DNA of 64,000 nt from Anaerocolumna aminovalerica (GTDB taxonomy: Bacteria; Bacillota; Clostridia; Lachnospirales; Lachnospiraceae): the NCBI RefSeq assembly GCF_900115365.1, contig NZ_FOWD01000008.1, forward strand, positions 1 to 64,000, read 5' to 3'. The position numbers were made by a program, and so were the translations under genes. Positions 1 through 64,000 of this stretch are shown here, one piece after another. Below the pieces are notes generated by a model, which was not told the DNA's origin, ran no database searches, and worked only from the letters and a program-made list of their open reading frames with translations. Position 1 is the first letter of the stretch, and every line of letters begins with the position of its first letter.

Positions 1-92
<92 letters not shown>

Positions 93-376
93 AAATGTTT
101 TTCTTTAATTTATTAAAGTTTAATCGTTCAGAATTAACATTGGCTTGTTTTAAGAATTAAAACAAACGTTAAATCCAATGAATTATTAATTCATTACTGT
201 TTTTAAGGTTGTACCTATAATAAATAGATACGGTTCGTTATAAATCAGTCATTGAATCAAATTCAATGCTTTTCTATAATATGAAAATTTTATTAGAATT
301 TTCAGGGTTGTTTCACTGTTCAGTTATCAATGTTCATTCCTTTTTGCTTACCGCCGTTACCGCGTCAGCAAAGAGA

Positions 377-405
377 ATTATATCATCATCCAAACATTAT
401 GTCAA
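377..405 (-). promoter_or_regulatory. rrn promoter, perfect consensus
   Basis: On the minus strand TTGACA (400-405) is followed by a 17-bp spacer and TATAAT (377-382). Both hexamers match the housekeeping sigma consensus exactly. It sits about 285 bp before the 16S 5' end. The 93-376 leader between them has no credible gene; it should be the pre-rRNA leader. Confidence 0.9.
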
Positions 406-489
406 CACTTTTTTTAATCTTTTTTTCAAGCCATATTTATCCACTTTACATATCGTAATATCCTTATCATTTGCTTCCTATTATTCCAC

Positions 490-535
490 ATAAAAACACC
501 CTGCCACAACAAATAAAAGACAGTGTACAGGGTGT
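490..535 (-). terminator. Terminator after PfkB-family kinase
   Basis: Arms ACACCCTG (496-503) and CAGGGTGT (528-535) form an 8-bp stem with a long 24-nt loop. In the minus direction it is followed by TTTTTATG. The 536-743 stretch between it and the kinase stop codon shows no gene. Confidence 0.5.
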
Positions 536-743
536 ATTCCTGCCTGCTATGATTGAACGCCGTATTTGCAGCCAAATTGTTTTGTATTATAGCTAGTTAC
601 TTTTATAATAATTATGGACATAAATCATATTAATTGATATTCCAGGCTACAGGTTCGCCCACATAACTCTTTATTATTCTTTTCACATTATAAAAACATC
701 CATTGGCACTCTATACAGAATTTCAAGTAACCTTGCAAATCCT

Positions 744-1730
744 TTACTCTGTTGGTACCATATCATGAATATTATCAGGTATAGCCAAATGTTCTTCTCT
801 ACTAATCATATATCCGGCAATCCTATTAGCAAATGCCACGCAATCCCTTATATTATGTCCTTCACGCAATGCCATTAAAAATGCCGCGTCAAAGGTATCT
901 CCGGCGCCGACTGTATTAACCGGAGTAACAGGTTCTGTTTCCACGGTAGTCTGCGTATATCCCTCTTGTACTAATACAGGATTTCCACCATCCCGTGCTA
1001 TGATACAGCGGTCCTTGCCTGCCATTGACTCCACTGCCTCTTTCATATTGATTTTTCCGGTTATCTGTCCGAATTCTTCAATGCCAGAACCTAATATGAT
1101 ATCCGTATATTCCAGAACCTGTTCAAATAATTGACGGCGTCCAGTCTGATATCCATAGGATTCCGCCCTTATATTAAGATCAAACACCAAAATTGATTGA
1201 TTCTCTTTCATCCCTTTAAAAAAATCCAATAACGCATTTCCGCTTTCTATATTATTAGTTAATGACATGCCACTTGAAAAGACAATAGCAGGCTTTTTAT
1301 AAAGTTCTTTCGGAAAGCTGTCAGAGGTATAATGATCTAATGCTGACCAAGGCGGTATCCATGTAAACATTGTCCTATCACCACTGTGATCCAGTACTGC
1401 TATACAAACAATAGAGCCACTGTCTGTAGTTATTGAAAAATGCATGTTTACATTATTATTTTCCATTTCTTGTTTTAGGAACTGCCCCACCCGGTCATTA
1501 CCTACATTAGTAATAAAAATAGGATTCTGTTTTAGCTTGCCAAGAACTTTGGCGGTGTTTCCCACACTGCCTCCGCTGCGAAAAGAAACCTTTTGCTCAT
1601 TAATGTTTGTGGGATCATGCTTTATATTGTCTATTGCACTTTTCGCCTGGCCATATGGAATAATTAAGTCAGCACATAAATCACCAACACAAATAATATC
1701 ATACTCTTTACTATTAATTTTGGGCCACAT
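744..1730 (-). CDS. PfkB-family carbohydrate kinase
   Basis: A 328-residue PfkB/ribokinase-family sugar kinase that phosphorylates a sugar or nucleoside with ATP in the cytoplasm. The N-terminal signature is DIICVGDLCADLIIP with a GGSVGNTA motif near residue 55; the C-terminal anion-hole/catalytic motif NTVGAGDTFDAAF has its catalytic Asp near residue 278. The start was set at the ATG at 1730 because GAGGG lies 8 nt upstream; a longer frame to 1766 has no ribosome site. It overlaps the end of the TrpF-like gene by about 17 nt, so the two are translationally coupled. The substrate cannot be read from the sequence; sugar or nucleoside are both possible. Confidence 0.88.
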   Translation of the reverse strand: MWPKINSKEYDIICVGDLCADLIIPYGQAKSAIDNIKHDPTNINEQKVSFRSGGSVGNTAKVLGKLKQNPIFITNVGNDRVGQFLKQEMENNNVNMHFSITTDSGSIVCIAVLDHSGDRTMFTWIPPWSALDHYTSDSFPKELYKKPAIVFSSGMSLTNNIESGNALLDFFKGMKENQSILVFDLNIRAESYGYQTGRRQLFEQVLEYTDIILGSGIEEFGQITGKINMKEAVESMAGKDRCIIARDGGNPVLVQEGYTQTTVETEPVTPVNTVGAGDTFDAAFLMALREGHNIRDCVAFANRIAGYMISREEHLAIPDNIHDMVPTE

Positions 1731-2391
1731 GTTTTGCCCTCTCACAAAATTGACGTACCAGTTCAATATCTTTATGTAATAACTTTCCGTTTTCTTTCAC
1801 ACTGGTCTTAGTCAGAGAATCAACACCAAATGGGTTTACGGCACGAATTGCTTCTTCTACATTGTCTGGTCCAAGTCCTCCTGCCAAAATAACCGGTATC
1901 GGAACACGGTTAACAATTTCCCGGTCTATGCTCCAATCATGGGTCACTCCAGCAGCACCAACCCCCGGCACTGTAGTAGACACACTGTCAAGAATCAGCA
2001 GATCCGCATATTCCGATTTTTTTATTGCATCATTAATAGATTCTTCACCGGTAACACCAACTGCTTCCATTAACTTAACTTGGGGCAAACATTCATATAA
2101 TCTTTTGCGAAACTCCGGATTACCTTCAAAGTTTGCACACAAATGCAATACATCCGGTTGCAGCTTCTTAGTCTGGGCTATAATGTCTTCTTCATTATCC
2201 TGAACTGAAATTAATACTTTTACTGCTTTATCTCCTATTGCGTAGAAAATTTCCAAAGCTGTTTCTTCACTGATTGCACATGGAAAAGGTCCGTCCTTTG
2301 GTCCTACAAGGAGTCCGATTCTGTCAGCTCCTGCATGAATACAGTCAATTGCTTCTTTTGCGGTTTGAATTGAATAAATTTGTGTAATCAT
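1714..2391 (-). CDS. TrpF-like (phosphoribosylanthranilate isomerase-like) TIM-barrel protein
   Basis: A 225-residue (beta/alpha)8 protein. The C-terminal phosphate-binding segment VILAGGLGPDNVEEAIRAVN (about residues 164-183), followed by PFGVD, closely matches the TrpF family, and the length fits. There are no tryptophan genes nearby; it is instead first in an overlapping two-gene operon with a PfkB kinase. A sugar-phosphate isomerase or a scavenging role is therefore more likely than tryptophan synthesis, but that is inference. The catalytic Cys of true TrpF (near residue 7) is not present: the N-terminus reads MITQIYSIQTAKEA. AAAGG lies 11 nt upstream of the ATG. Confidence 0.75.
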   Translation of the reverse strand: MITQIYSIQTAKEAIDCIHAGADRIGLLVGPKDGPFPCAISEETALEIFYAIGDKAVKVLISVQDNEEDIIAQTKKLQPDVLHLCANFEGNPEFRKRLYECLPQVKLMEAVGVTGEESINDAIKKSEYADLLILDSVSTTVPGVGAAGVTHDWSIDREIVNRVPIPVILAGGLGPDNVEEAIRAVNPFGVDSLTKTSVKENGKLLHKDIELVRQFCERAKHVAQN

Positions 2392-2452
2392 AATTATCTT
2401 TTACCTTTCATTAAAATAAACTAGATTATTATGGAAACTTGTCTTTATTTAT

Positions 2453-2481
2453 ATTATACATAAACCACATATTTTTCACAA
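2453..2481 (-). promoter_or_regulatory. Promoter of the TrpF-like / PfkB operon
   Basis: Minus strand: TTGTGA (2476-2481), 17-bp spacer, TATAAT (2453-2458), about 62 bp before the TrpF-like ATG. The rest of 2482-2676 is very AT-rich with no gene seen. Confidence 0.6.
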
Positions 2482-2668
2482 TACATATTATTTTTTTATA
2501 TACTTTAAACAAAAGGGTGTTTTCATAATAACTTTATAAAATAATAAGGCATGTTAAATATAATAATCCGTTAATTTTTAAATACATAATAATCTATACT
2601 TTTTAATTTTTATGTACAAGGTGAATACTCTTACAGATTATTTAGCTTGTGGTAATTCTTTGCAAAAG

Positions 2669-2725
2669 CATAAAAACAAGGAACGCTACAAAATATTATC
2701 CTGTCCGATTTTGTAACGTTCCTTG
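2669..2725 (-). terminator. Terminator after kdgK
   Basis: Arms starting CAAGGAACG (2677-) and ending CGTTCCTTG (-2725) form a stem of about 17 bp with one mismatch, loop about 13 nt. In the minus direction it is followed by TTTTTATG. It lies about 130 bp downstream of kdgK; the 2726-2857 spacer is AT-rich and holds no gene. Confidence 0.8.
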
Positions 2726-2857
2726 CTTTTGGTGTATTACACCCAATGTGAGTTTTTTATTGTATGAAATATGATTATGTTTTTTATTTAATTAACATAA
2801 TTTTACTACAAATATAAATTATATTAATAATTTTAAATTCTGATTCTTATGAATAAT

Positions 2858-3883
2858 CTAGCGATTCATCTCGCTTTGAATTCCTTTACTATGGTGTGCT
2901 TCGATGATACGGTCAATTTCCTTCTTATCTGAGGAAGGAAGATCACCTAATATAGTATTCTTAACAGAACTGCAGGCATTACCATATTCTAATGCTTTTT
3001 GACAATCGTTATATGCCAATAATCCATAAAGAACACCGGATACATAAGCATCACCACTTCCTATCCGATCTACTACTTCAATATTCTCATATGGTTCTTC
3101 TTTATATATTTTGTCTTCTTCTGCATTGTATATAGTGGAACCAAAGGTGTGTTTTTTAGGGCTTATGATTTTACGTTCTGTGGAAGCTAAAATCTTTATG
3201 TCATACTCCTTTGCAAATTCTTTAAGAATATCCGTTAATTCCCCTGTCTTACCAAAGGTACGGCGGGATGTTTCTTCTGATACAAATAAAATATCAACAT
3301 AAGGAAGAATATTTTCGATATACATTTTAGCTTCTGCTTCTGTCCAAAGATTTGCTCTAAAATTTACGTCAAAGGATATAGTAGCTCCTGCCGCCTTAAA
3401 CTTTTTAATCATTTCTGTTGCTGTTGTACGGGTTTTCTCAGATAACGCCAAAGATATTCCGCTTGTATGAAATAATCTGGTGGTATGATAAATTTCTTCC
3501 GGTATGTCGTCCGGATTAATCGTATTTATAGATGCATTCTTTCTATCATATACAACTGTGGGTTTTCTGGGATATACTCCATGCTCATAAAAATAAATAC
3601 CTAATCTGGCCTCCGGGCTTTCATCGTATAGCAGCCAATCGTCGCTTACTCCACAGAAGCGAATATTATTTTTCACATAAGTACCTAATTCATTTTTAGG
3701 CAGCTTGGAAATAATTCCTGTACGTAATCCTAGTAATGATATACCAGATACTACATTTAGTTCTGCCCCTCCTGCTCTTTTTTCAAAGACATTGCCGGAA
3801 AATATACGGTCATTGACAGGAGCAGATAATCTTAATAATATTTCCCCGAAAGCAAGGGCATCAAATTCTTTGTTTTCATTCAT
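2858..3883 (-). CDS. kdgK: 2-keto-3-deoxygluconate kinase (PfkB family)
   Basis: A 341-residue PfkB-family kinase expected to convert 2-keto-3-deoxygluconate to KDPG with ATP. The N-terminus DALAFGEILLRLSAP, the GGAELNVVSGISLLG motif (about residues 38-52) and the C-terminal DRIGSGDAYVSGVLYG motif (272-287, catalytic Asp 278) are typical of KdgK. The specific assignment rests on context: it lies 39 bp downstream of the KDPG aldolase gene on the same strand, so kinase and aldolase form the end of the hexuronate (pectin/alginate) pathway. GGAGG precedes the ATG. General PfkB identity is certain; KDG specificity is a strong inference. Confidence 0.85.
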   Translation of the reverse strand: MNENKEFDALAFGEILLRLSAPVNDRIFSGNVFEKRAGGAELNVVSGISLLGLRTGIISKLPKNELGTYVKNNIRFCGVSDDWLLYDESPEARLGIYFYEHGVYPRKPTVVYDRKNASINTINPDDIPEEIYHTTRLFHTSGISLALSEKTRTTATEMIKKFKAAGATISFDVNFRANLWTEAEAKMYIENILPYVDILFVSEETSRRTFGKTGELTDILKEFAKEYDIKILASTERKIISPKKHTFGSTIYNAEEDKIYKEEPYENIEVVDRIGSGDAYVSGVLYGLLAYNDCQKALEYGNACSSVKNTILGDLPSSDKKEIDRIIEAHHSKGIQSEMNR

Positions 3884-3922
3884 ATTTTCTCATATCCTCC
3901 TATAAGGAATTGGGATGGATGA

Positions 3923-4888
3923 TTATTTTTTCTGAAGTAAATGAACAGCAAAACCACCAATTTCCTCTTTTAGATAAATGGCTATTAGATTTCCCTTGTT
4001 ATCATATTTTTTAGAATCCATGTTGAACTCATATCCTTGCAGTTCAAGATGGTACATTGCTCTTTCAATGTAGTTTGTTTGTACTGCAATGTGTCCGTTT
4101 TTTCCTAAGAAAGGAGTCTTCATAACCTCAATTCCGGTTCCGGCAAAAATAGAACTGCTTCCAACATTCTTTGTGAATCCAAATAATTTCTCAAAGGAAT
4201 TTGCTACCGTATCCGCTTCATTTTCATCAGCTGCATTAATTCCAACATGGCGAAGTTCAAATCCTAACATATTATTAACAGCTTCTCTTGTTAAATCTCT
4301 GATTTTATCAAATTCACCGGCTTTGATTAAATCATCTTTTACCATCCAGCTGCCGCCGCAAGCTATAATCTTATTAAAATCTAAATATGTTGTAAGATTC
4401 TTTGCATTAATTCCGCCAGTAGGCATAAATTGCATATTAACAAATGGGCCTGCCATGGATTTAATCATATCCAAACCGCCTGCTGCTTCAGCAGGGAAAA
4501 ACTTAACAACATCAAGTCCCAGTTCAATTGCTGTTTCCACATCACTTGGATTTGCTGTACCAGGAGTAACTGGAATACCTTTTTCCTGGCAGTACTTTAC
4601 TGTTTTAGGATTTAATCCCGGGCTTACGATAAATTTTGCACCGGCATTGATTGCTCTGTCTACTTGCTCTGTATTTAATACAGTACCAGCTCCAACTAAC
4701 ATGTTAGGGAACTTGGTTGTCATAATACGGATTGCTTCTTCAGCTGCATCTGTTCTAAATGTAACTTCTGCACATGGCAGTCCTCCATCACATAATGCTT
4801 GTGCTAATGGTGCTGCATCTTCAGCCCTGTCCAATTTTACAACTGGTACAATACCAATTTTTTTAATTTGTTGTAATACTTCATTCAT
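3923..4888 (-). CDS. eda: KDPG/KHG aldolase fused to a C-terminal VOC-like domain
   Basis: Residues 1-210 are a class I 2-keto-3-deoxy-6-phosphogluconate / 4-hydroxy-2-oxoglutarate aldolase. Glu41 (CAEVTFRT) and the Schiff-base Lys129 (LDVVKFFPAEAAGG) are in place. It splits KDPG into pyruvate and glyceraldehyde-3-phosphate. Normal Eda ends near residue 210, but this protein runs to 321: residues about 212-321 (HVGINAADENEADTVANSFEK... to FAVHLLQKK) have the beta-alpha-beta layout of a vicinal-oxygen-chelate (glyoxalase-like) module. Its function is unknown; sugar-acid isomerase or product handling are guesses. First gene of an operon with kdgK. GGAGA lies about 7 nt upstream of the ATG. Confidence 0.9.
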   Translation of the reverse strand: MNEVLQQIKKIGIVPVVKLDRAEDAAPLAQALCDGGLPCAEVTFRTDAAEEAIRIMTTKFPNMLVGAGTVLNTEQVDRAINAGAKFIVSPGLNPKTVKYCQEKGIPVTPGTANPSDVETAIELGLDVVKFFPAEAAGGLDMIKSMAGPFVNMQFMPTGGINAKNLTTYLDFNKIIACGGSWMVKDDLIKAGEFDKIRDLTREAVNNMLGFELRHVGINAADENEADTVANSFEKLFGFTKNVGSSSIFAGTGIEVMKTPFLGKNGHIAVQTNYIERAMYHLELQGYEFNMDSKKYDNKGNLIAIYLKEEIGGFAVHLLQKK

Positions 4889-4987
4889 TTTTACTTCTCC
4901 TTTTCTTTTATATTTAAGTAAAGATTAATAATAGCGCTATGTCTATATTTTTCTGATACTTATAAATCACTGGTTTAGTTCATATCA

Positions 4988-5022
4988 TATACTAGTATAC
5001 TATTATCTTTTTTAAATTTCAA
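4988..5022 (-). promoter_or_regulatory. Promoter and palindromic operator of eda-kdgK
   Basis: Minus strand: TTGAAA (5017-5022), 17-bp spacer, TATACT (4994-4999). A perfect 12-bp palindrome TATACTAGTATA (4988-4999) starts with the -10 box itself, an ideal position for a repressor. The remaining spacer, 5023-5173, is AT-rich with no gene. Confidence 0.65.
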
Positions 5023-5173
5023 CAAAAGTATTATTTTTTCATATTACTATAAAATTAACCTGTTCTTCAGGGTACATCCCTATATGGTTTTTTTAATTTT
5101 TCCTTATATATTGGTAGTTTTATCATAATAATAATCATATTATATACAATATTCAGGATATCAACCCATAGAA

Positions 5174-5224
5174 TTCAAAAGGAAGTTCCAAAACTGAACC
5201 TTTCATTCCTTCTGGAACTTCCTT
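5174..5224 (-). terminator. Terminator after CvpA gene
   Basis: Perfect 12-bp arms AAGGAAGTTCCA (5179-5190) and TGGAACTTCCTT (5213-5224), starting 6 bp beyond the CvpA stop codon. In the minus direction it is followed by TTGAATTC, a weak T tract. Confidence 0.7.
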
Positions 5225-5229
5225 AAACC

Positions 5230-5925
5230 TTAGAATAGTATTTTCCCTATATCTGTAATATATCTTAATAGTAAATTGTTGTCGTAGAGCAGAGTTAAAA
5301 ACTTGCTTTCATTGATTAGCAAGAACATGGTTTTACCTATGTTCGTACTGCTAAACATTGTAAGTATGATAAACCCAATCCAGGCTATTACGATACCATG
5401 TAACAATCCTGCTAATAAGCCAGCCGTTTTATTTAATCCATTGATAATGGGTAATTTGCTTATTATATCCAAGGTTTTGCTTATAATTCCCAAAATTATC
5501 ATAACAAGCAGCATAACTATAATAAATACAGCTGCATTTATTATTATCCTTGAAATGGTCCCAGTTATATATTCTTCAAAACTATTTACTGCCATAGCCG
5601 CATAAACATCACCTGTATTGTTTTCTTTCAATGCATTTTTTATAGGACCCGGCAGAAAAAGTTTGTCAATAAAGTTCATTTGTTCTGAAGTCTTATCATT
5701 TGATTTTCCAAAATCAACAACTTTCTCCACTTTATTGTTTACAAAGCCCATAATTTTTTCATTCTTCTGAACTTCTTTATTTACCATGGGACTAATCCAC
5801 ATGGTTAAAAGCAACGCTATAATTGTAGAAAATAGTGTGAATACAGTCTTAATAAATCCACGTCTTCTTCCATTAAGAGTATAACCAGCTATGATTACTA
5901 TCACTAAAATTTCCAGCCAATTCAT
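5230..5925 (-). CDS. CvpA-family integral membrane protein
   Basis: A 231-residue protein with the CvpA pattern: N-terminal helix MNWLEILVIVIIAGYTLNG, a basic RRRG loop, a second helix (TVFTLFSTIIALLLTMWI), a soluble loop of about 60 residues, then two strongly hydrophobic segments near residues 140-165 and 185-210. CvpA-type proteins are linked to colicin V export or cell-envelope maintenance, with no firm biochemical role in Firmicutes. GGAGGGC lies just upstream of the ATG. It follows the DUF5711 gene on the same strand after about 100 bp containing a small CCCGT/ACGGG hairpin (5983-5998). Confidence 0.8.
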   Translation of the reverse strand: MNWLEILVIVIIAGYTLNGRRRGFIKTVFTLFSTIIALLLTMWISPMVNKEVQKNEKIMGFVNNKVEKVVDFGKSNDKTSEQMNFIDKLFLPGPIKNALKENNTGDVYAAMAVNSFEEYITGTISRIIINAAVFIIVMLLVMIILGIISKTLDIISKLPIINGLNKTAGLLAGLLHGIVIAWIGFIILTMFSSTNIGKTMFLLINESKFLTLLYDNNLLLRYITDIGKILF

Positions 5926-6028
5926 GATTTGCCCTCCTGATACTGTTTGATTCCTTATCTTTTGTGATTAAAAGGCTTGTCCCCGTAGCATGACGGGAAC
6001 TCCCCTTTATATGGCTATTAGGTTTATA

Positions 6029-7207
6029 TTACTCTTCCGCCAGTTGCACTTCTTCCATATTCTCATCATTAATAATTATGAATTTATGCTCACCGGTACC
6101 CGGCAATATATAATTTACATTCTTATCAAAGGTATATCTTAATACCTCGTTTCCATTGGTTTCCCATATAATCCATTCCAGATTGGTATACATAATAATC
6201 TGATTACCGGATAGATAAATGTTTTCATAATTATAATTCATATCTTTATCTAAAACTTTAGTTCCTTTAAAATCATAAAGCACTACTTTATATTTTTGTT
6301 CACCCTCCGGATTCTTAAGTACAAAGCCCATGTATTGGCTACTATAAAGTATGCTCTTTATTTCTGAGGATACTGATTCTTCATGAACTAATTTAGGTAT
6401 TTCTTTCATAGAATATATGCTGAACTTATCATCTCCAAATGCACATATGGTATCGTTATCCACAAACTCTATATTCGCTATAATTGTTTTTCCATAGTCA
6501 AAGGCCCCTGTCATTTTATCCACATAGCTTTCGCCAACTTTACCGAAGTTATAAAAAGTTAATTTACACTGGACTTCTCCGCTATTGATAGCCACATAAC
6601 TGGTTACCAGCTTTCTTCCATCTTCCGACAAAGCTATATCAATTGGGAAACCATTGGTTGAAGCCACCGTTCTTTTATCTGCCAGCACATTACCTTCTTT
6701 ATCATAAAGATATATGTAATTGGTTTCTTTCCCCTCCATTAATACTGCTATTACTCCCTGATTTGCAATCCTCACATCTATAATCGGATTTAGTACTTTA
6801 ACGGTGTTTACGCCGCCTTCCCCATCAAAAATTTCAACGGTTCTATACCCCCTATCTGCAATAGCTACGAATTTTCTGGAAATATCTACAATGGGATTCT
6901 TCATTTGATAAGTTCCATTCCAAAGCATATTGCCTGCAGCATCCATTGCCATTGCTCCATCTCTGCTGTATCTTAATACTCCCCCCTGGTAACTTATGTA
7001 CTTAGCTGAAGTGCTGTCTTCTCTCTTCATCGTATTAATTACCTGGTAGCCGGAGTAATTCTTTTGTAAAATGAATTTTAGTGCAAATACAGCTACAATG
7101 CTGACTATCAATATTATAAAAATCACTACAAAGACTTTTATCTTCTTTTTCTTTTTCTCTTTTATTTCATAGCTTCTTAACCGCCTTTTATCTAACTCAA
7201 TTGCCAT
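6029..7207 (-). CDS. DUF5711-type single-pass membrane protein
   Basis: A 392-residue protein with a short basic cytoplasmic N-terminus (KEKKKKKIK), one transmembrane helix at about residues 24-47, then a large extracytoplasmic domain of short beta-strand repeats resembling a WD40/beta-propeller. The pattern (ISYQGGVLRYSRDGAMAMDAAGNMLWNGTY, split here as a long repeat unit near residues 70-100) matches the Lachnospiraceae family I know as DUF5711. Function is unknown. It lies upstream of cvpA on the same strand and downstream of a LysM protein, suggesting an envelope-related neighbourhood. Confidence 0.6.
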   Translation of the reverse strand: MAIELDKRRLRSYEIKEKKKKKIKVFVVIFIILIVSIVAVFALKFILQKNYSGYQVINTMKREDSTSAKYISYQGGVLRYSRDGAMAMDAAGNMLWNGTYQMKNPIVDISRKFVAIADRGYRTVEIFDGEGGVNTVKVLNPIIDVRIANQGVIAVLMEGKETNYIYLYDKEGNVLADKRTVASTNGFPIDIALSEDGRKLVTSYVAINSGEVQCKLTFYNFGKVGESYVDKMTGAFDYGKTIIANIEFVDNDTICAFGDDKFSIYSMKEIPKLVHEESVSSEIKSILYSSQYMGFVLKNPEGEQKYKVVLYDFKGTKVLDKDMNYNYENIYLSGNQIIMYTNLEWIIWETNGNEVLRYTFDKNVNYILPGTGEHKFIIINDENMEEVQLAEE

Positions 7208-7384
7208 GACTTCTACCTCTTACCCTTATATTTCAGGCTTTATCACCTAAACCTATTCACTTTATGTTAACTGGTAAATATGGTTATATCTCTGTTCCTT
7301 GTCTAATTATAACTGATTTTGATAATGATAGCACTAACTTTTTTCCAATTCCCAATAGTACTTATTTTCTAGGCAGAAAAAACA

Positions 7385-7590
7385 CAGGTATGATATTTTA
7401 AATTATGCAAAAACGTGAAGCAGTGGCAGAATGACAATGCCACAGTTATTCCCGTCCTGACACAAATTATTTCAAATATCATACCTGCTTTTATTAAAGA
7501 GAATAAGGGTGAAAGAAAAAAACAGCCAGTAAGGTTTGCCCGGGTCCATGCATGAACTTTAATGGCAATTTGTGCAGTAAAGTGCATGGA
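7385..7590. repeat. Cluster of inverted repeats in intergenic region 7208-7595
   Basis: Three nested or adjacent inverted repeats. Arms CAGGTATGATATTT (7385-7398) and its exact complement (7474-7487) flank a hairpin GTGGCA/TGCCAC (7423-7443). A third pair, TCCATGCA/TGCATGGA, lies at 7545-7552 and 7583-7590. The only reading frame here, 74 codons on the minus strand, is made of the repeats and has no ribosome site, so I do not call it a gene. The stretch 7208-7384 is AT-rich and otherwise empty. It may be a small mobile-derived element or a structured RNA. Confidence 0.5.
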
Positions 7591-7595
7591 CATAA

Positions 7596-9035
7596 TTATG
7601 GTACAATTAATTTTTGTCCTGCATATATTTTATTCTCATCTTCTATTCCGTTTAATTCTTTTATCTTAGACATATAATTGGCTGAATTATAAAGTTTATA
7701 ACAGATACCTGCCAAAGACTCTCCTGATTGTACCACATAATACCTAACTTCCTTAGCTGTTTCTTTGCTTTCCTCAGGTTTTTCTTTTTCCGCTTCCTTG
7801 GTAGGTTTTGGAGTTGGTTCTTTAGTTGGTTCTTCAGTAGGCTTTGGAGTTGGCTCTTTCTTACTTTGTTCTTTATTTTCTTTTTCGGAATTTGGAGTTT
7901 CTAAATCCTTTCCTTTTGACTCTTCTTCCATATTATTTTCTTGTTTCTGTTCCTCCTCACCTGTAACATCTCCGGGTATTGTCTCAACTTCTACCGTATC
8001 AGACTGAGAGTTGGTGCCTTGTGTATTGGCAGTTTCCTTCTCTGTACTGCCTTTTGTTGTTTCCCCCATGTTTGAGGTATCATCCTCATTCCCTTTTTTC
8101 TCTTCTTCTTTTTCTTTGGAACCAAAATTGGATACTTCCTTTATTTCATCCAAATCTGTACCCTTTACATTTTCTTTATTATTTCCGCTCTTATTTTGAT
8201 TCAGATTCTCAGATATAGCATAAAGAGCTTCTTCCATATCTCTCATCTTTTTGTAATTATTTAGCATGGTTCCTGCTATGACCAAAACAATAACTGCAAG
8301 AAGAGTGCTGGCAGAATATAATAGCCGGATAACACTTTTATCATCTACCTTTAATTGTTTTTGCTCATTTTTTTCTTGTATTACATTTCTGATTCTTTGA
8401 GTAGTATGATCCTCATAATTACTTTCTTCACTTACTACATTCTTTGCATCTATCATGTAGTTTTGCATTTCTTCATTTTTTTCATAATATATGTAATAAC
8501 CAGATTGCTTTACTAATTGATTATTCTCCAACAGGTAAAAAACTTCTTCTCTTTCTAAAGTATCTATTTTTAATAACGTTTTATCAGGTCCATTAAAGTT
8601 CTCCATATGTACCTTACGTAGCATTTCTTCGCTATCCAAGTAGAAACCGGAACCAGTAAGTGCCCAGCCGACTATTTCAACATCCATAAAATATTTTTTT
8701 ATATCCTCATAAATACTTGTCCAGCATTCATCTGTAAAAGTGATTCCGTTGTAAAAATCGTTCTGTTTCATTTCTACAGCACCTTTTATAAATATATGCT
8801 TTCTTTCTTCCGTTCGTACAAAATATCCAAGTAAAACTGCTATACTACAATTAGCCGGTTCCTTTTGGCTAATTTGTTTCATAAAGGTCATAACATAGTC
8901 TTCTACATAAATAATTTTATTATGAATTGGAATATTTCCAATCTGTCTTATGTTTTTAGGTAATTTATAGATTCCGCTGTACATAGTATCATCCGGTTTT
9001 TTTCCATTATGTGTATTAATATGTCCATTGTCCAT
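7596..9035 (-). CDS. Membrane-anchored LysM-domain protein
   Basis: A 479-residue protein. Residues 1-232 form a cytoplasmic domain; its segment VEIVGWALTGSGFYLDSEE (about 119-137) resembles the core of MPN/JAB-fold proteins but lacks the metal-binding His residues. A transmembrane helix lies at about 236-257. It is followed by a long low-complexity, Glu/Lys/Pro-rich linker (about 300-425) with repeats of the type PTPKPTEEPTKEP that should span the wall. A C-terminal LysM domain (about 430-479, YYVVQSGESLAGICYKLYN... AGQKLIVP) binds peptidoglycan. GGAGGG precedes the ATG. The biological role is unknown; linking cytoplasm to the wall is inference. Confidence 0.8.
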   Translation of the reverse strand: MDNGHINTHNGKKPDDTMYSGIYKLPKNIRQIGNIPIHNKIIYVEDYVMTFMKQISQKEPANCSIAVLLGYFVRTEERKHIFIKGAVEMKQNDFYNGITFTDECWTSIYEDIKKYFMDVEIVGWALTGSGFYLDSEEMLRKVHMENFNGPDKTLLKIDTLEREEVFYLLENNQLVKQSGYYIYYEKNEEMQNYMIDAKNVVSEESNYEDHTTQRIRNVIQEKNEQKQLKVDDKSVIRLLYSASTLLAVIVLVIAGTMLNNYKKMRDMEEALYAISENLNQNKSGNNKENVKGTDLDEIKEVSNFGSKEKEEEKKGNEDDTSNMGETTKGSTEKETANTQGTNSQSDTVEVETIPGDVTGEEEQKQENNMEEESKGKDLETPNSEKENKEQSKKEPTPKPTEEPTKEPTPKPTKEAEKEKPEESKETAKEVRYYVVQSGESLAGICYKLYNSANYMSKIKELNGIEDENKIYAGQKLIVP

Positions 9036-9401
9036 TCACTATTTCCCTCCTAATCCTTTATGACCTAAAATTCTTTTGACTAAAAGTTTGTCTATGTACC
9101 GATTAGACAAAGCTTTCATATTTTATCTGTAATCGTAACATAGACTTAGAAATAATTATGTCAAAACAGTATACATGTTTTCCAGATATTTTAATTTTTA
9201 TATTTGCTAATTCGTCCCGGTTCTATGGATTCTGCCATTTTTCCTTTCTTTCTCAGTAAATATAAACAGAATCTTTTCTTTTTTTGATGAATTTTGGCTT
9301 GAACTTTCTAATCATAAATCAGACTATTTTGCATATTAGAGGTAATACTTTGAATATTACAGAATATGGATGTATCAGTACAAGTTTTATTGGAGGGCTT
9401 A

Positions 9402-9974
9402 ATGAACAAAGAGTTAGAGATTGATAAGAAGTTATATTATTTTAATACAAAAGATCGTTATTCTGTGTATGACTTTAGTAATGTGCTGCATGATTTAATA
9501 CAGAAAAATATAAATAGAAAAAGACAGATTGTATTCTTATGTATCGGTTCGGACCGGGCAACCGGTGATTGTCTGGGTCCTATAGTGGGATATAAATTGG
9601 AAAAGCTTCAGCAGCATAATATTATCTTATACGGAACTTTAGAAAAACCTGTTCATGCAAAAAATCTGCACGATACCATTGACTATATTAATCAATATCA
9701 CCATAATGCTCTAGTGATCGCTGTTGATGCCTCCTTAGGAAAGTCTGCACACATCGGCTATATAACTGTGGGAGAAGGTCCGCTGCTGCCCGGTGCCGGA
9801 GTTGATAAGAATTTACCGCCGGTTGGTGATATCTTTATTACCGGTATCGTTAATTTCTCAGGAATGTTAGATCATATGCTGCTACAGACAACACGTCTTA
9901 ATGTTGTTATGATTCTGGCGGATTATATATGTAAAGGTATCAACTATTGTTTTTATAAACTGAATCGAAGGTAA
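9402..9974 (+). CDS. yyaC: YyaC-type sporulation protein (spore-protease-like)
   Basis: A 190-residue member of the YyaC family, related to germination-protease/hydrogenase-maturation peptidase folds and found in endospore formers. Visible family features: CIGSDRATGDCLGPIVGYKL near residues 48-67, YGTLEKPVHAKNL, and AVDASLGKSAHIG. The start was moved to the ATG at 9402 because GGAGGG lies 7 nt upstream; an earlier ATG at 9366 has no ribosome site. Transcribed alone, convergent with the next gene. It supports the organism being a spore former. The 9036-9401 spacer contains an imperfect inverted repeat (TTTGTCTA/TAGACAAA near 9090-9110) and nothing else I can name. Confidence 0.88.
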   Translation: MNKELEIDKKLYYFNTKDRYSVYDFSNVLHDLIQKNINRKRQIVFLCIGSDRATGDCLGPIVGYKLEKLQQHNIILYGTLEKPVHAKNLHDTIDYINQYHHNALVIAVDASLGKSAHIGYITVGEGPLLPGAGVDKNLPPVGDIFITGIVNFSGMLDHMLLQTTRLNVVMILADYICKGINYCFYKLNRR

Positions 9975-10014
9975 TGACAATAAAAAACATTCCCATTGAT
10001 AATATTAAAAAGTA

Positions 10015-10052
10015 AGCCGAGGTTAGTTCCCAAACCTCGGCTGATTTTTATT
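10015..10052. terminator. Bidirectional terminator between yyaC and the coiled-coil gene
   Basis: Perfect 10-bp arms AGCCGAGGTT (10015-10024) and AACCTCGGCT (10033-10042), loop 8 nt, followed by GATTTTTATT on the plus strand and TTACTTTTT on the minus strand. Convergent genes share it. Confidence 0.85.
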
Positions 10053-10089
10053 ATTTAATTAATGATCAAGGCTTTTTGACACCCTTATT

Positions 10090-11184
10090 CTATCGTTCTT
10101 GAGAATAAAGGGTTATGGCTTCTGATATGGTAGTAAGATTATTGGCTGACATTAATTCAGCAAGTTTGTCCAACCTTTCCACAGACATAAATTCTTTTCC
10201 CAAATAAACCTCGTAATTACTGGACAACTCCATCGTTAAATTCTTAATATTTTCTTCCAACGTTCTGATTTCGTTATAGGTATTATCGTATTCTTGTTTC
10301 AATGTCTTGATTTCTTCCTGGTATCTTAACTTAATCTCTTCACCGATAACAAAACGTGTTGTATTTTCGAATAAAGTCAAAGCCTCCTGCTTTTTCTCTG
10401 CAATGGAACTGATTTCCTTTTCTGATTCCTGCAGTTCATTATTAAATTTATCCAGTCCATACTGACTTTCATCCTGATCTTTCAGAATTTTTTTCTTTAT
10501 TTTATTCTGCTTCTTTTTATTAGCTAATATATCACTACGGATTAATCTTACTTTTCGTATGGTCTCTATATGTTTGTCTTTAATATTATTTTCAATCAAC
10601 ATGTAAGGCACACCAAAAAGAATCACCGTAAGAACATATATAATAAGCAGATACATCAATTTTTCTTCCGGTAATATTACAAAATAAATCAAGCTTGGTA
10701 TTCCTAACAAAATGATTAAAAGAGTCAGGCATATAATAAAGAAATCACCTATTCCTTTTGGCATATATAATGCATAAAATAATCTGGAATTACAAAAAAA
10801 CGGTATTCTATCTTGACTAAATATACTTTTGCTTTCCTTTACCATCTGCTTTTGCTCTTGGCGTAAGTCAGCAGTTTCCAATACAATACGTTCCTTTACT
10901 TTTGCGCTTTTTGATTTCTCTTTTTTACCCCGAATTTTTTTCATCCTGGAACGTACATTATCTATCTGTGAGTTAAAGGCAGATTCGATCTCTTCTTTTC
11001 GTTTTTTTGTGGTGGCAACAATTTCATCTGCTAAGGCTTTTTCCTTACTTTGAATTGCTTTTTCCAGCTTTGCTTCTGCCACAAGGAGGTTTTCTCGCTT
11101 TTCTCTATTATTATTTAATTCTATAACTTTTTCTTTTATAGAATGTAAAACTTCAATTCCACCGGATAATATATTCCCATCCAC
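10090..11184 (-). CDS. Coiled-coil membrane protein, function unknown
   Basis: I do not recognise a family. The protein is about 364 residues with a highly charged N-terminal coiled coil (Lys/Glu-rich to about residue 130, including KKIRGKKEKSKSAKVKE), two adjacent transmembrane helices (about 147-170 and 177-197), and a second long coiled coil to the C-terminus. The likely start is the GTG at 11184: GGAGG lies 9 nt upstream of it, whereas the frame's earlier ATG at 11220 has no ribosome site and would put that GGAGG inside the protein. It stands alone on the minus strand. A scaffold or septum-type role is only speculation. Confidence 0.65.
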   Translation of the reverse strand: MDGNILSGGIEVLHSIKEKVIELNNNREKRENLLVAEAKLEKAIQSKEKALADEIVATTKKRKEEIESAFNSQIDNVRSRMKKIRGKKEKSKSAKVKERIVLETADLRQEQKQMVKESKSIFSQDRIPFFCNSRLFYALYMPKGIGDFFIICLTLLIILLGIPSLIYFVILPEEKLMYLLIIYVLTVILFGVPYMLIENNIKDKHIETIRKVRLIRSDILANKKKQNKIKKKILKDQDESQYGLDKFNNELQESEKEISSIAEKKQEALTLFENTTRFVIGEEIKLRYQEEIKTLKQEYDNTYNEIRTLEENIKNLTMELSSNYEVYLGKEFMSVERLDKLAELMSANNLTTISEAITLYSQER

Positions 11185-11269
11185 TAATCTTTGCCTCCTT
11201 GGAATTATTTGTGAAAACATAAAATTTTATCCTATTAACTCGATTTTACTCGTTTTTAAGGAAAAGGTC

Positions 11270-11315
11270 AAGAATAAAACCATGCATACAGGAAAGTTAT
11301 TCTTGTATGCATGGT
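11270..11315 (-). terminator. Terminator after the sugar ABC operon
   Basis: Perfect 12-bp arms ACCATGCATACA (11279-11290) and TGTATGCATGGT (11304-11315), loop 13 nt, followed on the minus strand by TTTATTCTT. It lies 43 bp beyond the binding-protein stop codon. Confidence 0.85.
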
Positions 11316-11357
11316 TTCTGTTTCAATAAATATTATGCCGTAAATTAAAGTTATCTA

Positions 11358-12323
11358 TTACCATTCGCCTTTAAATTCACTTGCATTGTCCTTATTCACT
11401 TCAACTTGTTTGATTTCTGTTACCGGCTCTACTTTTTCACCTTTTAAATATTTAACAGCAGTTTCAATAGCAACTTTTCCTTCTTCTACTGCTGACATAT
11501 AAGTAGTTCCATCAATTACTCCGTCACTAATTGCTTTCAGACCATCTTTACTGCCCCCAAGACCAACTACTTTTACCTTATCTTTCAGGCCTGCCTCAAT
11601 TAAAGCTTGTCCGGCACCGGTAGCAGAGTTATCATCCTGGCAGATTACAATGTTAAATTCCATATTTTTTTGTATTAAATCTTCTACAATCTTTAACGCT
11701 TGTTCTTTTTCCCAGTTTGAAGTCTGATTGTAAATAATTTCGATATTGCTTCCTTCTAACGCTTTTTCTAAGCCTTTTTTTCTGTTAATCTGAGGGGTGG
11801 TTCCTGGTACGCCCTCAATTAATACGGCTTTGCCTCCTGCTTCTCCTAATAAGGCTTTTGCAACTTCACCAGTAACGGAACCGGTATTTACCTCATTTTG
11901 TCCGACATAAGATACTAGTCCTTCATATTCACCAGTTTCATTTGTACCAATTGCATTTGTAAACGCCAGAACCGGAATATTAGCCTTATTTGCTGATTTT
12001 ACTATTTTTTCACCGGCACCGGAATCTACTGAACATAATGCAATAAGATCTACACCTTTTACAATAAAATCTTCCGCTTGTGCCAATTGCTTACTTGAAT
12101 CCCATTGAGCATCTGCATATTCTATTTTAACATTATTATCCTTAGCAGCATTGTCAATTCCTTCTTTCGTTGCTACGAAATATCCTGTAGGTCCAGGCAG
12201 CAAAACTCCTATTTTGTAATTATCTGTTCCACTTTTATTATCTTTCTTTCCACATCCAGCGAAACTGAATGCTACGACCAATACCATAAGTAATGCTGTC
12301 ACTTTTTTAGACATCTTTAACAT
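11358..12323 (-). CDS. Sugar ABC transporter substrate-binding lipoprotein (RbsB-like)
   Basis: A 321-residue periplasmic-binding-protein family 1 lipoprotein. It has a lipoprotein signal peptide with lipobox FAGC (Cys24 lipidated after cleavage) and a mature part beginning KIGVLLPGPTGYFVATKEGIDNAA, typical of ribose/galactose-type binding proteins. It delivers a sugar to the permease encoded just upstream. GGAGAG lies 5 nt before the first ATG. Last gene of the ROK-kinase-ABC operon and directly before a strong terminator. The sugar is not known; the kinase in the operon suggests an amino sugar or related compound. Confidence 0.9.
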   Translation of the reverse strand: MLKMSKKVTALLMVLVVAFSFAGCGKKDNKSGTDNYKIGVLLPGPTGYFVATKEGIDNAAKDNNVKIEYADAQWDSSKQLAQAEDFIVKGVDLIALCSVDSGAGEKIVKSANKANIPVLAFTNAIGTNETGEYEGLVSYVGQNEVNTGSVTGEVAKALLGEAGGKAVLIEGVPGTTPQINRKKGLEKALEGSNIEIIYNQTSNWEKEQALKIVEDLIQKNMEFNIVICQDDNSATGAGQALIEAGLKDKVKVVGLGGSKDGLKAISDGVIDGTTYMSAVEEGKVAIETAVKYLKGEKVEPVTEIKQVEVNKDNASEFKGEW

Positions 12324-12349
12324 AATATCTCTCCTTTTTCTTTTAAAAT

Positions 12350-13309
12350 TTATCTTGAAGCAAGCTTTTTCTTGCTATAAGAGTCAATACCAACTGCAAC
12401 TAATATAATCAGCCCTTTAAATATATATTGAAAATACATGTCTACGCCAAGAAGATTGAAACTATTATTAATAACGCTCATCATCAATACACCAATTACT
12501 GTTTTTAGAACAGAACCGGATCCTCCTGCAACTGAAGTTCCGCCTATTACTACAGAGGCAATGGCATCCATATCATATCCATCACCAGCCACAGGACTGG
12601 CGGTACCCATTCTTCCGATTAAAACAATTCCCGCTACACCAGCTAAAACTGCATTTATAATAAATACTTTTATTATATAGGAATCAACATGTATTCCGTT
12701 TAACTTACTTGCCTCCCGATTACCTCCTACAGAATATACATATCTTCCAAATCGGGTTTTGGTTAGAACAATATAAGCGATGATTACCATTACTGCGAAT
12801 AAAATAACCGGGAAGGGTATACCTAGAATATAACCATTTCCAATGTAATCTAACAACTTAATGTTCTCGGTAATGGGATATCCTCCGGTAAGCATTAACA
12901 TGGAGCCTTTTACAATGCTTACCATGGCCATTGTGGTTATCAAAGAAGGTATATTGATCTTTGCTACAATAAAGCCATTGGCAAAGCCAACTACTGCACA
13001 TACCAGCAAAGCAATCACCATGGAAATAATAATATTTACGCCGGATGTGGCAAATTTCATAGTAATGGCTCCCGATAAAGCTGCTACTACACCAACAGAA
13101 ATATCAAAGTTTCCAGATATGATTACAAAGGTCATACCTGCAGAAATAATTCCTATAATAGAAGACTGTCTTAATAAATTTAGAATATTTTTATAACTGG
13201 CAAAATTAGGTGTAGCAATGGTTATAACCAGGCACAATATAATAAATCCAATTACTACCCCATATTCTCTAAAATTGATTTGTTGCAATTTTTTCATACT
13301 ATTTTTCAT
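12350..13309 (-). CDS. Sugar ABC transporter permease (RbsC-like)
   Basis: A 319-residue BPD_transp_2-family permease with about eight to ten hydrophobic segments. Signature stretches include IGIISAGMTFVIISGNFDISVG (about 51-72), MDAIASVVIGGTSVAGGSGS (about 246-265) and the C-terminal YIFKGLIILVAVGID. These match RbsC/XylH-type permeases of the ribose ABC family. It works as a dimer with the RbsA-like ATPase encoded 12 bp upstream and the binding lipoprotein encoded 26 bp downstream. Confidence 0.92.
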   Translation of the reverse strand: MKNSMKKLQQINFREYGVVIGFIILCLVITIATPNFASYKNILNLLRQSSIIGIISAGMTFVIISGNFDISVGVVAALSGAITMKFATSGVNIIISMVIALLVCAVVGFANGFIVAKINIPSLITTMAMVSIVKGSMLMLTGGYPITENIKLLDYIGNGYILGIPFPVILFAVMVIIAYIVLTKTRFGRYVYSVGGNREASKLNGIHVDSYIIKVFIINAVLAGVAGIVLIGRMGTASPVAGDGYDMDAIASVVIGGTSVAGGSGSVLKTVIGVLMMSVINNSFNLLGVDMYFQYIFKGLIILVAVGIDSYSKKKLASR

Positions 13310-13321
13310 TTTTTCACCCCT

Positions 13322-14815
13322 TTAAACATCAAAGATTTTATTCATTATATCTTGTACAGAAATGCCTTTATTGTCCATTTCACAAACAACAGAACCATCC
13401 CGAATTACAATTATTTTATCAGAAACCCTTAGCACTTCATCTAAATCAGAAGATATAAAAATAACTCCAATTCCCTGTTTTGAAAATTCTTCTACAGTGT
13501 GAAAAATATCTTCTTTGGCTGCAATATCAATCCCTTTCGTAGGTTCATCATATATGATTAAATCCATGTCTTGTCCAAGCCATTTTGAAACAACCACTTT
13601 TTGCTGATTTCCCCCACTTAATTCTTTCATTTTTTGAGCAGCATTATTTATTTTAATTCCTAACTTCTTTACTCCGTAGCCAGTAAATTCCTTTTCCTTC
13701 TTTGGATCAAGAAAGCCACGGGTCTTAAATTTATCAATTTGAATTGCTGTAGCATTTTTGTAGATTTCCCAGTCCAATATTAATCCCAGATTCTTACGGT
13801 CTTCAGGAATATATCCTATTTTATTGGCAATAGCTTCTGTTGGAGATTTGATATTTACTTCCTTTCCATTCATTAAAATTGTTCCGCCGGTTCGCTTATC
13901 AACACCATATATCAGATTAGCAATCTCGGTTCGCTTTGAACCTACCAACCCTGCCAGCCCAACTACTTCACCTTTATGCACTTTAAAGCTTACATTTTTT
14001 ACTACATTGTTCCGTGATATATTCTGCAATTCCAATACAGGTTCACTCTTATAATCTGCAAAGGTCTGATCCTTCTTTTCTTTTATCCCACTGTTTGTAT
14101 TACCTGTCATTAGCTCTGTAATCTTCCCTTTTGTCAAATCTTTTACATCATAATTTCCAACCAGCTTACCGTTTCTCATAATGCTGGCACTGTCACAATT
14201 CAGAAATATTTCATCTAAAATATGAGAAATATAGATTACACTCTTACCTGATTTTTTTAGCCTTTTGATTATTTTAAATAACCCTTCTTTTTCATTATTC
14301 GTTAAGGAAGTAGTGGGTTCATCCATAATTATAATATCTGCGTTCCAGGATACCGCTTTCATTATTTCAACCATCTGCTGATTGGCTATACTTAATCTGG
14401 ATGTGATTACATCCGGATTGATATTAAAATCAAAGTCTTTACAAATCTGCTCATACTCTTTTCTCATATCCTCTTTCTTTAAAAAGGCACCCCGAACGCT
14501 TTCTCTTCCTAAAAATATATTCTCAATAACTGTTAATGTTGGAATAAGGCTTAATTCCTGGTAAATGATGCTGATGCCTTTCATCTTCGAATCATATTCA
14601 TCTTTAAAATTTACCTTTTCACCTTTAAGAAAAACCTCACCACTTGTTTGAGAATGGACACCACCTACAATTTTAATCAAAGTAGATTTTCCTGCACCAT
14701 TCGCCCCCAGCAAAGCTCTTACTTCTCCTTTTTTCAGAGAAAAATCAATTCCTTCAAGTACATGAACAGGACCAAAACTCTTAAAGATGTTTTTCATTTC
14801 CAGTACGTAATCCAT
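13322..14815 (-). CDS. Sugar ABC transporter ATPase with two nucleotide-binding domains (RbsA-like)
   Basis: A 497-residue fused-domain ATPase typical of the ribose/galactose family. The first domain has Walker A LLGANGAGKST (about 34-44) and Walker B DIIIMDEPTTSL. The second has the usual degenerate Walker A (LAGLVGSKRTEI), a good signature LSGGNQQKVVVSKWL and Walker B LIIYDEPTKGID. As in the rest of the family, the second site is probably the weaker one. It lies 4 bp downstream of the TIM-barrel gene and 12 bp upstream of the permease gene. Confidence 0.93.
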   Translation of the reverse strand: MDYVLEMKNIFKSFGPVHVLEGIDFSLKKGEVRALLGANGAGKSTLIKIVGGVHSQTSGEVFLKGEKVNFKDEYDSKMKGISIIYQELSLIPTLTVIENIFLGRESVRGAFLKKEDMRKEYEQICKDFDFNINPDVITSRLSIANQQMVEIMKAVSWNADIIIMDEPTTSLTNNEKEGLFKIIKRLKKSGKSVIYISHILDEIFLNCDSASIMRNGKLVGNYDVKDLTKGKITELMTGNTNSGIKEKKDQTFADYKSEPVLELQNISRNNVVKNVSFKVHKGEVVGLAGLVGSKRTEIANLIYGVDKRTGGTILMNGKEVNIKSPTEAIANKIGYIPEDRKNLGLILDWEIYKNATAIQIDKFKTRGFLDPKKEKEFTGYGVKKLGIKINNAAQKMKELSGGNQQKVVVSKWLGQDMDLIIYDEPTKGIDIAAKEDIFHTVEEFSKQGIGVIFISSDLDEVLRVSDKIIVIRDGSVVCEMDNKGISVQDIMNKIFDV

Positions 14816-14819
14816 ACCA

Positions 14820-16007
14820 TCACCGCCTTCTTTCTATGCAGTCAAGCACCATATTGATATTTTCCTGTGGTGCCGATAACAGATTCCACGATAATACAAA
14901 ACCCTCTATCTTAGAATTTTCCAGTTCCATTAAATTTTCTTTCACATATTCAGGATCCACAGGGGCAATGTTATCAATTCTATTAATCTCAATTCCGCAG
15001 TAGGTCTTAACCCCTAACTCTGCCATATAATCAAGTTCTCTCTTAACAAACTCAATATCAAAAGAACCATTTCTATTCTCTTTGCACCCTAATATTTCAT
15101 ACAGTCTTTTTCTGGCCTCTAAATCATTTCCTGTACAAGTTTCAGCTATTATTTTGTCGGTTTCAAATGGTAATCCGGCAGGAGCATTGGTAATCCGATA
15201 CATCATGGGCTTTATAAAATCTGCCAGCCTATTTAACTTTTCTAAATCCTGTCCGGCAAAATAGGCTATAAAAGGTGCAAATGTATCCATTCCAACCTTC
15301 ATGTTCTTATTATGAAAGAATTCACAGATGGGATATAATGCCTCGTATATCATCTGATTTTTAAATTCAAAGAAATCCTCCCATACAGAATTTTCAAAAG
15401 TATATTTTCCATTGCTATAGGAATTTATTTTCAGAGGATTGATATTATATCCCTCACTTCCTTCTGAGACTTTCTTCATTTCTGCAAGCAAAACTTCCAT
15501 ATCAATTCCATTTTGTTTATATTTTTTTTCACATTCCGAACAAAAGCAGCTAAATACTCCGGACAATCCATTCGAAAAAGATCCGTACCGTATTTTATCT
15601 AGAAATACACCATCGAAATCCACCATGGAAAAGTGTTCCTCGTATAGCTCTATAAAACTTCTTTGATTCTCTTTTCTATTTGGGCAATAGAATTCAAATT
15701 TTTCACTGGACTTTAGATTATAATTTTTTACTTCTCTTTTATCAAAGTCTAATAAGCGATTGACAGGTTTCAATTCCCCGGTTTCTGAGAACACCGGAAT
15801 CCAAAGATAATATTCCACAGAATATTTGTGGAGCAATTCTCCTAACTTTTTATATAATTCTTGCTGGAGAGCCCATCCGATAATTACTTTTTTTACAGGA
15901 ATCTTTTCCAGCAGCGGCACCAGTTTCTGTTCAATTTCTTCATAAGTGGCTTCCGCCATAGAATAACCCCCTGTAAAAATCTGAAGAATTATTTCTTTAG
16001 GTTTCAT
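14820..16007 (-). CDS. TIM-barrel protein, putative glycoside-hydrolase-like
   Basis: About 395 residues with a soluble (beta/alpha)8 pattern: strand-type segments KKVIIGWA, YYLWIPVF, DGVFLDKIRYG (about 132-142), KVGMDTFAPFIAYF, FIKPMMYRI and a C-terminal KIEGFVLSWNL. The region just after FLDKIRYG contains CFCSECEKKY, found in several uncharacterised glycosidase-like families. No signal peptide, so it acts in the cytoplasm, probably on the imported sugar. I cannot assign a numbered family or catalytic residues. The start at 16007 is supported by AGAGGTG 7 nt upstream; it overlaps the kinase gene by 11 nt. Confidence 0.6.
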   Translation of the reverse strand: MKPKEIILQIFTGGYSMAEATYEEIEQKLVPLLEKIPVKKVIIGWALQQELYKKLGELLHKYSVEYYLWIPVFSETGELKPVNRLLDFDKREVKNYNLKSSEKFEFYCPNRKENQRSFIELYEEHFSMVDFDGVFLDKIRYGSFSNGLSGVFSCFCSECEKKYKQNGIDMEVLLAEMKKVSEGSEGYNINPLKINSYSNGKYTFENSVWEDFFEFKNQMIYEALYPICEFFHNKNMKVGMDTFAPFIAYFAGQDLEKLNRLADFIKPMMYRITNAPAGLPFETDKIIAETCTGNDLEARKRLYEILGCKENRNGSFDIEFVKRELDYMAELGVKTYCGIEINRIDNIAPVDPEYVKENLMELENSKIEGFVLSWNLLSAPQENINMVLDCIERRR

Positions 16008-16950
16008 TGTTATCACCTCTATCCAATATTCTTTGAGCTAATTTTATTCCACCATAAGCAGGTGGGTTTTCCTGTGTAGAGAATTTAACATTAATTAACG
16101 GTAACTTTTTGTCCAGCTCTTCTTTTAAAATAGCTTCGTAAACCGGATTCTTTAAAACTCCACCAGAGAAAACAAAATTAAGCTTCATACTGCTATTAAA
16201 CTCCAATTTGTCATACATTTCTTTTGTCATTCTGGCTAAGATATGAGCCCCATTTTTCAGTATCTCTTTTGCAGTTCCCTCTTTTTCTTTACTAAGTTCC
16301 ACAACCAAGGATGCAACCTTAGCAACTTGATAATAGTCCACTACCTCGGTAATTATATAGGGAAGTTCTTCGAAGTCTTTCCCATTAAAATATTCTCTTA
16401 CTTTGTCATATAGCGGTGAATATTCACAACAGCCATCACAATATAAAAGTGTCTGTTTTAAAGCTTCATTACCAATCCAATATCCGGAACCGATATCACT
16501 GATATTATATCCCCATCCACCGCATCGGCGCACATTTCCGTTTTTATCAACACCGATTATAATAGAACCCGTTCCTGAAATAATCACAATTCCCGGCTCA
16601 TATGCCTGAGCATAAAATGCAAGAACACCATCATTGCACAGGTACATCTGCTGTCTTTGAAACCCTAATTTTACTATCTGCTCTTCTATAATGTCATAAT
16701 CATTTTTTGAATCGCACCCTGATATTCCCCATACACTGTATGCAATATCTTCAATGCCGACAGAAAATGCTTTCTTAATCTTTTCCAATCCCTGATTAAA
16801 ATGCTTATAAACCTTATCTGCACCCACTGATTTATAATTACTGGATCCTACAAAAAATGATTTTAACATCTTCCCTTGCATATCACTGATGCAAAATTCT
16901 GTTTTGGTTCCTCCTCCATCTACGGAAAGTAAATATTTCAATTTTCTCAA
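15997..16950 (-). CDS. BadF/BcrA-type ATPase, probable N-acetyl-hexosamine kinase
   Basis: A 317-residue ASKHA-fold protein. The phosphate-1 motif is LSVDGGGTKTEFCISD (about 8-23). A second motif, GIVIISGTGSIIIGVDKNG (about 120-138), and GGWGYNISDIGSGYWIG match N-acetylglucosamine-kinase-like members of the BadF/BadG/BcrA/BcrD family. It would phosphorylate the sugar brought in by the ABC transporter of the same operon. It overlaps the ROK regulator by 4 nt and the TIM-barrel gene by 11 nt, which indicates coupled translation. Substrate is inferred. Confidence 0.8.
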   Translation of the reverse strand: MRKLKYLLSVDGGGTKTEFCISDMQGKMLKSFFVGSSNYKSVGADKVYKHFNQGLEKIKKAFSVGIEDIAYSVWGISGCDSKNDYDIIEEQIVKLGFQRQQMYLCNDGVLAFYAQAYEPGIVIISGTGSIIIGVDKNGNVRRCGGWGYNISDIGSGYWIGNEALKQTLLYCDGCCEYSPLYDKVREYFNGKDFEELPYIITEVVDYYQVAKVASLVVELSKEKEGTAKEILKNGAHILARMTKEMYDKLEFNSSMKLNFVFSGGVLKNPVYEAILKEELDKKLPLINVKFSTQENPPAYGGIKLAQRILDRGDNNET

Positions 16951-18062
16951 CCTCGTTTTCTATTTGTCAATTGATATATGGGCATTGTCTCTCTGATGCA
17001 CATATTCATAACGCCATGTATGCTGTATTTTCGTAAATCATTCAGTTTTATGATTTTTGGTATGTTGTCAGTATGAATCAGCGCTTCTATTAATTCTTTA
17101 ATTTTCTTAATACCTTCATCCGTTAACTTCTCAAGCTTTAAGGCAATAATATCTGGATTGATCACACATATAATACTCATCAGACCATCAGCTATCGTCT
17201 TTAAAAGCATTTCATTCATCTCATCTTTTTTATCTTCTGTACAGGTTTCTAAATATTCATTAATTAAAGCAATCTTATTCTCAAAATTACCTTTATACTT
17301 TGTTTTCTTTCCATCAATCATAATCTGATTGCCCACAGGTATATAACTAAGCTCACCTGCAAAGTTGGTAGAACCTTTAAACAATTCACGATTCAGAATT
17401 AATCCGGAACCGATTCCCTGTTCTAAATAAATAAGAGCCAGATTATCCACTTCATCCTTATAATCATTATAGTAGAGGCCAATTGTTGCAAGATTAATAT
17501 CGTTTTCCAATAATACCGTTATCTGATATTTTTCTTCAATAATCTTTTCAATATTGATGTTCTCCCAGCTTGGTATATTAGGTATATTAGTAACGATTCC
17601 TTCATTTATAACTCCCGGCACTCCGATACCGATTGCCGAAATAACGTGTTCATTGCATTTCTCTATTAATGTATCTATTGCAAAATAAGTATCTTCCATT
17701 ACTTCATCATAAGTATCTACCCTTACCGGAAACTCTTGCTTGTAAATAATATCACCGATTGAATTCGCAATAGCACCTAAATAAACATCCTTATGATAGC
17801 AAAGCCCTACTATGTAATTTAATTCTTCGTTAATTTCGAAAAATTGGGCTCTTCTTCCCCCTGTTGATTGATTCACTCCACTTACTTTCACTTTGTTCTC
17901 TTGTAGTAAAGTTTCTACTGTCTTATTCACTGTTACCAAGCTTAGATTGGTAATTTTAGCAATCTCAGGCTTTGTAATGGGTCCATTTACTTTAATAATA
18001 TCTTGTATAATATCTTTGTTTAAGAGCTTAATTGCTCTTGGTGTTCCTACTATTCCTGACAT
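16947..18062 (-). CDS. ROK-family transcriptional regulator
   Basis: About 371 residues: an N-terminal winged helix-turn-helix (IIQDIIKVNGPITKPEIAKIT, about 18-38, split by family pattern into HTH and wing) and a C-terminal ROK sugar-kinase-like domain with GIGVPGVI and YLEQGIGSGLILN. The zinc motif CxCGxxGC of classical ROK proteins is not seen; the region reads FAGELSYIPVGNQ. It should repress its own operon until sugar is present, in line with an 18-bp palindrome at the promoter. The ATG at 18062 is preferred: AAGGGGTGG lies upstream, whereas the GTG at 18071 is inside that ribosome site. Confidence 0.9.
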   Translation of the reverse strand: MSGIVGTPRAIKLLNKDIIQDIIKVNGPITKPEIAKITNLSLVTVNKTVETLLQENKVKVSGVNQSTGGRRAQFFEINEELNYIVGLCYHKDVYLGAIANSIGDIIYKQEFPVRVDTYDEVMEDTYFAIDTLIEKCNEHVISAIGIGVPGVINEGIVTNIPNIPSWENINIEKIIEEKYQITVLLENDINLATIGLYYNDYKDEVDNLALIYLEQGIGSGLILNRELFKGSTNFAGELSYIPVGNQIMIDGKKTKYKGNFENKIALINEYLETCTEDKKDEMNEMLLKTIADGLMSIICVINPDIIALKLEKLTDEGIKKIKELIEALIHTDNIPKIIKLNDLRKYSIHGVMNMCIRETMPIYQLTNRKRG

Positions 18063-18084
18063 CTTATCCACCCCTTACTTAATT

Positions 18085-18102
18085 AACTTTATTAATAAAG
18101 TT
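18085..18102. promoter_or_regulatory. 18-bp perfect palindrome, candidate ROK operator
   Basis: The sequence AACTTTATTAATAAAGTT is its own reverse complement. It begins right after the -10 box, so it covers the expected transcription start, and lies 22 bp upstream of the regulator ATG. Confidence 0.7.
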
Positions 18103-18131
18103 ATTATACATTTTAACTGCTTTTTTGTCAA
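18103..18131 (-). promoter_or_regulatory. Consensus promoter of the ROK / sugar ABC operon
   Basis: Minus strand: TTGACA (18126-18131), 17-bp spacer, TATAAT (18103-18108). Both boxes are perfect, as expected for a promoter held off by a repressor. Confidence 0.85.
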
Positions 18132-18241
18132 TATCATTCTTAATATTACAACATTTTTACAAATTGTATTTTCATTATTCAAAAATGTCTTGTACATATT
18201 TGATATCATACGTGCTTTTACACTCATTTTGTTTTCTGATA

Positions 18242-18285
18242 AATAAAAAACACTATTAATGCTATTTTTCTTGCATCAATAGTGT
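18242..18285 (-). terminator. Terminator after the mod-xdhC operon
   Basis: Arms ACACTATT (18250-) and AATAGTGT (-18285), extended by GATGC/GCATT pairing, are followed on the minus strand by TTTTTTATTT. It closes the long molybdenum/selenium operon. Confidence 0.85.
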
Positions 18286-18347
18286 AAGTGAAACAAATAA
18301 GACTTTTTAATCCGGTAACTGGTTTAAATGTCTTTTATATTTAAATA

Positions 18348-19382
18348 TTAGAATCCTTTATAATCCTCAACCAGCACAGTCATGATCCCGCCGCATACCA
18401 TGCCTTCTTCCTCTGCTGCATCTCCTGTTAAATCAATATCCAGTATTTTATAGGTTCCTGTTCCAATCATACGTCTGGCATCTCCGATAACTGCAGCTTC
18501 ACTGCAGCCTCCTCCCACGCTTCCTACAATTCTTCCGTCGGGATAGACGATCATTTTAGCACCGGCACCTCTTGGCACGGAGCCTTTAGCACTGATTACG
18601 GTTATTAGTGCTTTTGGAACATTCTCTTCCTCTGATAGTAACTTTAATACATCATAATCAAAATCAGAACGGTTCAGTTGCTTTTTGTCACCGAGCCCCA
18701 AACGTTTTTCATTGATTAATTCCGCTACAATGGAGATTGAAATTTCCTCTGGTGTAATTCCACCAATATTTAATCCAATTGGGGTGTGTACCCGGTCTAA
18801 TCTTTCCCTGCTGCAACCTTCTGCCTCCAAATTATCTTTTACAATAGCGGTACGTCTTTTGGAGCCAATCATACCTACATATTTAGGTTCCGGTCCCTTG
18901 CATATAGCTTTTAAACAATCACTGTCATAGCGGTGCCCTCTGGTGATAATAATAACATAGTCAGACTCTTTCAATTGCAAGGATTCAATAGCATGTCCAA
19001 ATCCATCACAAATTACCTGCTTCGCTAAAGGAAATCTTTCCCGATTTGCAAAGCTAAGCCTGTCATCAATCAGAGTAATGGAGAAACCTATTTTAGCAGC
19101 AAATTCTACTAAAGGCTTTGCTATATGACCTCCCCCTAATATTATCAGTCTCTCCTCAGGATAAAAAGGTTCTATTAATGTTCTATTTTCATTATCTTCA
19201 ATATAAGAAGGAATGCCTACCTCCAGAGTGTTTTTAACCTGTAAATCCCCATCCCGGCTATCTACAACTTTTTTACTTAAATCGGTGATAGCTCCTTCTT
19301 TTTTTGTCCATGAGGATACAATACAAGCCTTCTCACCATTATTAACTTTTCCCAATACTTCATCGTAAATATTCTTAAACAT
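18348..19382 (-). CDS. xdhC: XdhC/CoxI-family molybdenum hydroxylase maturation factor
   Basis: A 344-residue XdhC-family protein that brings sulfurated (here probably selenium-modified) molybdenum cofactor to the hydroxylase. Domain order is unusual: the Rossmann-type XdhC_C part comes first (LIILGGGHIAKPLVEFAAKIG about 79-99; VGMIGSKRR about 172-180), and the CoxI motif (GSVPRGAGAKMIVYPDGRIV then GSVGGGCSEAAV) lies at about 270-305. Common XdhC proteins have the CoxI part at the N-terminus. Last gene of the operon, 26 bp after modC. Function is inferred from family and position. Confidence 0.88.
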   Translation of the reverse strand: MFKNIYDEVLGKVNNGEKACIVSSWTKKEGAITDLSKKVVDSRDGDLQVKNTLEVGIPSYIEDNENRTLIEPFYPEERLIILGGGHIAKPLVEFAAKIGFSITLIDDRLSFANRERFPLAKQVICDGFGHAIESLQLKESDYVIIITRGHRYDSDCLKAICKGPEPKYVGMIGSKRRTAIVKDNLEAEGCSRERLDRVHTPIGLNIGGITPEEISISIVAELINEKRLGLGDKKQLNRSDFDYDVLKLLSEEENVPKALITVISAKGSVPRGAGAKMIVYPDGRIVGSVGGGCSEAAVIGDARRMIGTGTYKILDIDLTGDAAEEEGMVCGGIMTVLVEDYKGF

Positions 19383-19408
19383 ACTTTACCATCCCATTCT
19401 CTCTATAT

Positions 19409-20554
19409 TTAGTCTATCAGTAACAATATATCTTCCGGAGCAACGGTAATAAACTCAGGCATTCCATTACTCAACTGGCTGTTCAGTTGGTTCTTGCCTA
19501 TTTTCCACCAAATAACAGAATCGTGGTGATTTATATCCTCATGGGAATTTATATCCCTACTTTGGCTATTTATATCCGAGTATTGGCTGCTTCCCTTTGT
19601 ATCAACTAATACCACCCATTCAAAAGGAGATTCCGTTATTTTTTTAACTCTGCAAGGTATTTTATTAAAGGATTCTTCTTCTCCTAATACCCAGTTTACT
19701 GAGTTACCTTTTATATAAGGTTTAAAATCATGTGCCCGTATTCCTATTCCAGATAGGTTATCCGGAATGGGTGCTTTTACAGTAAGCACTATTCCCCAAT
19801 CAAGGGCTTCTACTTGATTATCTGCTATTTTTTTAGCTTTTGATAGATTTTTACAACCAGTTAGCTTTGCAGCTTGCATCTTTACCGGTTCTAAAAAGAT
19901 ATTTTTTGTATCACCGGACATTAGAATTTTGCCATGTTCCAAAACCATTAAATCTTTGGTCAATTCATATACTTCATTACGGCTATGGGTAACTAACAGG
20001 GATTCTCCTTCATAAGAACTTAATAAATCATGTAATTGTATTTGTAACTCCTCTTTTAAATATGCATCCAGTGCAGAAAAAGGTTCATCCAACAATAATG
20101 CATCCGGTTCATAGGCCAATATTCTTGCCAGGGCAACCCTTTGCTGCTGCCCGCCCGATAACTGGCTGGGATATCGTTTTTCTAAGCCCTGTAGGTGAAA
20201 GTTATGTAACATCTTAGTTACCACTTCTGTCTTCTCACTTTTTGAGCCTCGGATTCCTACAGCAATATTTTGTGCAACAGTCATATTAGGAAATAAGGCA
20301 TAATTCTGAAATAAATACCCTACTTTTCTATCCTGAGGTTTTAGGTTTATTTTATTCTTTGAATCAAATAAAACTTTGCCCCTCAATTCAATATACCCTT
20401 CATCCGGTGTCATAATGCCTGCAATGCATTTTAATGTCATACTTTTACCGCAACCGGAAGCACCCAGGATTCCCATAGGCTTCCCATTTGTTTCAAAATC
20501 TACTTTAAGTTCGAAACCTTTTAATTTACTGTGTATATGAACTTTTAAACTCAT
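19409..20554 (-). CDS. modC: Molybdate ABC transporter ATPase
   Basis: A 381-residue ModC/CysA-type ATPase. Walker A GASGCGKS (31-38), signature LSGGQQQRVALARIL (about 136-150), Walker B ALLLDEPFSALDAYL, switch His in LLVTHSRNE. A C-terminal TOBE/MOP-type domain follows from about residue 240. Odd point: the C-terminal part contains an imperfect repeat DINSQSRDINSHEDINHHD, coded by three copies of a tatttatatcc-like unit near 19520-19590, which looks like recent slippage. It sits 9 bp downstream of modB. Confidence 0.93.
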   Translation of the reverse strand: MSLKVHIHSKLKGFELKVDFETNGKPMGILGASGCGKSMTLKCIAGIMTPDEGYIELRGKVLFDSKNKINLKPQDRKVGYLFQNYALFPNMTVAQNIAVGIRGSKSEKTEVVTKMLHNFHLQGLEKRYPSQLSGGQQQRVALARILAYEPDALLLDEPFSALDAYLKEELQIQLHDLLSSYEGESLLVTHSRNEVYELTKDLMVLEHGKILMSGDTKNIFLEPVKMQAAKLTGCKNLSKAKKIADNQVEALDWGIVLTVKAPIPDNLSGIGIRAHDFKPYIKGNSVNWVLGEEESFNKIPCRVKKITESPFEWVVLVDTKGSSQYSDINSQSRDINSHEDINHHDSVIWWKIGKNQLNSQLSNGMPEFITVAPEDILLLID

Positions 20555-20563
20555 TGTATTTTC

Positions 20564-21223
20564 CTACCTTTTTCTTAAGGCTGTTACATTCATCGATACT
20601 ACTACTGCAAATGAAATGACTACTAAAATAAGTACATAATTATACGCGGTGTCCATATCGCCTGCTGCAACTGCCGAATAAACTGCCAAGGGAAGTGTTC
20701 TTGTTTTACCGGCGATATTTCCGGCTATCATAGCGGTAGCACCAAATTCACCTAACCCCCTTGCAAATGACAATATGGCACCGGAAAGTATTCCAGGCAT
20801 GGCGTTAGGCATTAATACTTTTCGGAATATTGTTCCTTCTGACATGCCTAAAGTTCTTGCGGCATAGATTATATTCATATCCACCTGTTCAAAAGCTCCT
20901 CTTGCAGAACGGTACATAAGCGGAAAGGCTATGGTTACAGCTGCTAGCACCGTTGCCCACCAGGAGAAGGCTATTTTTACGCCAAAAAAGTTTATTAAAA
21001 ACTCTCCTATTGGTCTTTTAACGCCAAATACGTATAAAAGAAAGAATCCGGCAACAGTTGGTGGTAAAACCATAGGAAGGGTCAATATCCCATCTAAAAC
21101 TATTTTAACTTTTCTACTTCTTATACCATGTACCACTTTGGCCGCTATGACTCCCAGAAAAAAAGTAATTATTATACTTATGGAAGCCGTTTTCATGGAT
21201 ATTAGAATAGGTGAATAATCCAT
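20564..21223 (-). CDS. modB: Molybdate ABC transporter permease
   Basis: About 219 residues with five hydrophobic segments and the binding-protein-dependent transport signature around EFGATAMIAGNIAGKTRTLP (about 160-179). Early motif LTLPMVLPPTVAGFFLLY is typical of ModB. The start at 21223 is chosen because AAAGGGA lies 8 nt upstream; the earlier ATG at 21247 would include this ribosome site. It works with ModA and ModC encoded on either side. Confidence 0.93.
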   Translation of the reverse strand: MDYSPILISMKTASISIIITFFLGVIAAKVVHGIRSRKVKIVLDGILTLPMVLPPTVAGFFLLYVFGVKRPIGEFLINFFGVKIAFSWWATVLAAVTIAFPLMYRSARGAFEQVDMNIIYAARTLGMSEGTIFRKVLMPNAMPGILSGAILSFARGLGEFGATAMIAGNIAGKTRTLPLAVYSAVAAGDMDTAYNYVLILVVISFAVVVSMNVTALRKR

Positions 21224-21359
21224 CGTAATTTTCCCTTTCTCAAACATTTATAATACTAATCTTCGATACAAAGTTAAAAAATATGTATGTAAAGCTTTAC
21301 TTAATGGCCTTCTATGCAGATTTTTTATCAGAAGGAAATTCATATAAATATCATATCAT

Positions 21360-22253
21360 CTATTGAACAGAAAAACCATAACTTACAAATAAATTGGTGG
21401 CTTCTTCGCTTTGCAGATATTCTACCAATAAAGCTGCTGCTTCTTTCTTTTGTGATGCTGTTACAATACCGATAGGATAAATAACTTTTTCATCTAAGCT
21501 TCCTTCCGGTGCTTCCGATATAACAGTCACCTTATCTGAAGTTGCAGCATCTGTAGCATAAACCACGCCTGCATCTGCGCTGCCTTCAGCAACCCAGTTT
21601 AATACTTCTGTTACGTTAGTACCTAAACTTGCCTTCTCTGCAACTTTATCATAGATACCTAAGGAATCAAATACTTTTTTCGCATATTGTCCTGCAGGCA
21701 CACTCTCAGGATCTCCAATAGCAATGGTTCCTGCACCAAGAATATCTTCAAAACTTGTAACTTTAGACTCTGAGCCAGCCGGTACAATTAACACAACTTT
21801 GTTTTCCAATAATTCTTTGATAGAATCAGCATCTATCATGTTCTCATCTTTAAGTGCGTTCATTTGCTTCATAGCTGCTGATAAAAATATATCTGCCTCT
21901 AAGCCTTCTTCAATCTGTGTCTGTAATTTTCCTGAACTATCATAAGTACCTTCTACTGTAATCCATGGATATTTTGTTTGAAACTGTGGAATTAATTCTT
22001 CCAGAGACTTTTCCATACTTGCAGCTGCGGCAATTAATATAGTTACATCTTCCTTATCTGTGTTACTTTCTGCTTCCGGTGTAGTTTTTTCAGATTCACC
22101 ATCTGTTTTTCCTTCCTCTGTGCCCTTGTTTTCCTGTTCTGTGGAATTTTCATTTGTTCCTTTGTTTTCCTTTGACGGTTGTTTAGAACATCCCGGGATC
22201 ATGGTTAATACCATAACCATAATCATTGATAGTACTGCTAGTTTTCTTTTCAT
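21360..22253 (-). CDS. modA: Molybdate-binding lipoprotein
   Basis: A 297-residue ModA-type binding lipoprotein: lipobox MIPGC (Cys22), then a Glu/Thr-rich linker of about 45 residues and the binding domain starting VTILIAAAASMEKSLEELIPQF, where the ASM serine contacts the oxyanion in the family. Later segments EGLEADIFLSAA and VLNWVAEGSADAGVVYATDA are characteristic. It captures molybdate outside the membrane for ModBC. The 22254-22450 leader holds a stem-loop repeat and a short inverted repeat described separately. Confidence 0.93.
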   Translation of the reverse strand: MKRKLAVLSMIMVMVLTMIPGCSKQPSKENKGTNENSTEQENKGTEEGKTDGESEKTTPEAESNTDKEDVTILIAAAASMEKSLEELIPQFQTKYPWITVEGTYDSSGKLQTQIEEGLEADIFLSAAMKQMNALKDENMIDADSIKELLENKVVLIVPAGSESKVTSFEDILGAGTIAIGDPESVPAGQYAKKVFDSLGIYDKVAEKASLGTNVTEVLNWVAEGSADAGVVYATDAATSDKVTVISEAPEGSLDEKVIYPIGIVTASQKKEAAALLVEYLQSEEATNLFVSYGFSVQ

Positions 22254-22265
22254 TTTTAATTCCCT

Positions 22266-22318
22266 GCTCCTTTCAAATTCTGGATATCTTGCATTCCACG
22301 CAAATCTCCATCTGAAAG
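22266..22318 (-). repeat. Stem-loop leader element before modA
   Basis: In the minus-strand RNA, CTTTCA (22313-22318) can pair with TGAAAG (22270-22275), which runs directly into GGAGC, so the ribosome-site purines lie beside the stem. A second imperfect stem lies inside (GAGATTTGC...TGCAAGATATC). Nearly the same layout occurs before hyuA at 36584-36635. Confidence 0.5.
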
Positions 22319-22352
22319 TATTCCTTTCAACTTTCTTTTTATTTTTTATATG

Positions 22353-22371
22353 AAGAGTGTAAACTACTCTT
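22353..22371. promoter_or_regulatory. Inverted repeat upstream of modA, candidate operator
   Basis: Arms AAGAGT and ACTCTT are separated by 7 bp. It lies 100 bp before modA in a gene-free stretch, a plausible site for the ModE-type HTH proteins of this locus. No match to the E. coli ModE site was seen. Confidence 0.35.
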
Positions 22372-22450
22372 AATATCGAATGATTTTTAAAAACAACTCG
22401 GGTGTAAAATAGAAAGTCAGCTGTTTTATGTTACCTTGTAACAGCGACTT

Positions 22451-23383
22451 CTATTTAAAAAAGTTTTCTTCAAATATTTTTTGTACTGCTAATTTAGCTT
22501 CTTTTTCAAACTTGGCATACTTATCCAATAACCGGCTGCCTTCTTCTGTTAAGGTTGTATATCCTCCATTTATTCCTCCCGGCTGTCTCTCTACCACAGA
22601 AAACCCAACCTGTTCCTCCATAAGATTTATCATGGTCCAACCTTTGCTGTAAGATATATTCAACTGCTGGCAGGCATATTTTACTGAATTGGTATAATGA
22701 ATCAACTTTAGCAGCAAAGCTTCTCTCTCTCCAAAAAAATCTTTTTCTTTCACCAGCTTTACTTGTATCTGAGGATGAAGAATCTGCTTATTATGATATT
22801 CTAATAATTCTTTATAATCCTCTTCTTTATCTGCATCAAATAAAATTCCTCTATCCTCTACTTCAACCAATTCTCTTTCATAACCGGTTTCATATATTGC
22901 ACCTTTAAGCCCATGATTACCACTATATTCAAGTATATCAGAAAGTAAGGAAGTATGAATTAACAGTGGATGTCCCTTTCTTCCCCGAAAAACCGGAGAC
23001 GCAAGTTTTGCTTTTGTATTCATAAGCCTTACAACAGTATCTTTTGTAAATAAAGGAATATCCGTAGGTGTAAATAAAATCCGGTCACATTTATCAGCAA
23101 GATAGCTTAATCCAATTTTAGCAGAATCAAACATTTCGGTGTGCTGATAATTATCATTTCTTAAACATATTACATTCTTTTTAGCAACATGTTTCTCTAA
23201 TATATCCGCATTGTTCCCTGTAATCAGAACAATGGGGCTTACTCCTGCCTGTTCAAAGGTCTGAATAATCCGCTGAATCATTGTAATTGAACCAATTTTT
23301 AACATAGGTTTAAAGGAATGAATGCGGGAACTCATTCCGGCTGCTACAATTACTGCACCAGTTTGCATTTCTTTACCTCTCAT
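22451..23383 (-). CDS. MobA-like nucleotidyltransferase fused to a ModE-type HTH domain
   Basis: A 310-residue two-domain protein. Residues 1-195 are a MobA/MocA-like NTP transferase (GAVIVAAGMSSRIHSFKPMLKIG-type signature near 8-30; ILFTPTDIPLF near 104-114; GRKGHPLLI). Residues about 205-310 match the ModE N-terminal / LysR-type winged helix (LLLKLIHYTNSVKYACQQLNISYSKGW, with GGINGGYTTLTEEG as the wing). It could couple cofactor cytidylylation to control of mod genes. Two in-frame ATGs (23383 and 23368) each have AGAGG 7 nt upstream, so the start is uncertain. A paralogue lies at 55108-56037. Confidence 0.85.
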   Translation of the reverse strand: MRGKEMQTGAVIVAAGMSSRIHSFKPMLKIGSITMIQRIIQTFEQAGVSPIVLITGNNADILEKHVAKKNVICLRNDNYQHTEMFDSAKIGLSYLADKCDRILFTPTDIPLFTKDTVVRLMNTKAKLASPVFRGRKGHPLLIHTSLLSDILEYSGNHGLKGAIYETGYERELVEVEDRGILFDADKEEDYKELLEYHNKQILHPQIQVKLVKEKDFFGEREALLLKLIHYTNSVKYACQQLNISYSKGWTMINLMEEQVGFSVVERQPGGINGGYTTLTEEGSRLLDKYAKFEKEAKLAVQKIFEENFFK

Positions 23384-23387
23384 TCTA

Positions 23388-23957
23388 TTACCTCTGCTTT
23401 ATATCTATATCAATTAACTCTTTCTCATCCCCTGCTATAATCAATTCCACATCATCCAGATGCTTTTTTATCACTTTTTTCCCCCCAATGTCTCCATCCA
23501 AGGCAAATAAATCTAAAAAATATTTTTTGCCTATAATACAGGGGTTGCCCAATGTGTTTTCATGAACCACACTTGCCAGTTCTTTCTCAGAAATTATGTA
23601 ATTATTAATTAAGCATTCTAACGTACTTCTTTTAAGATAGGGTTGATCACAAACACTAAATAATACGCCATCTACATCAGGTTCTATTTCTAATATCTTA
23701 TGAAGCCCCAAATGAATGGAATGTGATATTCCAATATCCGGTTCCGGATTCTTAACCGGATAATATCCATACTCCAAGGCTTTTTCATATATTTCTTCAT
23801 ACTGCGTCACTACTACCTTGGTAAAACCGGAGATTTCACGAATGTGATCAAATATATGAAGATACATTTTTTTACCGTCCATTGTATCTAATAGCTTAAT
23901 CCCACCATATCTTTTGCTGTTTCCCGCAGCTAAAAGAACAATTCCTATTTTCTTCAT
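23388..23957 (-). CDS. MocA/MobA-like molybdenum cofactor nucleotidyltransferase
   Basis: About 189 residues of the MobA-like NTP-transferase family (MocA/YgfJ group). The nucleotide signature is IVLLAAGNSKRYGGIKLL (about 5-22), with VLFSVCDQPYL near residues 92-102 and GNPCIIGKKY. It probably attaches CMP to molybdopterin to give the dinucleotide cofactor used by xanthine-dehydrogenase-type enzymes. The ATG at 23957 has GGGAG 6 nt upstream; an earlier frame start at 23981 lies inside a hairpin. It ends 4 bp before the MobA/ModE fusion gene. Confidence 0.87.
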   Translation of the reverse strand: MKKIGIVLLAAGNSKRYGGIKLLDTMDGKKMYLHIFDHIREISGFTKVVVTQYEEIYEKALEYGYYPVKNPEPDIGISHSIHLGLHKILEIEPDVDGVLFSVCDQPYLKRSTLECLINNYIISEKELASVVHENTLGNPCIIGKKYFLDLFALDGDIGGKKVIKKHLDDVELIIAGDEKELIDIDIKQR

Positions 23958-23975
23958 ACTAGCTCCCATTGCATG

Positions 23976-24049
23976 CCGCATCTGCTTGCAGATGCGGTAC
24001 TGCTACAAATCAAGTTCTTATCCCCGCTTACAGAAGCAGAGGGCTTACC
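23976..24049 (-). promoter_or_regulatory. Structured spacer between yedF and the MocA-like gene
   Basis: Minus-strand order: a palindrome ACCTGATCAGGT (24042-24053 region), a hairpin of CCCTCTGCTT with AAGCGGGG, then a perfect 9-bp hairpin CCGCATCTG/CAGATGCGG (23976-23997) just before the ribosome site. No run of T follows, so it is not a plain terminator. It may control translation or protect the message. I could not match it to a known riboswitch. Confidence 0.4.
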
Positions 24050-24057
24050 TGATCAGG

Positions 24058-24660
24058 TTAAAAAGAAATTACTTTACCTGCTTTTTGCATCTTATCCAGG
24101 ATTTCATACATATTGCTTACCTGTCCTACTTTCAATTCTTCTGTAATTTTATAAAAATTCAAGCAAGCTCCACATACCAATACTTCTACACCTTTTTCTT
24201 TTAACTTAATAATATGATCCACTGCCTGTTCATCTAAAGTCGGGAGTTTTACTCCCCCATTCATAAATAAGATATAAGATGGCAAATCAGCAGACTCTGT
24301 GAGTGTATATAAAAACATTCTCATTAAGTTCTTACCAAGTTCCGGATCTCCCTCTCCAATGTAGTCTTTTCCTATAAATACAGCGTAGTCTGCTTTAGGA
24401 ACCGGTTTTTGCTGCTCTAACTCTTCCAGCATAGCATTGCATTCCTTGCATTCTTTTGAAAGTGCAACAGTATATAAGCCGCCCTCTTCCTTTACTTCTA
24501 CTTCAAAACCTGTAGTAGCTGCAAGCTTCTTTAGATTTTCTACTGCAATTTTATTATCTACCTTTGTTATAATTCCCTCTTCTCCATTGTCGATTTCTTT
24601 CTTTGTCATGATTACAGGTATGGGACAAGCTTGTCCAATGGCATCTACTAATTTACTCAT
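24058..24660 (-). CDS. yedF: YedF, selenium-metabolism-linked TusA/DsrE protein
   Basis: About 200 residues: a TusA/SirA-like N-terminal domain with the CPxP motif (GQACPIPVIMTKKEI, about 8-22) and a C-terminal DsrE-like domain (YAVFIGKDYIGEGDPELGKNL onward) with LVCGACLNFYKI. YedF proteins occur only with selenium-utilising systems and may carry sulfur or selenium. The ATG at 24660 has GGAG 9 nt upstream; an earlier ATG at 24678 lacks a site. It follows yqeB by 54 bp. Confidence 0.9.
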   Translation of the reverse strand: MSKLVDAIGQACPIPVIMTKKEIDNGEEGIITKVDNKIAVENLKKLAATTGFEVEVKEEGGLYTVALSKECKECNAMLEELEQQKPVPKADYAVFIGKDYIGEGDPELGKNLMRMFLYTLTESADLPSYILFMNGGVKLPTLDEQAVDHIIKLKEKGVEVLVCGACLNFYKITEELKVGQVSNMYEILDKMQKAGKVISF

Positions 24661-24714
24661 ATTCTTTCTCCATTCCAAACATTCTTAGTTTTAATTCTCA
24701 TATAGCATTCTCTA

Positions 24715-25506
24715 TCAGAACTTACCATGCTCATAGCCTACAACTGCTTCCAATACACCGCCCCCTATGGATCTTGCCTTATCTGATATGGTAAAACAGT
24801 GGTTTCTTTCACAACGTGCATCGATATCACCACATTTCATTCCCTTTTTTACCTTCACACCAGCTTGCAGCATTCCTCTTACAATACCGGGCATAAGAGC
24901 ATATATTGGCTGACCGCCGGACATAGCAACAACCTGATCTTTTTCCACCAAATCACCTATGTCAGCAACAGGCAGAAACTCTCCATCTGCTGATGCCCGT
25001 ATAATTCTTTCAATGGTATATCCACCAATATTACCGGGTACTCCTGTATTGGGAATAGCACTTCCCTCTCGAATCACCTTTCCCAGATAATGCCCCCGCA
25101 TCGTCTCGATTACTCCATGACAGTCCTTACCTGCTGTAAAACCAGGCCCTACACCGATTACCAAAGGAGCTTCTTCTATGGTAGTTCCAAGATTCTCTTT
25201 TGCAATAATAGCATCGATTACCACTTCCGGTGCGTATATATCCCCAATGTCTGCTTTTTCATCTACTATGACAGGAACAGCTCCTTCTCTATGAGCTTTT
25301 TTAACTTCCTCCATTGTATGGACCAATACACCTCTTACACCTTCAATTACGGCTTCTTTTTCGTATACCACTCTGGAAAAAGCTACAATTCTTCTAACCG
25401 TAGTTGGGATAGGTATCTCTGTCATAAGTATGTCATATCCAGCCTGATATAACCTGTATGCTATACCGGTAGCCAGATCTCCTGCACCTTTAATTAATAC
25501 TTTCAT
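24715..25506 (-). CDS. yqeB: YqeB, selenium-dependent molybdenum hydroxylase maturation protein
   Basis: A 263-residue protein of the EF2563/YqeB family found only beside selenium-dependent molybdenum hydroxylases. The N-terminal Rossmann segment is VLIKGAGDLATGIAYRLYQAG (about 3-23). The family core includes VIGVGPGFTAGKDCHGVIETMRGH and NTGVPGNIGGYTIERI. Its exact reaction is not known; insertion of labile selenium into the Mo site is the usual proposal. Expressed between yqeC and yedF on the same strand. Confidence 0.92.
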   Translation of the reverse strand: MKVLIKGAGDLATGIAYRLYQAGYDILMTEIPIPTTVRRIVAFSRVVYEKEAVIEGVRGVLVHTMEEVKKAHREGAVPVIVDEKADIGDIYAPEVVIDAIIAKENLGTTIEEAPLVIGVGPGFTAGKDCHGVIETMRGHYLGKVIREGSAIPNTGVPGNIGGYTIERIIRASADGEFLPVADIGDLVEKDQVVAMSGGQPIYALMPGIVRGMLQAGVKVKKGMKCGDIDARCERNHCFTISDKARSIGGGVLEAVVGYEHGKF

Positions 25507-25605
25507 ATCTTCTCCAATCTATCATTACACTAGCGTATATTCAAATATCAGCATGTCTTACCCATTGTTCTGTTTTTAATTGTTCATTTTATCTTAATTG
25601 CTGAC

Positions 25606-26388
25606 TTATTTATTAATATAAGTGTTATACGAAGATAAGTATACTCTGCCAATGCCAAGTTTACTTACCATATCACGAATACTCAAAGCGTCTTTCAGCC
25701 TTTGGTCATTATCTACTTTGTTCAAAATAACCGCATAATCCATGTTTTTATGTAATCCTTTTTTTAATCCCCAGTTATTACTGATTACTTTTGTATAATC
25801 TTCTTTGGTAATTCTACTGTCTTCCGGTTTCTCAAGTAATTTGGAAGCCAGTTCATAACGAAAGCACTTCTCCTTTAAAGGTTTTCCTAATGCATCCATA
25901 CCTAAGACACCAATTATCATTGTACTTTCTTCCAGTATTACCGGTTCCCACTCACCGGGCACTTTAAAGGGAAGCCGCTTAGCCCCATCGGCTTCTATAA
26001 TCATGGGAAGCTTTTTAGATGCCAATTTTTTTAAGAATTCCAAATCCGGTGACTTCATCTTGCCAGTTTCACTTTGCAAACCAATCCACACAACTGCCTC
26101 TTCTTCCAGATATCTATCCACAACTTCCACCGATTCAATCTTGCACCAGGGCCAATGCTTCGGAGGCATCATGTGAGTGGTTGTTGTTACAATAACCGGT
26201 TTCCCTTTTCGGTCATATTCTCTTGTCAATTGCTCCAAGGTAGAGGTTTTTCCGCCACCGCCTACAATAGATACAATGGGAGAAGACACCTTATCCAAGC
26301 CCAATGCATCTAATAACACAGGATTTGTTTCCCATTCTGTTTTATTTGGCATCATTAATTTCATAGGTATCCATGTTCCCTTCTGCAT
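25606..26388 (-). CDS. yqeC: YqeC, selenium-dependent hydroxylase accessory GTPase-like protein
   Basis: A 260-residue YqeC-family protein with a P-loop VSIVGGGGKTSTLEQLTREY (about 39-58) and an EADGAKRLPFKVPGEWEPVI motif (about 132-151), both typical. It accompanies YqeB in SDMH maturation; role proposed from gene association, mechanism unknown. It begins 13 bp after the lysR gene. The start is uncertain: the first ATG has no clear ribosome site, and a second in-frame ATG at 26364 has AAGGG 13 nt upstream. Confidence 0.9.
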   Translation of the reverse strand: MQKGTWIPMKLMMPNKTEWETNPVLLDALGLDKVSSPIVSIVGGGGKTSTLEQLTREYDRKGKPVIVTTTTHMMPPKHWPWCKIESVEVVDRYLEEEAVVWIGLQSETGKMKSPDLEFLKKLASKKLPMIIEADGAKRLPFKVPGEWEPVILEESTMIIGVLGMDALGKPLKEKCFRYELASKLLEKPEDSRITKEDYTKVISNNWGLKKGLHKNMDYAVILNKVDNDQRLKDALSIRDMVSKLGIGRVYLSSYNTYINK

Positions 26389-26401
26389 GATAAAGTATTT
26401 A

Positions 26402-27310
26402 TCATTTTTCTATATTGTTATAAAAACTGCTGCAAAATTCAATAAAGGATTTTTCTAAACGGCTAAATCTCTTCCGTTTTTCGAATACAATATAAAGTCT
26501 TCTGTAAATAGCTTCACCTATAGGTTCATACATTAAAATTTTGCCTTCTTCCGCAAAATCCTGAGCAGATTTTTTGGACATAATTGATATTCCCATACCT
26601 TTACTGACTGACCTTTTAATAATTTCCTGATCGTTAATACGGGCAACAACATTTAATTTGGAACCCTCTATTTTTTTGGATTCCAGAAACCTCTCGGCGG
26701 ATTTTAAAGTTCCGGAACCATTTTCCCTTAGTATAATAGGTTCTTTCAATAGATTCTCCAAAGTATTGGCCTTCTCCAATAAAACCTTGTAGTGATTTTC
26801 ATTTGGAGTAATTATAACAAGTTTGTCCTCATAAAATGGTATGAAATTCAGCTTACTGTTTTCATCCTTAACACCAACAAAACCAATATCCACTTTATGC
26901 TTTAATATCTCATCAATCACATACTGGCTGTCACCATGATTGATAGAAAAATATATCTTTTTATTCTGCTTTTTAAAGGCAGAAATCAATTCAGGTAATA
27001 TATATTGAGAAGGAATGGTGGAACCTGCAATCACGATTGCTTCATCGGCCTGAGACTTTGCACCAAATTCCTGATATAAATCTTCTTTTATTTCTAAGAT
27101 TTCTTTTGCATATTCATATAATTTCTCACCGGCACTTGTGGTTTTTACCGTTTTTGTAGTGCGTTCCACCAGCCTCACATTAAGCTCTTTTTCTAAAGAA
27201 ACTATATGTGAACTTATAGTCGGCTGGGTGAGAAATAAGCTTTTTGCTGCTTTTGAAAAGCTTTGTAACTCAACAACCTTTACAAATGCTTCTAGTTGCC
27301 TCAATTCCAT
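26402..27310 (-). CDS. LysR-family regulator, selenium-metabolism type
   Basis: About 302 residues. N-terminal winged HTH (ELRQLEAFVKVVELQSFSKAA, then LFLTQPTISSHIVSLEKEL) and a C-terminal periplasmic-binding-like sensor domain (AIVIAGSTIPSQYILPELI). It is the first gene of the yqeC-yqeB-yedF-mob-mod-xdhC operon and diverges from selD, matching the LysR type that accompanies selenium genes in Firmicutes. It is a good candidate to read selenium or cysteine status and to bind the boxes in 27390-27600. The ATG at 27310 has AGGTG 6 nt upstream; a GTG at 27319 is less likely. Confidence 0.87.
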   Translation of the reverse strand: MELRQLEAFVKVVELQSFSKAAKSLFLTQPTISSHIVSLEKELNVRLVERTTKTVKTTSAGEKLYEYAKEILEIKEDLYQEFGAKSQADEAIVIAGSTIPSQYILPELISAFKKQNKKIYFSINHGDSQYVIDEILKHKVDIGFVGVKDENSKLNFIPFYEDKLVIITPNENHYKVLLEKANTLENLLKEPIILRENGSGTLKSAERFLESKKIEGSKLNVVARINDQEIIKRSVSKGMGISIMSKKSAQDFAEEGKILMYEPIGEAIYRRLYIVFEKRKRFSRLEKSFIEFCSSFYNNIEK

Positions 27311-27390
27311 ATTATACACCTACTCTTCTCTATTATATATCAAAAATTATACCATGATTTATTGATTATTTCTATAAATACTTTTCTTTA

Positions 27391-27407
27391 TTAGATATTA
27401 TCTATAA
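27391..27407. promoter_or_regulatory. TAGAT/ATCTA inverted repeat, candidate LysR site
   Basis: TAGAT and ATCTA arms with a 3-bp spacer lie about 80 bp before lysR in the lysR-selD divergent region. Related boxes occur at 27581-27597 (direct repeat of ATAGAT, before selD) and 30646-30670 (before the desulfurase). Confidence 0.45.
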
Positions 27408-27465
27408 TTGTATTCTAGCCTTTCAGAATTACTTGTAGTAAAATATAATAGCACCATACAATATT

Positions 27466-27486
27466 ATGAACCTGCTTTATGTTCAT
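27466..27486. promoter_or_regulatory. 21-bp inverted repeat shared with the desulfurase promoter (copy 1)
   Basis: ATGAAC...GTTCAT with central TGCTTTAT. The same sequence with one base change occurs at 30764-30784. The two sites lie in the only two divergent promoter regions of the selenium block. Confidence 0.6.
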
Positions 27487-27621
27487 TTTTTACACTCCAT
27501 TCAGAATTTGCAAGAAAACTTACAAAGAATGTTATTTTTCCAGTTTCTTCATCCCGCTGTGGTTAATTAATCCGATTACAATAGATATTATAGATAATCA
27601 TTTAAGGAGGATATATCCGTT

Positions 27622-28662
27622 ATGGCAAAAAAGAATGTTCCACTTACCCAGTTAGTTAAAACTTCAGGTTGTGCAGCAAAATTAGGTCCTAGTGTACTTC
27701 ACAGTGTATTACAGCAGCTGCCCAAGTTCGAAGATCCTAATTTAGTGGTTGGCTTTGACACAAGCGATGATGCTTGTGTTTACAAAATAAATGATTCCCT
27801 TGTAACAATCCAAACTGTAGACTTCTTTCCCCCAATGGTAGATGACCCTTATTACTTCGGACAGATTGCTGCTGCCAATGCATTAAGTGATGTATATGCC
27901 ATGGGCGGTAACCCCTCTCTTGCCATGAATTTAATGTGCTTCCCATCCTGTTTGGATATAAAGGTTATGGAAAGTATATTGGAAGGCGGGTATTCTAAGG
28001 TAAAGGAAGCAGGTGCCATTGTTGCAGGAGGACATACCATTACCGACCCTACACCAAAGTATGGTTTATGTGTAACCGGTTTTGCACATCCTTCTGAAAT
28101 CTTAACCAACAGTTCCGCACATACCGGTGATGTTTTAGTTCTTACCAAACCCATTGGCTTGGGGGTTATGAATACTGCCGCAAAAGTAGACATGTTGAAT
28201 GATGGTCAGTTAAAAAATATTATAGATATTATGGCAACTTTAAATAAATATGCCAAAGAAGCCATGGCAGGCTTAAAGGTCCACTCTTGTACAGATGTTA
28301 CCGGATTTAGCTTAACGGGACACAGTTATGAAATGGCCTCCGGAAGTGGAAAAACCATAGAACTATTTACCGATCAGATTCCAGTTATTGACGGTGCTTT
28401 AGATTTGGCTGCAATGGGAATTATACCGGAGGGTATGTACAATAATCTGGATTACCTTGCTGATAAGTTTATTTATAAAAATACCCTGCCTCAGAATCTA
28501 AAAGACTTACTGTTAGATCCCCAAACTTCCGGCGGTTTACTTATCTCCTTACCGGAAAAAGACGCAAAAGAATTCTTAAAACGTATGGAAGAGTATACCC
28601 CATATGCCGGAATAATTGGACAAGTAACGGAGAAGAAAGAAAAGCCATTGCTTATTTATTAA
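27622..28662 (+). CDS. selD: Selenophosphate synthetase (Cys form)
   Basis: A 346-residue SelD that makes selenophosphate from selenide and ATP. The active-site stretch TSGCAAKLGP has Cys17 in the position that is selenocysteine in some orthologues, with Lys20 next to it, so no UGA recoding is needed. The core GFDTSDDACVYKI and QTVDFFPPMVDDPYYFG are typical. AGGAGG lies upstream of the ATG. It feeds the labile selenium cofactor of the hydroxylase and possibly selenocysteine synthesis, although no selA/selB/selC was seen in this window. Confidence 0.96.
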   Translation: MAKKNVPLTQLVKTSGCAAKLGPSVLHSVLQQLPKFEDPNLVVGFDTSDDACVYKINDSLVTIQTVDFFPPMVDDPYYFGQIAAANALSDVYAMGGNPSLAMNLMCFPSCLDIKVMESILEGGYSKVKEAGAIVAGGHTITDPTPKYGLCVTGFAHPSEILTNSSAHTGDVLVLTKPIGLGVMNTAAKVDMLNDGQLKNIIDIMATLNKYAKEAMAGLKVHSCTDVTGFSLTGHSYEMASGSGKTIELFTDQIPVIDGALDLAAMGIIPEGMYNNLDYLADKFIYKNTLPQNLKDLLLDPQTSGGLLISLPEKDAKEFLKRMEEYTPYAGIIGQVTEKKEKPLLIY

Positions 28663-28720
28663 AAAGTTAACAAAATTACCGCAGTTTCTATCTGGCTGTG
28701 GGAAAGGAATATACGTTATT

Positions 28721-28969
28721 ATGGATTACTATTTAATTACATTTTCCAGTACCCATGCAGCAATGGCTGCCCAAAAGTTTTTAAAAGATAAAATACATTT
28801 TTATGTGATGCCAACATTAAGGGAGATATCCAACAGTTGTGGTATCTCCCTTAAGATAAATGATTCTGCTTATGAGGAAATTATGGAAGCTATAAAGGAT
28901 TTCCCCATAAACCATGGTATGTATAAAATTTATTTGATTACCCCCAGTGAGATTAAGGTAATGAATTAG
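28721..28969 (+). CDS. DUF3343 protein, proposed Se/S carrier
   Basis: An 82-residue protein with the DUF3343 pattern: MDYYLITFSSTHAAMAAQKFLK, then MPTLREISNSCGISLKI, where the Cys near residue 40 is conserved in the family. Members are found next to selD and cysteine desulfurases and are proposed to carry selenium or sulfur. It lies 58 bp after selD on the same strand. GGAAAGG sits about 13 nt before the ATG, a rather long gap. Confidence 0.82.
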   Translation: MDYYLITFSSTHAAMAAQKFLKDKIHFYVMPTLREISNSCGISLKINDSAYEEIMEAIKDFPINHGMYKIYLITPSEIKVMN

Positions 28970-29038
28970 AGTAATCAAAAGGTGAAAACACTTGTTTAAA
29001 AACAAAATTAGAATGAGTTTAAAGTTTTGCTATATAAA

Positions 29039-29986
29039 TTAGTTAGCTTGTTTTATAACATCTAAGCCATTCACTTTAACTGTAGATATATGAACTATAT
29101 ATCTGATCAGCACATAAAATACAAGTACAACTGCAATAGCTTCTTCAATTTTTACAATTACAGGCAGTATACCTGTGTTAAAACCTTGCTTTATCAGAAA
29201 TCCATTGCTTAATTTTAATGCCAAAGCGGAGATTACCATTGGGAATGTGAATGCACTATAACTTGGATAAAACTTCAACTTCAATAACCCCGCCAATCGA
29301 CTGATTGCAAATAGATAAAATCCCTGTGACAATATTAATAGCAGCCAGAAAATAATCATATTCTTTGTATCAAAGCTATTTAAATATCCGGCTAAACATA
29401 AGGAGCCCGGCGCTGCGAATATCACTAAGGTAGGCAACGCAGGTTCCGGTATTTCTTTTACGATAAACACACGTTTTCCTACAACAAATATTAAAATAAT
29501 ATAGCATATAAAAGAAAACCAGAATGCGATTTGTCCTATAGCCGGTTGGAAAGCCTTTCCTGTTACTGCCGCTGCGGCAATACCTACGTATACAATAAAC
29601 CAGCTTGGAAACACCTGTTTAATTTTAAACTGCCCTATAAACTTAAAGGTGAAACGAAGCAGAAATACCAGATGGAGAATTACTCCGGCAATCCATACCC
29701 CAAATGCCGCATTATTGTTATATGGTTTTATGTAAGTAGCTAAAATCATAATTCCCATGGTGTAGGTAAGAAAAACAGAACCTCCGATAGGAGTGTCCAA
29801 ATCATTTTTAAGTCCTTTCAGGTCACTTAAGAACTTAATTGTTGTAATAATAAATATAATTGCAGAAATAATTCCAAGTATATTTCTATAAACTTCCCCA
29901 TAAGACTGAACTAAATTACCTAAAACAGCAAATGAAAGCATCACGCCTACTATAGGCATAGGTACCTTTTTCAAAAAAGTATTCAC
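29039..29986 (-). CDS. TDT-family transporter (tellurite-resistance/dicarboxylate type)
   Basis: A 315-residue protein with about ten hydrophobic segments, similar in layout to TehA/TDT transporters (N-terminal MPIVGVMLSFAVLGNL, central PALPTLVIFAAPGSLCLAGYL, late FPMVISALALKL). In this neighbourhood it might move sulfite, selenite or another small anion, but no sequence feature proves the substrate. It follows the C_GCAxxG_C_C gene on the same strand by 19 bp, so the two are likely cotranscribed. Confidence 0.75.
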   Translation of the reverse strand: MNTFLKKVPMPIVGVMLSFAVLGNLVQSYGEVYRNILGIISAIIFIITTIKFLSDLKGLKNDLDTPIGGSVFLTYTMGIMILATYIKPYNNNAAFGVWIAGVILHLVFLLRFTFKFIGQFKIKQVFPSWFIVYVGIAAAAVTGKAFQPAIGQIAFWFSFICYIILIFVVGKRVFIVKEIPEPALPTLVIFAAPGSLCLAGYLNSFDTKNMIIFWLLLILSQGFYLFAISRLAGLLKLKFYPSYSAFTFPMVISALALKLSNGFLIKQGFNTGILPVIVKIEEAIAVVLVFYVLIRYIVHISTVKVNGLDVIKQAN

Positions 29987-30005
29987 CGTATCTCTCCTAT
30001 TCTTT

Positions 30006-30482
30006 TTACTTTTCCTCTATTTTAATAACACCGTCTTCTATTAATTCTCTGGCTACCCATTCAGCTACTCTTCCGGTTATGTTAATGCAGTGATTTTTTC
30101 TTTCTGGAGATTGAAAATTATCTCCTGCCCATTCCTTTGTAATAACCCGGCAACAAGTAGATTTATATTGATCTTTTATAAAATCATGAAGACCCTTTGC
30201 CTTCTCAAACATCTTTGGATTCATAGTTTCTCCATGAACTCTGCCATACACCATTCCTAAAGCCATCTCCCCACCGGAAACAGCGCCACACAGACATTGT
30301 GCTTTACCAAGACCAATCGGAAATCCGGATGCTAATTTAACTACATCGTCAGAATATGGTTTTCCTAAAGCATCATTGATAGTCTGCACCACTGCTTCTG
30401 AACAGAAAAACTCGCCTTTTCTAAAATAGGTTTCTGCAGTTTCCCGAATACTTTCCAGATACTTTTCTTTTAAATCATTCAT
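30006..30482 (-). CDS. C_GCAxxG_C_C-family redox protein
   Basis: A 158-residue protein of the C_GCAxxG_C_C family. Cysteines lie in FFCSEAVVQ (about 24), KAQCLCGAVSGGEMALG (about 65-79), STCCRVITKEW (about 116-126) and NHCINITG (about 139-146), spacing typical of the family. It likely holds a metal or acts in thiol/selenium redox; function is unproven. It is divergent from the desulfurase and upstream of the TDT transporter on the minus strand. Confidence 0.82.
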   Translation of the reverse strand: MNDLKEKYLESIRETAETYFRKGEFFCSEAVVQTINDALGKPYSDDVVKLASGFPIGLGKAQCLCGAVSGGEMALGMVYGRVHGETMNPKMFEKAKGLHDFIKDQYKSTCCRVITKEWAGDNFQSPERKNHCINITGRVAEWVARELIEDGVIKIEEK

Positions 30483-30645
30483 ATCTTTTCCTCACATTCT
30501 TTTCATATTGGTATATTTCAATTAAATCCCCCAACCCACTTGAAATACAAGTCAAATGAATTAGAATAAGTATAAATATATTCTGTCTATAATTATACTT
30601 ACAGAATGGTGAGAGGTAAAATCAATAATCTATATGGATGGAGGC

Positions 30646-30670
30646 CATTTATAGATTATATCTATAAATG
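30646..30670. promoter_or_regulatory. Perfect inverted repeat with ATAGA/TCTAT core
   Basis: Ten-bp arms CATTTATAGA and TCTATAAATG with a 5-bp spacer TTATA. The core resembles the boxes upstream of lysR and selD. The rest of 30483-30887 contains two TATAAT-like boxes, the second 21-bp box (30764-30784) and a GCAAGCTTGC palindrome near 30726, with no gene. Confidence 0.5.
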
Positions 30671-30763
30671 ACTGCATTACAGAAGGGTAATATTATGATA
30701 TAATATAAACGGAATGAGGAAAATGCAAGCTTGCTTGAATTTTCCCAGTTTAGTGCCACGACT

Positions 30764-30784
30764 ATGAACATGCTTTATGTTCAT
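30764..30784. promoter_or_regulatory. 21-bp inverted repeat shared with the selD promoter (copy 2)
   Basis: ATGAACAT and ATGTTCAT arms around GCTTT; differs from the copy at 27466-27486 by one base. A TATAAT (30787-30792 region) follows at once, so a bound protein would overlap the desulfurase promoter. Confidence 0.6.
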
Positions 30785-30887
30785 GATATAATAAAAACAG
30801 AGAAAAAGATTGCAAGTTTGCCTGCAAATAACTCTGCTAAACAGAAAAAGTTAAATCCCGATATTTGAGATTAGATTGGAGATTATA

Positions 30888-32063
30888 ATGAAAAAAATAT
30901 ATATGGACCAGGCTGCTACTTCCTTTCCAAAAGCCCCTGGTGTAATAGAAGCTATGGTAGAATTTATGACTCAGGTAGGTACCAATATAAATCGGGGAAG
31001 TTATGAAAATGCTTATGAAACTGCAGGAGTTGTTTACGAAACAAGAGAACAATTATGTAAACTTTTTGATTTCGGCCCCATCGAAGACAAAGCAAAGAAT
31101 GTTATATTTACCCCCAACATAACTTATGCACTTAATTTTATAATAAAGGGATACTTAAAATCCGGTGATCATGTCTTAGTAAGCTCCATGGAACACAATG
31201 CCCTCATGCGCCCCCTTGTACAATTGCAAAAGGACAGGGGAATAACCTTTGACCGAATTCCCTGTACCAAAGAAGGTGAATTACAGGTAGAAGTTATAGA
31301 AGCATTGATACAAAAAAATACAAAGGCTATTATTATGACCCACGGTTCAAACCTATGCGGCACCTTGATGCCAATTAAGGAGGTGGGAGCAATTGCACAT
31401 AACCATGGTATAAAGTTCATAGTAGACTCAGCACAGACAGCCGGAACATTTCCGATATCCATGAAAGACATGCATATAGATGCTCTTGCATTTACAGGTC
31501 ATAAAGGTCTGTTAGGCCCTCAAGGAATAGGAGGCTTTCTTATAACCGATGAAATGGCAGATGAAATGACACCTCTTATAACGGGAGGAACCGGCAGCAT
31601 ATCTGATACGGAAGAAACCCCAACCTTTCTGCCGGACAAATTTGAAGCAGGCACATTAAATCTGCCGGGAATCATAGGACTTCATAGGAGTCTAAAATAT
31701 TTAGAAGAAGTGGGTATAGACAAAATCCGTGAAAAGGAATTAAAATTAACGCAACAATTTATAGATGGCGTGTCTAACATAGAAGGAATCCGTATTATCG
31801 GAAAAACAACCTGCAAGGACAGAAGTTCCGTAGTAAGCCTTCAAACAACTAATCTGGATGAAGCAATCCTAGCCTTCCGTTTAGACCAAGAATACCAGAT
31901 CATGACCCGTGTAGGAATGCACTGTGCCCCAAACGCCCATAAAACCTTAGGCACCTTCCCGGAAGGAACTATCCGGTTTTCTTTTGGATACAGCAATACA
32001 GAGGAAGAAGTAGAATATGCAATTAAGGCAATAGAAGGGATTTGTATACAAAATCAAAATTAA
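30888..32063 (+). CDS. Cysteine desulfurase-family protein (selenium-linked type)
   Basis: About 391 residues, class V aminotransferase fold. N-terminal YMDQAATSFPKAPGV, PLP Lys in LAFTGHKGLLGPQGIGG (about residue 201), and catalytic Cys loop MTRVGMHCAPNAHKTLG (about 345-361). It matches the EF2568-type family that occurs beside SDMH genes and is likely to supply sulfur or selenium from cysteine/selenocysteine to SelD or the cofactor. The ATG at 30888 has TTGGAG 6 nt upstream; a TTG at 30876 lies inside that site. Monocistronic as far as can be seen. Confidence 0.9.
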   Translation: MKKIYMDQAATSFPKAPGVIEAMVEFMTQVGTNINRGSYENAYETAGVVYETREQLCKLFDFGPIEDKAKNVIFTPNITYALNFIIKGYLKSGDHVLVSSMEHNALMRPLVQLQKDRGITFDRIPCTKEGELQVEVIEALIQKNTKAIIMTHGSNLCGTLMPIKEVGAIAHNHGIKFIVDSAQTAGTFPISMKDMHIDALAFTGHKGLLGPQGIGGFLITDEMADEMTPLITGGTGSISDTEETPTFLPDKFEAGTLNLPGIIGLHRSLKYLEEVGIDKIREKELKLTQQFIDGVSNIEGIRIIGKTTCKDRSSVVSLQTTNLDEAILAFRLDQEYQIMTRVGMHCAPNAHKTLGTFPEGTIRFSFGYSNTEEEVEYAIKAIEGICIQNQN

Positions 32064-32133
32064 AGAAGCTGAAGAGAATACTATTGCTATGTCAATGTGT
32101 TTCGTAAAATAAGTTCCAAAAATATCAGATACG

Positions 32134-32310
32134 CTAGCGGCAATTACCGCCAGCGTAAAAGCCAGTTCTTGAAATCGGTTCGCTTTTGTATCGGCCTATA
32201 TTGACAACCATTTTGATAAAGACTTCTTGTGTTAAGTCCTGGGGGCTATGACAGTTCAATGTTTTTAAAATTATGTTCTTAGCGATTTTTTCTGTTTCAA
32301 ATGGGTACAT
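32134..32310 (-). pseudogene. Remnant of an ECF sigma factor (region 2)
   Basis: A 58-codon frame holds DLTQEVFIKMVVNIGRYKS, a clear match to the region 2 helix of ECF sigma factors, then loses the frame; the expected FKNWLL follows in the next frame (near 32160). Regions 3 and 4 are gone. The 32064-32133 spacer also carries an imperfect CGCTAGCGG/CCGCCAGCG hairpin. The fragment sits between two intact genes and is a fossil of a lost regulator. Confidence 0.6.
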
Positions 32311-32362
32311 TCTTAACCCAACTCACCAATATTCTGCACATATCTTTGAAGTGCCTGAAAAA

Positions 32363-33601
32363 TCACACCTGTTGTGCAAATGGAATATTGCGCGTATGAC
32401 AATGGATTCCACCCCCATACAAGTTCAGTGCCAACGGGTTAATCTGTATAATACGACGGTTAGGAAATGCGATTTGTAAAACCTGTAGTGCCTGTTCGTC
32501 TTTTTCCCTGATTCGCTCTGACATTCCTTCCTTGTAATATTTCTGAGCAACTACTACATTATTAGCAATCAGAAAATTGCAATAGCTGAGTGCCGGCAAA
32601 ACGTTAATTGGACCGTCAGGAAATGGAGTTACATCTGACAGCACCCCATCCATATCTTCATTATGCTCCCTCCAAAGGTTATATGCGTCATCTTCTGGAT
32701 AGAGGTCCATATAGATTGGCTCAGGAACAGGCATATTCAGAATACGGAAAGGCTGCCCGTCCTGATTACGAGCGGTCTTTACCGCCTCATATGCTCGGTC
32801 CAGCCGTTCTTTGTTAAAAGCATGTAACTTACTTTCACGGGCTTCTTCCTCGGAAATGTGTGCAATTAAAATAGTATCGGTATTGGCAAAACGACAGATC
32901 TCATCAATGTGTCCATTGGCACTAGCAGAACGGAAGGAGCAGAATGTACCGTCGGCAGAAGGGATTGGTCCGGAATAAGCATATTCATCGTCATAGGAAC
33001 ATTGCGGAAGCCAGATAATCTGCTCCAGATTAAATACCCGCTTCAGCTCCTGCTCTACCTCTGTTACGTTCTTGCCAGGATTACGTTTATCCACCTCTGT
33101 TTCTTTTATTGCCATCATTATACCGCCTCCGTTGAATTCCCGATCGCCACCTTCGCTGATCAGTTCAGAGTGCCGTGTATTTTCAATTCCGATTAATTTG
33201 GCATGATATTCACTGAATCCCCGTAATAGGCGGGAAAGCTCATCATCCTCCGGATAGTATCCATACATGTCAAAACGGAAATCAACCCTTGCACGGCTTC
33301 CAAGATCACCTATCATAACTTCAGCTCCAAAATCACGGGGATAGACGATAGGTGAGGGGAATATTACAAAGCGGATTAATGCAATATCAACCCCTTGCCT
33401 AGCTAATTCCTGTTTTGCACGTTTTTGCACTTCCTCATCATAGCAACATACGATGATTTCTACTTCTCCCATCAGGGCCAATACCACTTGAACGCTGACT
33501 ATATCCGTATTTAACTTTCTGGTTGCATTGGCGTATGGTGGCCAGATAATTAGCACCGATTCTTGTTTTTCAAATTCTCCTACAGTTCTAAAACTTTCCA
33601 T
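32363..33601 (-). CDS. Agmatine deiminase-family protein
   Basis: A 412-residue porphyromonas-type peptidylarginine / agmatine deiminase fold. Visible active-site motifs: YPRDFGAE (about 107-114), EGGDREFNGGG (about 167-177), NGHIDE (about 230-235) and the nucleophile Cys in GGGIHCHTRNIPFA near the C-terminus. It would hydrolyse a guanidino group to a ureido group and ammonia; the substrate could be agmatine or a related compound, so I give no symbol. Divergent from a MerR regulator that probably controls it through the promoter at 33706-33736. GGAGATG lies near the start. Confidence 0.85.
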   Translation of the reverse strand: MESFRTVGEFEKQESVLIIWPPYANATRKLNTDIVSVQVVLALMGEVEIIVCCYDEEVQKRAKQELARQGVDIALIRFVIFPSPIVYPRDFGAEVMIGDLGSRARVDFRFDMYGYYPEDDELSRLLRGFSEYHAKLIGIENTRHSELISEGGDREFNGGGIMMAIKETEVDKRNPGKNVTEVEQELKRVFNLEQIIWLPQCSYDDEYAYSGPIPSADGTFCSFRSASANGHIDEICRFANTDTILIAHISEEEARESKLHAFNKERLDRAYEAVKTARNQDGQPFRILNMPVPEPIYMDLYPEDDAYNLWREHNEDMDGVLSDVTPFPDGPINVLPALSYCNFLIANNVVVAQKYYKEGMSERIREKDEQALQVLQIAFPNRRIIQINPLALNLYGGGIHCHTRNIPFAQQV

Positions 33602-33705
33602 ATATACATCTCCTTTTTATTATTTTTTACAATATGAAAGACTGTAATTTCTGTAGAAACCCCTATTGGAAAATGAAAGGTATTGCAATTTTTAAAACAA
33701 TATGT

Positions 33706-33736
33706 ATTATATAGTATGGAGTAACTCCATAGTCAA
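33706..33736 (-). promoter_or_regulatory. MerR-type promoter with 19-bp spacer and palindromic operator
   Basis: Minus strand: TTGACT (33731-33736), a 19-bp spacer, TATAAT (33706-33711). The spacer is filled by a perfect 17-bp palindrome TATGGAGTAACTCCATA (33715-33731). A long spacer with a centred dyad is the hallmark of promoters twisted open by MerR-family activators. It points toward the deiminase gene, 105 bp away. Confidence 0.8.
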
Positions 33737-33749
33737 GGAGGAAAACGAA

Positions 33750-34565
33750 ATGCATAAAAATAAATTAAAGACCTTTACAACTGGAGAATTTGCGCAAAGA
33801 TTTGGAATTAAAAAGGATACCTTATTCTATTATGACCGTATCGGTTTATTTCATCCGGCAGGAGTGAATGACAATGGATATCGGTATTATACGGTTCCGC
33901 AGCTTGATGTTTTCTGGATGCTTCAATCTTTAAGAGAGCTTAACTTTCCTTTGAAAACATTGGGATACTACCTCAATGCGCCATCACCGGAAGGGTTAAT
34001 TGCACTTTCCAAGGAACAACTCAGCCGAGTGAAGCAGGAAATCAGAAAGCTGGAACAAATTCACTGGTTATTAAACAGTATCGTCACCTATTCGGAGGAA
34101 GCCCTTAGCGCTCCCTTGGATGAAATCTCTCTCGTGGAACTTCCAGATGAGCCTGTTTTATATAGCGATCCCATACCGCAGGAGAATAATGTCGTCAGTG
34201 GCGAGGAGTGGTTTAGCTATTATGATCGCTTTTTGAAAGATACAGACCTGAAAGGTCCCGCTTATGTCGGATCTATTGTAAGCCAGGAGGATCTTCTGGC
34301 GGGAAGATTTGAGAGGGTTGATCGGCTGTTTGTACGTATGGACGGTATAAATGCCAAGTTAAAGCCGGCAGGACTTTATGCAGTCACTTATCACAAAGGT
34401 CCATTTGAATCAGTATTGGAGGTCTATGAACCATTTCTTCGTCAGCTTAAAGCACGGGGACTGACTGTATGTGGCGATTCTTATGAGGAATATCTATTGG
34501 GTAGGTTATCCGTTCAAGACCAGACTGAGTTTATTTTTAAAATTAGCCTGGCGGTGTATAAATGA
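33750..34565 (+). CDS. MerR-family regulator with GyrI-like effector domain
   Basis: About 271 residues. N-terminal MerR HTH (FTTGEFAQRFGIKKDTLFYYDRIGL) with the usual NGYRYYTVPQLDV wing, a coiled linker (SKEQLSRVKQEIRKLEQIHW), then a GyrI-like small-molecule domain (about 150-271). AAGGAGG lies 8 nt before the ATG at 33750; an earlier frame start at 33702 would read through the operator. It probably activates the divergent deiminase gene when a ligand binds. Ligand unknown. Confidence 0.88.
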   Translation: MHKNKLKTFTTGEFAQRFGIKKDTLFYYDRIGLFHPAGVNDNGYRYYTVPQLDVFWMLQSLRELNFPLKTLGYYLNAPSPEGLIALSKEQLSRVKQEIRKLEQIHWLLNSIVTYSEEALSAPLDEISLVELPDEPVLYSDPIPQENNVVSGEEWFSYYDRFLKDTDLKGPAYVGSIVSQEDLLAGRFERVDRLFVRMDGINAKLKPAGLYAVTYHKGPFESVLEVYEPFLRQLKARGLTVCGDSYEEYLLGRLSVQDQTEFIFKISLAVYK

Positions 34566-34589
34566 TGACGGTACCTGCCCTACCGTTAC

Positions 34590-34690
34590 CTTCCAGTTTT
34601 GGTAAGCTTTGGATAACGGTGACAATGCGAAGAAAGAAGTGGGATATACAATTAAAGCAAGAGTGTTGCCAAAATTGATGCAAATAAACT
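34590..34690 (+). pseudogene. Probable remnant of a desulfurase-like gene 3' end
   Basis: Around 34608-34665 the DNA resembles the last 100 bases of the cysteine desulfurase gene (31975-32030). It reads TTTGGATA, then AAGAAAGAAGTGGGATATAC and AATTAAAGCA, with the peptide NAKKEVGYTIKA against NTEEEVEYAIKA. Frames are broken upstream. It looks like the decayed tail of a second class V aminotransferase gene. By-eye match only. Confidence 0.35.
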
Positions 34691-34738
34691 TTGAAACAAG
34701 GCAGTGGTAAAATCCTCATCAAAATAAATAGGTATAAA

Positions 34739-34784
34739 AGTGGCTGTCCCTCTAGCGGTTTAAACCGCTAGAGGGACAGCCACT
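34739..34784. terminator. 46-bp perfect palindrome, terminator
   Basis: Two 23-bp arms are exact complements (starting AGTGGCTGTCCC, centre at 34761/34762). On the minus strand it is followed by TTTTATACC, so it most likely ends the ridA transcript, 38 bp after its stop codon. No terminal T run on the plus strand. Confidence 0.75.
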
Positions 34785-34821
34785 TCTCAATAAATATGAA
34801 TCAAAGCATCTTTAAGCTAAA

Positions 34822-35205
34822 TTATTCAGCCTTTACCGCAACAGCCTCAATTTCAAATAACCCGCCCATTGGAAGTGCAGCTACTTGCACACAGGAACGA
34901 GCAGGAGTTTCACCAGTAAAATATTCTCCATAGATTTTATTGATTTTAGCAAAATCCGCAATATCATTTAAGAATACGGTAGTCTTTACAACATTAGCTA
35001 ATGTTAAACCTGCTTCTTCTAAAATAGCCTTTAAGTTATTTAAAGCCTGTGTTGCTTGTGCTTCAACGCCTTCTGCCATTTTACCGGTAGCAGGGTCTAA
35101 TCCTAATTGACCGGAAGTATATAGGGTATCTCCTACCTGAACTGCATGAGAGTATGGTCCTACTGCTGCTGGTGCATTCTTTGCTGCTATAGTTGTTCTT
35201 TTCAT
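34822..35205 (-). CDS. ridA: RidA-family enamine/imine deaminase
   Basis: A 127-residue RidA (YjgF/UK114) protein. The typical blocks are PAAVGPYSHAVQVGDTLYTSGQLG (starting about residue 12), an Arg in GETPARSCVQVAALPMG (about 99-115, the conserved substrate Arg) and EIEAVA near the end. RidA hydrolyses reactive 2-aminoacrylate released by PLP dehydratases. Its stop/start junction with hyuA overlaps by 1 nt, so it is part of the purine operon. The likely job is to clear aminoacrylate made by the ammonia-lyase YgeX. Confidence 0.93.
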   Translation of the reverse strand: MKRTTIAAKNAPAAVGPYSHAVQVGDTLYTSGQLGLDPATGKMAEGVEAQATQALNNLKAILEEAGLTLANVVKTTVFLNDIADFAKINKIYGEYFTGETPARSCVQVAALPMGGLFEIEAVAVKAE

Positions 35206-36572
35206 TATAATGATCCTCTCTTTCTGGAAATGTATTTTCCTTGGTTTTCTTTTAATAATTTTCCGCCTTCAACAAGAAGCTGACCTCTTAAGAATACTTT
35301 CTCAGGTCTTCCTTTTATATTATACCCTTCGAAAGGTGCATAATCAACATTTTGCATTTGATTTGCTGCTGTTATTTTCCCTTGATATTCCGGATCCCAT
35401 ACTACAATATCAGCATCACTTCCGGCTTGTATGGTACCTTTTTTGGGATAAAGTCCATAAAGTTTAGCAGGATTTTCTGCCATTAACCTGCACATCTGAT
35501 TTAAAGATATTTTATCCTCTAACACTCCATAGGTATACACAACCGCTGCCCTGGTTTCAACACCTGGCATGCCGTTTGGAATCTTAGTATAATCATCTTT
35601 ACCCATTTCTTTTTGTTTCAGGGTAAAACTGCAATGATCTGTTGCAAGGGTATGGATTTTATCTTCTTTAAGGCCTTTCCATAAGCATTGACTATCTTCC
35701 TTGGTACGAAGGGGAGGAGAAATTACATACTTTGCACTTTCAAAGCCCGGCAGATAATATTTGCTTTCATCTAATAACAGATATTGAGGGCAGGTTTCAA
35801 TATAAACTTTCTGTCCCTGTTCTGCTGCTCTTTGAATAACTTCAAAACCTTCCTTAGTACTTAGATGTACTACTATAACAGGTACATCTACTAATTTTGC
35901 TATAGTTAAAAAACGATTTATAGCTTCTGCTTCAATACAAGAAGGTCTTGATACCGGATGGGCACTTGGTGAAAAATTACCTTCTTTTTTCTGTTCTGCA
36001 ATCAACTGGTCGATTAGTTCACCGTTTTCACAGTGTACACCCACAATACCGCCATATTCTTTGATTCTTTTTAATACTTCATATATTTCCCCATCTCTTA
36101 CTCTTGAAGAATAGGTCATATACAATTTAAAGGAAGTAATTCCTTCCTGGAACATATGAGGAACCTCTTCGCTGGTGTGTGGATTCCATTCAGATATTGC
36201 CATATGAAATCCATAATCACAGGAGGAACGATTGTCAGCTTTTTTATGCCAGTTATCCAGTCCTTCTTGTAACGTTTCTCCTTTATTCTGGGTAGCAAAG
36301 TCAATCACACAGGTGGTACCGCCTACTATTGCTGCCTTTGTACCTGTGTTAAAGTTATCTGCAGTTACGGTGCCGGACACCTCTAAATCAAAATGGGTAT
36401 GGGCATCAATAAAGCCTGGGAATACATACTTACCTGTTACGTCTATAACAGTAGCATCCTCTTCGGGAATCTTTTTTCCAACTTCTTTGATTATTTCATC
36501 TTCAATCAGCACATCTGCCTTCAAAGTATCTAATCCGGAGATTACCGTGCCGCCTTTTAATAAATACTTCAT
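35205..36572 (-). CDS. hyuA: Dihydropyrimidinase/hydantoinase HyuA-type
   Basis: A 455-residue cyclic amidohydrolase. Metal ligands: GFIDAHTHFDLE (His58, His60), the carbamylated Lys in SFKLYMTYS (about 149), His in VHCENGEL, VHLSTKEG, and Asp in LATDHCSF. The family opens hydantoin-like rings. In E. coli-type purine clusters (ygeW-X-Y-hyuA-yqeA) it works on a ring formed from urate breakdown. Same strand as ygfK and ssnA; it ends on ridA. A stem-loop leader lies just before the start. Confidence 0.93.
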   Translation of the reverse strand: MKYLLKGGTVISGLDTLKADVLIEDEIIKEVGKKIPEEDATVIDVTGKYVFPGFIDAHTHFDLEVSGTVTADNFNTGTKAAIVGGTTCVIDFATQNKGETLQEGLDNWHKKADNRSSCDYGFHMAISEWNPHTSEEVPHMFQEGITSFKLYMTYSSRVRDGEIYEVLKRIKEYGGIVGVHCENGELIDQLIAEQKKEGNFSPSAHPVSRPSCIEAEAINRFLTIAKLVDVPVIVVHLSTKEGFEVIQRAAEQGQKVYIETCPQYLLLDESKYYLPGFESAKYVISPPLRTKEDSQCLWKGLKEDKIHTLATDHCSFTLKQKEMGKDDYTKIPNGMPGVETRAAVVYTYGVLEDKISLNQMCRLMAENPAKLYGLYPKKGTIQAGSDADIVVWDPEYQGKITAANQMQNVDYAPFEGYNIKGRPEKVFLRGQLLVEGGKLLKENQGKYISRKRGSL

Positions 36573-36583
36573 CTTTATAACCA

Positions 36584-36635
36584 GCTCCTTTCAGAGTCTG
36601 GAGACTTTGTGCGTAGCACAAATCTCTGTTGAAAG
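36584..36635 (-). repeat. Stem-loop leader element before hyuA
   Basis: Minus-strand RNA: CTTTCA (36630-36635) can pair with TGAAAG (36588-36593), which continues into GGAGC. Inside is a hairpin TTTGTGC/GCACAAA (36606-36622). Same layout as the modA leader (22266-22318). Confidence 0.5.
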
Positions 36636-37110
36636 ATTTCTACTTTGAAAGAATTTCAACTTTTGAAAAAATTTCAACCTTGAAAGAATAAAAGTCTTTC
36701 AACCTTCCAGACATAATGCCGCTTGCGGCATCTCGAAAAATAGACGAAGAAGTTCGAAATGAGAATTCCAATGGATTCTCATTTTGGAGTTCTTCCAAGT
36801 GTGAAGAAGCTCTTCCTTCACACTTCTCTCCTTCCTGCACCTGTTTCTTGCGCATATTAAGTTTATACCAAGTATACCCCGGTATAAACTTTGTATGTGA
36901 AGATATTTTTTCTTCACATTTCCTGTGAAATGAATTAAGACTTACAAGAAATTCATTCTTTAGATGCCTTTGAGTCGGAGTAAAGGCTCCGACTCAATGA
37001 GGCAAGTTACTTAACCCATATTAAGTATAACTTGTAAATTTTAATTTGTTAATATGCAATCACAATTAAATTGCATACCTTTTTCATACACCGTTGAAAG
37101 GTTAACCTTT
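36596..37110. repeat. Dense array of about ten inverted repeats between hyuA and ygfK
   Basis: The 587-bp gap contains successive perfect or near-perfect hairpins: GTTGAAAGA/TCTTTCAAC (36628-36703) inside GTCTGG/CCAGAC (36596-36712); TGCCGC/GCGGCA (36717-36730); a long GAGAAT/ATTCTC stem (36770-36781 core); AAGTGTGAAG (36797-36824); AGTTTATACC/GGTATAAACT (36860-36890); ATGTGAAGA (36895-36919); AATGAATT (36929-36957); GAGTCGGAG/CTCCGACTC (36972-36995); AAGTTA (37004-37032); TATGCAAT (37053-37077); AAAGGTTAACCTTT (37096-37110). No gene is supported here. Confidence 0.75.
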
Positions 37111-37159
37111 ATTCCATCTTCCTTTACAACTAACAACTTCCTTATAATAATCACCAATC

Positions 37160-40147
37160 TTAGAACAGATAGCTGTAATCATTGTAAACAGCGGCGATGA
37201 ATTGTTCAATTCCGTCATATAGGCCGGTGTCCTTTAAGCCTTTTACAGTTGTTACTTTTCCGCCCAATCTAACTTGGAAAGTCAGACTGTCCTTATCTAC
37301 TAATACAAAACCTTCATTGGTGCTGTCCTCAAAATCAGCAGTATTATTAAATAAAGTAAATTTCTCTTTGTAAGGTGCACTATCATATGGACAGAAAGTT
37401 TCACAGTTGCCACATTCGTTACACATCTTATCAACATGAAGAATTTGCGCCAGTGCCATTCCAGGAACACGTATTGAGATATTGGCTCTGTTAGGACAGA
37501 CTTCCACGCAGTTTTCACATACGGAAGAACATCCTAAACAACGTCCTGAATCTTTGCCCTCTTCATCTGCTTTCTTAATAATACCTCTCTTAGCATATAA
37601 AGCTTCTATATCTAAGTCTGCTTCTATATCTTTTGCAACTTCTTTGCCAAGAATTCCTTCTGCTGCTTTTCTTGCATCACGAATTGCTTCTACTACTGTT
37701 GCCGGTCCATATAAGCCATCGCCTGCCACAAATACACCTTTTACATTAGTTTCAGCGGTTACAGGATCAACTACAGGATAACCTTTTTCATTTATAGTAA
37801 TATTGTTCTGTTTGTAGAAGTTAATATCTGCTTTCTCACCAACAGCTGCAATTACAGTATCAGCAGGAACTTTAACAATTTCATCTGTTTCTACCGGTTT
37901 ACGTCTGCCGGAAGCATCCGGATCACCAAGTATCATCTTGTGGCAAAGAAGCATTCCGTCTTCATGACGATATGGAGCAAGTAATTCTCTAAATTCAACT
38001 CCATCTTCTAAAGTAAGAATTAATTCTTCTTCGTCTGCCGGCATATAGCGTTTTGTTCTTCTATATACTAAAGATACTTTTTCAACACCCTCTGTTCTCT
38101 TAGCTGCTCTTGCAGTATCCATAGCCGTATTACCGCCACCGATAACAACTACATTTTTACCAAGATCTACATTGCCATCGGATTTCTTAAAGTCTTCTAA
38201 GAAAGCTAAAGCATTCATTGCTTCTCCTTCTTCCAACTTAAGCACTCCTGGCTTAGATGCACCAATTGCTAACACAATATTATCATATCCCATGTTCTTA
38301 ATTTCATCGATGGAAGTCACTTCAGAATTCACCTTAATTTCAACACCCATGATCTTTGCTAATTCAATATCATTTTGGATGGCTTCATCCGGAATTCTAA
38401 AGCCTGGGATAATGTGTCTGATGACACCGCCAAGTGTTTCTCTTTTCTCAAAGATAGTTACTTTCATACCGCTTCTTGCTAAGAAGAATGCAGTTGCTAA
38501 ACCAGCAGGTCCGCCACCGATAACAGCTGTCTTTCCTTCATAAGTTACAGCAGGTGCTTTTAATTCTTTCATAAGATCTTCAAAACCACCCTGTGCAGCT
38601 TCTAACTTCACGGAACGAATCTGAACGGATTCTTCATAGAAGTTACGAGTACACTTACTCATACAGTTATGAGCACAAATAGTACCTGTGATAAAAGGAA
38701 GTGGGTTCTTTTCTACAATAACCTTTAAAGCTTCCAGATATTTTCCTTCTCCGGCAAGTTTTAAATAGGAAGTAATGTCCTGATGTATTGGACATCCCTG
38801 CTTACAAGGAGCTTCAAAACAATCTAATAATGGAACTTGTCTTTCCATCTTACGGGATGGTAATGGTTTAATAGCTTTTGTATGGTTGGGATCTGTAATA
38901 GAATCCTTTTGTAATTTTTCAACTGCTTCGGGATTGATTCCGCTAAATGGCTTGTATTCTTCCTTGTCAAATATCTTAGCAATTTGAACCATTCTTTCGT
39001 ATCCGCCTGGTTTTAACACGGTAGTTGCTATAGTAATAGGCCAGATTCCTGACTCATAAATCTTATCGATATTGTGTACGTCTGCACCGCCGGAATAAGA
39101 TATTCTAAGCTTTCCGTCAAATTCTTTGGAAAGTTTTGCAGCCAGCGCAATGGATAAAGGATATAGAGAACGTCCTGACATGTACATTTCTTCACTTGGA
39201 AGTTCTCCTGCCTTAACATCTACAGGGAAAGTATTTGTAATTTTAACACCAAAGCTTAGTCCCTTTTCATCCGCTAAAGCCATTAATCTCTTTAACATAG
39301 GAATTGCATCTTCATATTGTAAATCATCTTTAAAGTGGAAATCACCAAATGCGATATAGTCATATCCCATATCATCCAGTGTTTTTCTTGCAAATTCATA
39401 ACCTAATAGGGTTGGATTACATTTAATAAAGGTATTTACATGTTTTTCGTTTATTAGATAGGAAGCAATCCGTTCAATCTCTTGTGGAGGACATCCATGA
39501 AGGGTTGATAAAGTAATGGAAGTACAGATGTTAGAAGTAATGGCATTCACATCTTCTTCCGTTATATTTTTAAATAAGTTAATATTATTTAATAAATATT
39601 CTTTGCATTCTTTAAAAATAGAAGTATCTTTTGCTTCTTTTAAACCTTCAATAAAGTCATCAATCTTCTTTGTTTTAATGCCTTCCAAATCATATCCTAC
39701 ACTCATGTTGAACATGAAGCCATCTGGAGAACCAAGTTTAAATTCTTTTGCAATTACTTTAATTGCAAACCATGCTTTTACATATTCGTCAAAAGCTTCC
39801 GGAACTCTAAGCTCTGTAGACCATTCACAGTTATAACACTCATCTTCTGCAGTAATACATGGTTTAGCAACAGGAAGATCTTCTCCGTCTAATACTTGTA
39901 CCGTTTTTAGTTCAAAGAAACGGCTTCCTGCGTAATAAGAAGCAACCAGGTTCTGTGCTAATTGTGTATGTGGTCCTGCTGCAGGGCCAAATGGAGTTTC
40001 TAATTTTTCATCAAATAAATCAAGATTACGTCCTTCTTTTGCAACATACGCTTTACGTACGCCAAAAACAGTATTTCTGTTTTTCTTTTCTTCTAAAATC
40101 CAATTCATTAATCTGTCAAATGGAATCGGTGTCATTCTATCGCTCAT
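37160..40147 (-). CDS. ygfK: YgfK, Fe-S flavoprotein reductase of the purine cluster
   Basis: A 995-residue multidomain protein. Residues 1-420 resemble a dihydroorotate/dihydropyrimidine-dehydrogenase barrel (TLHGCPPQEIERIASYLINE; GADVHNIDKIYESGIWPITI). From about 430 to 520 comes a GltD-like Fe-S domain (CKQGCPIHQDI, CAHNCMSKCTRN). Two dinucleotide-binding motifs follow (VIGGGPAGLATAFFLARSG; VVIGGGNTAMDTARAA), then two 4Fe-4S clusters at the C-terminus (CLGCSSVCENCVEVCPN; CNECGNCETFCPYD). Named a putative selenate reductase subunit in E. coli; work on gut purine clusters assigns it reduction of urate. Start ATG follows GAGG at about 8 nt. Confidence 0.93.
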   Translation of the reverse strand: MSDRMTPIPFDRLMNWILEEKKNRNTVFGVRKAYVAKEGRNLDLFDEKLETPFGPAAGPHTQLAQNLVASYYAGSRFFELKTVQVLDGEDLPVAKPCITAEDECYNCEWSTELRVPEAFDEYVKAWFAIKVIAKEFKLGSPDGFMFNMSVGYDLEGIKTKKIDDFIEGLKEAKDTSIFKECKEYLLNNINLFKNITEEDVNAITSNICTSITLSTLHGCPPQEIERIASYLINEKHVNTFIKCNPTLLGYEFARKTLDDMGYDYIAFGDFHFKDDLQYEDAIPMLKRLMALADEKGLSFGVKITNTFPVDVKAGELPSEEMYMSGRSLYPLSIALAAKLSKEFDGKLRISYSGGADVHNIDKIYESGIWPITIATTVLKPGGYERMVQIAKIFDKEEYKPFSGINPEAVEKLQKDSITDPNHTKAIKPLPSRKMERQVPLLDCFEAPCKQGCPIHQDITSYLKLAGEGKYLEALKVIVEKNPLPFITGTICAHNCMSKCTRNFYEESVQIRSVKLEAAQGGFEDLMKELKAPAVTYEGKTAVIGGGPAGLATAFFLARSGMKVTIFEKRETLGGVIRHIIPGFRIPDEAIQNDIELAKIMGVEIKVNSEVTSIDEIKNMGYDNIVLAIGASKPGVLKLEEGEAMNALAFLEDFKKSDGNVDLGKNVVVIGGGNTAMDTARAAKRTEGVEKVSLVYRRTKRYMPADEEELILTLEDGVEFRELLAPYRHEDGMLLCHKMILGDPDASGRRKPVETDEIVKVPADTVIAAVGEKADINFYKQNNITINEKGYPVVDPVTAETNVKGVFVAGDGLYGPATVVEAIRDARKAAEGILGKEVAKDIEADLDIEALYAKRGIIKKADEEGKDSGRCLGCSSVCENCVEVCPNRANISIRVPGMALAQILHVDKMCNECGNCETFCPYDSAPYKEKFTLFNNTADFEDSTNEGFVLVDKDSLTFQVRLGGKVTTVKGLKDTGLYDGIEQFIAAVYNDYSYLF

Positions 40148-40160
40148 AATAACCTCTATT

Positions 40161-40232
40161 CCGGTGCTTTAGCACCATTTTAATAATGAAGCAATTTATG
40201 CTCCGCACAAATTGCCGGTTGAAAAAGCTTGC
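40161..40232 (-). repeat. Dispersed stem-loop repeat, copy upstream of ygfK
   Basis: Forward hairpins: GGTGCT/AGCACC (40163-40176), GCAATTT/AAATTGC (40191-40215) and GGTTGAAAAA/TTTTTCAACC (40217-40243). The minus-strand sequence matches 49141-49211 over about 66 bp at roughly four-fifths identity by eye. It fills the ssnA-ygfK spacer. Confidence 0.7.
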
Positions 40233-40276
40233 TTTTTTCAACCTACCCTCGCTTCTAGCGTTTTAGCGCCATTTTA

Positions 40277-41608
40277 TTAAGCATTTATGCTATTCCAAAG
40301 CTTTTCTGCCTCTGCTCTTACATTATTAATTGCCTTTTCTTCATCAATAACAGTTAATATTCTGTCTTTCATAACTACTTTACCGTTGATCACTGTTGTA
40401 GTTACATGGTTACCGTTCATTCCAAATAGAATATGGCTGTTGCAGTTTGCTGCTGACATTGGTGTTACTGGATTATAGTCAGCAATAATTACGTCTGCTG
40501 CCGCTCCTTCTTTTAAGATACCAAGCGGTTTCTTAAAGTAACGGTTTGCAATGATTGCATTGTTCTTAAATAACATGGTAGGAACTTCTCCCCATGCTGC
40601 GTTTGCATCACATAAATGATGTTTGTGAAGTATATTGGCTACTTTATAGGATTCAATCATGTCATGGGTATAACCGTCTGTACCAAGTCCTGTTAATACA
40701 CCGTGTTTCATAATCTCCATAGTAGGAGGGCATCCACATGCATTTCCCATATTGGACTCTGGGTTATGAACTACCATAGTATCGGTTTCTTTTAATACAT
40801 CCATTTCATGCTGATTTACATAGATACAATGTGCTGCTAATGTTTTAGGCCCTAGTACATTCAGGTCCATTAAACGATCAATTACCCTCTTGCCATATTT
40901 CTTAAGAGAATCATATAAATCTTCAATACCTTCTGCTACGTGTATATGATATCCTACTTCCGCAGGTTTGTTTGCTGCGCAAAGTTCAAGAGTTTCGTCT
41001 GATAAAGTAAAGGATGCATGAAGTCCCATCATACCTGCTATCATATCAGAATCATCTGCCAAAGCATGTTTGATAAATGCAGCATTCTCTGCTACTGCCT
41101 CTTTCATCTTATCTTTTCCATCACGGTCGGATACTTCATAACATAAGCAAGTTCTGACACCAAGTTCTTTTGCTGCGTCTTCAATTGCAAATAAACTGTC
41201 TTTAATGTTGCCAAAGCTGGCATGATGGTCAAATACAGTAGTAACACCACTCTTGATACAATCAATATAAGTTGCCATAGCACTTTGTTTTGTCTGTTCC
41301 AGTGTCAGGTGACGGTCAATGGTCCACCACATACCATCTAAGATATCTAAAAATCCATTGGGATTATATCCTTTAATGGAAAGTCCTCTAGCCATAGCGC
41401 TGTAAATATGCTCATGGATATTGATAAAACCAGGCATGATTACACCGCCTTTAGCGTCGATATACTCTGCATCAGGATATTCTTTTCTTAAATCTTCTGT
41501 CTTGCCTACTTTTTTAATTAATTCTTTCTCAATAAGTACCGCTCCATTTTCTAAAAATGGATTTGCATCATCTCTTGTGATGACCCTACCGTTTCCAATA
41601 ATAAGCAT
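40277..41608 (-). CDS. ssnA: SsnA, aminohydrolase of the purine cluster
   Basis: About 443 residues, amidohydrolase family like guanine/cytosine deaminases. Metal motifs: FINIHEHIYSAMARG (His-x-His, about 60-74), GYHIHVAEG, AHCIYV and the Asp in GLGTDGYTHD. It probably hydrolyses the reduced purine ring made by YgfK. The start at 41608 has AGGAGG 7 nt upstream; the earlier start at 41650 would include that site. First gene of the ssnA-ygfK-hyuA-ridA strand. Confidence 0.92.
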   Translation of the reverse strand: MLIIGNGRVITRDDANPFLENGAVLIEKELIKKVGKTEDLRKEYPDAEYIDAKGGVIMPGFINIHEHIYSAMARGLSIKGYNPNGFLDILDGMWWTIDRHLTLEQTKQSAMATYIDCIKSGVTTVFDHHASFGNIKDSLFAIEDAAKELGVRTCLCYEVSDRDGKDKMKEAVAENAAFIKHALADDSDMIAGMMGLHASFTLSDETLELCAANKPAEVGYHIHVAEGIEDLYDSLKKYGKRVIDRLMDLNVLGPKTLAAHCIYVNQHEMDVLKETDTMVVHNPESNMGNACGCPPTMEIMKHGVLTGLGTDGYTHDMIESYKVANILHKHHLCDANAAWGEVPTMLFKNNAIIANRYFKKPLGILKEGAAADVIIADYNPVTPMSAANCNSHILFGMNGNHVTTTVINGKVVMKDRILTVIDEEKAINNVRAEAEKLWNSINA

Positions 41609-41700
41609 GACTAATCCTCCTTTTTTTATATGATTTACATTAAACCCCAATTTTCATGCTTGTAACAAGTCTACAAGATGGTTAAGGTAGCAATTATGAA

Positions 41701-41757
41701 CATATGCATAATTTAAATAGTTTTACGTAAAATAATTTTGGTCTATTATGCAATATG
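41701..41757. promoter_or_regulatory. Inverted repeat in the ssnA / YheO-regulator divergent region
   Basis: CATATGCATAAT (41701-41712) recurs inverted as ATTATGCAATATG (41745-41757) with one inserted base. The pair lies between the divergent genes and is a possible operator for the neighbouring regulator. The rest of 41609-41930 is AT-rich with no gene. Confidence 0.4.
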
Positions 41758-41860
41758 TATATAGTTTTTTCTATAGGTATAGTTTATCATCTCTATTTAT
41801 GAATTGCAATAGAAAAATACAAATTTTTTTAGTTTACCTAAATTTTTTTGTAAAAAACTA

Positions 41861-41888
41861 TTGAAATATATTTTTTTTGTGATATTAT
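41861..41888 (+). promoter_or_regulatory. Promoter of the YheO regulator / ygeX operon
   Basis: TTGAAA (41861-41866), 16-bp spacer, TATTAT (41883-41888), about 43 bp before the regulator ATG. Confidence 0.6.
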
Positions 41889-41930
41889 GAAATTAAGAAC
41901 ACCACCTATCGCGAAAGGAAAATCTTAATT

Positions 41931-42569
41931 ATGAACTATACACTGGACTATTTAACACAAATAGCACATGGCATCGCACAACAATTTGGCCAAAATTGTG
42001 AAGTTGTCATACATGATTTAGCTTCTATAGATTTGGAGAATACTGTAGTTTATATTGAGAACGGTCATGTTACAAAACGTAATATCGGTGATGGACCATC
42101 TCACGTGGTTTTAGAAGCATCACGTAAAGACACATCCCATTTAAAAGACCGTTATGGTTATTTGACACGTACCCAGGATGGTAGAATTTTAAAGTCATCA
42201 ACTATGTATATTCGTGGAGACGATAATAAAATCAGATACATATTCTCCATTAACTTTGACATAACCGCATTTTCAACTATTGATGGGGTTGTGAAATCAT
42301 TGATTTCCACAGAACCTGAAACTAAGGCTCCAGAGAGAATTACACAGAATGTAAATGACCTATTGGATGATCTAATAGAAGAATCTGTTGCTCTCATTGG
42401 AAAACCGGTTGCTCTTATGACAAAAGAGGAAAAAGTAACCGCCATTCAGTTTTTAAATGATGCAGGTGCTTTTCTGGTAACAAGATCTGGTGACAAAGTC
42501 TCCAAATACTTTGGAATCTCAAAGTACACACTATATAGTTATATAGATGTCAACAAAACAACAAAATAA
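41931..42569 (+). CDS. YheO-like PAS/HTH transcriptional regulator
   Basis: A 212-residue protein of the YheO type: an N-terminal PAS-like domain (CEVVIHDLASIDLENTVVYIENG, then MYIRGDDNKIRYIFSINFD) and a C-terminal HTH (FLVTRSGDKVSKYFGISKYTLYSYI, about 184-208). The ligand is unknown. It is first in the ygeX-ygeY-ygeW-yqeA strand and divergent from ssnA, so it most likely controls the purine genes. It takes the place of the sigma-54-type and XdhR-type regulators found in E. coli purine clusters. CGAAAGGA precedes the ATG. Confidence 0.88.
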   Translation: MNYTLDYLTQIAHGIAQQFGQNCEVVIHDLASIDLENTVVYIENGHVTKRNIGDGPSHVVLEASRKDTSHLKDRYGYLTRTQDGRILKSSTMYIRGDDNKIRYIFSINFDITAFSTIDGVVKSLISTEPETKAPERITQNVNDLLDDLIEESVALIGKPVALMTKEEKVTAIQFLNDAGAFLVTRSGDKVSKYFGISKYTLYSYIDVNKTTK

Positions 42570-42583
42570 GGAGGTCTTTTTCC

Positions 42584-43789
42584 ATGAAACCAATACAATG
42601 GGCAATTAACGAAATGCCTAAAACAGAAGATAGCCAGTTAAAAGTTATGGCTCTTGATGAAATTAAAAAAGCCAGAATTTTTCACGAAAGCTTTCCTCAA
42701 TACTCAACAACTCCATTAGCAAAGTTAGATAATATGGCTTCTTATTTAGGAGTAAAAGAACTTTTTGTAAAAGATGAATCTTATAGATTCGGTTTAAATG
42801 CATTTAAAGTTCTTGGCGGATCCTTTGCAATGGCTAAATACATTGCACAGCAGACAAATAAGGATGTATCAGAACTTCCTTATAATGTATTAACTTCTGA
42901 TAAGCTAAGAGAAGAATTTGGTCAGGCAACTTTCTTTACAGCTACAGATGGTAACCACGGCAGAGGTGTTGCATGGGCTGCAAACAAATTAAAACAAAAA
43001 GCAGTTGTTTATATGCCAAAGGGTTCCACTAAAACCAGATTTGACAATATTGCTAAAGAAAATGCAACTGTTACCATTGAAGAAGTTAATTATGACGAAT
43101 GTGTTCGTATGGCTGCTGCAGCTGCTGCAGAAACTCCACACGGCGTTGTGGTTCAAGATACCGCTTGGGATGGTTATGAAGAAATTCCTGCTTGGATTAT
43201 GCAAGGATATGGAACTATGGCTATGGAAGCAACAGAGCAGTTAAACGAAAACGGATGCGACAGACCGACTCACGTATTCGTTCAGGCTGGTGTAGGTTCT
43301 TTAGCAGGCGCTGTTACAGGTTATTTTGTAAACCGTTACCCTGAAAACCCTCCGAAAATTGTTGTTGCTGAAGCAGAAGCTGCTGCTTGTCTTTACAAAG
43401 GTGCTGCTGCAAAAGATGGTAAAATACGTATAGTTGAAGGGGATCTGGAAACAATTCAGGCCGGTTTAGCTTGTGGTGAACCAAATACTATTTCATGGGA
43501 TATACTTAAAAATCATGTTACAGCTTTCGTATCTTGCCCGGACTGGGTAGCAACAAAAGGTATGCGTTTGTTAGCTGCTCCATTTAAAGGAGACCCTCAG
43601 GTTATCTCCGGAGAATCCGGTGCTGTTCCAACTGGATTATTAGCTGCCATCATGCAGATGGATGAATATAAAGATTTAAGAGATTATTTACAATTAGACG
43701 AAAACTCAAAAGTTTTAGCCTTCTCAACTGAAGGAGATACTGATCCTGATAGATTCAAAGAAATCGTTTGGGATGGAAAAGAATATTAA
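42584..43789 (+). CDS. ygeX: Diaminopropionate ammonia-lyase
   Basis: A 401-residue PLP enzyme that splits 2,3-diaminopropionate to pyruvate and two ammonia. The Schiff-base Lys is Lys75 in LNAFKVLGGSFA; TATDGNHGRGVAWAA is the phosphate/substrate loop; GVGSLAGAVTGYF binds PLP phosphate. The codon pattern is strongly biased to a few codons, as in highly expressed genes. AAGGAGG lies before the ATG. It starts 14 bp after the regulator and is followed by ygeY after 12 bp. Its reaction releases 2-aminoacrylate, which the RidA protein of the same locus should remove. Confidence 0.95.
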   Translation: MKPIQWAINEMPKTEDSQLKVMALDEIKKARIFHESFPQYSTTPLAKLDNMASYLGVKELFVKDESYRFGLNAFKVLGGSFAMAKYIAQQTNKDVSELPYNVLTSDKLREEFGQATFFTATDGNHGRGVAWAANKLKQKAVVYMPKGSTKTRFDNIAKENATVTIEEVNYDECVRMAAAAAAETPHGVVVQDTAWDGYEEIPAWIMQGYGTMAMEATEQLNENGCDRPTHVFVQAGVGSLAGAVTGYFVNRYPENPPKIVVAEAEAAACLYKGAAAKDGKIRIVEGDLETIQAGLACGEPNTISWDILKNHVTAFVSCPDWVATKGMRLLAAPFKGDPQVISGESGAVPTGLLAAIMQMDEYKDLRDYLQLDENSKVLAFSTEGDTDPDRFKEIVWDGKEY

Positions 43790-43801
43790 GGAGGAAGAAA
43801 A

Positions 43802-45106
43802 ATGAATTTTGATCAAATTAAAAGCGCTGCACAAGGCTACGAAAAGGCTATGACTAAGTTCTTAAGAGACTTAGTAAGAATTCCAGGCGAAAGCTGTGGA
43901 GAAAAAGGTCACATTGACCGTATAGCTGAAGAAATGAGAGCTGTTGGATTCGATAAGGTAGAAATCGATCCAATGGGAAATGTATTGGGTTACATGGGAA
44001 CCGGTGAAAAATTAATCGGTTATGATGCTCACATTGATACCGTAGGTATCGGTAACAGAGCTAACTGGAAGTTCGATCCTTATGAAGGATATGAAACTGA
44101 CACAGAAATCGGCGGACGTGGTACTTCAGATCAATTAGGTGGTATTGTATCTGCAGTTTATGGCGCAAAAATCATGAAAGATTTAGGATTATTAAATGAC
44201 AAATACTCTGTGTTAGTTACAGGTACTGTTCAGGAAGAAGACTGTGACGGCCTTTGCTGGCAATACATCATCAACGAAGGTAAAGTTAGACCTGAATTCG
44301 TAGTTTCTACTGAACCTACTGATGGTGGTATCTATCGTGGACAACGTGGACGTATGGAAATCCGTGTTGACGTTCAAGGTGTTTCCTGCCATGGTTCTGC
44401 TCCAGAACGTGGTGACAATGCTATTTACAAAATGGCTGAAATTCTTACAAATATCCGTGATTTAAATGAAAACGACGCAGCTGATGATAAAGAAATCAAA
44501 GGCTTAGTAAAAATGTTAGATGAAAAATACAACCCTGAATGGAAAGAAGCTAATTTCTTAGGTCGTGGTACTGTAACTACTTCCGAAATCTTCTTTACTT
44601 CTCCAAGCCGTTGTGCAGTAGCTGACTCCTGCTCTATCTCCTTAGACCGTCGTATGACAGCAGGCGAGACTTGGGAAAGCTGCTTAGATGAAATTCGTGC
44701 TCTTCCTGCTGTAAAGAAATACAATGCTACAGTTAGCATGTACGAATATGACAGACCAAGCTACACAGGACTTGTATATCCTATCGAATGTTACTTCCCA
44801 ACTTGGGTAATTCCAGAAGATCACGCTGTAACAAAAGCTATGGAAGAAGCATACAAGGGTCTTTACGGAACTACACGCAGTGGTGCTGCTGATGCTGATG
44901 AAATGAGAAAAGCTCGTCCTCTTACTGATAAATGGACATTCTCTACAAACGGTGTATCTATAATGGGACGTAACGGTATTCCTTGTATCGGATTCGGACC
45001 TGGCGCTGAAGCACAGGCTCACGCTCCAAACGAAAAAACCTATAAAGAAGATTTAGTAAAATGCGCTGCTGTTTATGCTGCATTACCAACTGCTTACTGC
45101 AAATAA
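43802..45106 (+). CDS. ygeY: YgeY, M20-family hydrolase of purine catabolism
   Basis: A 434-residue M20 peptidase/deacylase-like metallohydrolase. Metal ligands can be read in [33 protein letters not shown] and the C-terminal AQAHAPNE. Family members in E. coli-type clusters are linked to selenium-dependent purine degradation and probably remove a carbamoyl group from a ureido intermediate. AAGGAGG precedes the ATG. Transcribed between ygeX and ygeW. Confidence 0.92.
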
Positions 45107-45145
45107 TAAACTTAAACAATAATTATATTAAAGGAGAATGAACCT

Positions 45146-46339
45146 ATGAAAACACTTCAAACTTACATTGATAAGTTAAACAAATTGAATTTTAAAGAAA
45201 TGTACAACAATGATTTCTTATTAACTTGGGAAAAATCAGATGACGAACTTGAAGCAGTTTGGACAATTGCTGAAGCTCTTCGTTATATGAGAGAAAATAA
45301 CATCTCCACTAAAGTATTTGAAAGCGGTTTAGGTATTTCTTTATTCAGAGATAACTCTACTCGTACACGTTTCTCCTTCGCATCTGCTTGTAACTTATTA
45401 GGTTTAGAAGTTCAGGATTTAGATGAAGGAAAATCTCAGGTAGCTCACGGTGAAACAGTTCGTGAGACAGCTAACATGGTTTCTTTCATGGCTGATATTA
45501 TCGGTATCCGTGATGATATGTACATCGGAAAAGGTAATGCATATATGCGTGAAGTATCCGAAGCGGTTAAACAAGGTCATGAAGATGGTATTTTAGAGCA
45601 AAGACCTACTATCGTAAACCTTCAATGTGATATCGACCATCCTACACAATGTATGTCCGATATGTTACACATAATCAACGAATTCGGCGGAATTGAAAAC
45701 TTAAAAGGCAAAAAACTTGCTATGACTTGGGCTTATTCTCCTTCTTACGGAAAACCATTATCCGTTCCTCAGGGTGTTATCGGTCTTATGACTCGTATGG
45801 GCATGGAAGTTGTTCTTGCTCATCCAGAAGGATACGAAGTAATGCCAGAAGTAGAAGAAGTAGCTAAGAAAAATGCTGCTGCTTCCGGCGGATCTTTCAA
45901 GAAAACAAACAGCATGGCTGAAGCTTTCAAAGATGCTGATATCGTATATCCAAAGAGCTGGGCTCCATTTGCAGCTATGGAAAAACGTACTAACCTATAT
46001 GGTGAAGGTGACCATGATGGAATCAAAGCATTAGAAAAAGAATTATTAGCACAAAATGCACAACATAAAGATTGGGCTTGTACAGAAGAATTAATGAAAA
46101 CTACAAAAGATGGAAAAGCTCTTTACTTACACTGCTTACCAGCAGACATCACTGGTGTAAGCTGCGACGAAGGTGAAGTAGATGCTACTGTATTCGATCG
46201 TTACAGAACTCCACTTTACAAAGAAGCAAGCTACAAACCATATGTAATTGCAGCTATGATGTTATTAAGCAAATTTGAAGATCCAGCTGCTATCTTAAAG
46301 AAACTAGAAGAAAAAGGAACTCCTAGAATCTTAAAATAA
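45146..46339 (+). CDS. ygeW: YgeW, knotted carbamoyltransferase
   Basis: A 397-residue aspartate/ornithine transcarbamylase-fold protein. The carbamoyl-phosphate motif is FRDNSTRTRFSF (about 71-82), with HGETVRETANM and HCLPADITG later. The YgeW group forms a knotted fold; it is thought to transfer the carbamoyl group of a ureido acid to phosphate, giving carbamoyl phosphate for YqeA. GGAGAATG lies before the start. Same strand as ygeX-ygeY. Confidence 0.93.
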   Translation: MKTLQTYIDKLNKLNFKEMYNNDFLLTWEKSDDELEAVWTIAEALRYMRENNISTKVFESGLGISLFRDNSTRTRFSFASACNLLGLEVQDLDEGKSQVAHGETVRETANMVSFMADIIGIRDDMYIGKGNAYMREVSEAVKQGHEDGILEQRPTIVNLQCDIDHPTQCMSDMLHIINEFGGIENLKGKKLAMTWAYSPSYGKPLSVPQGVIGLMTRMGMEVVLAHPEGYEVMPEVEEVAKKNAAASGGSFKKTNSMAEAFKDADIVYPKSWAPFAAMEKRTNLYGEGDHDGIKALEKELLAQNAQHKDWACTEELMKTTKDGKALYLHCLPADITGVSCDEGEVDATVFDRYRTPLYKEASYKPYVIAAMMLLSKFEDPAAILKKLEEKGTPRILK

Positions 46340-46380
46340 AACATTAATATCAAAAATAATATATCAATATAATATTATAT

Positions 46381-46464
46381 ATCATTCTGAGGTCCCTGAT
46401 TCTAGAATCCCATAACCGGATCTTAAGTGCAAATCCAGCTTGTTGGATTTGCACTCAGAATGAT
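46381..46464. repeat. Nested inverted repeats (cruciform-like) between ygeW and yqeA
   Basis: Outer arms ATCATTCTGA (46381-46390) and TCAGAATGAT (46455-46464) enclose GATTCTAGAATC (46398-46409) and the hairpin AGTGCAAATCC/GGATTTGCACT (46426-46455). The layout is that of a three-way junction. It interrupts an otherwise tight operon. Confidence 0.6.
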
Positions 46465-46505
46465 AATAGAACATAAAAGTCCTATGCAGAAATGAGGTAT
46501 ATATA

Positions 46506-47444
46506 ATGAGCAAGAAAAAGATTGTTATTGCCTTAGGAGGAAACGCTCTTGGAAATACCCTTGCAGAACAAATGGAGGCAGTTAAAATAACTGCAAAATC
46601 CATTGTTGATTTAATCGAAGAAGGACACCAGGTAGTTATTTCCCACGGAAATGGCCCACAGGTAGGAATGATTAACAATGCATTTACAGAATTCAGCAAA
46701 ATCGAGAAAGATCAACCTATCGTTCCTCTTTCCGTTTGTGTTGCCATGAGTCAGGCATATATCGGATATGATTTGCAAAATGCCATTCGTGAAGAATTAA
46801 AGAATCGTGGAAAAAATACACCTGTTGCAACTATGATTACACAGGTTCGTGTAAATGGTGATGATCCTGCATTCCAGAATCCAACTAAACCTATTGGTAA
46901 ATTTATGAGCAAAGAACAGGCTGATGAATTTTCACAAAAATATGGCTATCCAATGAAAGAAGATGCAGGCAGAGGTTACAGACGTGTTGTTGCTTCTCCA
47001 AAGCCTGTAGAAATTGTTGAAATAGATGCAATTCGTGCATTAGTGGACGCCGGCCAGGTAGTAATCGCTGGTGGCGGCGGTGGTATCCCTGTTGTATTAA
47101 ACGGAAACCAATTAAAAGGCGCAAGTGCTGTTATTGATAAAGACTTTGCAAGCTGTGTATTAGCAAAGGAATTGGATGCAGATTATTTGATCATTCTGAC
47201 TGCAGTTGAAAAAGTAGCTATTAACTTCGGTAAACCGGATGTGAAATGGTTATCCAATATAACTGTTGAGGAAGCCGAGAAGTATATGGAAGAAGGACAT
47301 TTTGCTCCTGGATCCATGCTTCCTAAAGTACAGGCAGCCGTTGATTTTGCTGCTTCTAAAGAAGGACGCAGCGCTCTAATTACTCTATTAGAGAAAGCAA
47401 AAGACGGCATTGCCGGCGAAACAGGTACCGTTATTAGTAAATAA
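46506..47444 (+). CDS. yqeA: Carbamate kinase (YqeA/ArcC)
   Basis: A 312-residue carbamate kinase: ALGGNALGNT (about 8-17), VISHGNGPQVG (about 44-54), MKEDAGRGYRRVVASP and VIAGGGGGIPVV. It makes ATP and carbamate from carbamoyl phosphate and ADP, the energy-yielding step of the pathway. Separated from ygeW by the cruciform-like element, and followed by a strong terminator. GAGG precedes the ATG. Confidence 0.94.
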   Translation: MSKKKIVIALGGNALGNTLAEQMEAVKITAKSIVDLIEEGHQVVISHGNGPQVGMINNAFTEFSKIEKDQPIVPLSVCVAMSQAYIGYDLQNAIREELKNRGKNTPVATMITQVRVNGDDPAFQNPTKPIGKFMSKEQADEFSQKYGYPMKEDAGRGYRRVVASPKPVEIVEIDAIRALVDAGQVVIAGGGGGIPVVLNGNQLKGASAVIDKDFASCVLAKELDADYLIILTAVEKVAINFGKPDVKWLSNITVEEAEKYMEEGHFAPGSMLPKVQAAVDFAASKEGRSALITLLEKAKDGIAGETGTVISK

Positions 47445-47583
47445 CCCCTGTTATGAATAGGTTAATTCCTATACTTACTACAATAATTACTGTGAAAATT
47501 TATTTCCCAAGATAATTTTTTGCATAATTATAAACCCCTAAATAATATCTTTATTTATTTCTATTTAATCCTTTTCTATGTTA

Positions 47584-47617
47584 AAGACCCTATAGGTTCC
47601 CAATCCTATAGGGTCTT
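47584..47617. terminator. Bidirectional terminator between yqeA and the anti-sigma gene
   Basis: Perfect 13-bp arms AAGACCCTATAGG (47584-47596) and CCTATAGGGTCTT (47605-47617), loop 8 nt, with T-rich flanks on both sides. Confidence 0.85.
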
Positions 47618-47634
47618 ATAACATGATAGCTATT

Positions 47635-48585
47635 TTATTTTATAATTTCAAATTCCTGCACTCCCATAAAGCCAGGGGCAATTTCGTATTTGTCAAAACA
47701 AATAACCGGATTTCCTTTTTCATTAATATAAAAGTTGGTATTCTCATCTACGGAAGTAAATCCTTCTATATCTGAGGAACCATTACCGGCAATGCTCCAA
47801 TAAATATAGTCTGTATTTTCCTGTACTCGTTTCTTCATTTGACTTAAAATGCTTTCATTAGAAACAAGGATGTAATCTTCACCTAATATGTCTTTTAAAC
47901 TAACTTGAGTATTTTCTTTTAGATTCAGATTATAAAAATACTTTTTACCATAGGCAGAACACCAGCTCTCATCTGCAGTAAGTACAAGAGACAGGTAATC
48001 ATCTGCCTGATATTTAACATCATAATCAACTTTAATGCTGATATCTTTTTGTTTCCACTCCTCTTCAGTACCTCCGGTCTGTATAAATGCCTGCTTATAT
48101 TCCTCTATACTTTTCTCTGCACCGGCTACATACTCATTAACTATTTGTTCAATTTCTTTATTAATATCTGTTACGAATTGTTCCGTTTTTTCCTGCTTTT
48201 CCTTATCCTGCCCTACTAAGCCGCTTTTATCTCCTTGATTTAACTCCACACCAGGTACTTTCACCGAAATACTTTGATTATCATTTACATTTTTAAAAGA
48301 ACGGATAGTAAGGACTTTAGCCAGACTATTAATAACCGGAATATTATCTAATCCCTTTGCAAATACTTCATTGGTATTTAATGCTACAGTAAAACAGATA
48401 ATAAGTACAGCTGCCGCTGTTATTGTGTACTTAAATATATGAACTACTAAATTATCTTTAAACTTATTTATCCCGGAATTTACCTTGCCAACTTGTTCAT
48501 TTAGTGTAGTATCAACTATTTGTCTCAATTCACCGGGGATTTTAATATGGTCATATATTTCCTTTGACTCTCTGATCTTTTTCAT
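47635..48585 (-). CDS. RsiV-like membrane anti-sigma factor
   Basis: A 316-residue protein: a cytoplasmic N-terminus (about 1-50), one transmembrane helix near residues 52-73, then an extracellular domain with a DUF3298-type C-terminal part (VSLKDILGEDYI; YINEKGNPVICFDKYEIAPGF). Together with the sigma gene directly upstream (overlap of 4 nt) it forms an ECF sigma/anti-sigma pair of the SigV/RsiV type, where the extracellular domain senses lysozyme and triggers cleavage. The signal here is not proven. Confidence 0.8.
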   Translation of the reverse strand: MKKIRESKEIYDHIKIPGELRQIVDTTLNEQVGKVNSGINKFKDNLVVHIFKYTITAAAVLIICFTVALNTNEVFAKGLDNIPVINSLAKVLTIRSFKNVNDNQSISVKVPGVELNQGDKSGLVGQDKEKQEKTEQFVTDINKEIEQIVNEYVAGAEKSIEEYKQAFIQTGGTEEEWKQKDISIKVDYDVKYQADDYLSLVLTADESWCSAYGKKYFYNLNLKENTQVSLKDILGEDYILVSNESILSQMKKRVQENTDYIYWSIAGNGSSDIEGFTSVDENTNFYINEKGNPVICFDKYEIAPGFMGVQEFEIIK

Positions 48586-49082
48586 ACTCCTACCTCCAAT
48601 TCATTCTCCAATACAGTTCTTAATCGTTTTAATGCAGCATATAGCCGCGTCTTTACTGTATTTATATTAACCTCTAAGGTTTCTGAAATTTCCTTTAAGG
48701 TCATCTGTTCATAAAAATGCAGTATGACAATTGTCTTCATATGTTCCGGCAATTCACAAACCTTCTGATACACTTCCAATTTAGGCTCAAAAGCTTCTTC
48801 ATAGTAGACTTCCTCTTTCATATCTGCCGGATCACATATAATCTCTTTCTTACCCTTTCTAATATATAGAAGGCATTCATTAATTAATATCCTGTAGAAC
48901 CATGTCTTTATTGCTTTTTTATTCCTTAAATTATTATAATTTTCTAAGCTTTTGCATATTGCATTTTGTATAGTATCTAAAGCACTATCTTTATCATAGA
49001 CATAACAATATGCAATGCGGTAAAAGCTATTTTGATTGGTTATAATATGTTCCACTAGGTTGTCATAGGTAGTATCTTTCAC
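48582..49082 (-). CDS. ECF-family RNA polymerase sigma factor
   Basis: A 166-residue ECF sigma factor. Region 2 contains YCYVYDKDSALDTIQNAICKS and KAIKTWFYRILINE; region 4 reads MTLKEISETLEVNINTVKTRLYAAL (about 130-154). It is regulated by the membrane anti-sigma encoded immediately downstream. The closest known type is SigV of Bacillus/Enterococcus; that specific link is inference. The 49083-49325 stretch upstream has no gene but includes a dispersed stem-loop repeat at 49141-49211. Confidence 0.88.
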   Translation of the reverse strand: MKDTTYDNLVEHIITNQNSFYRIAYCYVYDKDSALDTIQNAICKSLENYNNLRNKKAIKTWFYRILINECLLYIRKGKKEIICDPADMKEEVYYEEAFEPKLEVYQKVCELPEHMKTIVILHFYEQMTLKEISETLEVNINTVKTRLYAALKRLRTVLENELEVGV

Positions 49083-49140
49083 ATTTCTCCACTTTCCTCT
49101 CTCTCTTGTTATTTCAGAAGATTAATTTATAATAAACAAG

Positions 49141-49211
49141 TTTTTCAACCAGCAATCTGTTCCGGAGCACAAATTACTACAGCTTTTTAAATGGGGCTAA
49201 AGCACCGAACT
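49141..49211 (+). repeat. Dispersed stem-loop repeat, copy near the ECF sigma gene
   Basis: Starts TTTTTCAACCAGCAAT and ends GGGGCTAAAGCACCGAA. Over about 66 bp it matches the minus strand of 40161-40232. The hairpin arms are partly decayed here. Confidence 0.7.
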
Positions 49212-49325
49212 AAATTTGAAAAGTTTATTTACATCTTCTATTGTCCCCTAAAATTAAACATAACATTATCTTTTAAAGGCTCTTATATTGTTTAGATACA
49301 TCTCCCATTAAAAAAGTTTTACTTA

Positions 49326-49378
49326 ATAGAAAAAACCTGTAAGATTATACAGTAATTTCTGTTTCTCTTACAGGTTTT
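49326..49378 (-). terminator. Terminator after purine permease 1
   Basis: Perfect 13-bp arms AAAACCTGTAAGA (49332-49344) and TCTTACAGGTTTT (49366-49378), loop 21 nt; followed on the minus strand by TTCTATTAAG. Confidence 0.75.
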
Positions 49379-49400
49379 CTTTTGATAAATATATTAACTA

Positions 49401-50762
49401 TTAATTATGTGCTGTTGATGTCTGCTCTGCTTCTTCCTTGTCCTTTGGAAGTATTACATTCAGAAGAATTGCCACTAATGATGCCAATACTACCGGAGAC
49501 TTTCCAAAGATGGCTATTATAGAAGGCGGGAATAGTGCCAGGGCTTCCGGAACAGATGTAATACCCATTCCTAATGCAACTGCAAGTCCAACTATGAAAT
49601 TGTTTCTATAAGACATCTTTTGTTTTGTTATTAACTTAATTCCTGTCATAGTAATGGATGCAAATACGGAAGCTGTAGCTCCCCCTAATACGCATAAAGG
49701 AATCGTTGTTAAAAGGGATGAAAACTTAGGTAAAAAACCTGCAACCAGTAAAATTCCTCCTGCCAATCCTAATACACAGCGGTTTACTACTTTTGTTGTT
49801 GCTACAATACCTGCATTTTGCCCGAATGTGGAGATTGGTAATCCCCCAATAATGGACCCGATCATATTGGCTACTCCGGTACCAATAATACCGGAGGATA
49901 ACTCTTTATCAGAAGGATCGCGATCCAAACCGCCAACGGTGGCGGCTGACATATCACCAATTACCTGAATGGAGTTGATGATAAACAACAACGCCATGGA
50001 TATAATCGCAGATGCTTCAAATTTGATTCCAAAATAAAAAGGTCTCGGCATCTGTACCCAGGCAGCTGCTCCTACTTCGCTAAAATTAACCATTCCCATA
50101 AAGAACGCAACAACATATCCAACGATCATACCAAATAATATAGAGGCTAATTTTAAAGTTCCTTTACAAAAATGACTGAAATATGTTACTGCAATTAATG
50201 TTATAACCGCTACCGCCCAGTTCTTCATACTGCCATAATCAGCAGATCCTGCACCACCGGCCATATAGTTAGCTGCCGTAGGATATAAAGACAATCCAAT
50301 AGTCAGTATAACAGTTCCTGTTACCAAAGGTGGAAATAAAGGTTTTAACCTTTTAACAAATAAACCAACAACAATAGAAATAACTCCACCTACTAACTGT
50401 GCTCCAAATACAGTAGCAATATTAAATTGCGAAACGATAGATTGTAAAGTAGCCAAATAGGCAAAACTAACACCCATAATGGCAGGAAGACCGGATCCTA
50501 TAACCTTGCCTATTGGAAAGAGTTGAATGATAGTTGCAAGTCCGGCACTTAATAAAGCAGCCTGAATTAAAATTACCGTATCGGAAGGTTTTATAGTACC
50601 TTGGCTTACTGCTATTGCAGCAACTACAATTGCCGGTGTAATACATCCTACTATCATGGCAACTACATGCTGCATAGCTAGTGGAAATGCCTGCTTCATA
50701 TCAGGTACTCCATATAAATCAAACACCGATGCTTTACTTTTATTATTATTTGATTTACTCAA
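49401..50762 (-). CDS. NCS2-family purine permease 1
   Basis: About 453 residues with roughly 12-14 hydrophobic segments, NCS2 (xanthine/uracil) family. The carrier motif after TM8-10 is GGLPISTFGQNAGIVATTKV. In the TM8 motif the usual acidic Glu is replaced: IQVIGDMSAAT has Gln where xanthine/urate carriers have Glu. The likely start is TTG at 50762 with AGGAGG 8 nt upstream; earlier starts (TTG at 50834, ATG at 50810) would place that ribosome site inside the protein. Likely importing xanthine, hypoxanthine or urate for this cluster. Confidence 0.85.
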   Translation of the reverse strand: MSKSNNNKSKASVFDLYGVPDMKQAFPLAMQHVVAMIVGCITPAIVVAAIAVSQGTIKPSDTVILIQAALLSAGLATIIQLFPIGKVIGSGLPAIMGVSFAYLATLQSIVSQFNIATVFGAQLVGGVISIVVGLFVKRLKPLFPPLVTGTVILTIGLSLYPTAANYMAGGAGSADYGSMKNWAVAVITLIAVTYFSHFCKGTLKLASILFGMIVGYVVAFFMGMVNFSEVGAAAWVQMPRPFYFGIKFEASAIISMALLFIINSIQVIGDMSAATVGGLDRDPSDKELSSGIIGTGVANMIGSIIGGLPISTFGQNAGIVATTKVVNRCVLGLAGGILLVAGFLPKFSSLLTTIPLCVLGGATASVFASITMTGIKLITKQKMSYRNNFIVGLAVALGMGITSVPEALALFPPSIIAIFGKSPVVLASLVAILLNVILPKDKEEAEQTSTAHN

Positions 50763-50997
50763 ATCCGTATCCTCCTGTTTTCTTATTACTTCTAACAAAG
50801 GAAAAACCATTTCCTTTATTAAATGTTCTCTCAATCAGCCTTTCATTTACTACATATAAACAGAATTATAATAAAAATGGTGTATTAACCATATACTCCT
50901 ATTGCAATATTAACGTCCCTCAAAATCTAACAAAAATGCAAGTATTAAGGCAAAAAATTAGTTTGTATTTTTAAAATTCAGTGCTTGTTTTAATTAA

Positions 50998-51034
50998 ATA
51001 CAAAAACTTTTTGTGTCATACAAAATTTTTGTAT
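50998..51034. promoter_or_regulatory. Tandem palindromes upstream of purine permease 1
   Basis: A perfect 17-bp palindrome (51018-51034: ATACAAAA, T, TTTTGTAT) lies 19 bp centre-to-centre from a near-perfect one (50998-51016: ATACAAAAA, C, TTTTTGTGT). Two helical turns apart, they look like paired repressor sites. A further palindrome AATTTGTACAAATT lies at 51107-51120. The rest of 50763-51445 is AT-rich and has no gene. Confidence 0.55.
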
Positions 51035-51445
51035 ATACATATATTATCACGCATTAATTTATTCTACAATAGTCATTGTTAAATAAAATACAATTTTTTA
51101 TTGGTCAATTTGTACAAATTTATTCCTATATTATTGGAGGGTAAATAAGGGTAATTCACAATTTTATATTAGAATGAGCTAAATAACCAGTATCAAAGGA
51201 AACTCTCATAAAGTACGGAGCTTCTTTTTTTGATTAGATTTAAAATTAATAAATGTTGGAGTCTTGCATCAATTATAAATTTGCTTAATTTTAATAAAGC
51301 ACTTTTTATTAAATACTAATTGATAATAAATATCAATTAGTATCTCTCTATTGAAAATTCATACACTTATGGTAGTATAAAAATTAAATAGAAAAATCTA
51401 TGGAGAATATATTAGATCGTTTTCCTAGTAGGAATGAGGTATTTT

Positions 51446-52162
51446 ATGAAAATAGAAGTATGGTCTGATTTTGTATGTCCCTTTTGTTATATTGGTAAGA
51501 GACTGTTGGAACAAGCACTAAATAAATTTTCTCATAATGATCAGGTGGAAGTTTTATTTAAAAGCTATGAACTGGATCCAAATGGGGAAAGTGATACAAG
51601 TTTATCCGTAGACGAAGTTTTAGCTGAAAAATATAATATGACTATAGAACAGGTAAAGACCATGAATGAACAGGTTATCCAAAAGGCTGCTACGGTAGGA
51701 TTAAATTATAATTTCGATACTATGGTACAAACAAATACTTTGGATGCACATAGACTTGCGAAGTACGCAACGGAAGCCGGAAAAGGTGCTGAATTAGCCG
51801 AGAGAATTCTAAAAGCTCATTTTACAGAATCGAAATTTATCGGAGATAAAGATATATTAACAAAATTGGCCGTAGAAGTTGGTTTAGATCAGGAAAAGGT
51901 GAAAAGGGTTTTATCCGGCAATGATTATGCTGATGCTGTACGTGCTGATGAAAAGGAAGCAAAACAATTAGGAGTGCAAGGAGTGCCTTTCTTCGTATTT
52001 AATAGAAAATATGCCATATCCGGAGCACAACCTTTGGATTTATTTATGGATACCTTGGAAAAAGTATGGAGTGAGGAAAATCAAACTTCATCTTTTGAAC
52101 AAATTAATGGTGGAGAAGGCGCTGTATGTACAGATGAAGGCTGCCAATTACCTGAAAGATAA
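51446..52162 (+). CDS. DsbA-family oxidoreductase (FrnE-like)
   Basis: About 238 residues of the DsbA/FrnE (2-hydroxychromene-2-carboxylate isomerase-like) family. The N-terminal WSDFVCPFCYIGKRLLE has a CPFC active site at residues 11-14 and no signal peptide, so it is cytoplasmic. GVQGVPFFVFNRKYAISGAQP carries the cis-Pro loop. A C-terminal pair of Cys (AVCTDEGCQLPER) could bind metal or act as a second redox site. GAGG lies 7 nt before the ATG at 51446. Substrate unknown. Confidence 0.87.
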   Translation: MKIEVWSDFVCPFCYIGKRLLEQALNKFSHNDQVEVLFKSYELDPNGESDTSLSVDEVLAEKYNMTIEQVKTMNEQVIQKAATVGLNYNFDTMVQTNTLDAHRLAKYATEAGKGAELAERILKAHFTESKFIGDKDILTKLAVEVGLDQEKVKRVLSGNDYADAVRADEKEAKQLGVQGVPFFVFNRKYAISGAQPLDLFMDTLEKVWSEENQTSSFEQINGGEGAVCTDEGCQLPER

Positions 52163-52191
52163 CCTTTTTTAAAAGAAAAGTTAAAAGATAC

Positions 52192-52262
52192 TAAGCTGTC
52201 ATTCTATGTATAAATTCAAATGCAGAATCAGAAGCAGAAGAATGGCAGCTTATAATATTGTC
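52192..52262 (+). terminator. Terminator after the DsbA-family gene
   Basis: A 14-bp stem with one wobble pair: TAAGCTGTCATTCT (52192-52205) with AGAATGGCAGCTTA (52239-52252), followed by TAATATTG. The CTGTCATTC core also occurs in the terminator at 61531-61581. Confidence 0.55.
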
Positions 52263-52369
52263 CTTATTTCTCATCTTATTTCTTCCCCATAATAATTTTA
52301 CTTATTATAAATTAACACAGTTAGGAAATTACATAAAATTGGAGTAAAGGAATGGGACATTTCTACACT

Positions 52370-52741
52370 TTATTTATTTTTTAGCATTTTATATTTACCT
52401 GCATCCATTTTTTCTTTAATTAATTCTTTTACCTTTGCCAACTCTTTATCACTGTAAAAAAAGCGCTCTAGTAAAATTAATACGCTATTACTTGATTCGT
52501 ATATAATAAACATCTTTTCTTTTTCTATAATTTTATAAATATCATCCCATTTATGAATAGAATCAAAAGATTCCGACTTTCGGTGTGTCGAATAAAAGAA
52601 GTTATTATCGAAAAAGAGTTGATTTTCCTTAGCAAAAGGTATATTATACCAATAGAAACTATATAAAGGGGCAAACTTATCGAAAGATAGGGACGCAAAG
52701 CCAAGGGTCTTCGTTTTTACAAACATGACAGCCGGTTGCAT
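52370..52741 (-). pseudogene. Truncated YcxB-like protein
   Basis: 123 residues matching only the C-terminal part of YcxB-like proteins: FDNNFFYSTHRKSESFDSIHKWDDIYKIIEKEKMFIIY, then LLERFFYSDKELAKVKELIKEKM (split motifs). The N-terminal membrane helices of the family are missing and no ribosome site precedes the first ATG. Probably a decayed gene. The 52742-52877 stretch upstream contains no gene. Confidence 0.45.
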
Positions 52742-52877
52742 CAGTAGTATATTGACTATGCCTTTTATTTTATAATAAAAGGCTTTCTTAATTTATTCAC
52801 CTTTCTTTTCATGTAAGCAACAATCCCACTTTATATAAAAAACAGAAAAATCATTTTATACTAAAAGGGAGAGCAAG

Positions 52878-54890
52878 ATGAAAAAAATAAAATTAGGATT
52901 CAAAAAAAGCATTAAAACAAGGCTTATTTTATCTTTTTCCGCTTTAGTTTTATTATCCTCTATTATTTTGAGCATAATATCATTTCAAGTAGCAAACTAT
53001 ATTATCACACAGGAGGCAAAGCAATCACTTACAACCATGTCTTATGATGCTGCCAGGTTAGAAGAAAGCCGACTGGAAACTCAAAGACGTTCTTTAAAAA
53101 CCATAGCAGAATTACAGGATATCAGAAGTATGGACTGGGAAAATCAACAACCTGTTCTGCGAAGTATGTTAGCCAATACGGATTTTATAGAAATGGGTGT
53201 TATCCAGCTAAATGGAACAGTCAATTATTCTAAAGGAAATTCTACACAGTTGGAAAAGTCCGATCCAACCTTGAAAGCAATTGAAGGGGAAGAAGAAGTA
53301 ATTCTCTTTCGTGCCGATCCGGGAACTGGTGAGTTGTCTCTCCTACAAGTAATACCTATTAAAAATGGCGGTAAAGTAGTAGGTGCATTATTAGGCCGCA
53401 GAGACGGAAAAGCTTTAACTAATATGGTAAATGACACCGGCTATGGGGAAGAGGGATATGGATTTGTTATAGACAGTAATGGAACTGTTATCGGTCATCC
53501 TGATGAAAATAAAGTATTCTCTCAATTTAATCCCATTGAAGAAGTGAAGAATAATAAGAATTTAACCTCTTTATCCCGATTGTTTGAAGAAATGATCAGT
53601 AAGAGAAATGGATTTTATGATTATACTTTTGAAGGTAAAAATCTATATGCAGGCTATTCTCCCATTGAAGGTACCGATTGGATTATTGCTATAACAGCTA
53701 CTGAAAACGAATTGTTTTCTGCATTGCCTATGCTGGAGAGGATTATTATAATTGTACTTGCAGTTATCTTACTGATAAGCATCCTTGTTACTTATCTATT
53801 AGGCAATTCAATTACAAAGCCAATTATAAAAGGCGTTGAGTATTCTAAAAGAATTGCAAACTTAGATTTATCAGAAGATGTAGATAAAAAGGATTTAAAG
53901 AAAAAGGATGAAATAGGTGAACTTGCAAATGCACTGCAAAGTATCCTTCTTGAACTGCGTAAGATTATCAGGGAAATCAATGATTCCTCCAAACAGTTAG
54001 CCGCTTCTTCCCAGGAACTTACCGCTACTTCTGAGCAAACGGCAAATGCCGCAGAAGAAGTAGCAAAAACAGTAGAAGAAATCGCTAACGAAGCTTCCCA
54101 ACAAGCACGTTCTACTGAATTAGGCACTACCAAGGCAATTGAATTAGGTGAAACCATTAAAAAGGTTTACGGATATATAAATGAGGTAAATCAATCCAAA
54201 GACAAGGTTAACGATGTAGTCAGTAACGGAATTAATGAAATTGATTCATTAAGCAAAATAACCACCGAAAGTACCGGAGCTGTTAATGAAATCTATCAGG
54301 TAATTATAAAAACCAACGATAGTTCCAACCAAATTGGTGAAGCCAGTAAAGTAATTGAATCCATCGCCTCACAAACAAATCTCTTATCTTTAAATGCAGC
54401 TATAGAGGCAGCAAGAGCTGGTGAAGCAGGAAGAGGATTTGCGGTTGTTGCGGAAGAAATCAGAAAACTTGCTGAACAATCAGAAGCTTCTACTAAAATT
54501 ATAAATACTATAGTGGCTGAATTACAGCAAAATACTAACGATGCTGTAAAAACCATGGAAAGGGTATCCAATATATCTGAGGAGCAGGCCAGAAGCGTAA
54601 ATAACAGTAAAGATAAATACCAACAAATTGCAGAAGCTATGGAAATCACCAATGCATCACTTTCTCAATTAAACCTTTCCGGAGATGAAATGGATAAGAT
54701 GCGAATGAGTATTCTGGATGTATTACAAAATCTTTCTGCCATCGCTGAAGAAAATGCCGCCGCCACTGAACAAGCATCTGCAACTACTGAAGAGCAAACC
54801 GCTTCTGTAGAAGAAATTGCAAACTCCAGCAACAAATTGTCTGAATTAGCTATAAGATTACAAGGGGCAGTTGCTCAATTTAAAGTGTAA
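52878..54890 (+). CDS. Methyl-accepting chemotaxis protein with Cache sensor
   Basis: A 670-residue chemoreceptor. Transmembrane helix 1 lies at about 16-42, an extracellular dCache-type sensor at about 43-280 ([38 protein letters not shown]), helix 2 at about 283-306, a HAMP domain at about 308-365, and a long methyl-accepting coiled coil with the conserved tip [19 protein letters not shown] (about 497-515). GGGAG lies before the ATG. The ligand may be small carboxylates or amines (Cache), but nothing in the sequence decides. It sits inside the purine region, so purine sensing is only a guess. Confidence 0.93.
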
Positions 54891-55107
54891 CTTTTGGGTT
54901 AAGCTAAGCAATATGACCAAAACTGTTCAAATCTATAAAGATATAATAACATTCAATTTCACATAGACCAATGTTATCCAATGCTAAAATATATACATAT
55001 ATGCCAAATAACCTTGAAAACTTAAGGTTTTCCGTGTAGAATAGTATTATGTTACCCTTTCGTATATGAAAGCTTTTAGAAAAAGTATAGTAAAGAGGTA
55101 TGGGTAT

Positions 55108-56037
55108 ATGAATTATAAAAAGCTAAAAGAAACAGGCGGGATTATTGTTGCCGCAGGTAAAACATCAAAGAAAAGTAAATCCGATCCACTTCTTAAAATA
55201 GGATCTATAACGGTAATAAAAAGAATTGTATTGACTTTTCAAAGAGCCGGAATCTCCCCTATTGTTGTGGTTACAGGATGTGCCGCAGAAGATATTGAAT
55301 ACGATTTATCCGACTATGGAGTTATATTCCTTCGAAATGAAGAATATGAACACTCTCAGATGTTTGATTCTGCAAAAATCGGATTTGAGTATTTAAAAGA
55401 AAAATGCGACCAGATTGTATTTACACCGGTCAATATTCCTATGTTTACACCAGATACTATTGTTAAAATGATTACTTCCGGTGAACCCCTTATTGCGCCT
55501 TCTTATCAGGGAAGAGCCGGGCACCCCCTCTTAATAGATAATAAATTACTACCCTCCATTCTATCCTATAATGGGCCCCAGGGACTACGGGGAGCCGTTC
55601 AAAGCCTGGAAGTAAAACGAAAGCTTATGGAAGTAGAGGATGAAGGTATTATTCATGACACTGATGACATGGATCGGCTGGATGCATTACTTAAAGAACA
55701 TAATGAGCACATTTACCATCCTTTCCTAAGGATCAGCATTGAAAAAGAATCCATGTTCTTTAACTCCAGAACAAAATTGCTATTGATGCTGATTAAAGAA
55801 ACCCATTCTGTACGAAATGCTTGTAAGCACATTGCTCTCTCATATAGCAAAGCCTGGTCCATGCTAAATAAATTAGAAGAAGAGCTTGGATATGCCGTTG
55901 TTGAAAGAATACACGGAGGAAGTAACGGTGGAAATACCTATTTAACAAAAGAAGGTCTGGAGTTTCTGGAAAAGTATCTGGAATTTGAACATAATGTACG
56001 AAAGTTTGCAGAAGCGGAGTTTAAAAGGTTGTTCTAA
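55108..56037 (+). CDS. MobA-like nucleotidyltransferase fused to a ModE-type HTH (paralogue 2)
   Basis: About 309 residues, the same architecture as 22451-23383. The N-terminal transferase has a weaker nucleotide signature: VAAGKTSKKSKSDPLLKIG instead of the Arg-containing loop of copy 1, but keeps FTPVNIPMF and GRAGHPLLID. C-terminal ModE/LysR-type HTH: LMLIKETHSVRNACKHIALSYSKAW, wing GGSNGGNTYLTKEG. It stands just upstream of the xdh genes and could regulate them. The ATG at 55108 has GAGG 9 nt upstream; a frame start at 55066 has none. Confidence 0.82.
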   Translation: MNYKKLKETGGIIVAAGKTSKKSKSDPLLKIGSITVIKRIVLTFQRAGISPIVVVTGCAAEDIEYDLSDYGVIFLRNEEYEHSQMFDSAKIGFEYLKEKCDQIVFTPVNIPMFTPDTIVKMITSGEPLIAPSYQGRAGHPLLIDNKLLPSILSYNGPQGLRGAVQSLEVKRKLMEVEDEGIIHDTDDMDRLDALLKEHNEHIYHPFLRISIEKESMFFNSRTKLLLMLIKETHSVRNACKHIALSYSKAWSMLNKLEEELGYAVVERIHGGSNGGNTYLTKEGLEFLEKYLEFEHNVRKFAEAEFKRLF

Positions 56038-56093
56038 GTATATAAAGAATTTCTAATTCGAGTTCTTTTGTAAAAGAATTTGACGAAAAATCG

Positions 56094-56150
56094 CCCATAA
56101 CCTATAATATTCTTAGTGAGATTGTTATAGGTTATGGGTTATTTATTTTG
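56094..56150 (+). terminator. Terminator after MobA/ModE paralogue 2
   Basis: Perfect 14-bp arms CCCATAACCTATAA (56094-56107) and TTATAGGTTATGGG (56125-56138), followed by TTATTTATTTTG. It separates this gene from xdh, which therefore has its own promoter in 56151-56293; no clear box seen. Confidence 0.85.
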
Positions 56151-56293
56151 TGTAAAGCATTTTTATTTGTGCTTTATCATACTTAAGAACAGATTAATTC
56201 AAATCTGATATTTACAGTTAAATATACCTTTATTAGCCAAACTTTTAACAAATTTTTAAGGTAACCTTTTAAACTAAGTTGTAGGAGGTAAAT

Positions 56294-58408
56294 ATGGAAG
56301 CTATAAGTAAGTCTGTAAAAAAAAGGGATCACGACGCCAAAATTAGCGGTCAAGCACTATATGTGGATGATATAGTGATGGAAGACATGCTTTATGGCAA
56401 AATGTTGCGTTCCACCAAAGCAAAAGCAAGAATCAAAAACATTATTCTTCCTGAAATTCCTGCCGGATATTGTATTGTTGATAAGAATGATGTTCCGGGA
56501 GAGAACAAGATACATGTTGTTGAGGAAGATATGCCTGTATTTCCCGAAGATACCGTAGAATATGTAGGAGATCCTATTCTTATGGTAGTGGGACCGGATA
56601 AAAAAGGAATTGAAAGAATTCTGTCTGAAATCGTTGTAGATTACGAAGAATTAGAACCTGTATTAGATGTTCGTAAGTCAGATGTTGCTTTCTTTCATTT
56701 CAATTATGCCAAAGGTGATGTGGACAAAGCCTTTGAAGAAGCAGATCGTGTTATAACTGAAACCATTGAAACTGGTCATCAAGAGCAAGCATATCTGGAA
56801 ACTAATGGTTTAATTGCTTATCCAGAGGAAGGACGTATGACTGTTCGCGGTTCCATGCAATGTCCATACTATGTATTTGGTGCAGTAGCAAAAGCATTAG
56901 GCTACGATAGAAAGGATATACGTATTGTTCAAGATGTAACTGGTGGCGGTTTTGGTGGTAAAGAAGATTTTCCGTCCATACTTGCCTGTCAGCTTGCTGT
57001 AGCTGCAAAAAAAGCAAACAAACCTGTTAAATATGTATTTGACAGAAGAGAAGACATGGAATTTACTTCAAAACGTCATCCTTCTATTTGTACCTATAAA
57101 GTAGCTGTGAAGGACGGTAAAGTTACCGGTATGGATATTGATGTAATCTATGATAGTGGTGCCTATACAACCCTATCCAGCGTAGTTTTACAACGTGGTA
57201 TCATTGGAGCAAGTGGTGTCTATAATATTGAGAATTTACGAGTAACTGGTGATGCTAAGAAAACCAACACCCTTCCTAATGGAGCAATGCGTGGTTTTGG
57301 CGCTCCTCAAACCTTCTTTGCTGTAGAAATGATAATGATTCATATTGCAAAGCAGTTAGGCGTTGATTCCCTTAAATTCAAGGAACAGCACATGGTAAAG
57401 CAAGGGGATGCTACCTCTACAAGTGGTAAATTCCATTTCCATGTTCCACTTCCAGAAATGATTGAGAGAGCTGATCAATTATCTGATTTTAGAAAGAAAC
57501 GTGAACTTTATAAAAATCAAACTGGAAGATATCGTAAAGGAATTGGTATATCTCTGGTTTATCACGGATGTGGTTTTACCGGCAGCGGTGAAAGAGACTA
57601 CATCAAAGCTATTGCAAAGCTAAAGAAAAATGCAGATGATACTGTTGAGATTCTTATCAGTATTACAGATATGGGTCAGGGTGCAAAAACTACATTTAGT
57701 AAAATAGTAGCTGATACTTTAGGTATTTCGTTAGATAAGGTAATCTATTCAAACCCAGATACAGACAGAGTACCAGATTCTGGTCCTACTGTTGCCAGCC
57801 GTTCTTTAATGGTAGTAGGACAATTAATAAAACGTGCAGCTGAGAAATTAAAAGAACAATGGAAATCCGGAGAAGAGCAATTAATTGAGGAACATTATGT
57901 TCATCCTGATTTCTTAATTCCATTTGATATTAAGATATTCCACGGAGATGCTTATCCTACTTACTCTTGGTGTGTTAATGTAATTGAACTGGAAGTAGAT
58001 ACTATTACTGCTACTACTCAGGTAATTGGTGCTTGGGGTGTATATGATGTAGGTACCCCTCTTGATTTAAACATTTTACATGGTCAAATGCAGGGTGGTT
58101 TCTTACAATCCATTGGATACGCTTCTATGGAACAATGTAACTATAATGAAAAAGGAATCATTCGTAACAATAGTTTCAGCGATTATATTATTCCTACTGC
58201 AATGGATATACCGAACCTTGTTACAGATATTATTGAAGTTCCTTATGTGGAAGGACCTTATGGTGCAAAAGGTGCCGGAGAATTACCATGCGTTGGTCCT
58301 GCTCCTGCCTACATTGATGCTTTAGAGAACGCACTTGAAAATAACATTTATCACATTCCTTATACACAAGAGGATGCCATGAAATATTTACAGGAGGTGG
58401 AAAAGTAA
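56294..58408 (+). CDS. Xanthine dehydrogenase-type hydroxylase, molybdenum subunit
   Basis: A 704-residue molybdopterin-binding large subunit of the xanthine dehydrogenase family. Cofactor motifs: QDVTGGGFGGKEDFPSILA (about 216-234), NGAMRGFGAPQTFF (about 328-341), DMGQGAKTTFSKIVAD (about 458-473) and the catalytic Glu in PYGAKGAGELPCVGPAPAY near the C-terminus. It is shorter than typical 760-residue subunits, as in bacterial three-subunit types. It likely oxidises xanthine or hypoxanthine to urate with labile selenium at the Mo site. AGGAGG lies 6 nt before the ATG; its stop overlaps the next start (TAATG). Confidence 0.93.
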   Translation: MEAISKSVKKRDHDAKISGQALYVDDIVMEDMLYGKMLRSTKAKARIKNIILPEIPAGYCIVDKNDVPGENKIHVVEEDMPVFPEDTVEYVGDPILMVVGPDKKGIERILSEIVVDYEELEPVLDVRKSDVAFFHFNYAKGDVDKAFEEADRVITETIETGHQEQAYLETNGLIAYPEEGRMTVRGSMQCPYYVFGAVAKALGYDRKDIRIVQDVTGGGFGGKEDFPSILACQLAVAAKKANKPVKYVFDRREDMEFTSKRHPSICTYKVAVKDGKVTGMDIDVIYDSGAYTTLSSVVLQRGIIGASGVYNIENLRVTGDAKKTNTLPNGAMRGFGAPQTFFAVEMIMIHIAKQLGVDSLKFKEQHMVKQGDATSTSGKFHFHVPLPEMIERADQLSDFRKKRELYKNQTGRYRKGIGISLVYHGCGFTGSGERDYIKAIAKLKKNADDTVEILISITDMGQGAKTTFSKIVADTLGISLDKVIYSNPDTDRVPDSGPTVASRSLMVVGQLIKRAAEKLKEQWKSGEEQLIEEHYVHPDFLIPFDIKIFHGDAYPTYSWCVNVIELEVDTITATTQVIGAWGVYDVGTPLDLNILHGQMQGGFLQSIGYASMEQCNYNEKGIIRNNSFSDYIIPTAMDIPNLVTDIIEVPYVEGPYGAKGAGELPCVGPAPAYIDALENALENNIYHIPYTQEDAMKYLQEVEK

Positions 58409-58875
58409 TGGTTAAATTTATTCTTAATGGCGAAGAAGTTACAAGCAATGCAAACCAAAATGAACGCTTATTGGATGTAATCAGAAATGAATTCCGCCTT
58501 ACAGGTGCAAAATGTGGTTGTAAAGAAGGCGAATGCGGCGCCTGTTCCGTAATCCTTGATGGAAAACTGGTTAACTCCTGTATGGTAGCTATGGGAAGCA
58601 TTGAAGGCAGTACTGTTATGACAATTGAAGGATACAGTCATACAGACCGTTTCTCAGTTCTTGAAAAAGCATATGCTTCTGTTAGTGCTGTACAATGCGG
58701 TTTCTGTATCCCTGGCATGATGCTTGCTTCTGAAAGTATACTTGCAGAGAATCCAAATCCTACCGAAGAAGATATTCGCAGAGGAATCTCTGGAAATCTT
58801 TGCAGATGCACCGGTTATAATGCTATTGTAGAGGCAATCGGCATTGCAGCAAAGGAGGGTAAAGGACTATGGTAA
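58408..58875 (+). CDS. Hydroxylase 2Fe-2S subunit
   Basis: A 155-residue CoxS/XdhC-type iron-sulfur subunit with two [2Fe-2S] clusters. Plant-type ferredoxin cysteines: Cys38, Cys43, Cys46 and Cys58 (CGCKEGECGACSVIL... NSC). The second set is Cys97, Cys100, Cys132 and Cys134 (CGFCIPGM; LCRCTGY). It passes electrons from the molybdenum subunit to the FAD subunit. Starts in the last base of the large-subunit gene and overlaps the next gene by 7 nt, so all three are translationally coupled. Confidence 0.96.
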   Translation: MVKFILNGEEVTSNANQNERLLDVIRNEFRLTGAKCGCKEGECGACSVILDGKLVNSCMVAMGSIEGSTVMTIEGYSHTDRFSVLEKAYASVSAVQCGFCIPGMMLASESILAENPNPTEEDIRRGISGNLCRCTGYNAIVEAIGIAAKEGKGLW

Positions 58876-59687
58876 AAAGTTATTTTGCAACATCCTTAAA
58901 AGAAGCTCTGGAAATACGAGGTAGAGAATCAGTAACTCCATATGCAGGCGGTACCGATTTAATGATTGAAGCAGATGATAATGCTTCCTACCTGTTTCTG
59001 AACAAGATACCGGAATTAAAACAAATCACAGCAGATGATGAATATATACGCATTGGTGCTGCCAGTACATTTACAGAAGTTTATCATAGCGAACTGATTC
59101 CTCAGATTTTAAAAGACGCTGTAATTGAAATTGCTGCTCCTGCTATCCGTAACTTAGGAACTGTTGGCGGTAATATCTGTAACGGCTCTCCAAAAGGAGA
59201 TAGTGTATTAATCTTCTTTGCAACCGACTCTAAACTACGTCTTGCAAGCAGTAAAGGAGAACGTATTCTTCCAATTAAGGAATTTTATTTAGGAAGAAAA
59301 AAACTGGCTATACAAGATGATGAACTTTTGGTAGAAATACTTATGAGTAAAACAGGACTTGATAATTATTATTACAAGAAAATCGGAGCAAGAAACGCAT
59401 TAGCGATCTCCAGAGTATCTTTTGCAGGGATACTTGACATAAAAGACGGTAAGATTATGAACTGTATGACTGCATTCGGTGCTGTAAGTGATGTAGTTAT
59501 CAGAAGACCGGAGCTTGACGGAATATTAATTGGTAAAACTATCGAAGAAGCAAAGGCTGTGAAGGAAAAATATTTGGCAGCATTTGACGAAGCAATTGTT
59601 CCTATTCGAGGCAGAGTTTCTGCTGAATATAGAAAATCTGTATGTATGAACTTACTAAAAGATTTTCTTGAAAGTAATGGAATTTAA
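58869..59687 (+). CDS. Hydroxylase FAD subunit
   Basis: A 272-residue FAD-binding subunit (CoxM/XdhB-type). FAD motifs: TPYAGGTDLMIEADD (about 18-32) and RNLGTVGGNICNGSPKGDS (about 95-113); the C-terminal CO_deh_flav domain includes the KKIGARNALAISRVSFAG run. It hands electrons to NAD or another acceptor. Third gene of the operon and directly followed by the 59784-59822 terminator. Confidence 0.95.
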   Translation: MVKSYFATSLKEALEIRGRESVTPYAGGTDLMIEADDNASYLFLNKIPELKQITADDEYIRIGAASTFTEVYHSELIPQILKDAVIEIAAPAIRNLGTVGGNICNGSPKGDSVLIFFATDSKLRLASSKGERILPIKEFYLGRKKLAIQDDELLVEILMSKTGLDNYYYKKIGARNALAISRVSFAGILDIKDGKIMNCMTAFGAVSDVVIRRPELDGILIGKTIEEAKAVKEKYLAAFDEAIVPIRGRVSAEYRKSVCMNLLKDFLESNGI

Positions 59688-59783
59688 TAATTAATAACCT
59701 TTGCTTATATAAACTAAATAGCCATTCACTTTACTCCTTGTAATATAAATATTATGTTAATTGGGCTACAAATCAGGTTAAGG

Positions 59784-59822
59784 TCTAAGAAAAGCAGTCT
59801 AGCCCTGTTTTTCTTAGATTCT
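59784..59822 (+). terminator. Terminator after the xdh operon
   Basis: Perfect 10-bp arms TCTAAGAAAA (59784-59793) and TTTTCTTAGA (59809-59818), followed by TTCTTAATT, a weak T tract. Confidence 0.5.
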
Positions 59823-59941
59823 TAATTTGAGTCCTGCAAGAGTACTAAGTAATGGCAGGAAATAGGTATGTCTTTTTTGGATTTTTAGTACCTATTTTTA
59901 CCACATTTTACTATATTTTGTTAGTTGTATTCTTAGACATA

Positions 59942-59950
59942 TGGTATAAT
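59942..59950 (+). promoter_or_regulatory. Extended -10 promoter of purine permease 2
   Basis: TGGTATAAT (TG at 59942-59943, TATAAT at 59945-59950), without a good -35. It lies about 165 bp before the permease ATG; the 59823-60115 leader holds no gene and no riboswitch core that I recognise. Confidence 0.5.
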
Positions 59951-60115
59951 GCATAAACTCTCAATACAAAAGTTCAGCAGTAATCAGGAACACTGATTCA
60001 TTCTTTTAAAGAATAAAGGAATGAAAATTAATGAAATTAAATAGTTCTAGATGTAATTGCTGCTTTTAATATAAATAACTAGGTTAGCTAAAATTTTAGA
60101 GAGGTGAAAACACAC

Positions 60116-61468
60116 ATGGGAAAGAATGAGTCAACAGAAGCAAAAACAATGTCAGGACTAATTTATCAAGTATCTGACAAACCTAAAATCCTTACGGCTA
60201 TTATATTGGGATTTCAAAATATTTTAACCGCATTTAGCGGTATTGTAGCAGTTCCATTAATTATTGCAGGAATTGCAGGACTTAATGTAGTGGATACAGC
60301 TTATTTGGTATCTGCTGCCCTGCTTGCTTCAGGTATAGCATCTATTATTCAATCAAGAGGTTTTGGTCCTAAGAAATTTAGAGTCGGTGTTGGCTTGCCA
60401 ACTGTTATGGGAACTGACTTTGGTTTCGTACCTCCTGCTAATACCATTATCAACACAATGGGGGGTGGAATGGCAGGTTACTTCGGAGCATCTATTTTAG
60501 GAGCAATCTTTGAGTTTGTTCTTAGCTTTTTTGTAAAACCTTTAATGAAAATTTTCACACCAGTTGTAACAGGTACAGTTATCGCACTTATGGGTATGTC
60601 TATGATGCCAGTTGCATTCGACTGGATTGGCGGTGGTGTTGGTAATCCAAATTACGGTGATCCAATGTACATACTGGTAGCCGCAATTGTATTCCTTGTT
60701 ATTCTGCTGTTAAACCGTTATGCAAAAGGTATGTTAAATACAGCTGCCGTTATGATTGGTATTGTGGTCGGATATATTATTAGTATTCCATTGGGGTTAA
60801 TTGACTTTTCACAAATTGCTTCCGCTGATTGGATACAGTTACCTGAAATCGCACGCTTTGGAATTGATTTTAATCCAAAATTCGTTGTTCCATTTATTGC
60901 AGGTTATTTAGTTACAGTAATTGAAACTGTTGGTGTTATGGAAACCCTTGGAGAAGTTACAGGTTCACACTTGACCAGTGATGATATTGTTGCAGGTGTA
61001 AGAGGTGACGCAGTAAGTTCCGCCCTTTGTCCTTTTGTAGGATCCGGCCCTGCACAAACATTCAGCCAAAACGTAGGATTAATTCCTTTAACCAAATGTG
61101 CATCACAGTTTGTTGCTATCGTAGCTGGTGTAATTCTTATATTAATGAGTCTTTTCCCTAAACTTTCAACTATCGTATCCATTATGCCATCCTGTGTACT
61201 TGGTGGTGCAGGTATCTTAATGTTTGGTACAGTTGCAATTTCCGGTATTAAGACTCTATCAAAAGTTAAATTTACAAACCGTAATCTATTAATCATTGCA
61301 AGTTCTTTAGGAATTGGCTTAGGTGTAACTTTCAGACCTGATGTTGTTGCTCAACTTCCTGGAATCTTAAGTAGTTTATTTGGTTCAGGAATCTCAGCAG
61401 GTACCATCGTTGCATTAATATTAAGCGTAATCCTGAAAGATGATCCAAATGAAGCTGAAATAGATTAA
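60116..61468 (+). CDS. NCS2-family purine permease 2
   Basis: About 450 residues with 12-14 hydrophobic segments. It keeps the acidic TM8 motif VIETVGVMETLGEVTG and the TM10 motif QTFSQNVGLIPLTK, so unlike permease 1 it has the usual Glu. It probably imports xanthine or urate; the sequence cannot choose. The ATG at 60116 is preferred, since GAGAGGTG lies about 10 nt upstream; a GTG at 60104 is inside that site. It lies behind the xdh operon and its own promoter. Confidence 0.9.
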   Translation: MGKNESTEAKTMSGLIYQVSDKPKILTAIILGFQNILTAFSGIVAVPLIIAGIAGLNVVDTAYLVSAALLASGIASIIQSRGFGPKKFRVGVGLPTVMGTDFGFVPPANTIINTMGGGMAGYFGASILGAIFEFVLSFFVKPLMKIFTPVVTGTVIALMGMSMMPVAFDWIGGGVGNPNYGDPMYILVAAIVFLVILLLNRYAKGMLNTAAVMIGIVVGYIISIPLGLIDFSQIASADWIQLPEIARFGIDFNPKFVVPFIAGYLVTVIETVGVMETLGEVTGSHLTSDDIVAGVRGDAVSSALCPFVGSGPAQTFSQNVGLIPLTKCASQFVAIVAGVILILMSLFPKLSTIVSIMPSCVLGGAGILMFGTVAISGIKTLSKVKFTNRNLLIIASSLGIGLGVTFRPDVVAQLPGILSSLFGSGISAGTIVALILSVILKDDPNEAEID

Positions 61469-61530
61469 TCAGAAAAAGCCTGTAATAGCTTTAATAAATA
61501 TACCCTTTATAAATAAAAGGCTGTTCAAAT

Positions 61531-61581
61531 AAAAAATAAACTGTCATTCGCCTTAATACTTAGAATGACAGTTTATTTTTT
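61531..61581. terminator. Bidirectional terminator between permease 2 and cheY
   Basis: Nineteen-bp arms AAAAAATAAACTGTCATTC (61531-61549) and the complement (61563-61581), loop 13 nt. The A/T-rich ends serve as T tract on both strands for the convergent genes. Confidence 0.88.
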
Positions 61582-61585
61582 ACCC

Positions 61586-61948
61586 CTATACTCCTAGCAC
61601 ATGATTTATAGTAGAAATCAGCCGATTCTTTTTAATCGGTTTTATTACATAATCAGAGGCTCCTAATTGTATTGCCTCTATGATCATGGACTTCTGTCCC
61701 ATGGCAGAACACATGATTACCTTAGCTTTCGGATCAATTTTCTTGATCATCTTAAGCCCTTCGATTCCGGTCATATAAGGCATGGTTACATCCATAATAA
61801 CCAAATCCGGCTTAAGGTTCAGATATTGCATCATTGCCTCATTACCATCTGTTGCCTCACCTATAACCCTATGACCTGCCTCTTGTATCATATCGCCAAC
61901 AATCTTTCTAATAAAAAGGGAGTCATCTACTACTAATATATTTGCCAT
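61586..61948 (-). CDS. CheY-like response regulator
   Basis: A 120-residue single-domain receiver. Asp8-Asp9 (ILVVDDSLFIRK), phosphoacceptor Asp53 (LVIMDVTMPYMTG), Thr/Ser near 81-83 (MCSAMGQKS) and Lys in YVIKPIKKN are all in place. It could drive the flagellar motor or an unrelated output; no cheA is in view, although a chemoreceptor lies 7 kb away. GGAGG lies before the ATG; it follows recR by 13 bp. Confidence 0.93.
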   Translation of the reverse strand: MANILVVDDSLFIRKIVGDMIQEAGHRVIGEATDGNEAMMQYLNLKPDLVIMDVTMPYMTGIEGLKMIKKIDPKAKVIMCSAMGQKSMIIEAIQLGASDYVIKPIKKNRLISTINHVLGV

Positions 61949-61961
61949 ATTAATTCCTCCG

Positions 61962-62558
61962 TTATAACTCCACTCTTCCCTCTAAGGCTCTTAATAAAGT
62001 TACCTCATCAATATACTCTAAGTCCCCGCCTACAGGAACACCGCTGGCTATTCTGCTCACTTTTATTCCGGTTGGTTTTATCAGCTTACTAATATACATT
62101 GCAGTGGTTTCTCCTTCAAGGCTTGAGTTAGTTGCTATAATAACCTCATCCACATCTGCTTGAAGTCTTTGTATTAATTCCTTAAGTTTAATATCATCGG
62201 GTCCAATACCTAGCATAGGAGAAATTGCCCCATGAAGAACATGATAAACCCCACCATACTTTCCTGTTTTTTCATATGCTGCCAAGTCTCTGGGATTCTC
62301 CACCACCATAATTACATTCTGGCTTCTCTTATCACTTGCACAAATAGGGCATAATTCTTGATCGGTTAAGGTATAGCAATTCTTGCAGTACCGGACATTG
62401 GCTTTTGCATTCGTAATTGCCTGAGATAGATTGTTCACCTGATCTTGCGGCATATTTATAATATGAAAAGCTAATCTCTGGGCTGTTTTTGCACCAACAC
62501 CTGGAAGTCTGGATAATTCTTCGATTAATTTGCTAATTTGGCTGCTGTAATAATTCAT
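61962..62558 (-). CDS. recR: Recombination protein RecR
   Basis: A 198-residue RecR. HhH motif [16 protein letters not shown] (about 14-29), a zinc finger [16 protein letters not shown] (about 57-72), and a Toprim domain ([24 protein letters not shown]-type run, then [17 protein letters not shown]). It acts with RecFO in gap repair. Length and motifs are normal. The first ATG is preceded by GAGGTATATCA, consistent with a start at 62558. The 62559-62820 stretch shows no gene. Confidence 0.97.
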
Positions 62559-62820
62559 TGATATACCTCATATTCTTTTGATTTATAAGTCAAATCACTA
62601 TTACAATTATAACATAATAGAAAAATTAATAAAAGCTTTTCTATATTATCTTAACTAAGATACGTAAAAATATGGATAAAAAATCGAACATAAAATCCAA
62701 GTGTGTCTACACTCTGGATATATGCGGAATTACAAAGATTTTTTATTTATATCTTTAACGTATTAGTATAAATAAAGAAAAGCTTTTATCATAAAATCAT
62801 TTTATAAGATTTTAAATTAC

Positions 62821-64000
62821 CTAATTAGGAATTACAAGAACCTGGCCAATGTATATTAGATCCTGATTCTTAATCTCTTTGTTCAGCTTAAGAATATCTG
62901 AAATTGTACAGCCAAACTTCTTTGCTAAATTCCAGAGGCAGTCACCTTTTGCTACAGTATATTTTGTATCCTCAACAGGTTTCACTGTCTCTTTTTCTGC
63001 CGGTTTTTCTTTTGCCGGTTTTTCTTTTACCGGATTCTCTTTTACCGGTTCTTCTTTTACTGGTTTCTCTTTTACCGGTTTTTCTTCTGCCGGTTTTGCA
63101 GGTTGTTGGCTAACCCTCTTAGCATCTTCTGGGGTAATAACACCTGCTTTAACTAATTCATTCATATTCACAGCCTTGACGTTGGTAGTCCTGCCATCTA
63201 CAGAAGTAGGAATCGCAATTTCACCCTTACGAATCATATCATATACCTTTTCAGCACCTGCATAGTCAAAATTATATCCAATGATTTCCCAGTTCTTATC
63301 TGTTTTAGGCATGATACTTCCTTGTTTTGCAACATATTCAGATATCATATCACGTACTGCAGGAACAGATGCCGTAGCTGCTGAATCATAAACAACGTCT
63401 GCGGGATCGCTGCTGATTAATCCTGCTGCAGCTAATCCGCCGTAACGGTAATTGTTCAATGCAAGAACAAGCTGTTCATTATCCTTCAATGGAGCACCTT
63501 TGTATGTAACATTTACAATACGTTTACCTTCCGGCTTGGATATATCGATTTGATAATTTACGCCTGCAAACATATCATAATTATATAGCCTTATATTTTC
63601 ATTAAAGCTGATGGTAATATCCCCATCTTTATATTGATTGAAAAAGTTCCCTGCCTGAAGCTCCATAATGGCTTTTAGCTGTTTTCCGGTAATCTTTACA
63701 GCAAATAAGGTATTATCATATTTATATACCTTTACCCCATCTTTCATCTTGTAGTCACCTTTAGTAAGGTTAGAATTCACATCAAACAATGCTGCTAAAG
63801 ATACGTCTGCACCGGTGACTTCTAACTGTACTTCATTGATTAAATCAACCAATGGTCCATCTGCAATGACTGCATTAGGAATTCCCGGTAAGAAGAATGG
63901 ATCGTCATAAAAATTCTTGCCCACTTTGCCAACAACTGTATTAGCAGTCTTTACACTGGCTTCATGGATATCTTTTATTGCTTCCACTAATTCTGCATCT
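62821..64000 (-). CDS. 5'-nucleotidase-type protein with C-terminal LysM (5' end outside window)
   Basis: The open frame runs to the window end, so the N-terminus (metallophosphatase domain) lies outside. Inside: the 5'-nucleotidase C-terminal domain (NAVIADGPLVDLINEVQLEVTG; VYKYDNTLFAVKITGKQLK, split here), a linker of six to eight PVKEKP/PAKEKP repeats coded by near-identical 18-bp units (62995-63090), and a C-terminal LysM domain (YTVAKGDCLWNLAKKFGC... YIGQVLVIPN). It is presumably a secreted wall-bound nucleotide/nucleoside scavenging enzyme, which fits a purine-using organism; this link is inference. Confidence 0.85.
   Translation of the reverse strand, partial: DAELVEAIKDIHEASVKTANTVVGKVGKNFYDDPFFLPGIPNAVIADGPLVDLINEVQLEVTGADVSLAALFDVNSNLTKGDYKMKDGVKVYKYDNTLFAVKITGKQLKAIMELQAGNFFNQYKDGDITISFNENIRLYNYDMFAGVNYQIDISKPEGKRIVNVTYKGAPLKDNEQLVLALNNYRYGGLAAAGLISSDPADVVYDSAATASVPAVRDMISEYVAKQGSIMPKTDKNWEIIGYNFDYAGAEKVYDMIRKGEIAIPTSVDGRTTNVKAVNMNELVKAGVITPEDAKRVSQQPAKPAEEKPVKEKPVKEEPVKENPVKEKPAKEKPAEKETVKPVEDTKYTVAKGDCLWNLAKKFGCTISDILKLNKEIKNQDLIYIGQVLVIPN

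Follow-up and report, generated by a model that had tools for sequence, protein, structure and literature searches.

The question raised by this locus of Anaerocolumna aminovalerica is whether purine degradation is encoded here complete in a single locus, with its own regulator and transport, as an earlier note on the same DNA had suggested. The window, i.e. the whole stretch of DNA analysed, is 64 000 nucleotides long, and the genes concerned occupy 27 kb of it. The chemistry of the reductive uric-acid pathway has been worked out by others in Escherichia coli and clostridia (PMC12507026, PMC12990295), and its regulation across gut bacteria is poorly understood (PMC12507026). Reductive urate degradation by gut anaerobes influences urate levels in the host and offers a target for engineered probiotics.

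The genes named in the earlier note were found in the places it had given them, and in profile searches all eight core proteins, from RidA to carbamate kinase, passed the curated NCBIfam cut-offs. They are laid out between 34.8 and 47.4 kb, with RidA, HyuA, YgfK and SsnA opposite YgeX, YgeY, YgeW and carbamate kinase:

34822..35205, minus strand: RidA-type enamine/imine deaminase (TIGR00004, 173.7 bits; cut-off 106)
35205..36572, minus strand: HyuA, hydantoinase/dihydropyrimidinase (TIGR02033, 600 bits; cut-off 393; 38% to E. coli HyuA)
37160..40147, minus strand: YgfK, yanthine reductase in the published pathway (TIGR03315, 1457 bits; cut-off 835; 43% to E. coli YgfK)
40277..41608, minus strand: SsnA aminohydrolase (NF005540, 696 bits; cut-off 444)
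42584..43789, plus strand: YgeX, diaminopropionate ammonia-lyase (TIGR03528, 634 bits; cut-off 532)
43802..45106, plus strand: YgeY, M20-type hydrolase (TIGR03526, 682 bits; cut-off 321; 65% to E. coli YgeY)
45146..46339, plus strand: YgeW, knotted carbamoyltransferase (TIGR03316, 801 bits; cut-off 500; 67% to E. coli YgeW)
46506..47444, plus strand: YqeA/ArcC carbamate kinase (TIGR00746, 387 bits; cut-off 358; 66% to E. coli YqeA)

The start listed for ssnA, a TTG at 41650, is over-long; an ATG at 41608 has a Shine-Dalgarno-like AGGAGG ahead of it. YgfK (or UacX) and SsnA are present above their NCBIfam cut-offs, as are HyuA, YgeW (or UacY), YgeY and YgeX. Judged by these profile matches, the core genes are those of the published reductive (oxygen-free) uric-acid pathway (PMC12507026, PMC12990295), in agreement with the urate/purine degradation reading made earlier. 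The gathering of these genes around ssnA is beyond chance, because it recurs in 80 ssnA loci of other genomes: ygfK was present in 80, ygeX in 63, ygeY in 64, ygeW in 60, yqeA in 55 and hyuA in 40, several of the stretches counted ending at contig ends.

The E. coli cluster comprises XdhD-YgfM, YgfK, SsnA, HyuA, YgeW, YqeA, YgeY and YgeX (PMC12507026). Every enzyme acting after yanthine has a counterpart at the window locus, but the XdhD-YgfM pair is missing and the gene order differs. The Enterococcus faecalis cluster, given as EF_2563-EF_2582 in the accessible part of PMC2276186, has ygfK, hydA, dpaL, ygeY, ygeW, arcC, ridA and an NCS2 permease in common with the window; unlike the window, it holds its selenium-dependent xdh gene within the same locus.

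It is apparent that the claim of a pathway complete in a single locus does not hold. No XdhD/XdhAC-type urate reductase was found at the window locus (contig C45), whose molybdenum hydroxylase belongs to a different clade. The gene for XdhAC (TIGR03311, urate-reductase-type), which lies in 66 of the 80 ssnA stretches of other genomes, sits here on contig C37; such co-location is usual and is not a requirement of the pathway, and an XdhAC-type enzyme is thus present elsewhere in the genome. A. aminovalerica has six molybdenum hydroxylases and, among those scanned, the C37 protein alone reaches TIGR03311 (1272.9 bits; cut-off 830.45). In 150 genomes of the family, ssnA was detected in 29, XdhAC in 29 and both in 28; the two occur together in 28 of the 30 genomes having either (p 4e-28) and lie no more than 15 kb apart in 20 of the 28. 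The selenium-dependent XdhAC-type enzyme of C37 is, on these data, most likely the urate reductase for the pathway here. Co-location is therefore not to be equated with completeness: the enzyme that usually starts the pathway is encoded elsewhere, and the adjoining xanthine dehydrogenase is probably the urate-making step.

That adjoining enzyme has molybdenum, 2Fe-2S and FAD subunits, all three of them present:

56294..58408, plus strand: molybdenum subunit of a short three-subunit xanthine-dehydrogenase-type enzyme (best PDB match bovine xanthine dehydrogenase; six pocket residues; separate clade)
58408..58875, plus strand: 2Fe-2S subunit of the same enzyme (PF01799, 91.5 bits)
58869..59687, plus strand: FAD subunit of the same enzyme (PF00941, 125 bits)

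Located on the alignment with the PDB match, Q189, E224, R301, F335, F428 and E663 of the molybdenum subunit correspond to what we take to be the bovine pocket residues Q767, E802, R880, F914, F1009 and E1261. All six positions are kept in 8 of 8 Brachyspira homologues, and a gap stands at the F1009 position in 52 of 52 XdhAC proteins. E802 and R880 are lacking in E. coli XdhA, which carries the annotation of a putative xanthine dehydrogenase, and the pocket test is therefore not required for that annotation. Unlike the bovine dehydrogenase/oxidase, the window enzyme is made of three separate subunits and falls below every NCBIfam xanthine dehydrogenase equivalog cut-off (best model 374.7 of 780 bits); against TIGR03311, a model built on a fused protein, its molybdenum subunit scored 317.8 of 830.45 bits. 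The window enzyme probably oxidises xanthine to urate, to judge from its pocket and its closest structural match.

Upstream in the window, profile searches located the yqeB/yqeC/yedF/selD/mod/mob block that had been described at 18-32 kb:

18348..23981, minus strand: XdhC-like factor, modC-modB-modA, MocA-ModE fusion and MocA-like protein (profile matches)
24058..28662: yedF, yqeB, yqeC and LysR (all minus strand) and selD (plus strand), labile-selenium cofactor genes (all over cut-off)

The models exceeded by the selenium genes were TIGR03527, TIGR03309, TIGR03172, NF040786 and TIGR00476; a NifS-like protein is also encoded in the block, and the LysR regulator is of the Sec-associated type. 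No tRNA-Sec scored over the cut-off, the best match being called tRNA-Ser. The selenium-dependent molybdenum hydroxylase trait is described, in the accessible parts of PMC2276186 and PMC11448449, with orphan SelD, YqeB, YqeC and YgfJ. The window resembles it in having selD, yqeB, yqeC, yedF and MocA-like genes near a molybdenum hydroxylase, with no tRNA-Sec over the cut-off, and differs in that the TIGR03311 enzyme is on another contig. The association of these selenium and molybdenum genes has been known since 2008.

Control of the cluster appears to be centred on the gap in front of ssnA:

41931..42569, plus strand: PAS_6/HTH_22 transcriptional regulator, the putative cluster activator (PF08348, 122.7 bits; PF13309, 69.5 bits)
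41817..41834: palindrome 1 of the predicted tandem operator (matrix score 10.7)
41836..41853: palindrome 2 of the predicted tandem operator, 19 bp from palindrome 1 (matrix score 14.0)
41781..41789, minus strand: TGATAAACT, putative extended -10 element of the promoter on the ssnA side (36 nt to the centre of the nearer palindrome)
41880..41888, plus strand: TGATATTAT, putative extended -10 element of the promoter on the regulator/ygeX side (35 nt to the centre of the nearer palindrome)

The regulator gene, which was not among the genes named in the earlier note, is divergent from ssnA and faces ssnA in 67 of 80 loci. Its domains follow the order PF08348, PF13309 (cut-offs 27 and 29.6 bits), and a PAS fold is seen in the predicted structure model. 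Between the two genes lies a tandem palindrome with the consensus ATCTAAAAATTTTTAGAT, its copies 18-21 bp apart. The motif reached 15.4 bits in 55 regions, compared with at most 8.6 bits in 40 shuffled sets. Of 68 ssnA-regulator regions, 63 scored at least 13; 55 of the 68, the window included, had served to train the matrix. Only 3 of the 123 control regions, a set less AT-rich than the test regions (60% vs 70%), scored as high, and all three lie in front of ssnA or a purine permease. Held-out loci and distal XdhAC genes are the fairer tests. At held-out ssnA loci lacking an adjacent regulator gene, the operator was found at ssnA in 9 of 12 (Fisher p 1.5e-9 vs controls), one held-out locus (L082) offering only ~70 nt of upstream sequence. 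A second palindrome 18-21 bp away was present in 42 of 68 regions (null 1.8%), and promoter spacing fell into a single 3-nt class in 46 of 55 regions on the regulator side and 38 of 49 on the ssnA side (null maximum 8), the null models being Markov-1 or dinucleotide shuffles, which keep composition and not relatedness. The claim that the cluster has its own regulator is thus supported by a conserved pairing of regulator and predicted operator.

With the 18-mer matrix, just four sites in the window score at least 10.5, three of them between ssnA and the regulator gene and the fourth at 22468, within a gene, so that a reading of the full 27 kb as a single regulon is unsupported. Among nine distal or paralogous XdhAC upstream regions (A. 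aminovalerica and its genus relative G024 excluded), four scored at least 13 (G025, G136a, G088 and G133) and five lower (G136b, G018, G051, G113 and G038b); none of 66 proximal XdhAC upstream regions reached 13. In G133 the divergent regulator gene shares the site, G018 lacks a regulator, and the correct promoter spacing was seen only in G025 and G136a. The XdhAC gene of A. aminovalerica itself has a weak site (9.0) at the wrong promoter distance (66 nt), which lends no support to its membership of the regulon.

Transport genes are present within the 27 kb as well:

49401..50834, minus strand: NCS2 purine permease 1 (PF00860, 278.5 bits; TIGR00801 over cut-off)
50998..51034: operator-like tandem element in front of permease 1 (two parts, 50998-51016 and 51018-51034; adjusted matrices)
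60104..61468, plus strand: NCS2 permease 2 (TIGR03173, 420 bits; cut-off 414; nearest E. coli UacT)

The claim of dedicated transport is borne out in part. Permease 2 finds its nearest match in UacT, the urate permease of E. coli (38%, 274 bits). The element before permease 1 scored 16.3 (19-mer), 14.2 (17-mer) and 10.4 (original 18-mer), but the 17-mer and 19-mer matrices were made after the site had been seen, and the promoter spacing is not reproduced.

Both the starter enzyme and the switch admit other readings. Were the window enzyme itself the urate reductase, as an NADH-linked analogue of E. coli XdhD-YgfM, the locus would be complete; an enzyme of this type neighbours the cluster in the window, in G050 and in eight Brachyspira loci, an FAD subunit comparable to YgfM is present, and its clade joins XdhAC in the tree (92/85 support, long branches). 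However, 11 of 11 members of that clade come from loci or genomes that also carry a separate XdhAC-type gene, and the window-type enzyme is therefore no substitute for XdhAC. In G084, moreover, its homologue lies apart from ssnA and has two purine permeases and a guanine-deaminase-like gene as neighbours, and with the bovine match and complete pocket described above we regard this reading as improbable. It seems equally hard to credit that another of the genome's own hydroxylases takes the first reductive step and that the C37 XdhAC is an unrelated selenium-dependent hydroxylase. One such candidate, C50, scores above the XdhA cut-off; another, C37b, is encoded at the end of contig C37 (L098) and is an XdhD-like enzyme of three subunits, closer to E. 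coli XdhD than to XdhA, its molybdenum subunit being the only one in the genome nearer XdhD (434 bits) than XdhA (370 bits) and its FAD subunit being marginally nearest YgfM (63.2 vs 62.4 bits for XdhB). The presence of an XdhAC-type gene without ssnA in G024 and the want of a convincing operator before the C37 gene favour the same view, but C37b falls below the model cut-offs (XdhD, 494 of 1102 bits; XdhA, 613 of 780 bits), and the co-occurrence of XdhAC with ssnA argues for the C37 enzyme.

As for the switch, the palindrome may be bound by another factor or be an AT-rich promoter element, with the PAS protein a passenger. Its core is indeed AT-rich, the operator is missing at ssnA despite a regulator in G025 (4.3), G155 (7.7) and G159 (4.4) and is borderline in G088 (11.5) and G033 (11.0), and seven detached regulator genes have promoters of their own without it. 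This is rather unlikely, however, for an element that is palindromic, repeated at a fixed helical spacing and set at a fixed distance from two promoters; it is also absent from G018 and G050, which have ssnA and no regulator, and scores below 8 upstream of all four distinct, distant PAS_6 homologues (29-43% identity). A doubtful but more serious possibility is that the regulator is a repressor released by purine. DauR, its relative by domain content, acts as a repressor, and the direction of control is unreadable from sequence alone. A repressor site would more usually overlap the promoter, whereas here the site centres are placed some 50 and 69 nt ahead of the inferred starts, clear of the core promoter in either direction, and the promoters have extended -10 elements. 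Activation of both facing operons by the PAS_6/HTH_22 protein, as a dedicated regulator, is thus proposed as most likely.

Among the 20 ORFs scanned between 34.8 and 61.5 kb, no sigma-54 enhancer-binding activator of the YgeV/DioR type was found; E. coli has the sigma-54 activator YgeV beside ygeW, in contrast to the PAS_6/HTH_22 regulator of the window. The regulon of the sigma-54 activator DioR in Clostridium/Clostridioides, its function listed as unknown in the accessible part of PMC6615313, overlaps with the window in ygeW-ygfK-ssnA-ygeY, pbuX, yqeB, yqeC and xdh-related genes, and differs, as far as that part goes, in regulator class and promoter type. In a plasmid copy of the E. faecalis cluster (L189), ssnA faces a regulator gene 62% identical to that of the window; the palindrome of that locus, CTAAAAAATATTTTTTAG, is longer in its core, and the best matrix score obtained is no higher than chance allows, being reached in 48 of 500 simulations. 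Literature searches, incomplete in coverage and including a term search of PMC12507026, did not find the regulator-operator pair in print; what is new here is the PAS_6/HTH_22 regulator with its tandem operator as a putative urate-cluster switch.

In the scheme proposed, a permease would import a purine, and the three-subunit enzyme at 56-60 kb would probably convert xanthine to urate. A urate reductase from elsewhere in the genome, most likely that of C37, would yield 2,8-dioxopurine (yanthine), which YgfK would reduce; SsnA and HyuA would open the rings, YgeW and YgeY would take off the ureido groups, carbamate kinase would generate ATP from carbamoyl phosphate, and YgeX would give pyruvate and ammonia. 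YqeB, YqeC, SelD and the MocA-like proteins would supply labile selenium and molybdenum cofactor. The PAS_6/HTH_22 protein would bind the two adjacent 18-bp palindromes midway between the divergent extended -10 promoters and activate both facing operons, the inducer presumably being a purine or a pathway intermediate. A known pathway, started by the C37 XdhAC, supplied with urate by the window xanthine dehydrogenase and controlled by a PAS_6/HTH_22 activator, is considered with good confidence the best explanation of the whole, given the gene identities, missing neighbour, operator, spacing and operator-regulator association read from the DNA. We also lean towards a wider proposal: that in Lachnospiraceae and Brachyspira one dedicated PAS_6/HTH_22 activator, acting on a tandem palindrome exactly between two divergent extended -10 promoters, runs oxygen-free urate degradation in place of the sigma-54 YgeV/DioR of enterobacteria and clostridia; that regulator and switch moved with the pathway between phyla; that the switch also precedes departed pathway genes (XdhAC or a purine permease, depending on the genome); and that the ligand is a urate or yanthine signal. 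Given a single conserved regulator and a defined operator, induction could be tested directly across many species, and the operator would serve as a sequence signature to find detached pathway genes.

Several unrelated genes, likewise unnamed in the earlier note, are interspersed within the 27 kb:

47635-49082: SigV/RsiV pair
51434-52162: DsbA-like gene
52370-52741: YcxB-like gene
52661-52744: c-di-GMP-I-GGC riboswitch, which goes with the chemoreceptor gene
52878-54890: chemoreceptor gene

None of these showed conservation with the urate cluster. Purine chemoreceptors of the dCache_1PU type carry the motif Y121, R129, W140, F167, D/N169 (PMC11245519); in the window chemoreceptor no tryptophan was seen by eye along the expected stretch, and the protein matches McpH weakly (4.4e-5).

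The draft genome of Anaerocolumna aminovalerica (GCF_900115365.1) comprises 83 contigs with 4.62 Mb in total and is 99.86% complete. All of the genes named in the earlier note were found in the window where it had placed them, and the central enzymes are arranged as follows.

34.8 kb up to a gap of about 320 bp, minus strand: ridA-hyuA-ygfK-ssnA, identified by curated NCBIfam cut-offs
Beyond the gap to 47.4 kb, plus strand: regulator gene, then ygeX-ygeY-ygeW-yqeA, the enzymes identified by curated NCBIfam cut-offs

Those cut-offs were exceeded by all eight enzymes, whose identity to their E. coli counterparts was 33-67%, with the exception of RidA, for which the comparison set held no E. coli counterpart. 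The enzymes are preceded by selenium and molybdenum genes and followed by those of two NCS2 permeases and of a molybdenum hydroxylase with three subunits. The window SsnA is 95% identical to that of an uncultured Anaerocolumna (locus L014).

In the reductive urate route of Li et al. 2025 (PMC12507026), also covered in a commentary by Percudani (PMC12990295), the first step is the reduction of urate, which yields 2,8-dioxopurine (yanthine) and is carried out in E. coli by XdhD-YgfM and in C. sporogenes by XdhAC; YgfK, SsnA, HyuA, YgeW, YgeY and YgeX then lead to pyruvate (PMC12507026, PMC12990295). The downstream gene set of the window fits this route, which upholds the purine degradation proposed for it earlier. 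The selenium link of the pathway genes is likewise already known: for E. coli, E. faecalis and C. difficile, Haft and Self 2008 (PMC2276186) tabulated them alongside selD, yqeB and yqeC, and deletion of yqeB in C. difficile impaired growth on xanthine and urate (PMC11448449). The cluster as first described is therefore of a known type.

What the present analysis adds to the earlier note is a conserved regulator with a candidate operator. Opposite ssnA, the plus-strand gene at 41931-42569 codes for a PAS_6/HTH_22 protein. To place it in context, stretches extending up to 10 kb on either side of 80 named ssnA loci were annotated with window, E. coli and own-genome proteins. The regulator gene was present in 68 of the 80 and faced ssnA in 67. 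A palindrome, ATCTAAAAATTTTTAGAT, was learned from 55 non-redundant ssnA/regulator gaps, with 15.4 bits as compared to at most 8.6 for 40 shuffled sets. Scores of at least 13 were obtained for 63 of the 68 gaps (which include the 55 used in training) versus 3 of the 123 remaining intergenic regions from these loci, and those three were situated upstream of ssnA (L047, L048) and of a permease gene of the NCS2 family (L018). In 42 of the 68 gaps the palindrome recurs at a distance of 18-21 bp (null, 1.8%). The copies in the window are the following.

41817-41834: palindrome copy in the ssnA/regulator gap
41836-41853: palindrome copy in the same gap

Extended -10 elements (TGnTAnnnT) were found at a fixed distance from the nearer copy. 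On the regulator side they start 34-36 nt away in 46 of the 55 regions that could be scored, and on the ssnA side 35-37 nt away in 38 of 49, as compared to a maximum of 8 in 200 random placements; in the window the distances are 35 and 36 nt. The copies lie at about -50 and -69 relative to the inferred starts on both sides, and this position upstream of both suggests that the regulator, if it binds there as proposed, would act by activation. The site is nearly absent 5′ of other cluster genes (XdhAC, 0/66; ygfK, 1/81; ygeW, 0/60). A tandem element of similar kind, detected with matrices adjusted after the fact, precedes the permease gene that occupies 49.4-50.8 kb of the window.

The association of site and regulator was also followed where the two genes are separated. 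Twelve of the 80 loci have no adjacent regulator gene; the site is kept at ssnA in nine of these, and the regulator is encoded elsewhere in 11 of the 12 genomes. Four detached regulator genes (G133, G151, G152, G088) have the site at their own promoter and one (G025) is borderline, while seven have none. Two genomes with ssnA (G018, G050) yielded neither regulator nor site, and G024, a genus relative, has neither regulator nor ssnA; G161, without the regulator, has too little upstream DNA for scoring. Counting against the link are G025, G155 and G159, with the regulator and no site at ssnA, and the borderline ssnA scores of G088 (11.5) and G033 (11.0). Where XdhAC lies outside the cluster, a tandem site precedes it at the right promoter spacing in G025 and G136 (35 and 37 nt), and sites at other spacings are present in G088 and G133; the own XdhAC gene has only a weak site, 66 nt from the promoter element. 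Four different PAS_6 homologues that are more distantly related (29-43% identity) have no such site.

The arrangement differs from that in E. coli, where the gene of a sigma-54 activator, ygeV, adjoins ygeW. In clostridia, the predicted targets of the sigma-54 activator DioR, listed with function 'Unknown', are ygeW-ygfK-ssnA-ygeY, pbuX and yqeB (PMC6615313). The literature searched, including PMC12507026 by term search, showed no mention of a regulator of the PAS_6/HTH_22 type or of this operator for the urate pathway, which is not proof of novelty.

The earlier note had also described the pathway as seemingly complete in a single locus. This is not so, because the own gene for XdhAC, a fused FeS-Mo protein of the urate-reductase type, resides on another contig (C37) than the cluster (C45).

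C37:48832-51447: TIGR03311 gene, 1273 bits (cut-off 830)

Even with C37 and C45 directly joined, at least about 80 kb would separate the gene from the cluster, provided that C45 continues beyond the window. An XdhAC-type gene was present in 66 of the 80 ssnA stretches. Among 150 genomes of the family, ssnA and XdhAC each occurred in 29 and together in 28 (Fisher p 4e-28), with a distance, read from coordinates, of less than 15 kb in 20 of the 28. In G024, an XdhAC-type gene 80% identical to the own one adjoins selD, yqeB and yqeC; since ssnA is lacking there, XdhAC may also serve other ends.

The three-subunit hydroxylase of the window (56294-59687, plus strand) is a different enzyme. Its 704-aa Mo subunit scored below every NCBIfam XDH cut-off, and its best PDB match was bovine xanthine dehydrogenase/oxidase (271 bits; Rhodobacter enzyme, 196). 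All six bovine pocket residues (Q767, E802, R880, F914, F1009, E1261) are retained in it and in 8/8 Brachyspira homologues; XdhAC proteins retain five, with a gap at the F1009 position (52/52), and E802 and R880 are absent from the four other own non-XdhAC hydroxylases and from E. coli XdhA. In a maximum-likelihood tree of 45 sequences, for which the tool issued a long-branch warning, the window protein clusters with those of G050, G084 and Brachyspira (100/100), separately from XdhAC (100/100) and XdhA (100/100). All 11 members of this clade have a separate XdhAC-type gene in their locus or genome. The clade gene adjoins XdhAC-hyuA-ygfK-ssnA in G050, and in G084 its neighbours are two permease genes and one for a guanine-deaminase-like protein. 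We infer that the window hydroxylase would catalyse the step from xanthine to urate.

In both members of the genus (L097:8693-11026, own contig C40; L132:1530-3880), the gene for another molybdenum-hydroxylase Mo subunit is divided into two open reading frames around residue 175, which may reflect either natural fission or parallel decay. Next to amino-acid transporter and alcohol dehydrogenase genes on own contig C43 lies the gene of a second YgfK-like protein (574 aa; L094:10920-12644). This protein matches profile positions 1-447 and 879-1012, without the central NAD(P)H/FAD module, much as has been described for UacX of C. difficile.

Several further features were observed in the window. 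The 587-bp hyuA-ygfK gap (36573-37159) contains several inverted repeats (arms up to 26 nt) and no detected gene. A SigV-like ECF sigma factor and RsiV-like anti-sigma factor (47635-49082, minus strand) lie within the cluster region, a pair found in one of the 80 related stretches, that of the nearest relative. Adjoining ridA, a PAD_porph/agmatine-deiminase-like protein (32363-33601, minus strand) faces a MerR-family regulator (33702-34565, plus strand); neither occurred in the 80 related stretches. A c-di-GMP-I-GGC riboswitch aptamer (52661-52744, plus strand; 61.5 bits, cut-off 59) precedes a dCache_1 chemoreceptor gene, with three more hits in the genome, all sub-threshold. In two proteins (22451-23383, minus strand; 55066-56037, plus strand), a MocA-like nucleotidyltransferase domain is joined to a helix-turn-helix of the ModE type, possibly forming a molybdenum-responsive regulator-enzyme; in some relatives, where the best hits are 113-119 aa long, the helix-turn-helix seems to be a separate protein. 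Beyond the window, a pig isolate of Enterococcus faecalis has a pathway cluster (L189:8803-15621) on a plasmid of 139 kb, in which the same regulator gene faces ssnA; the pathway can therefore be plasmid-borne.
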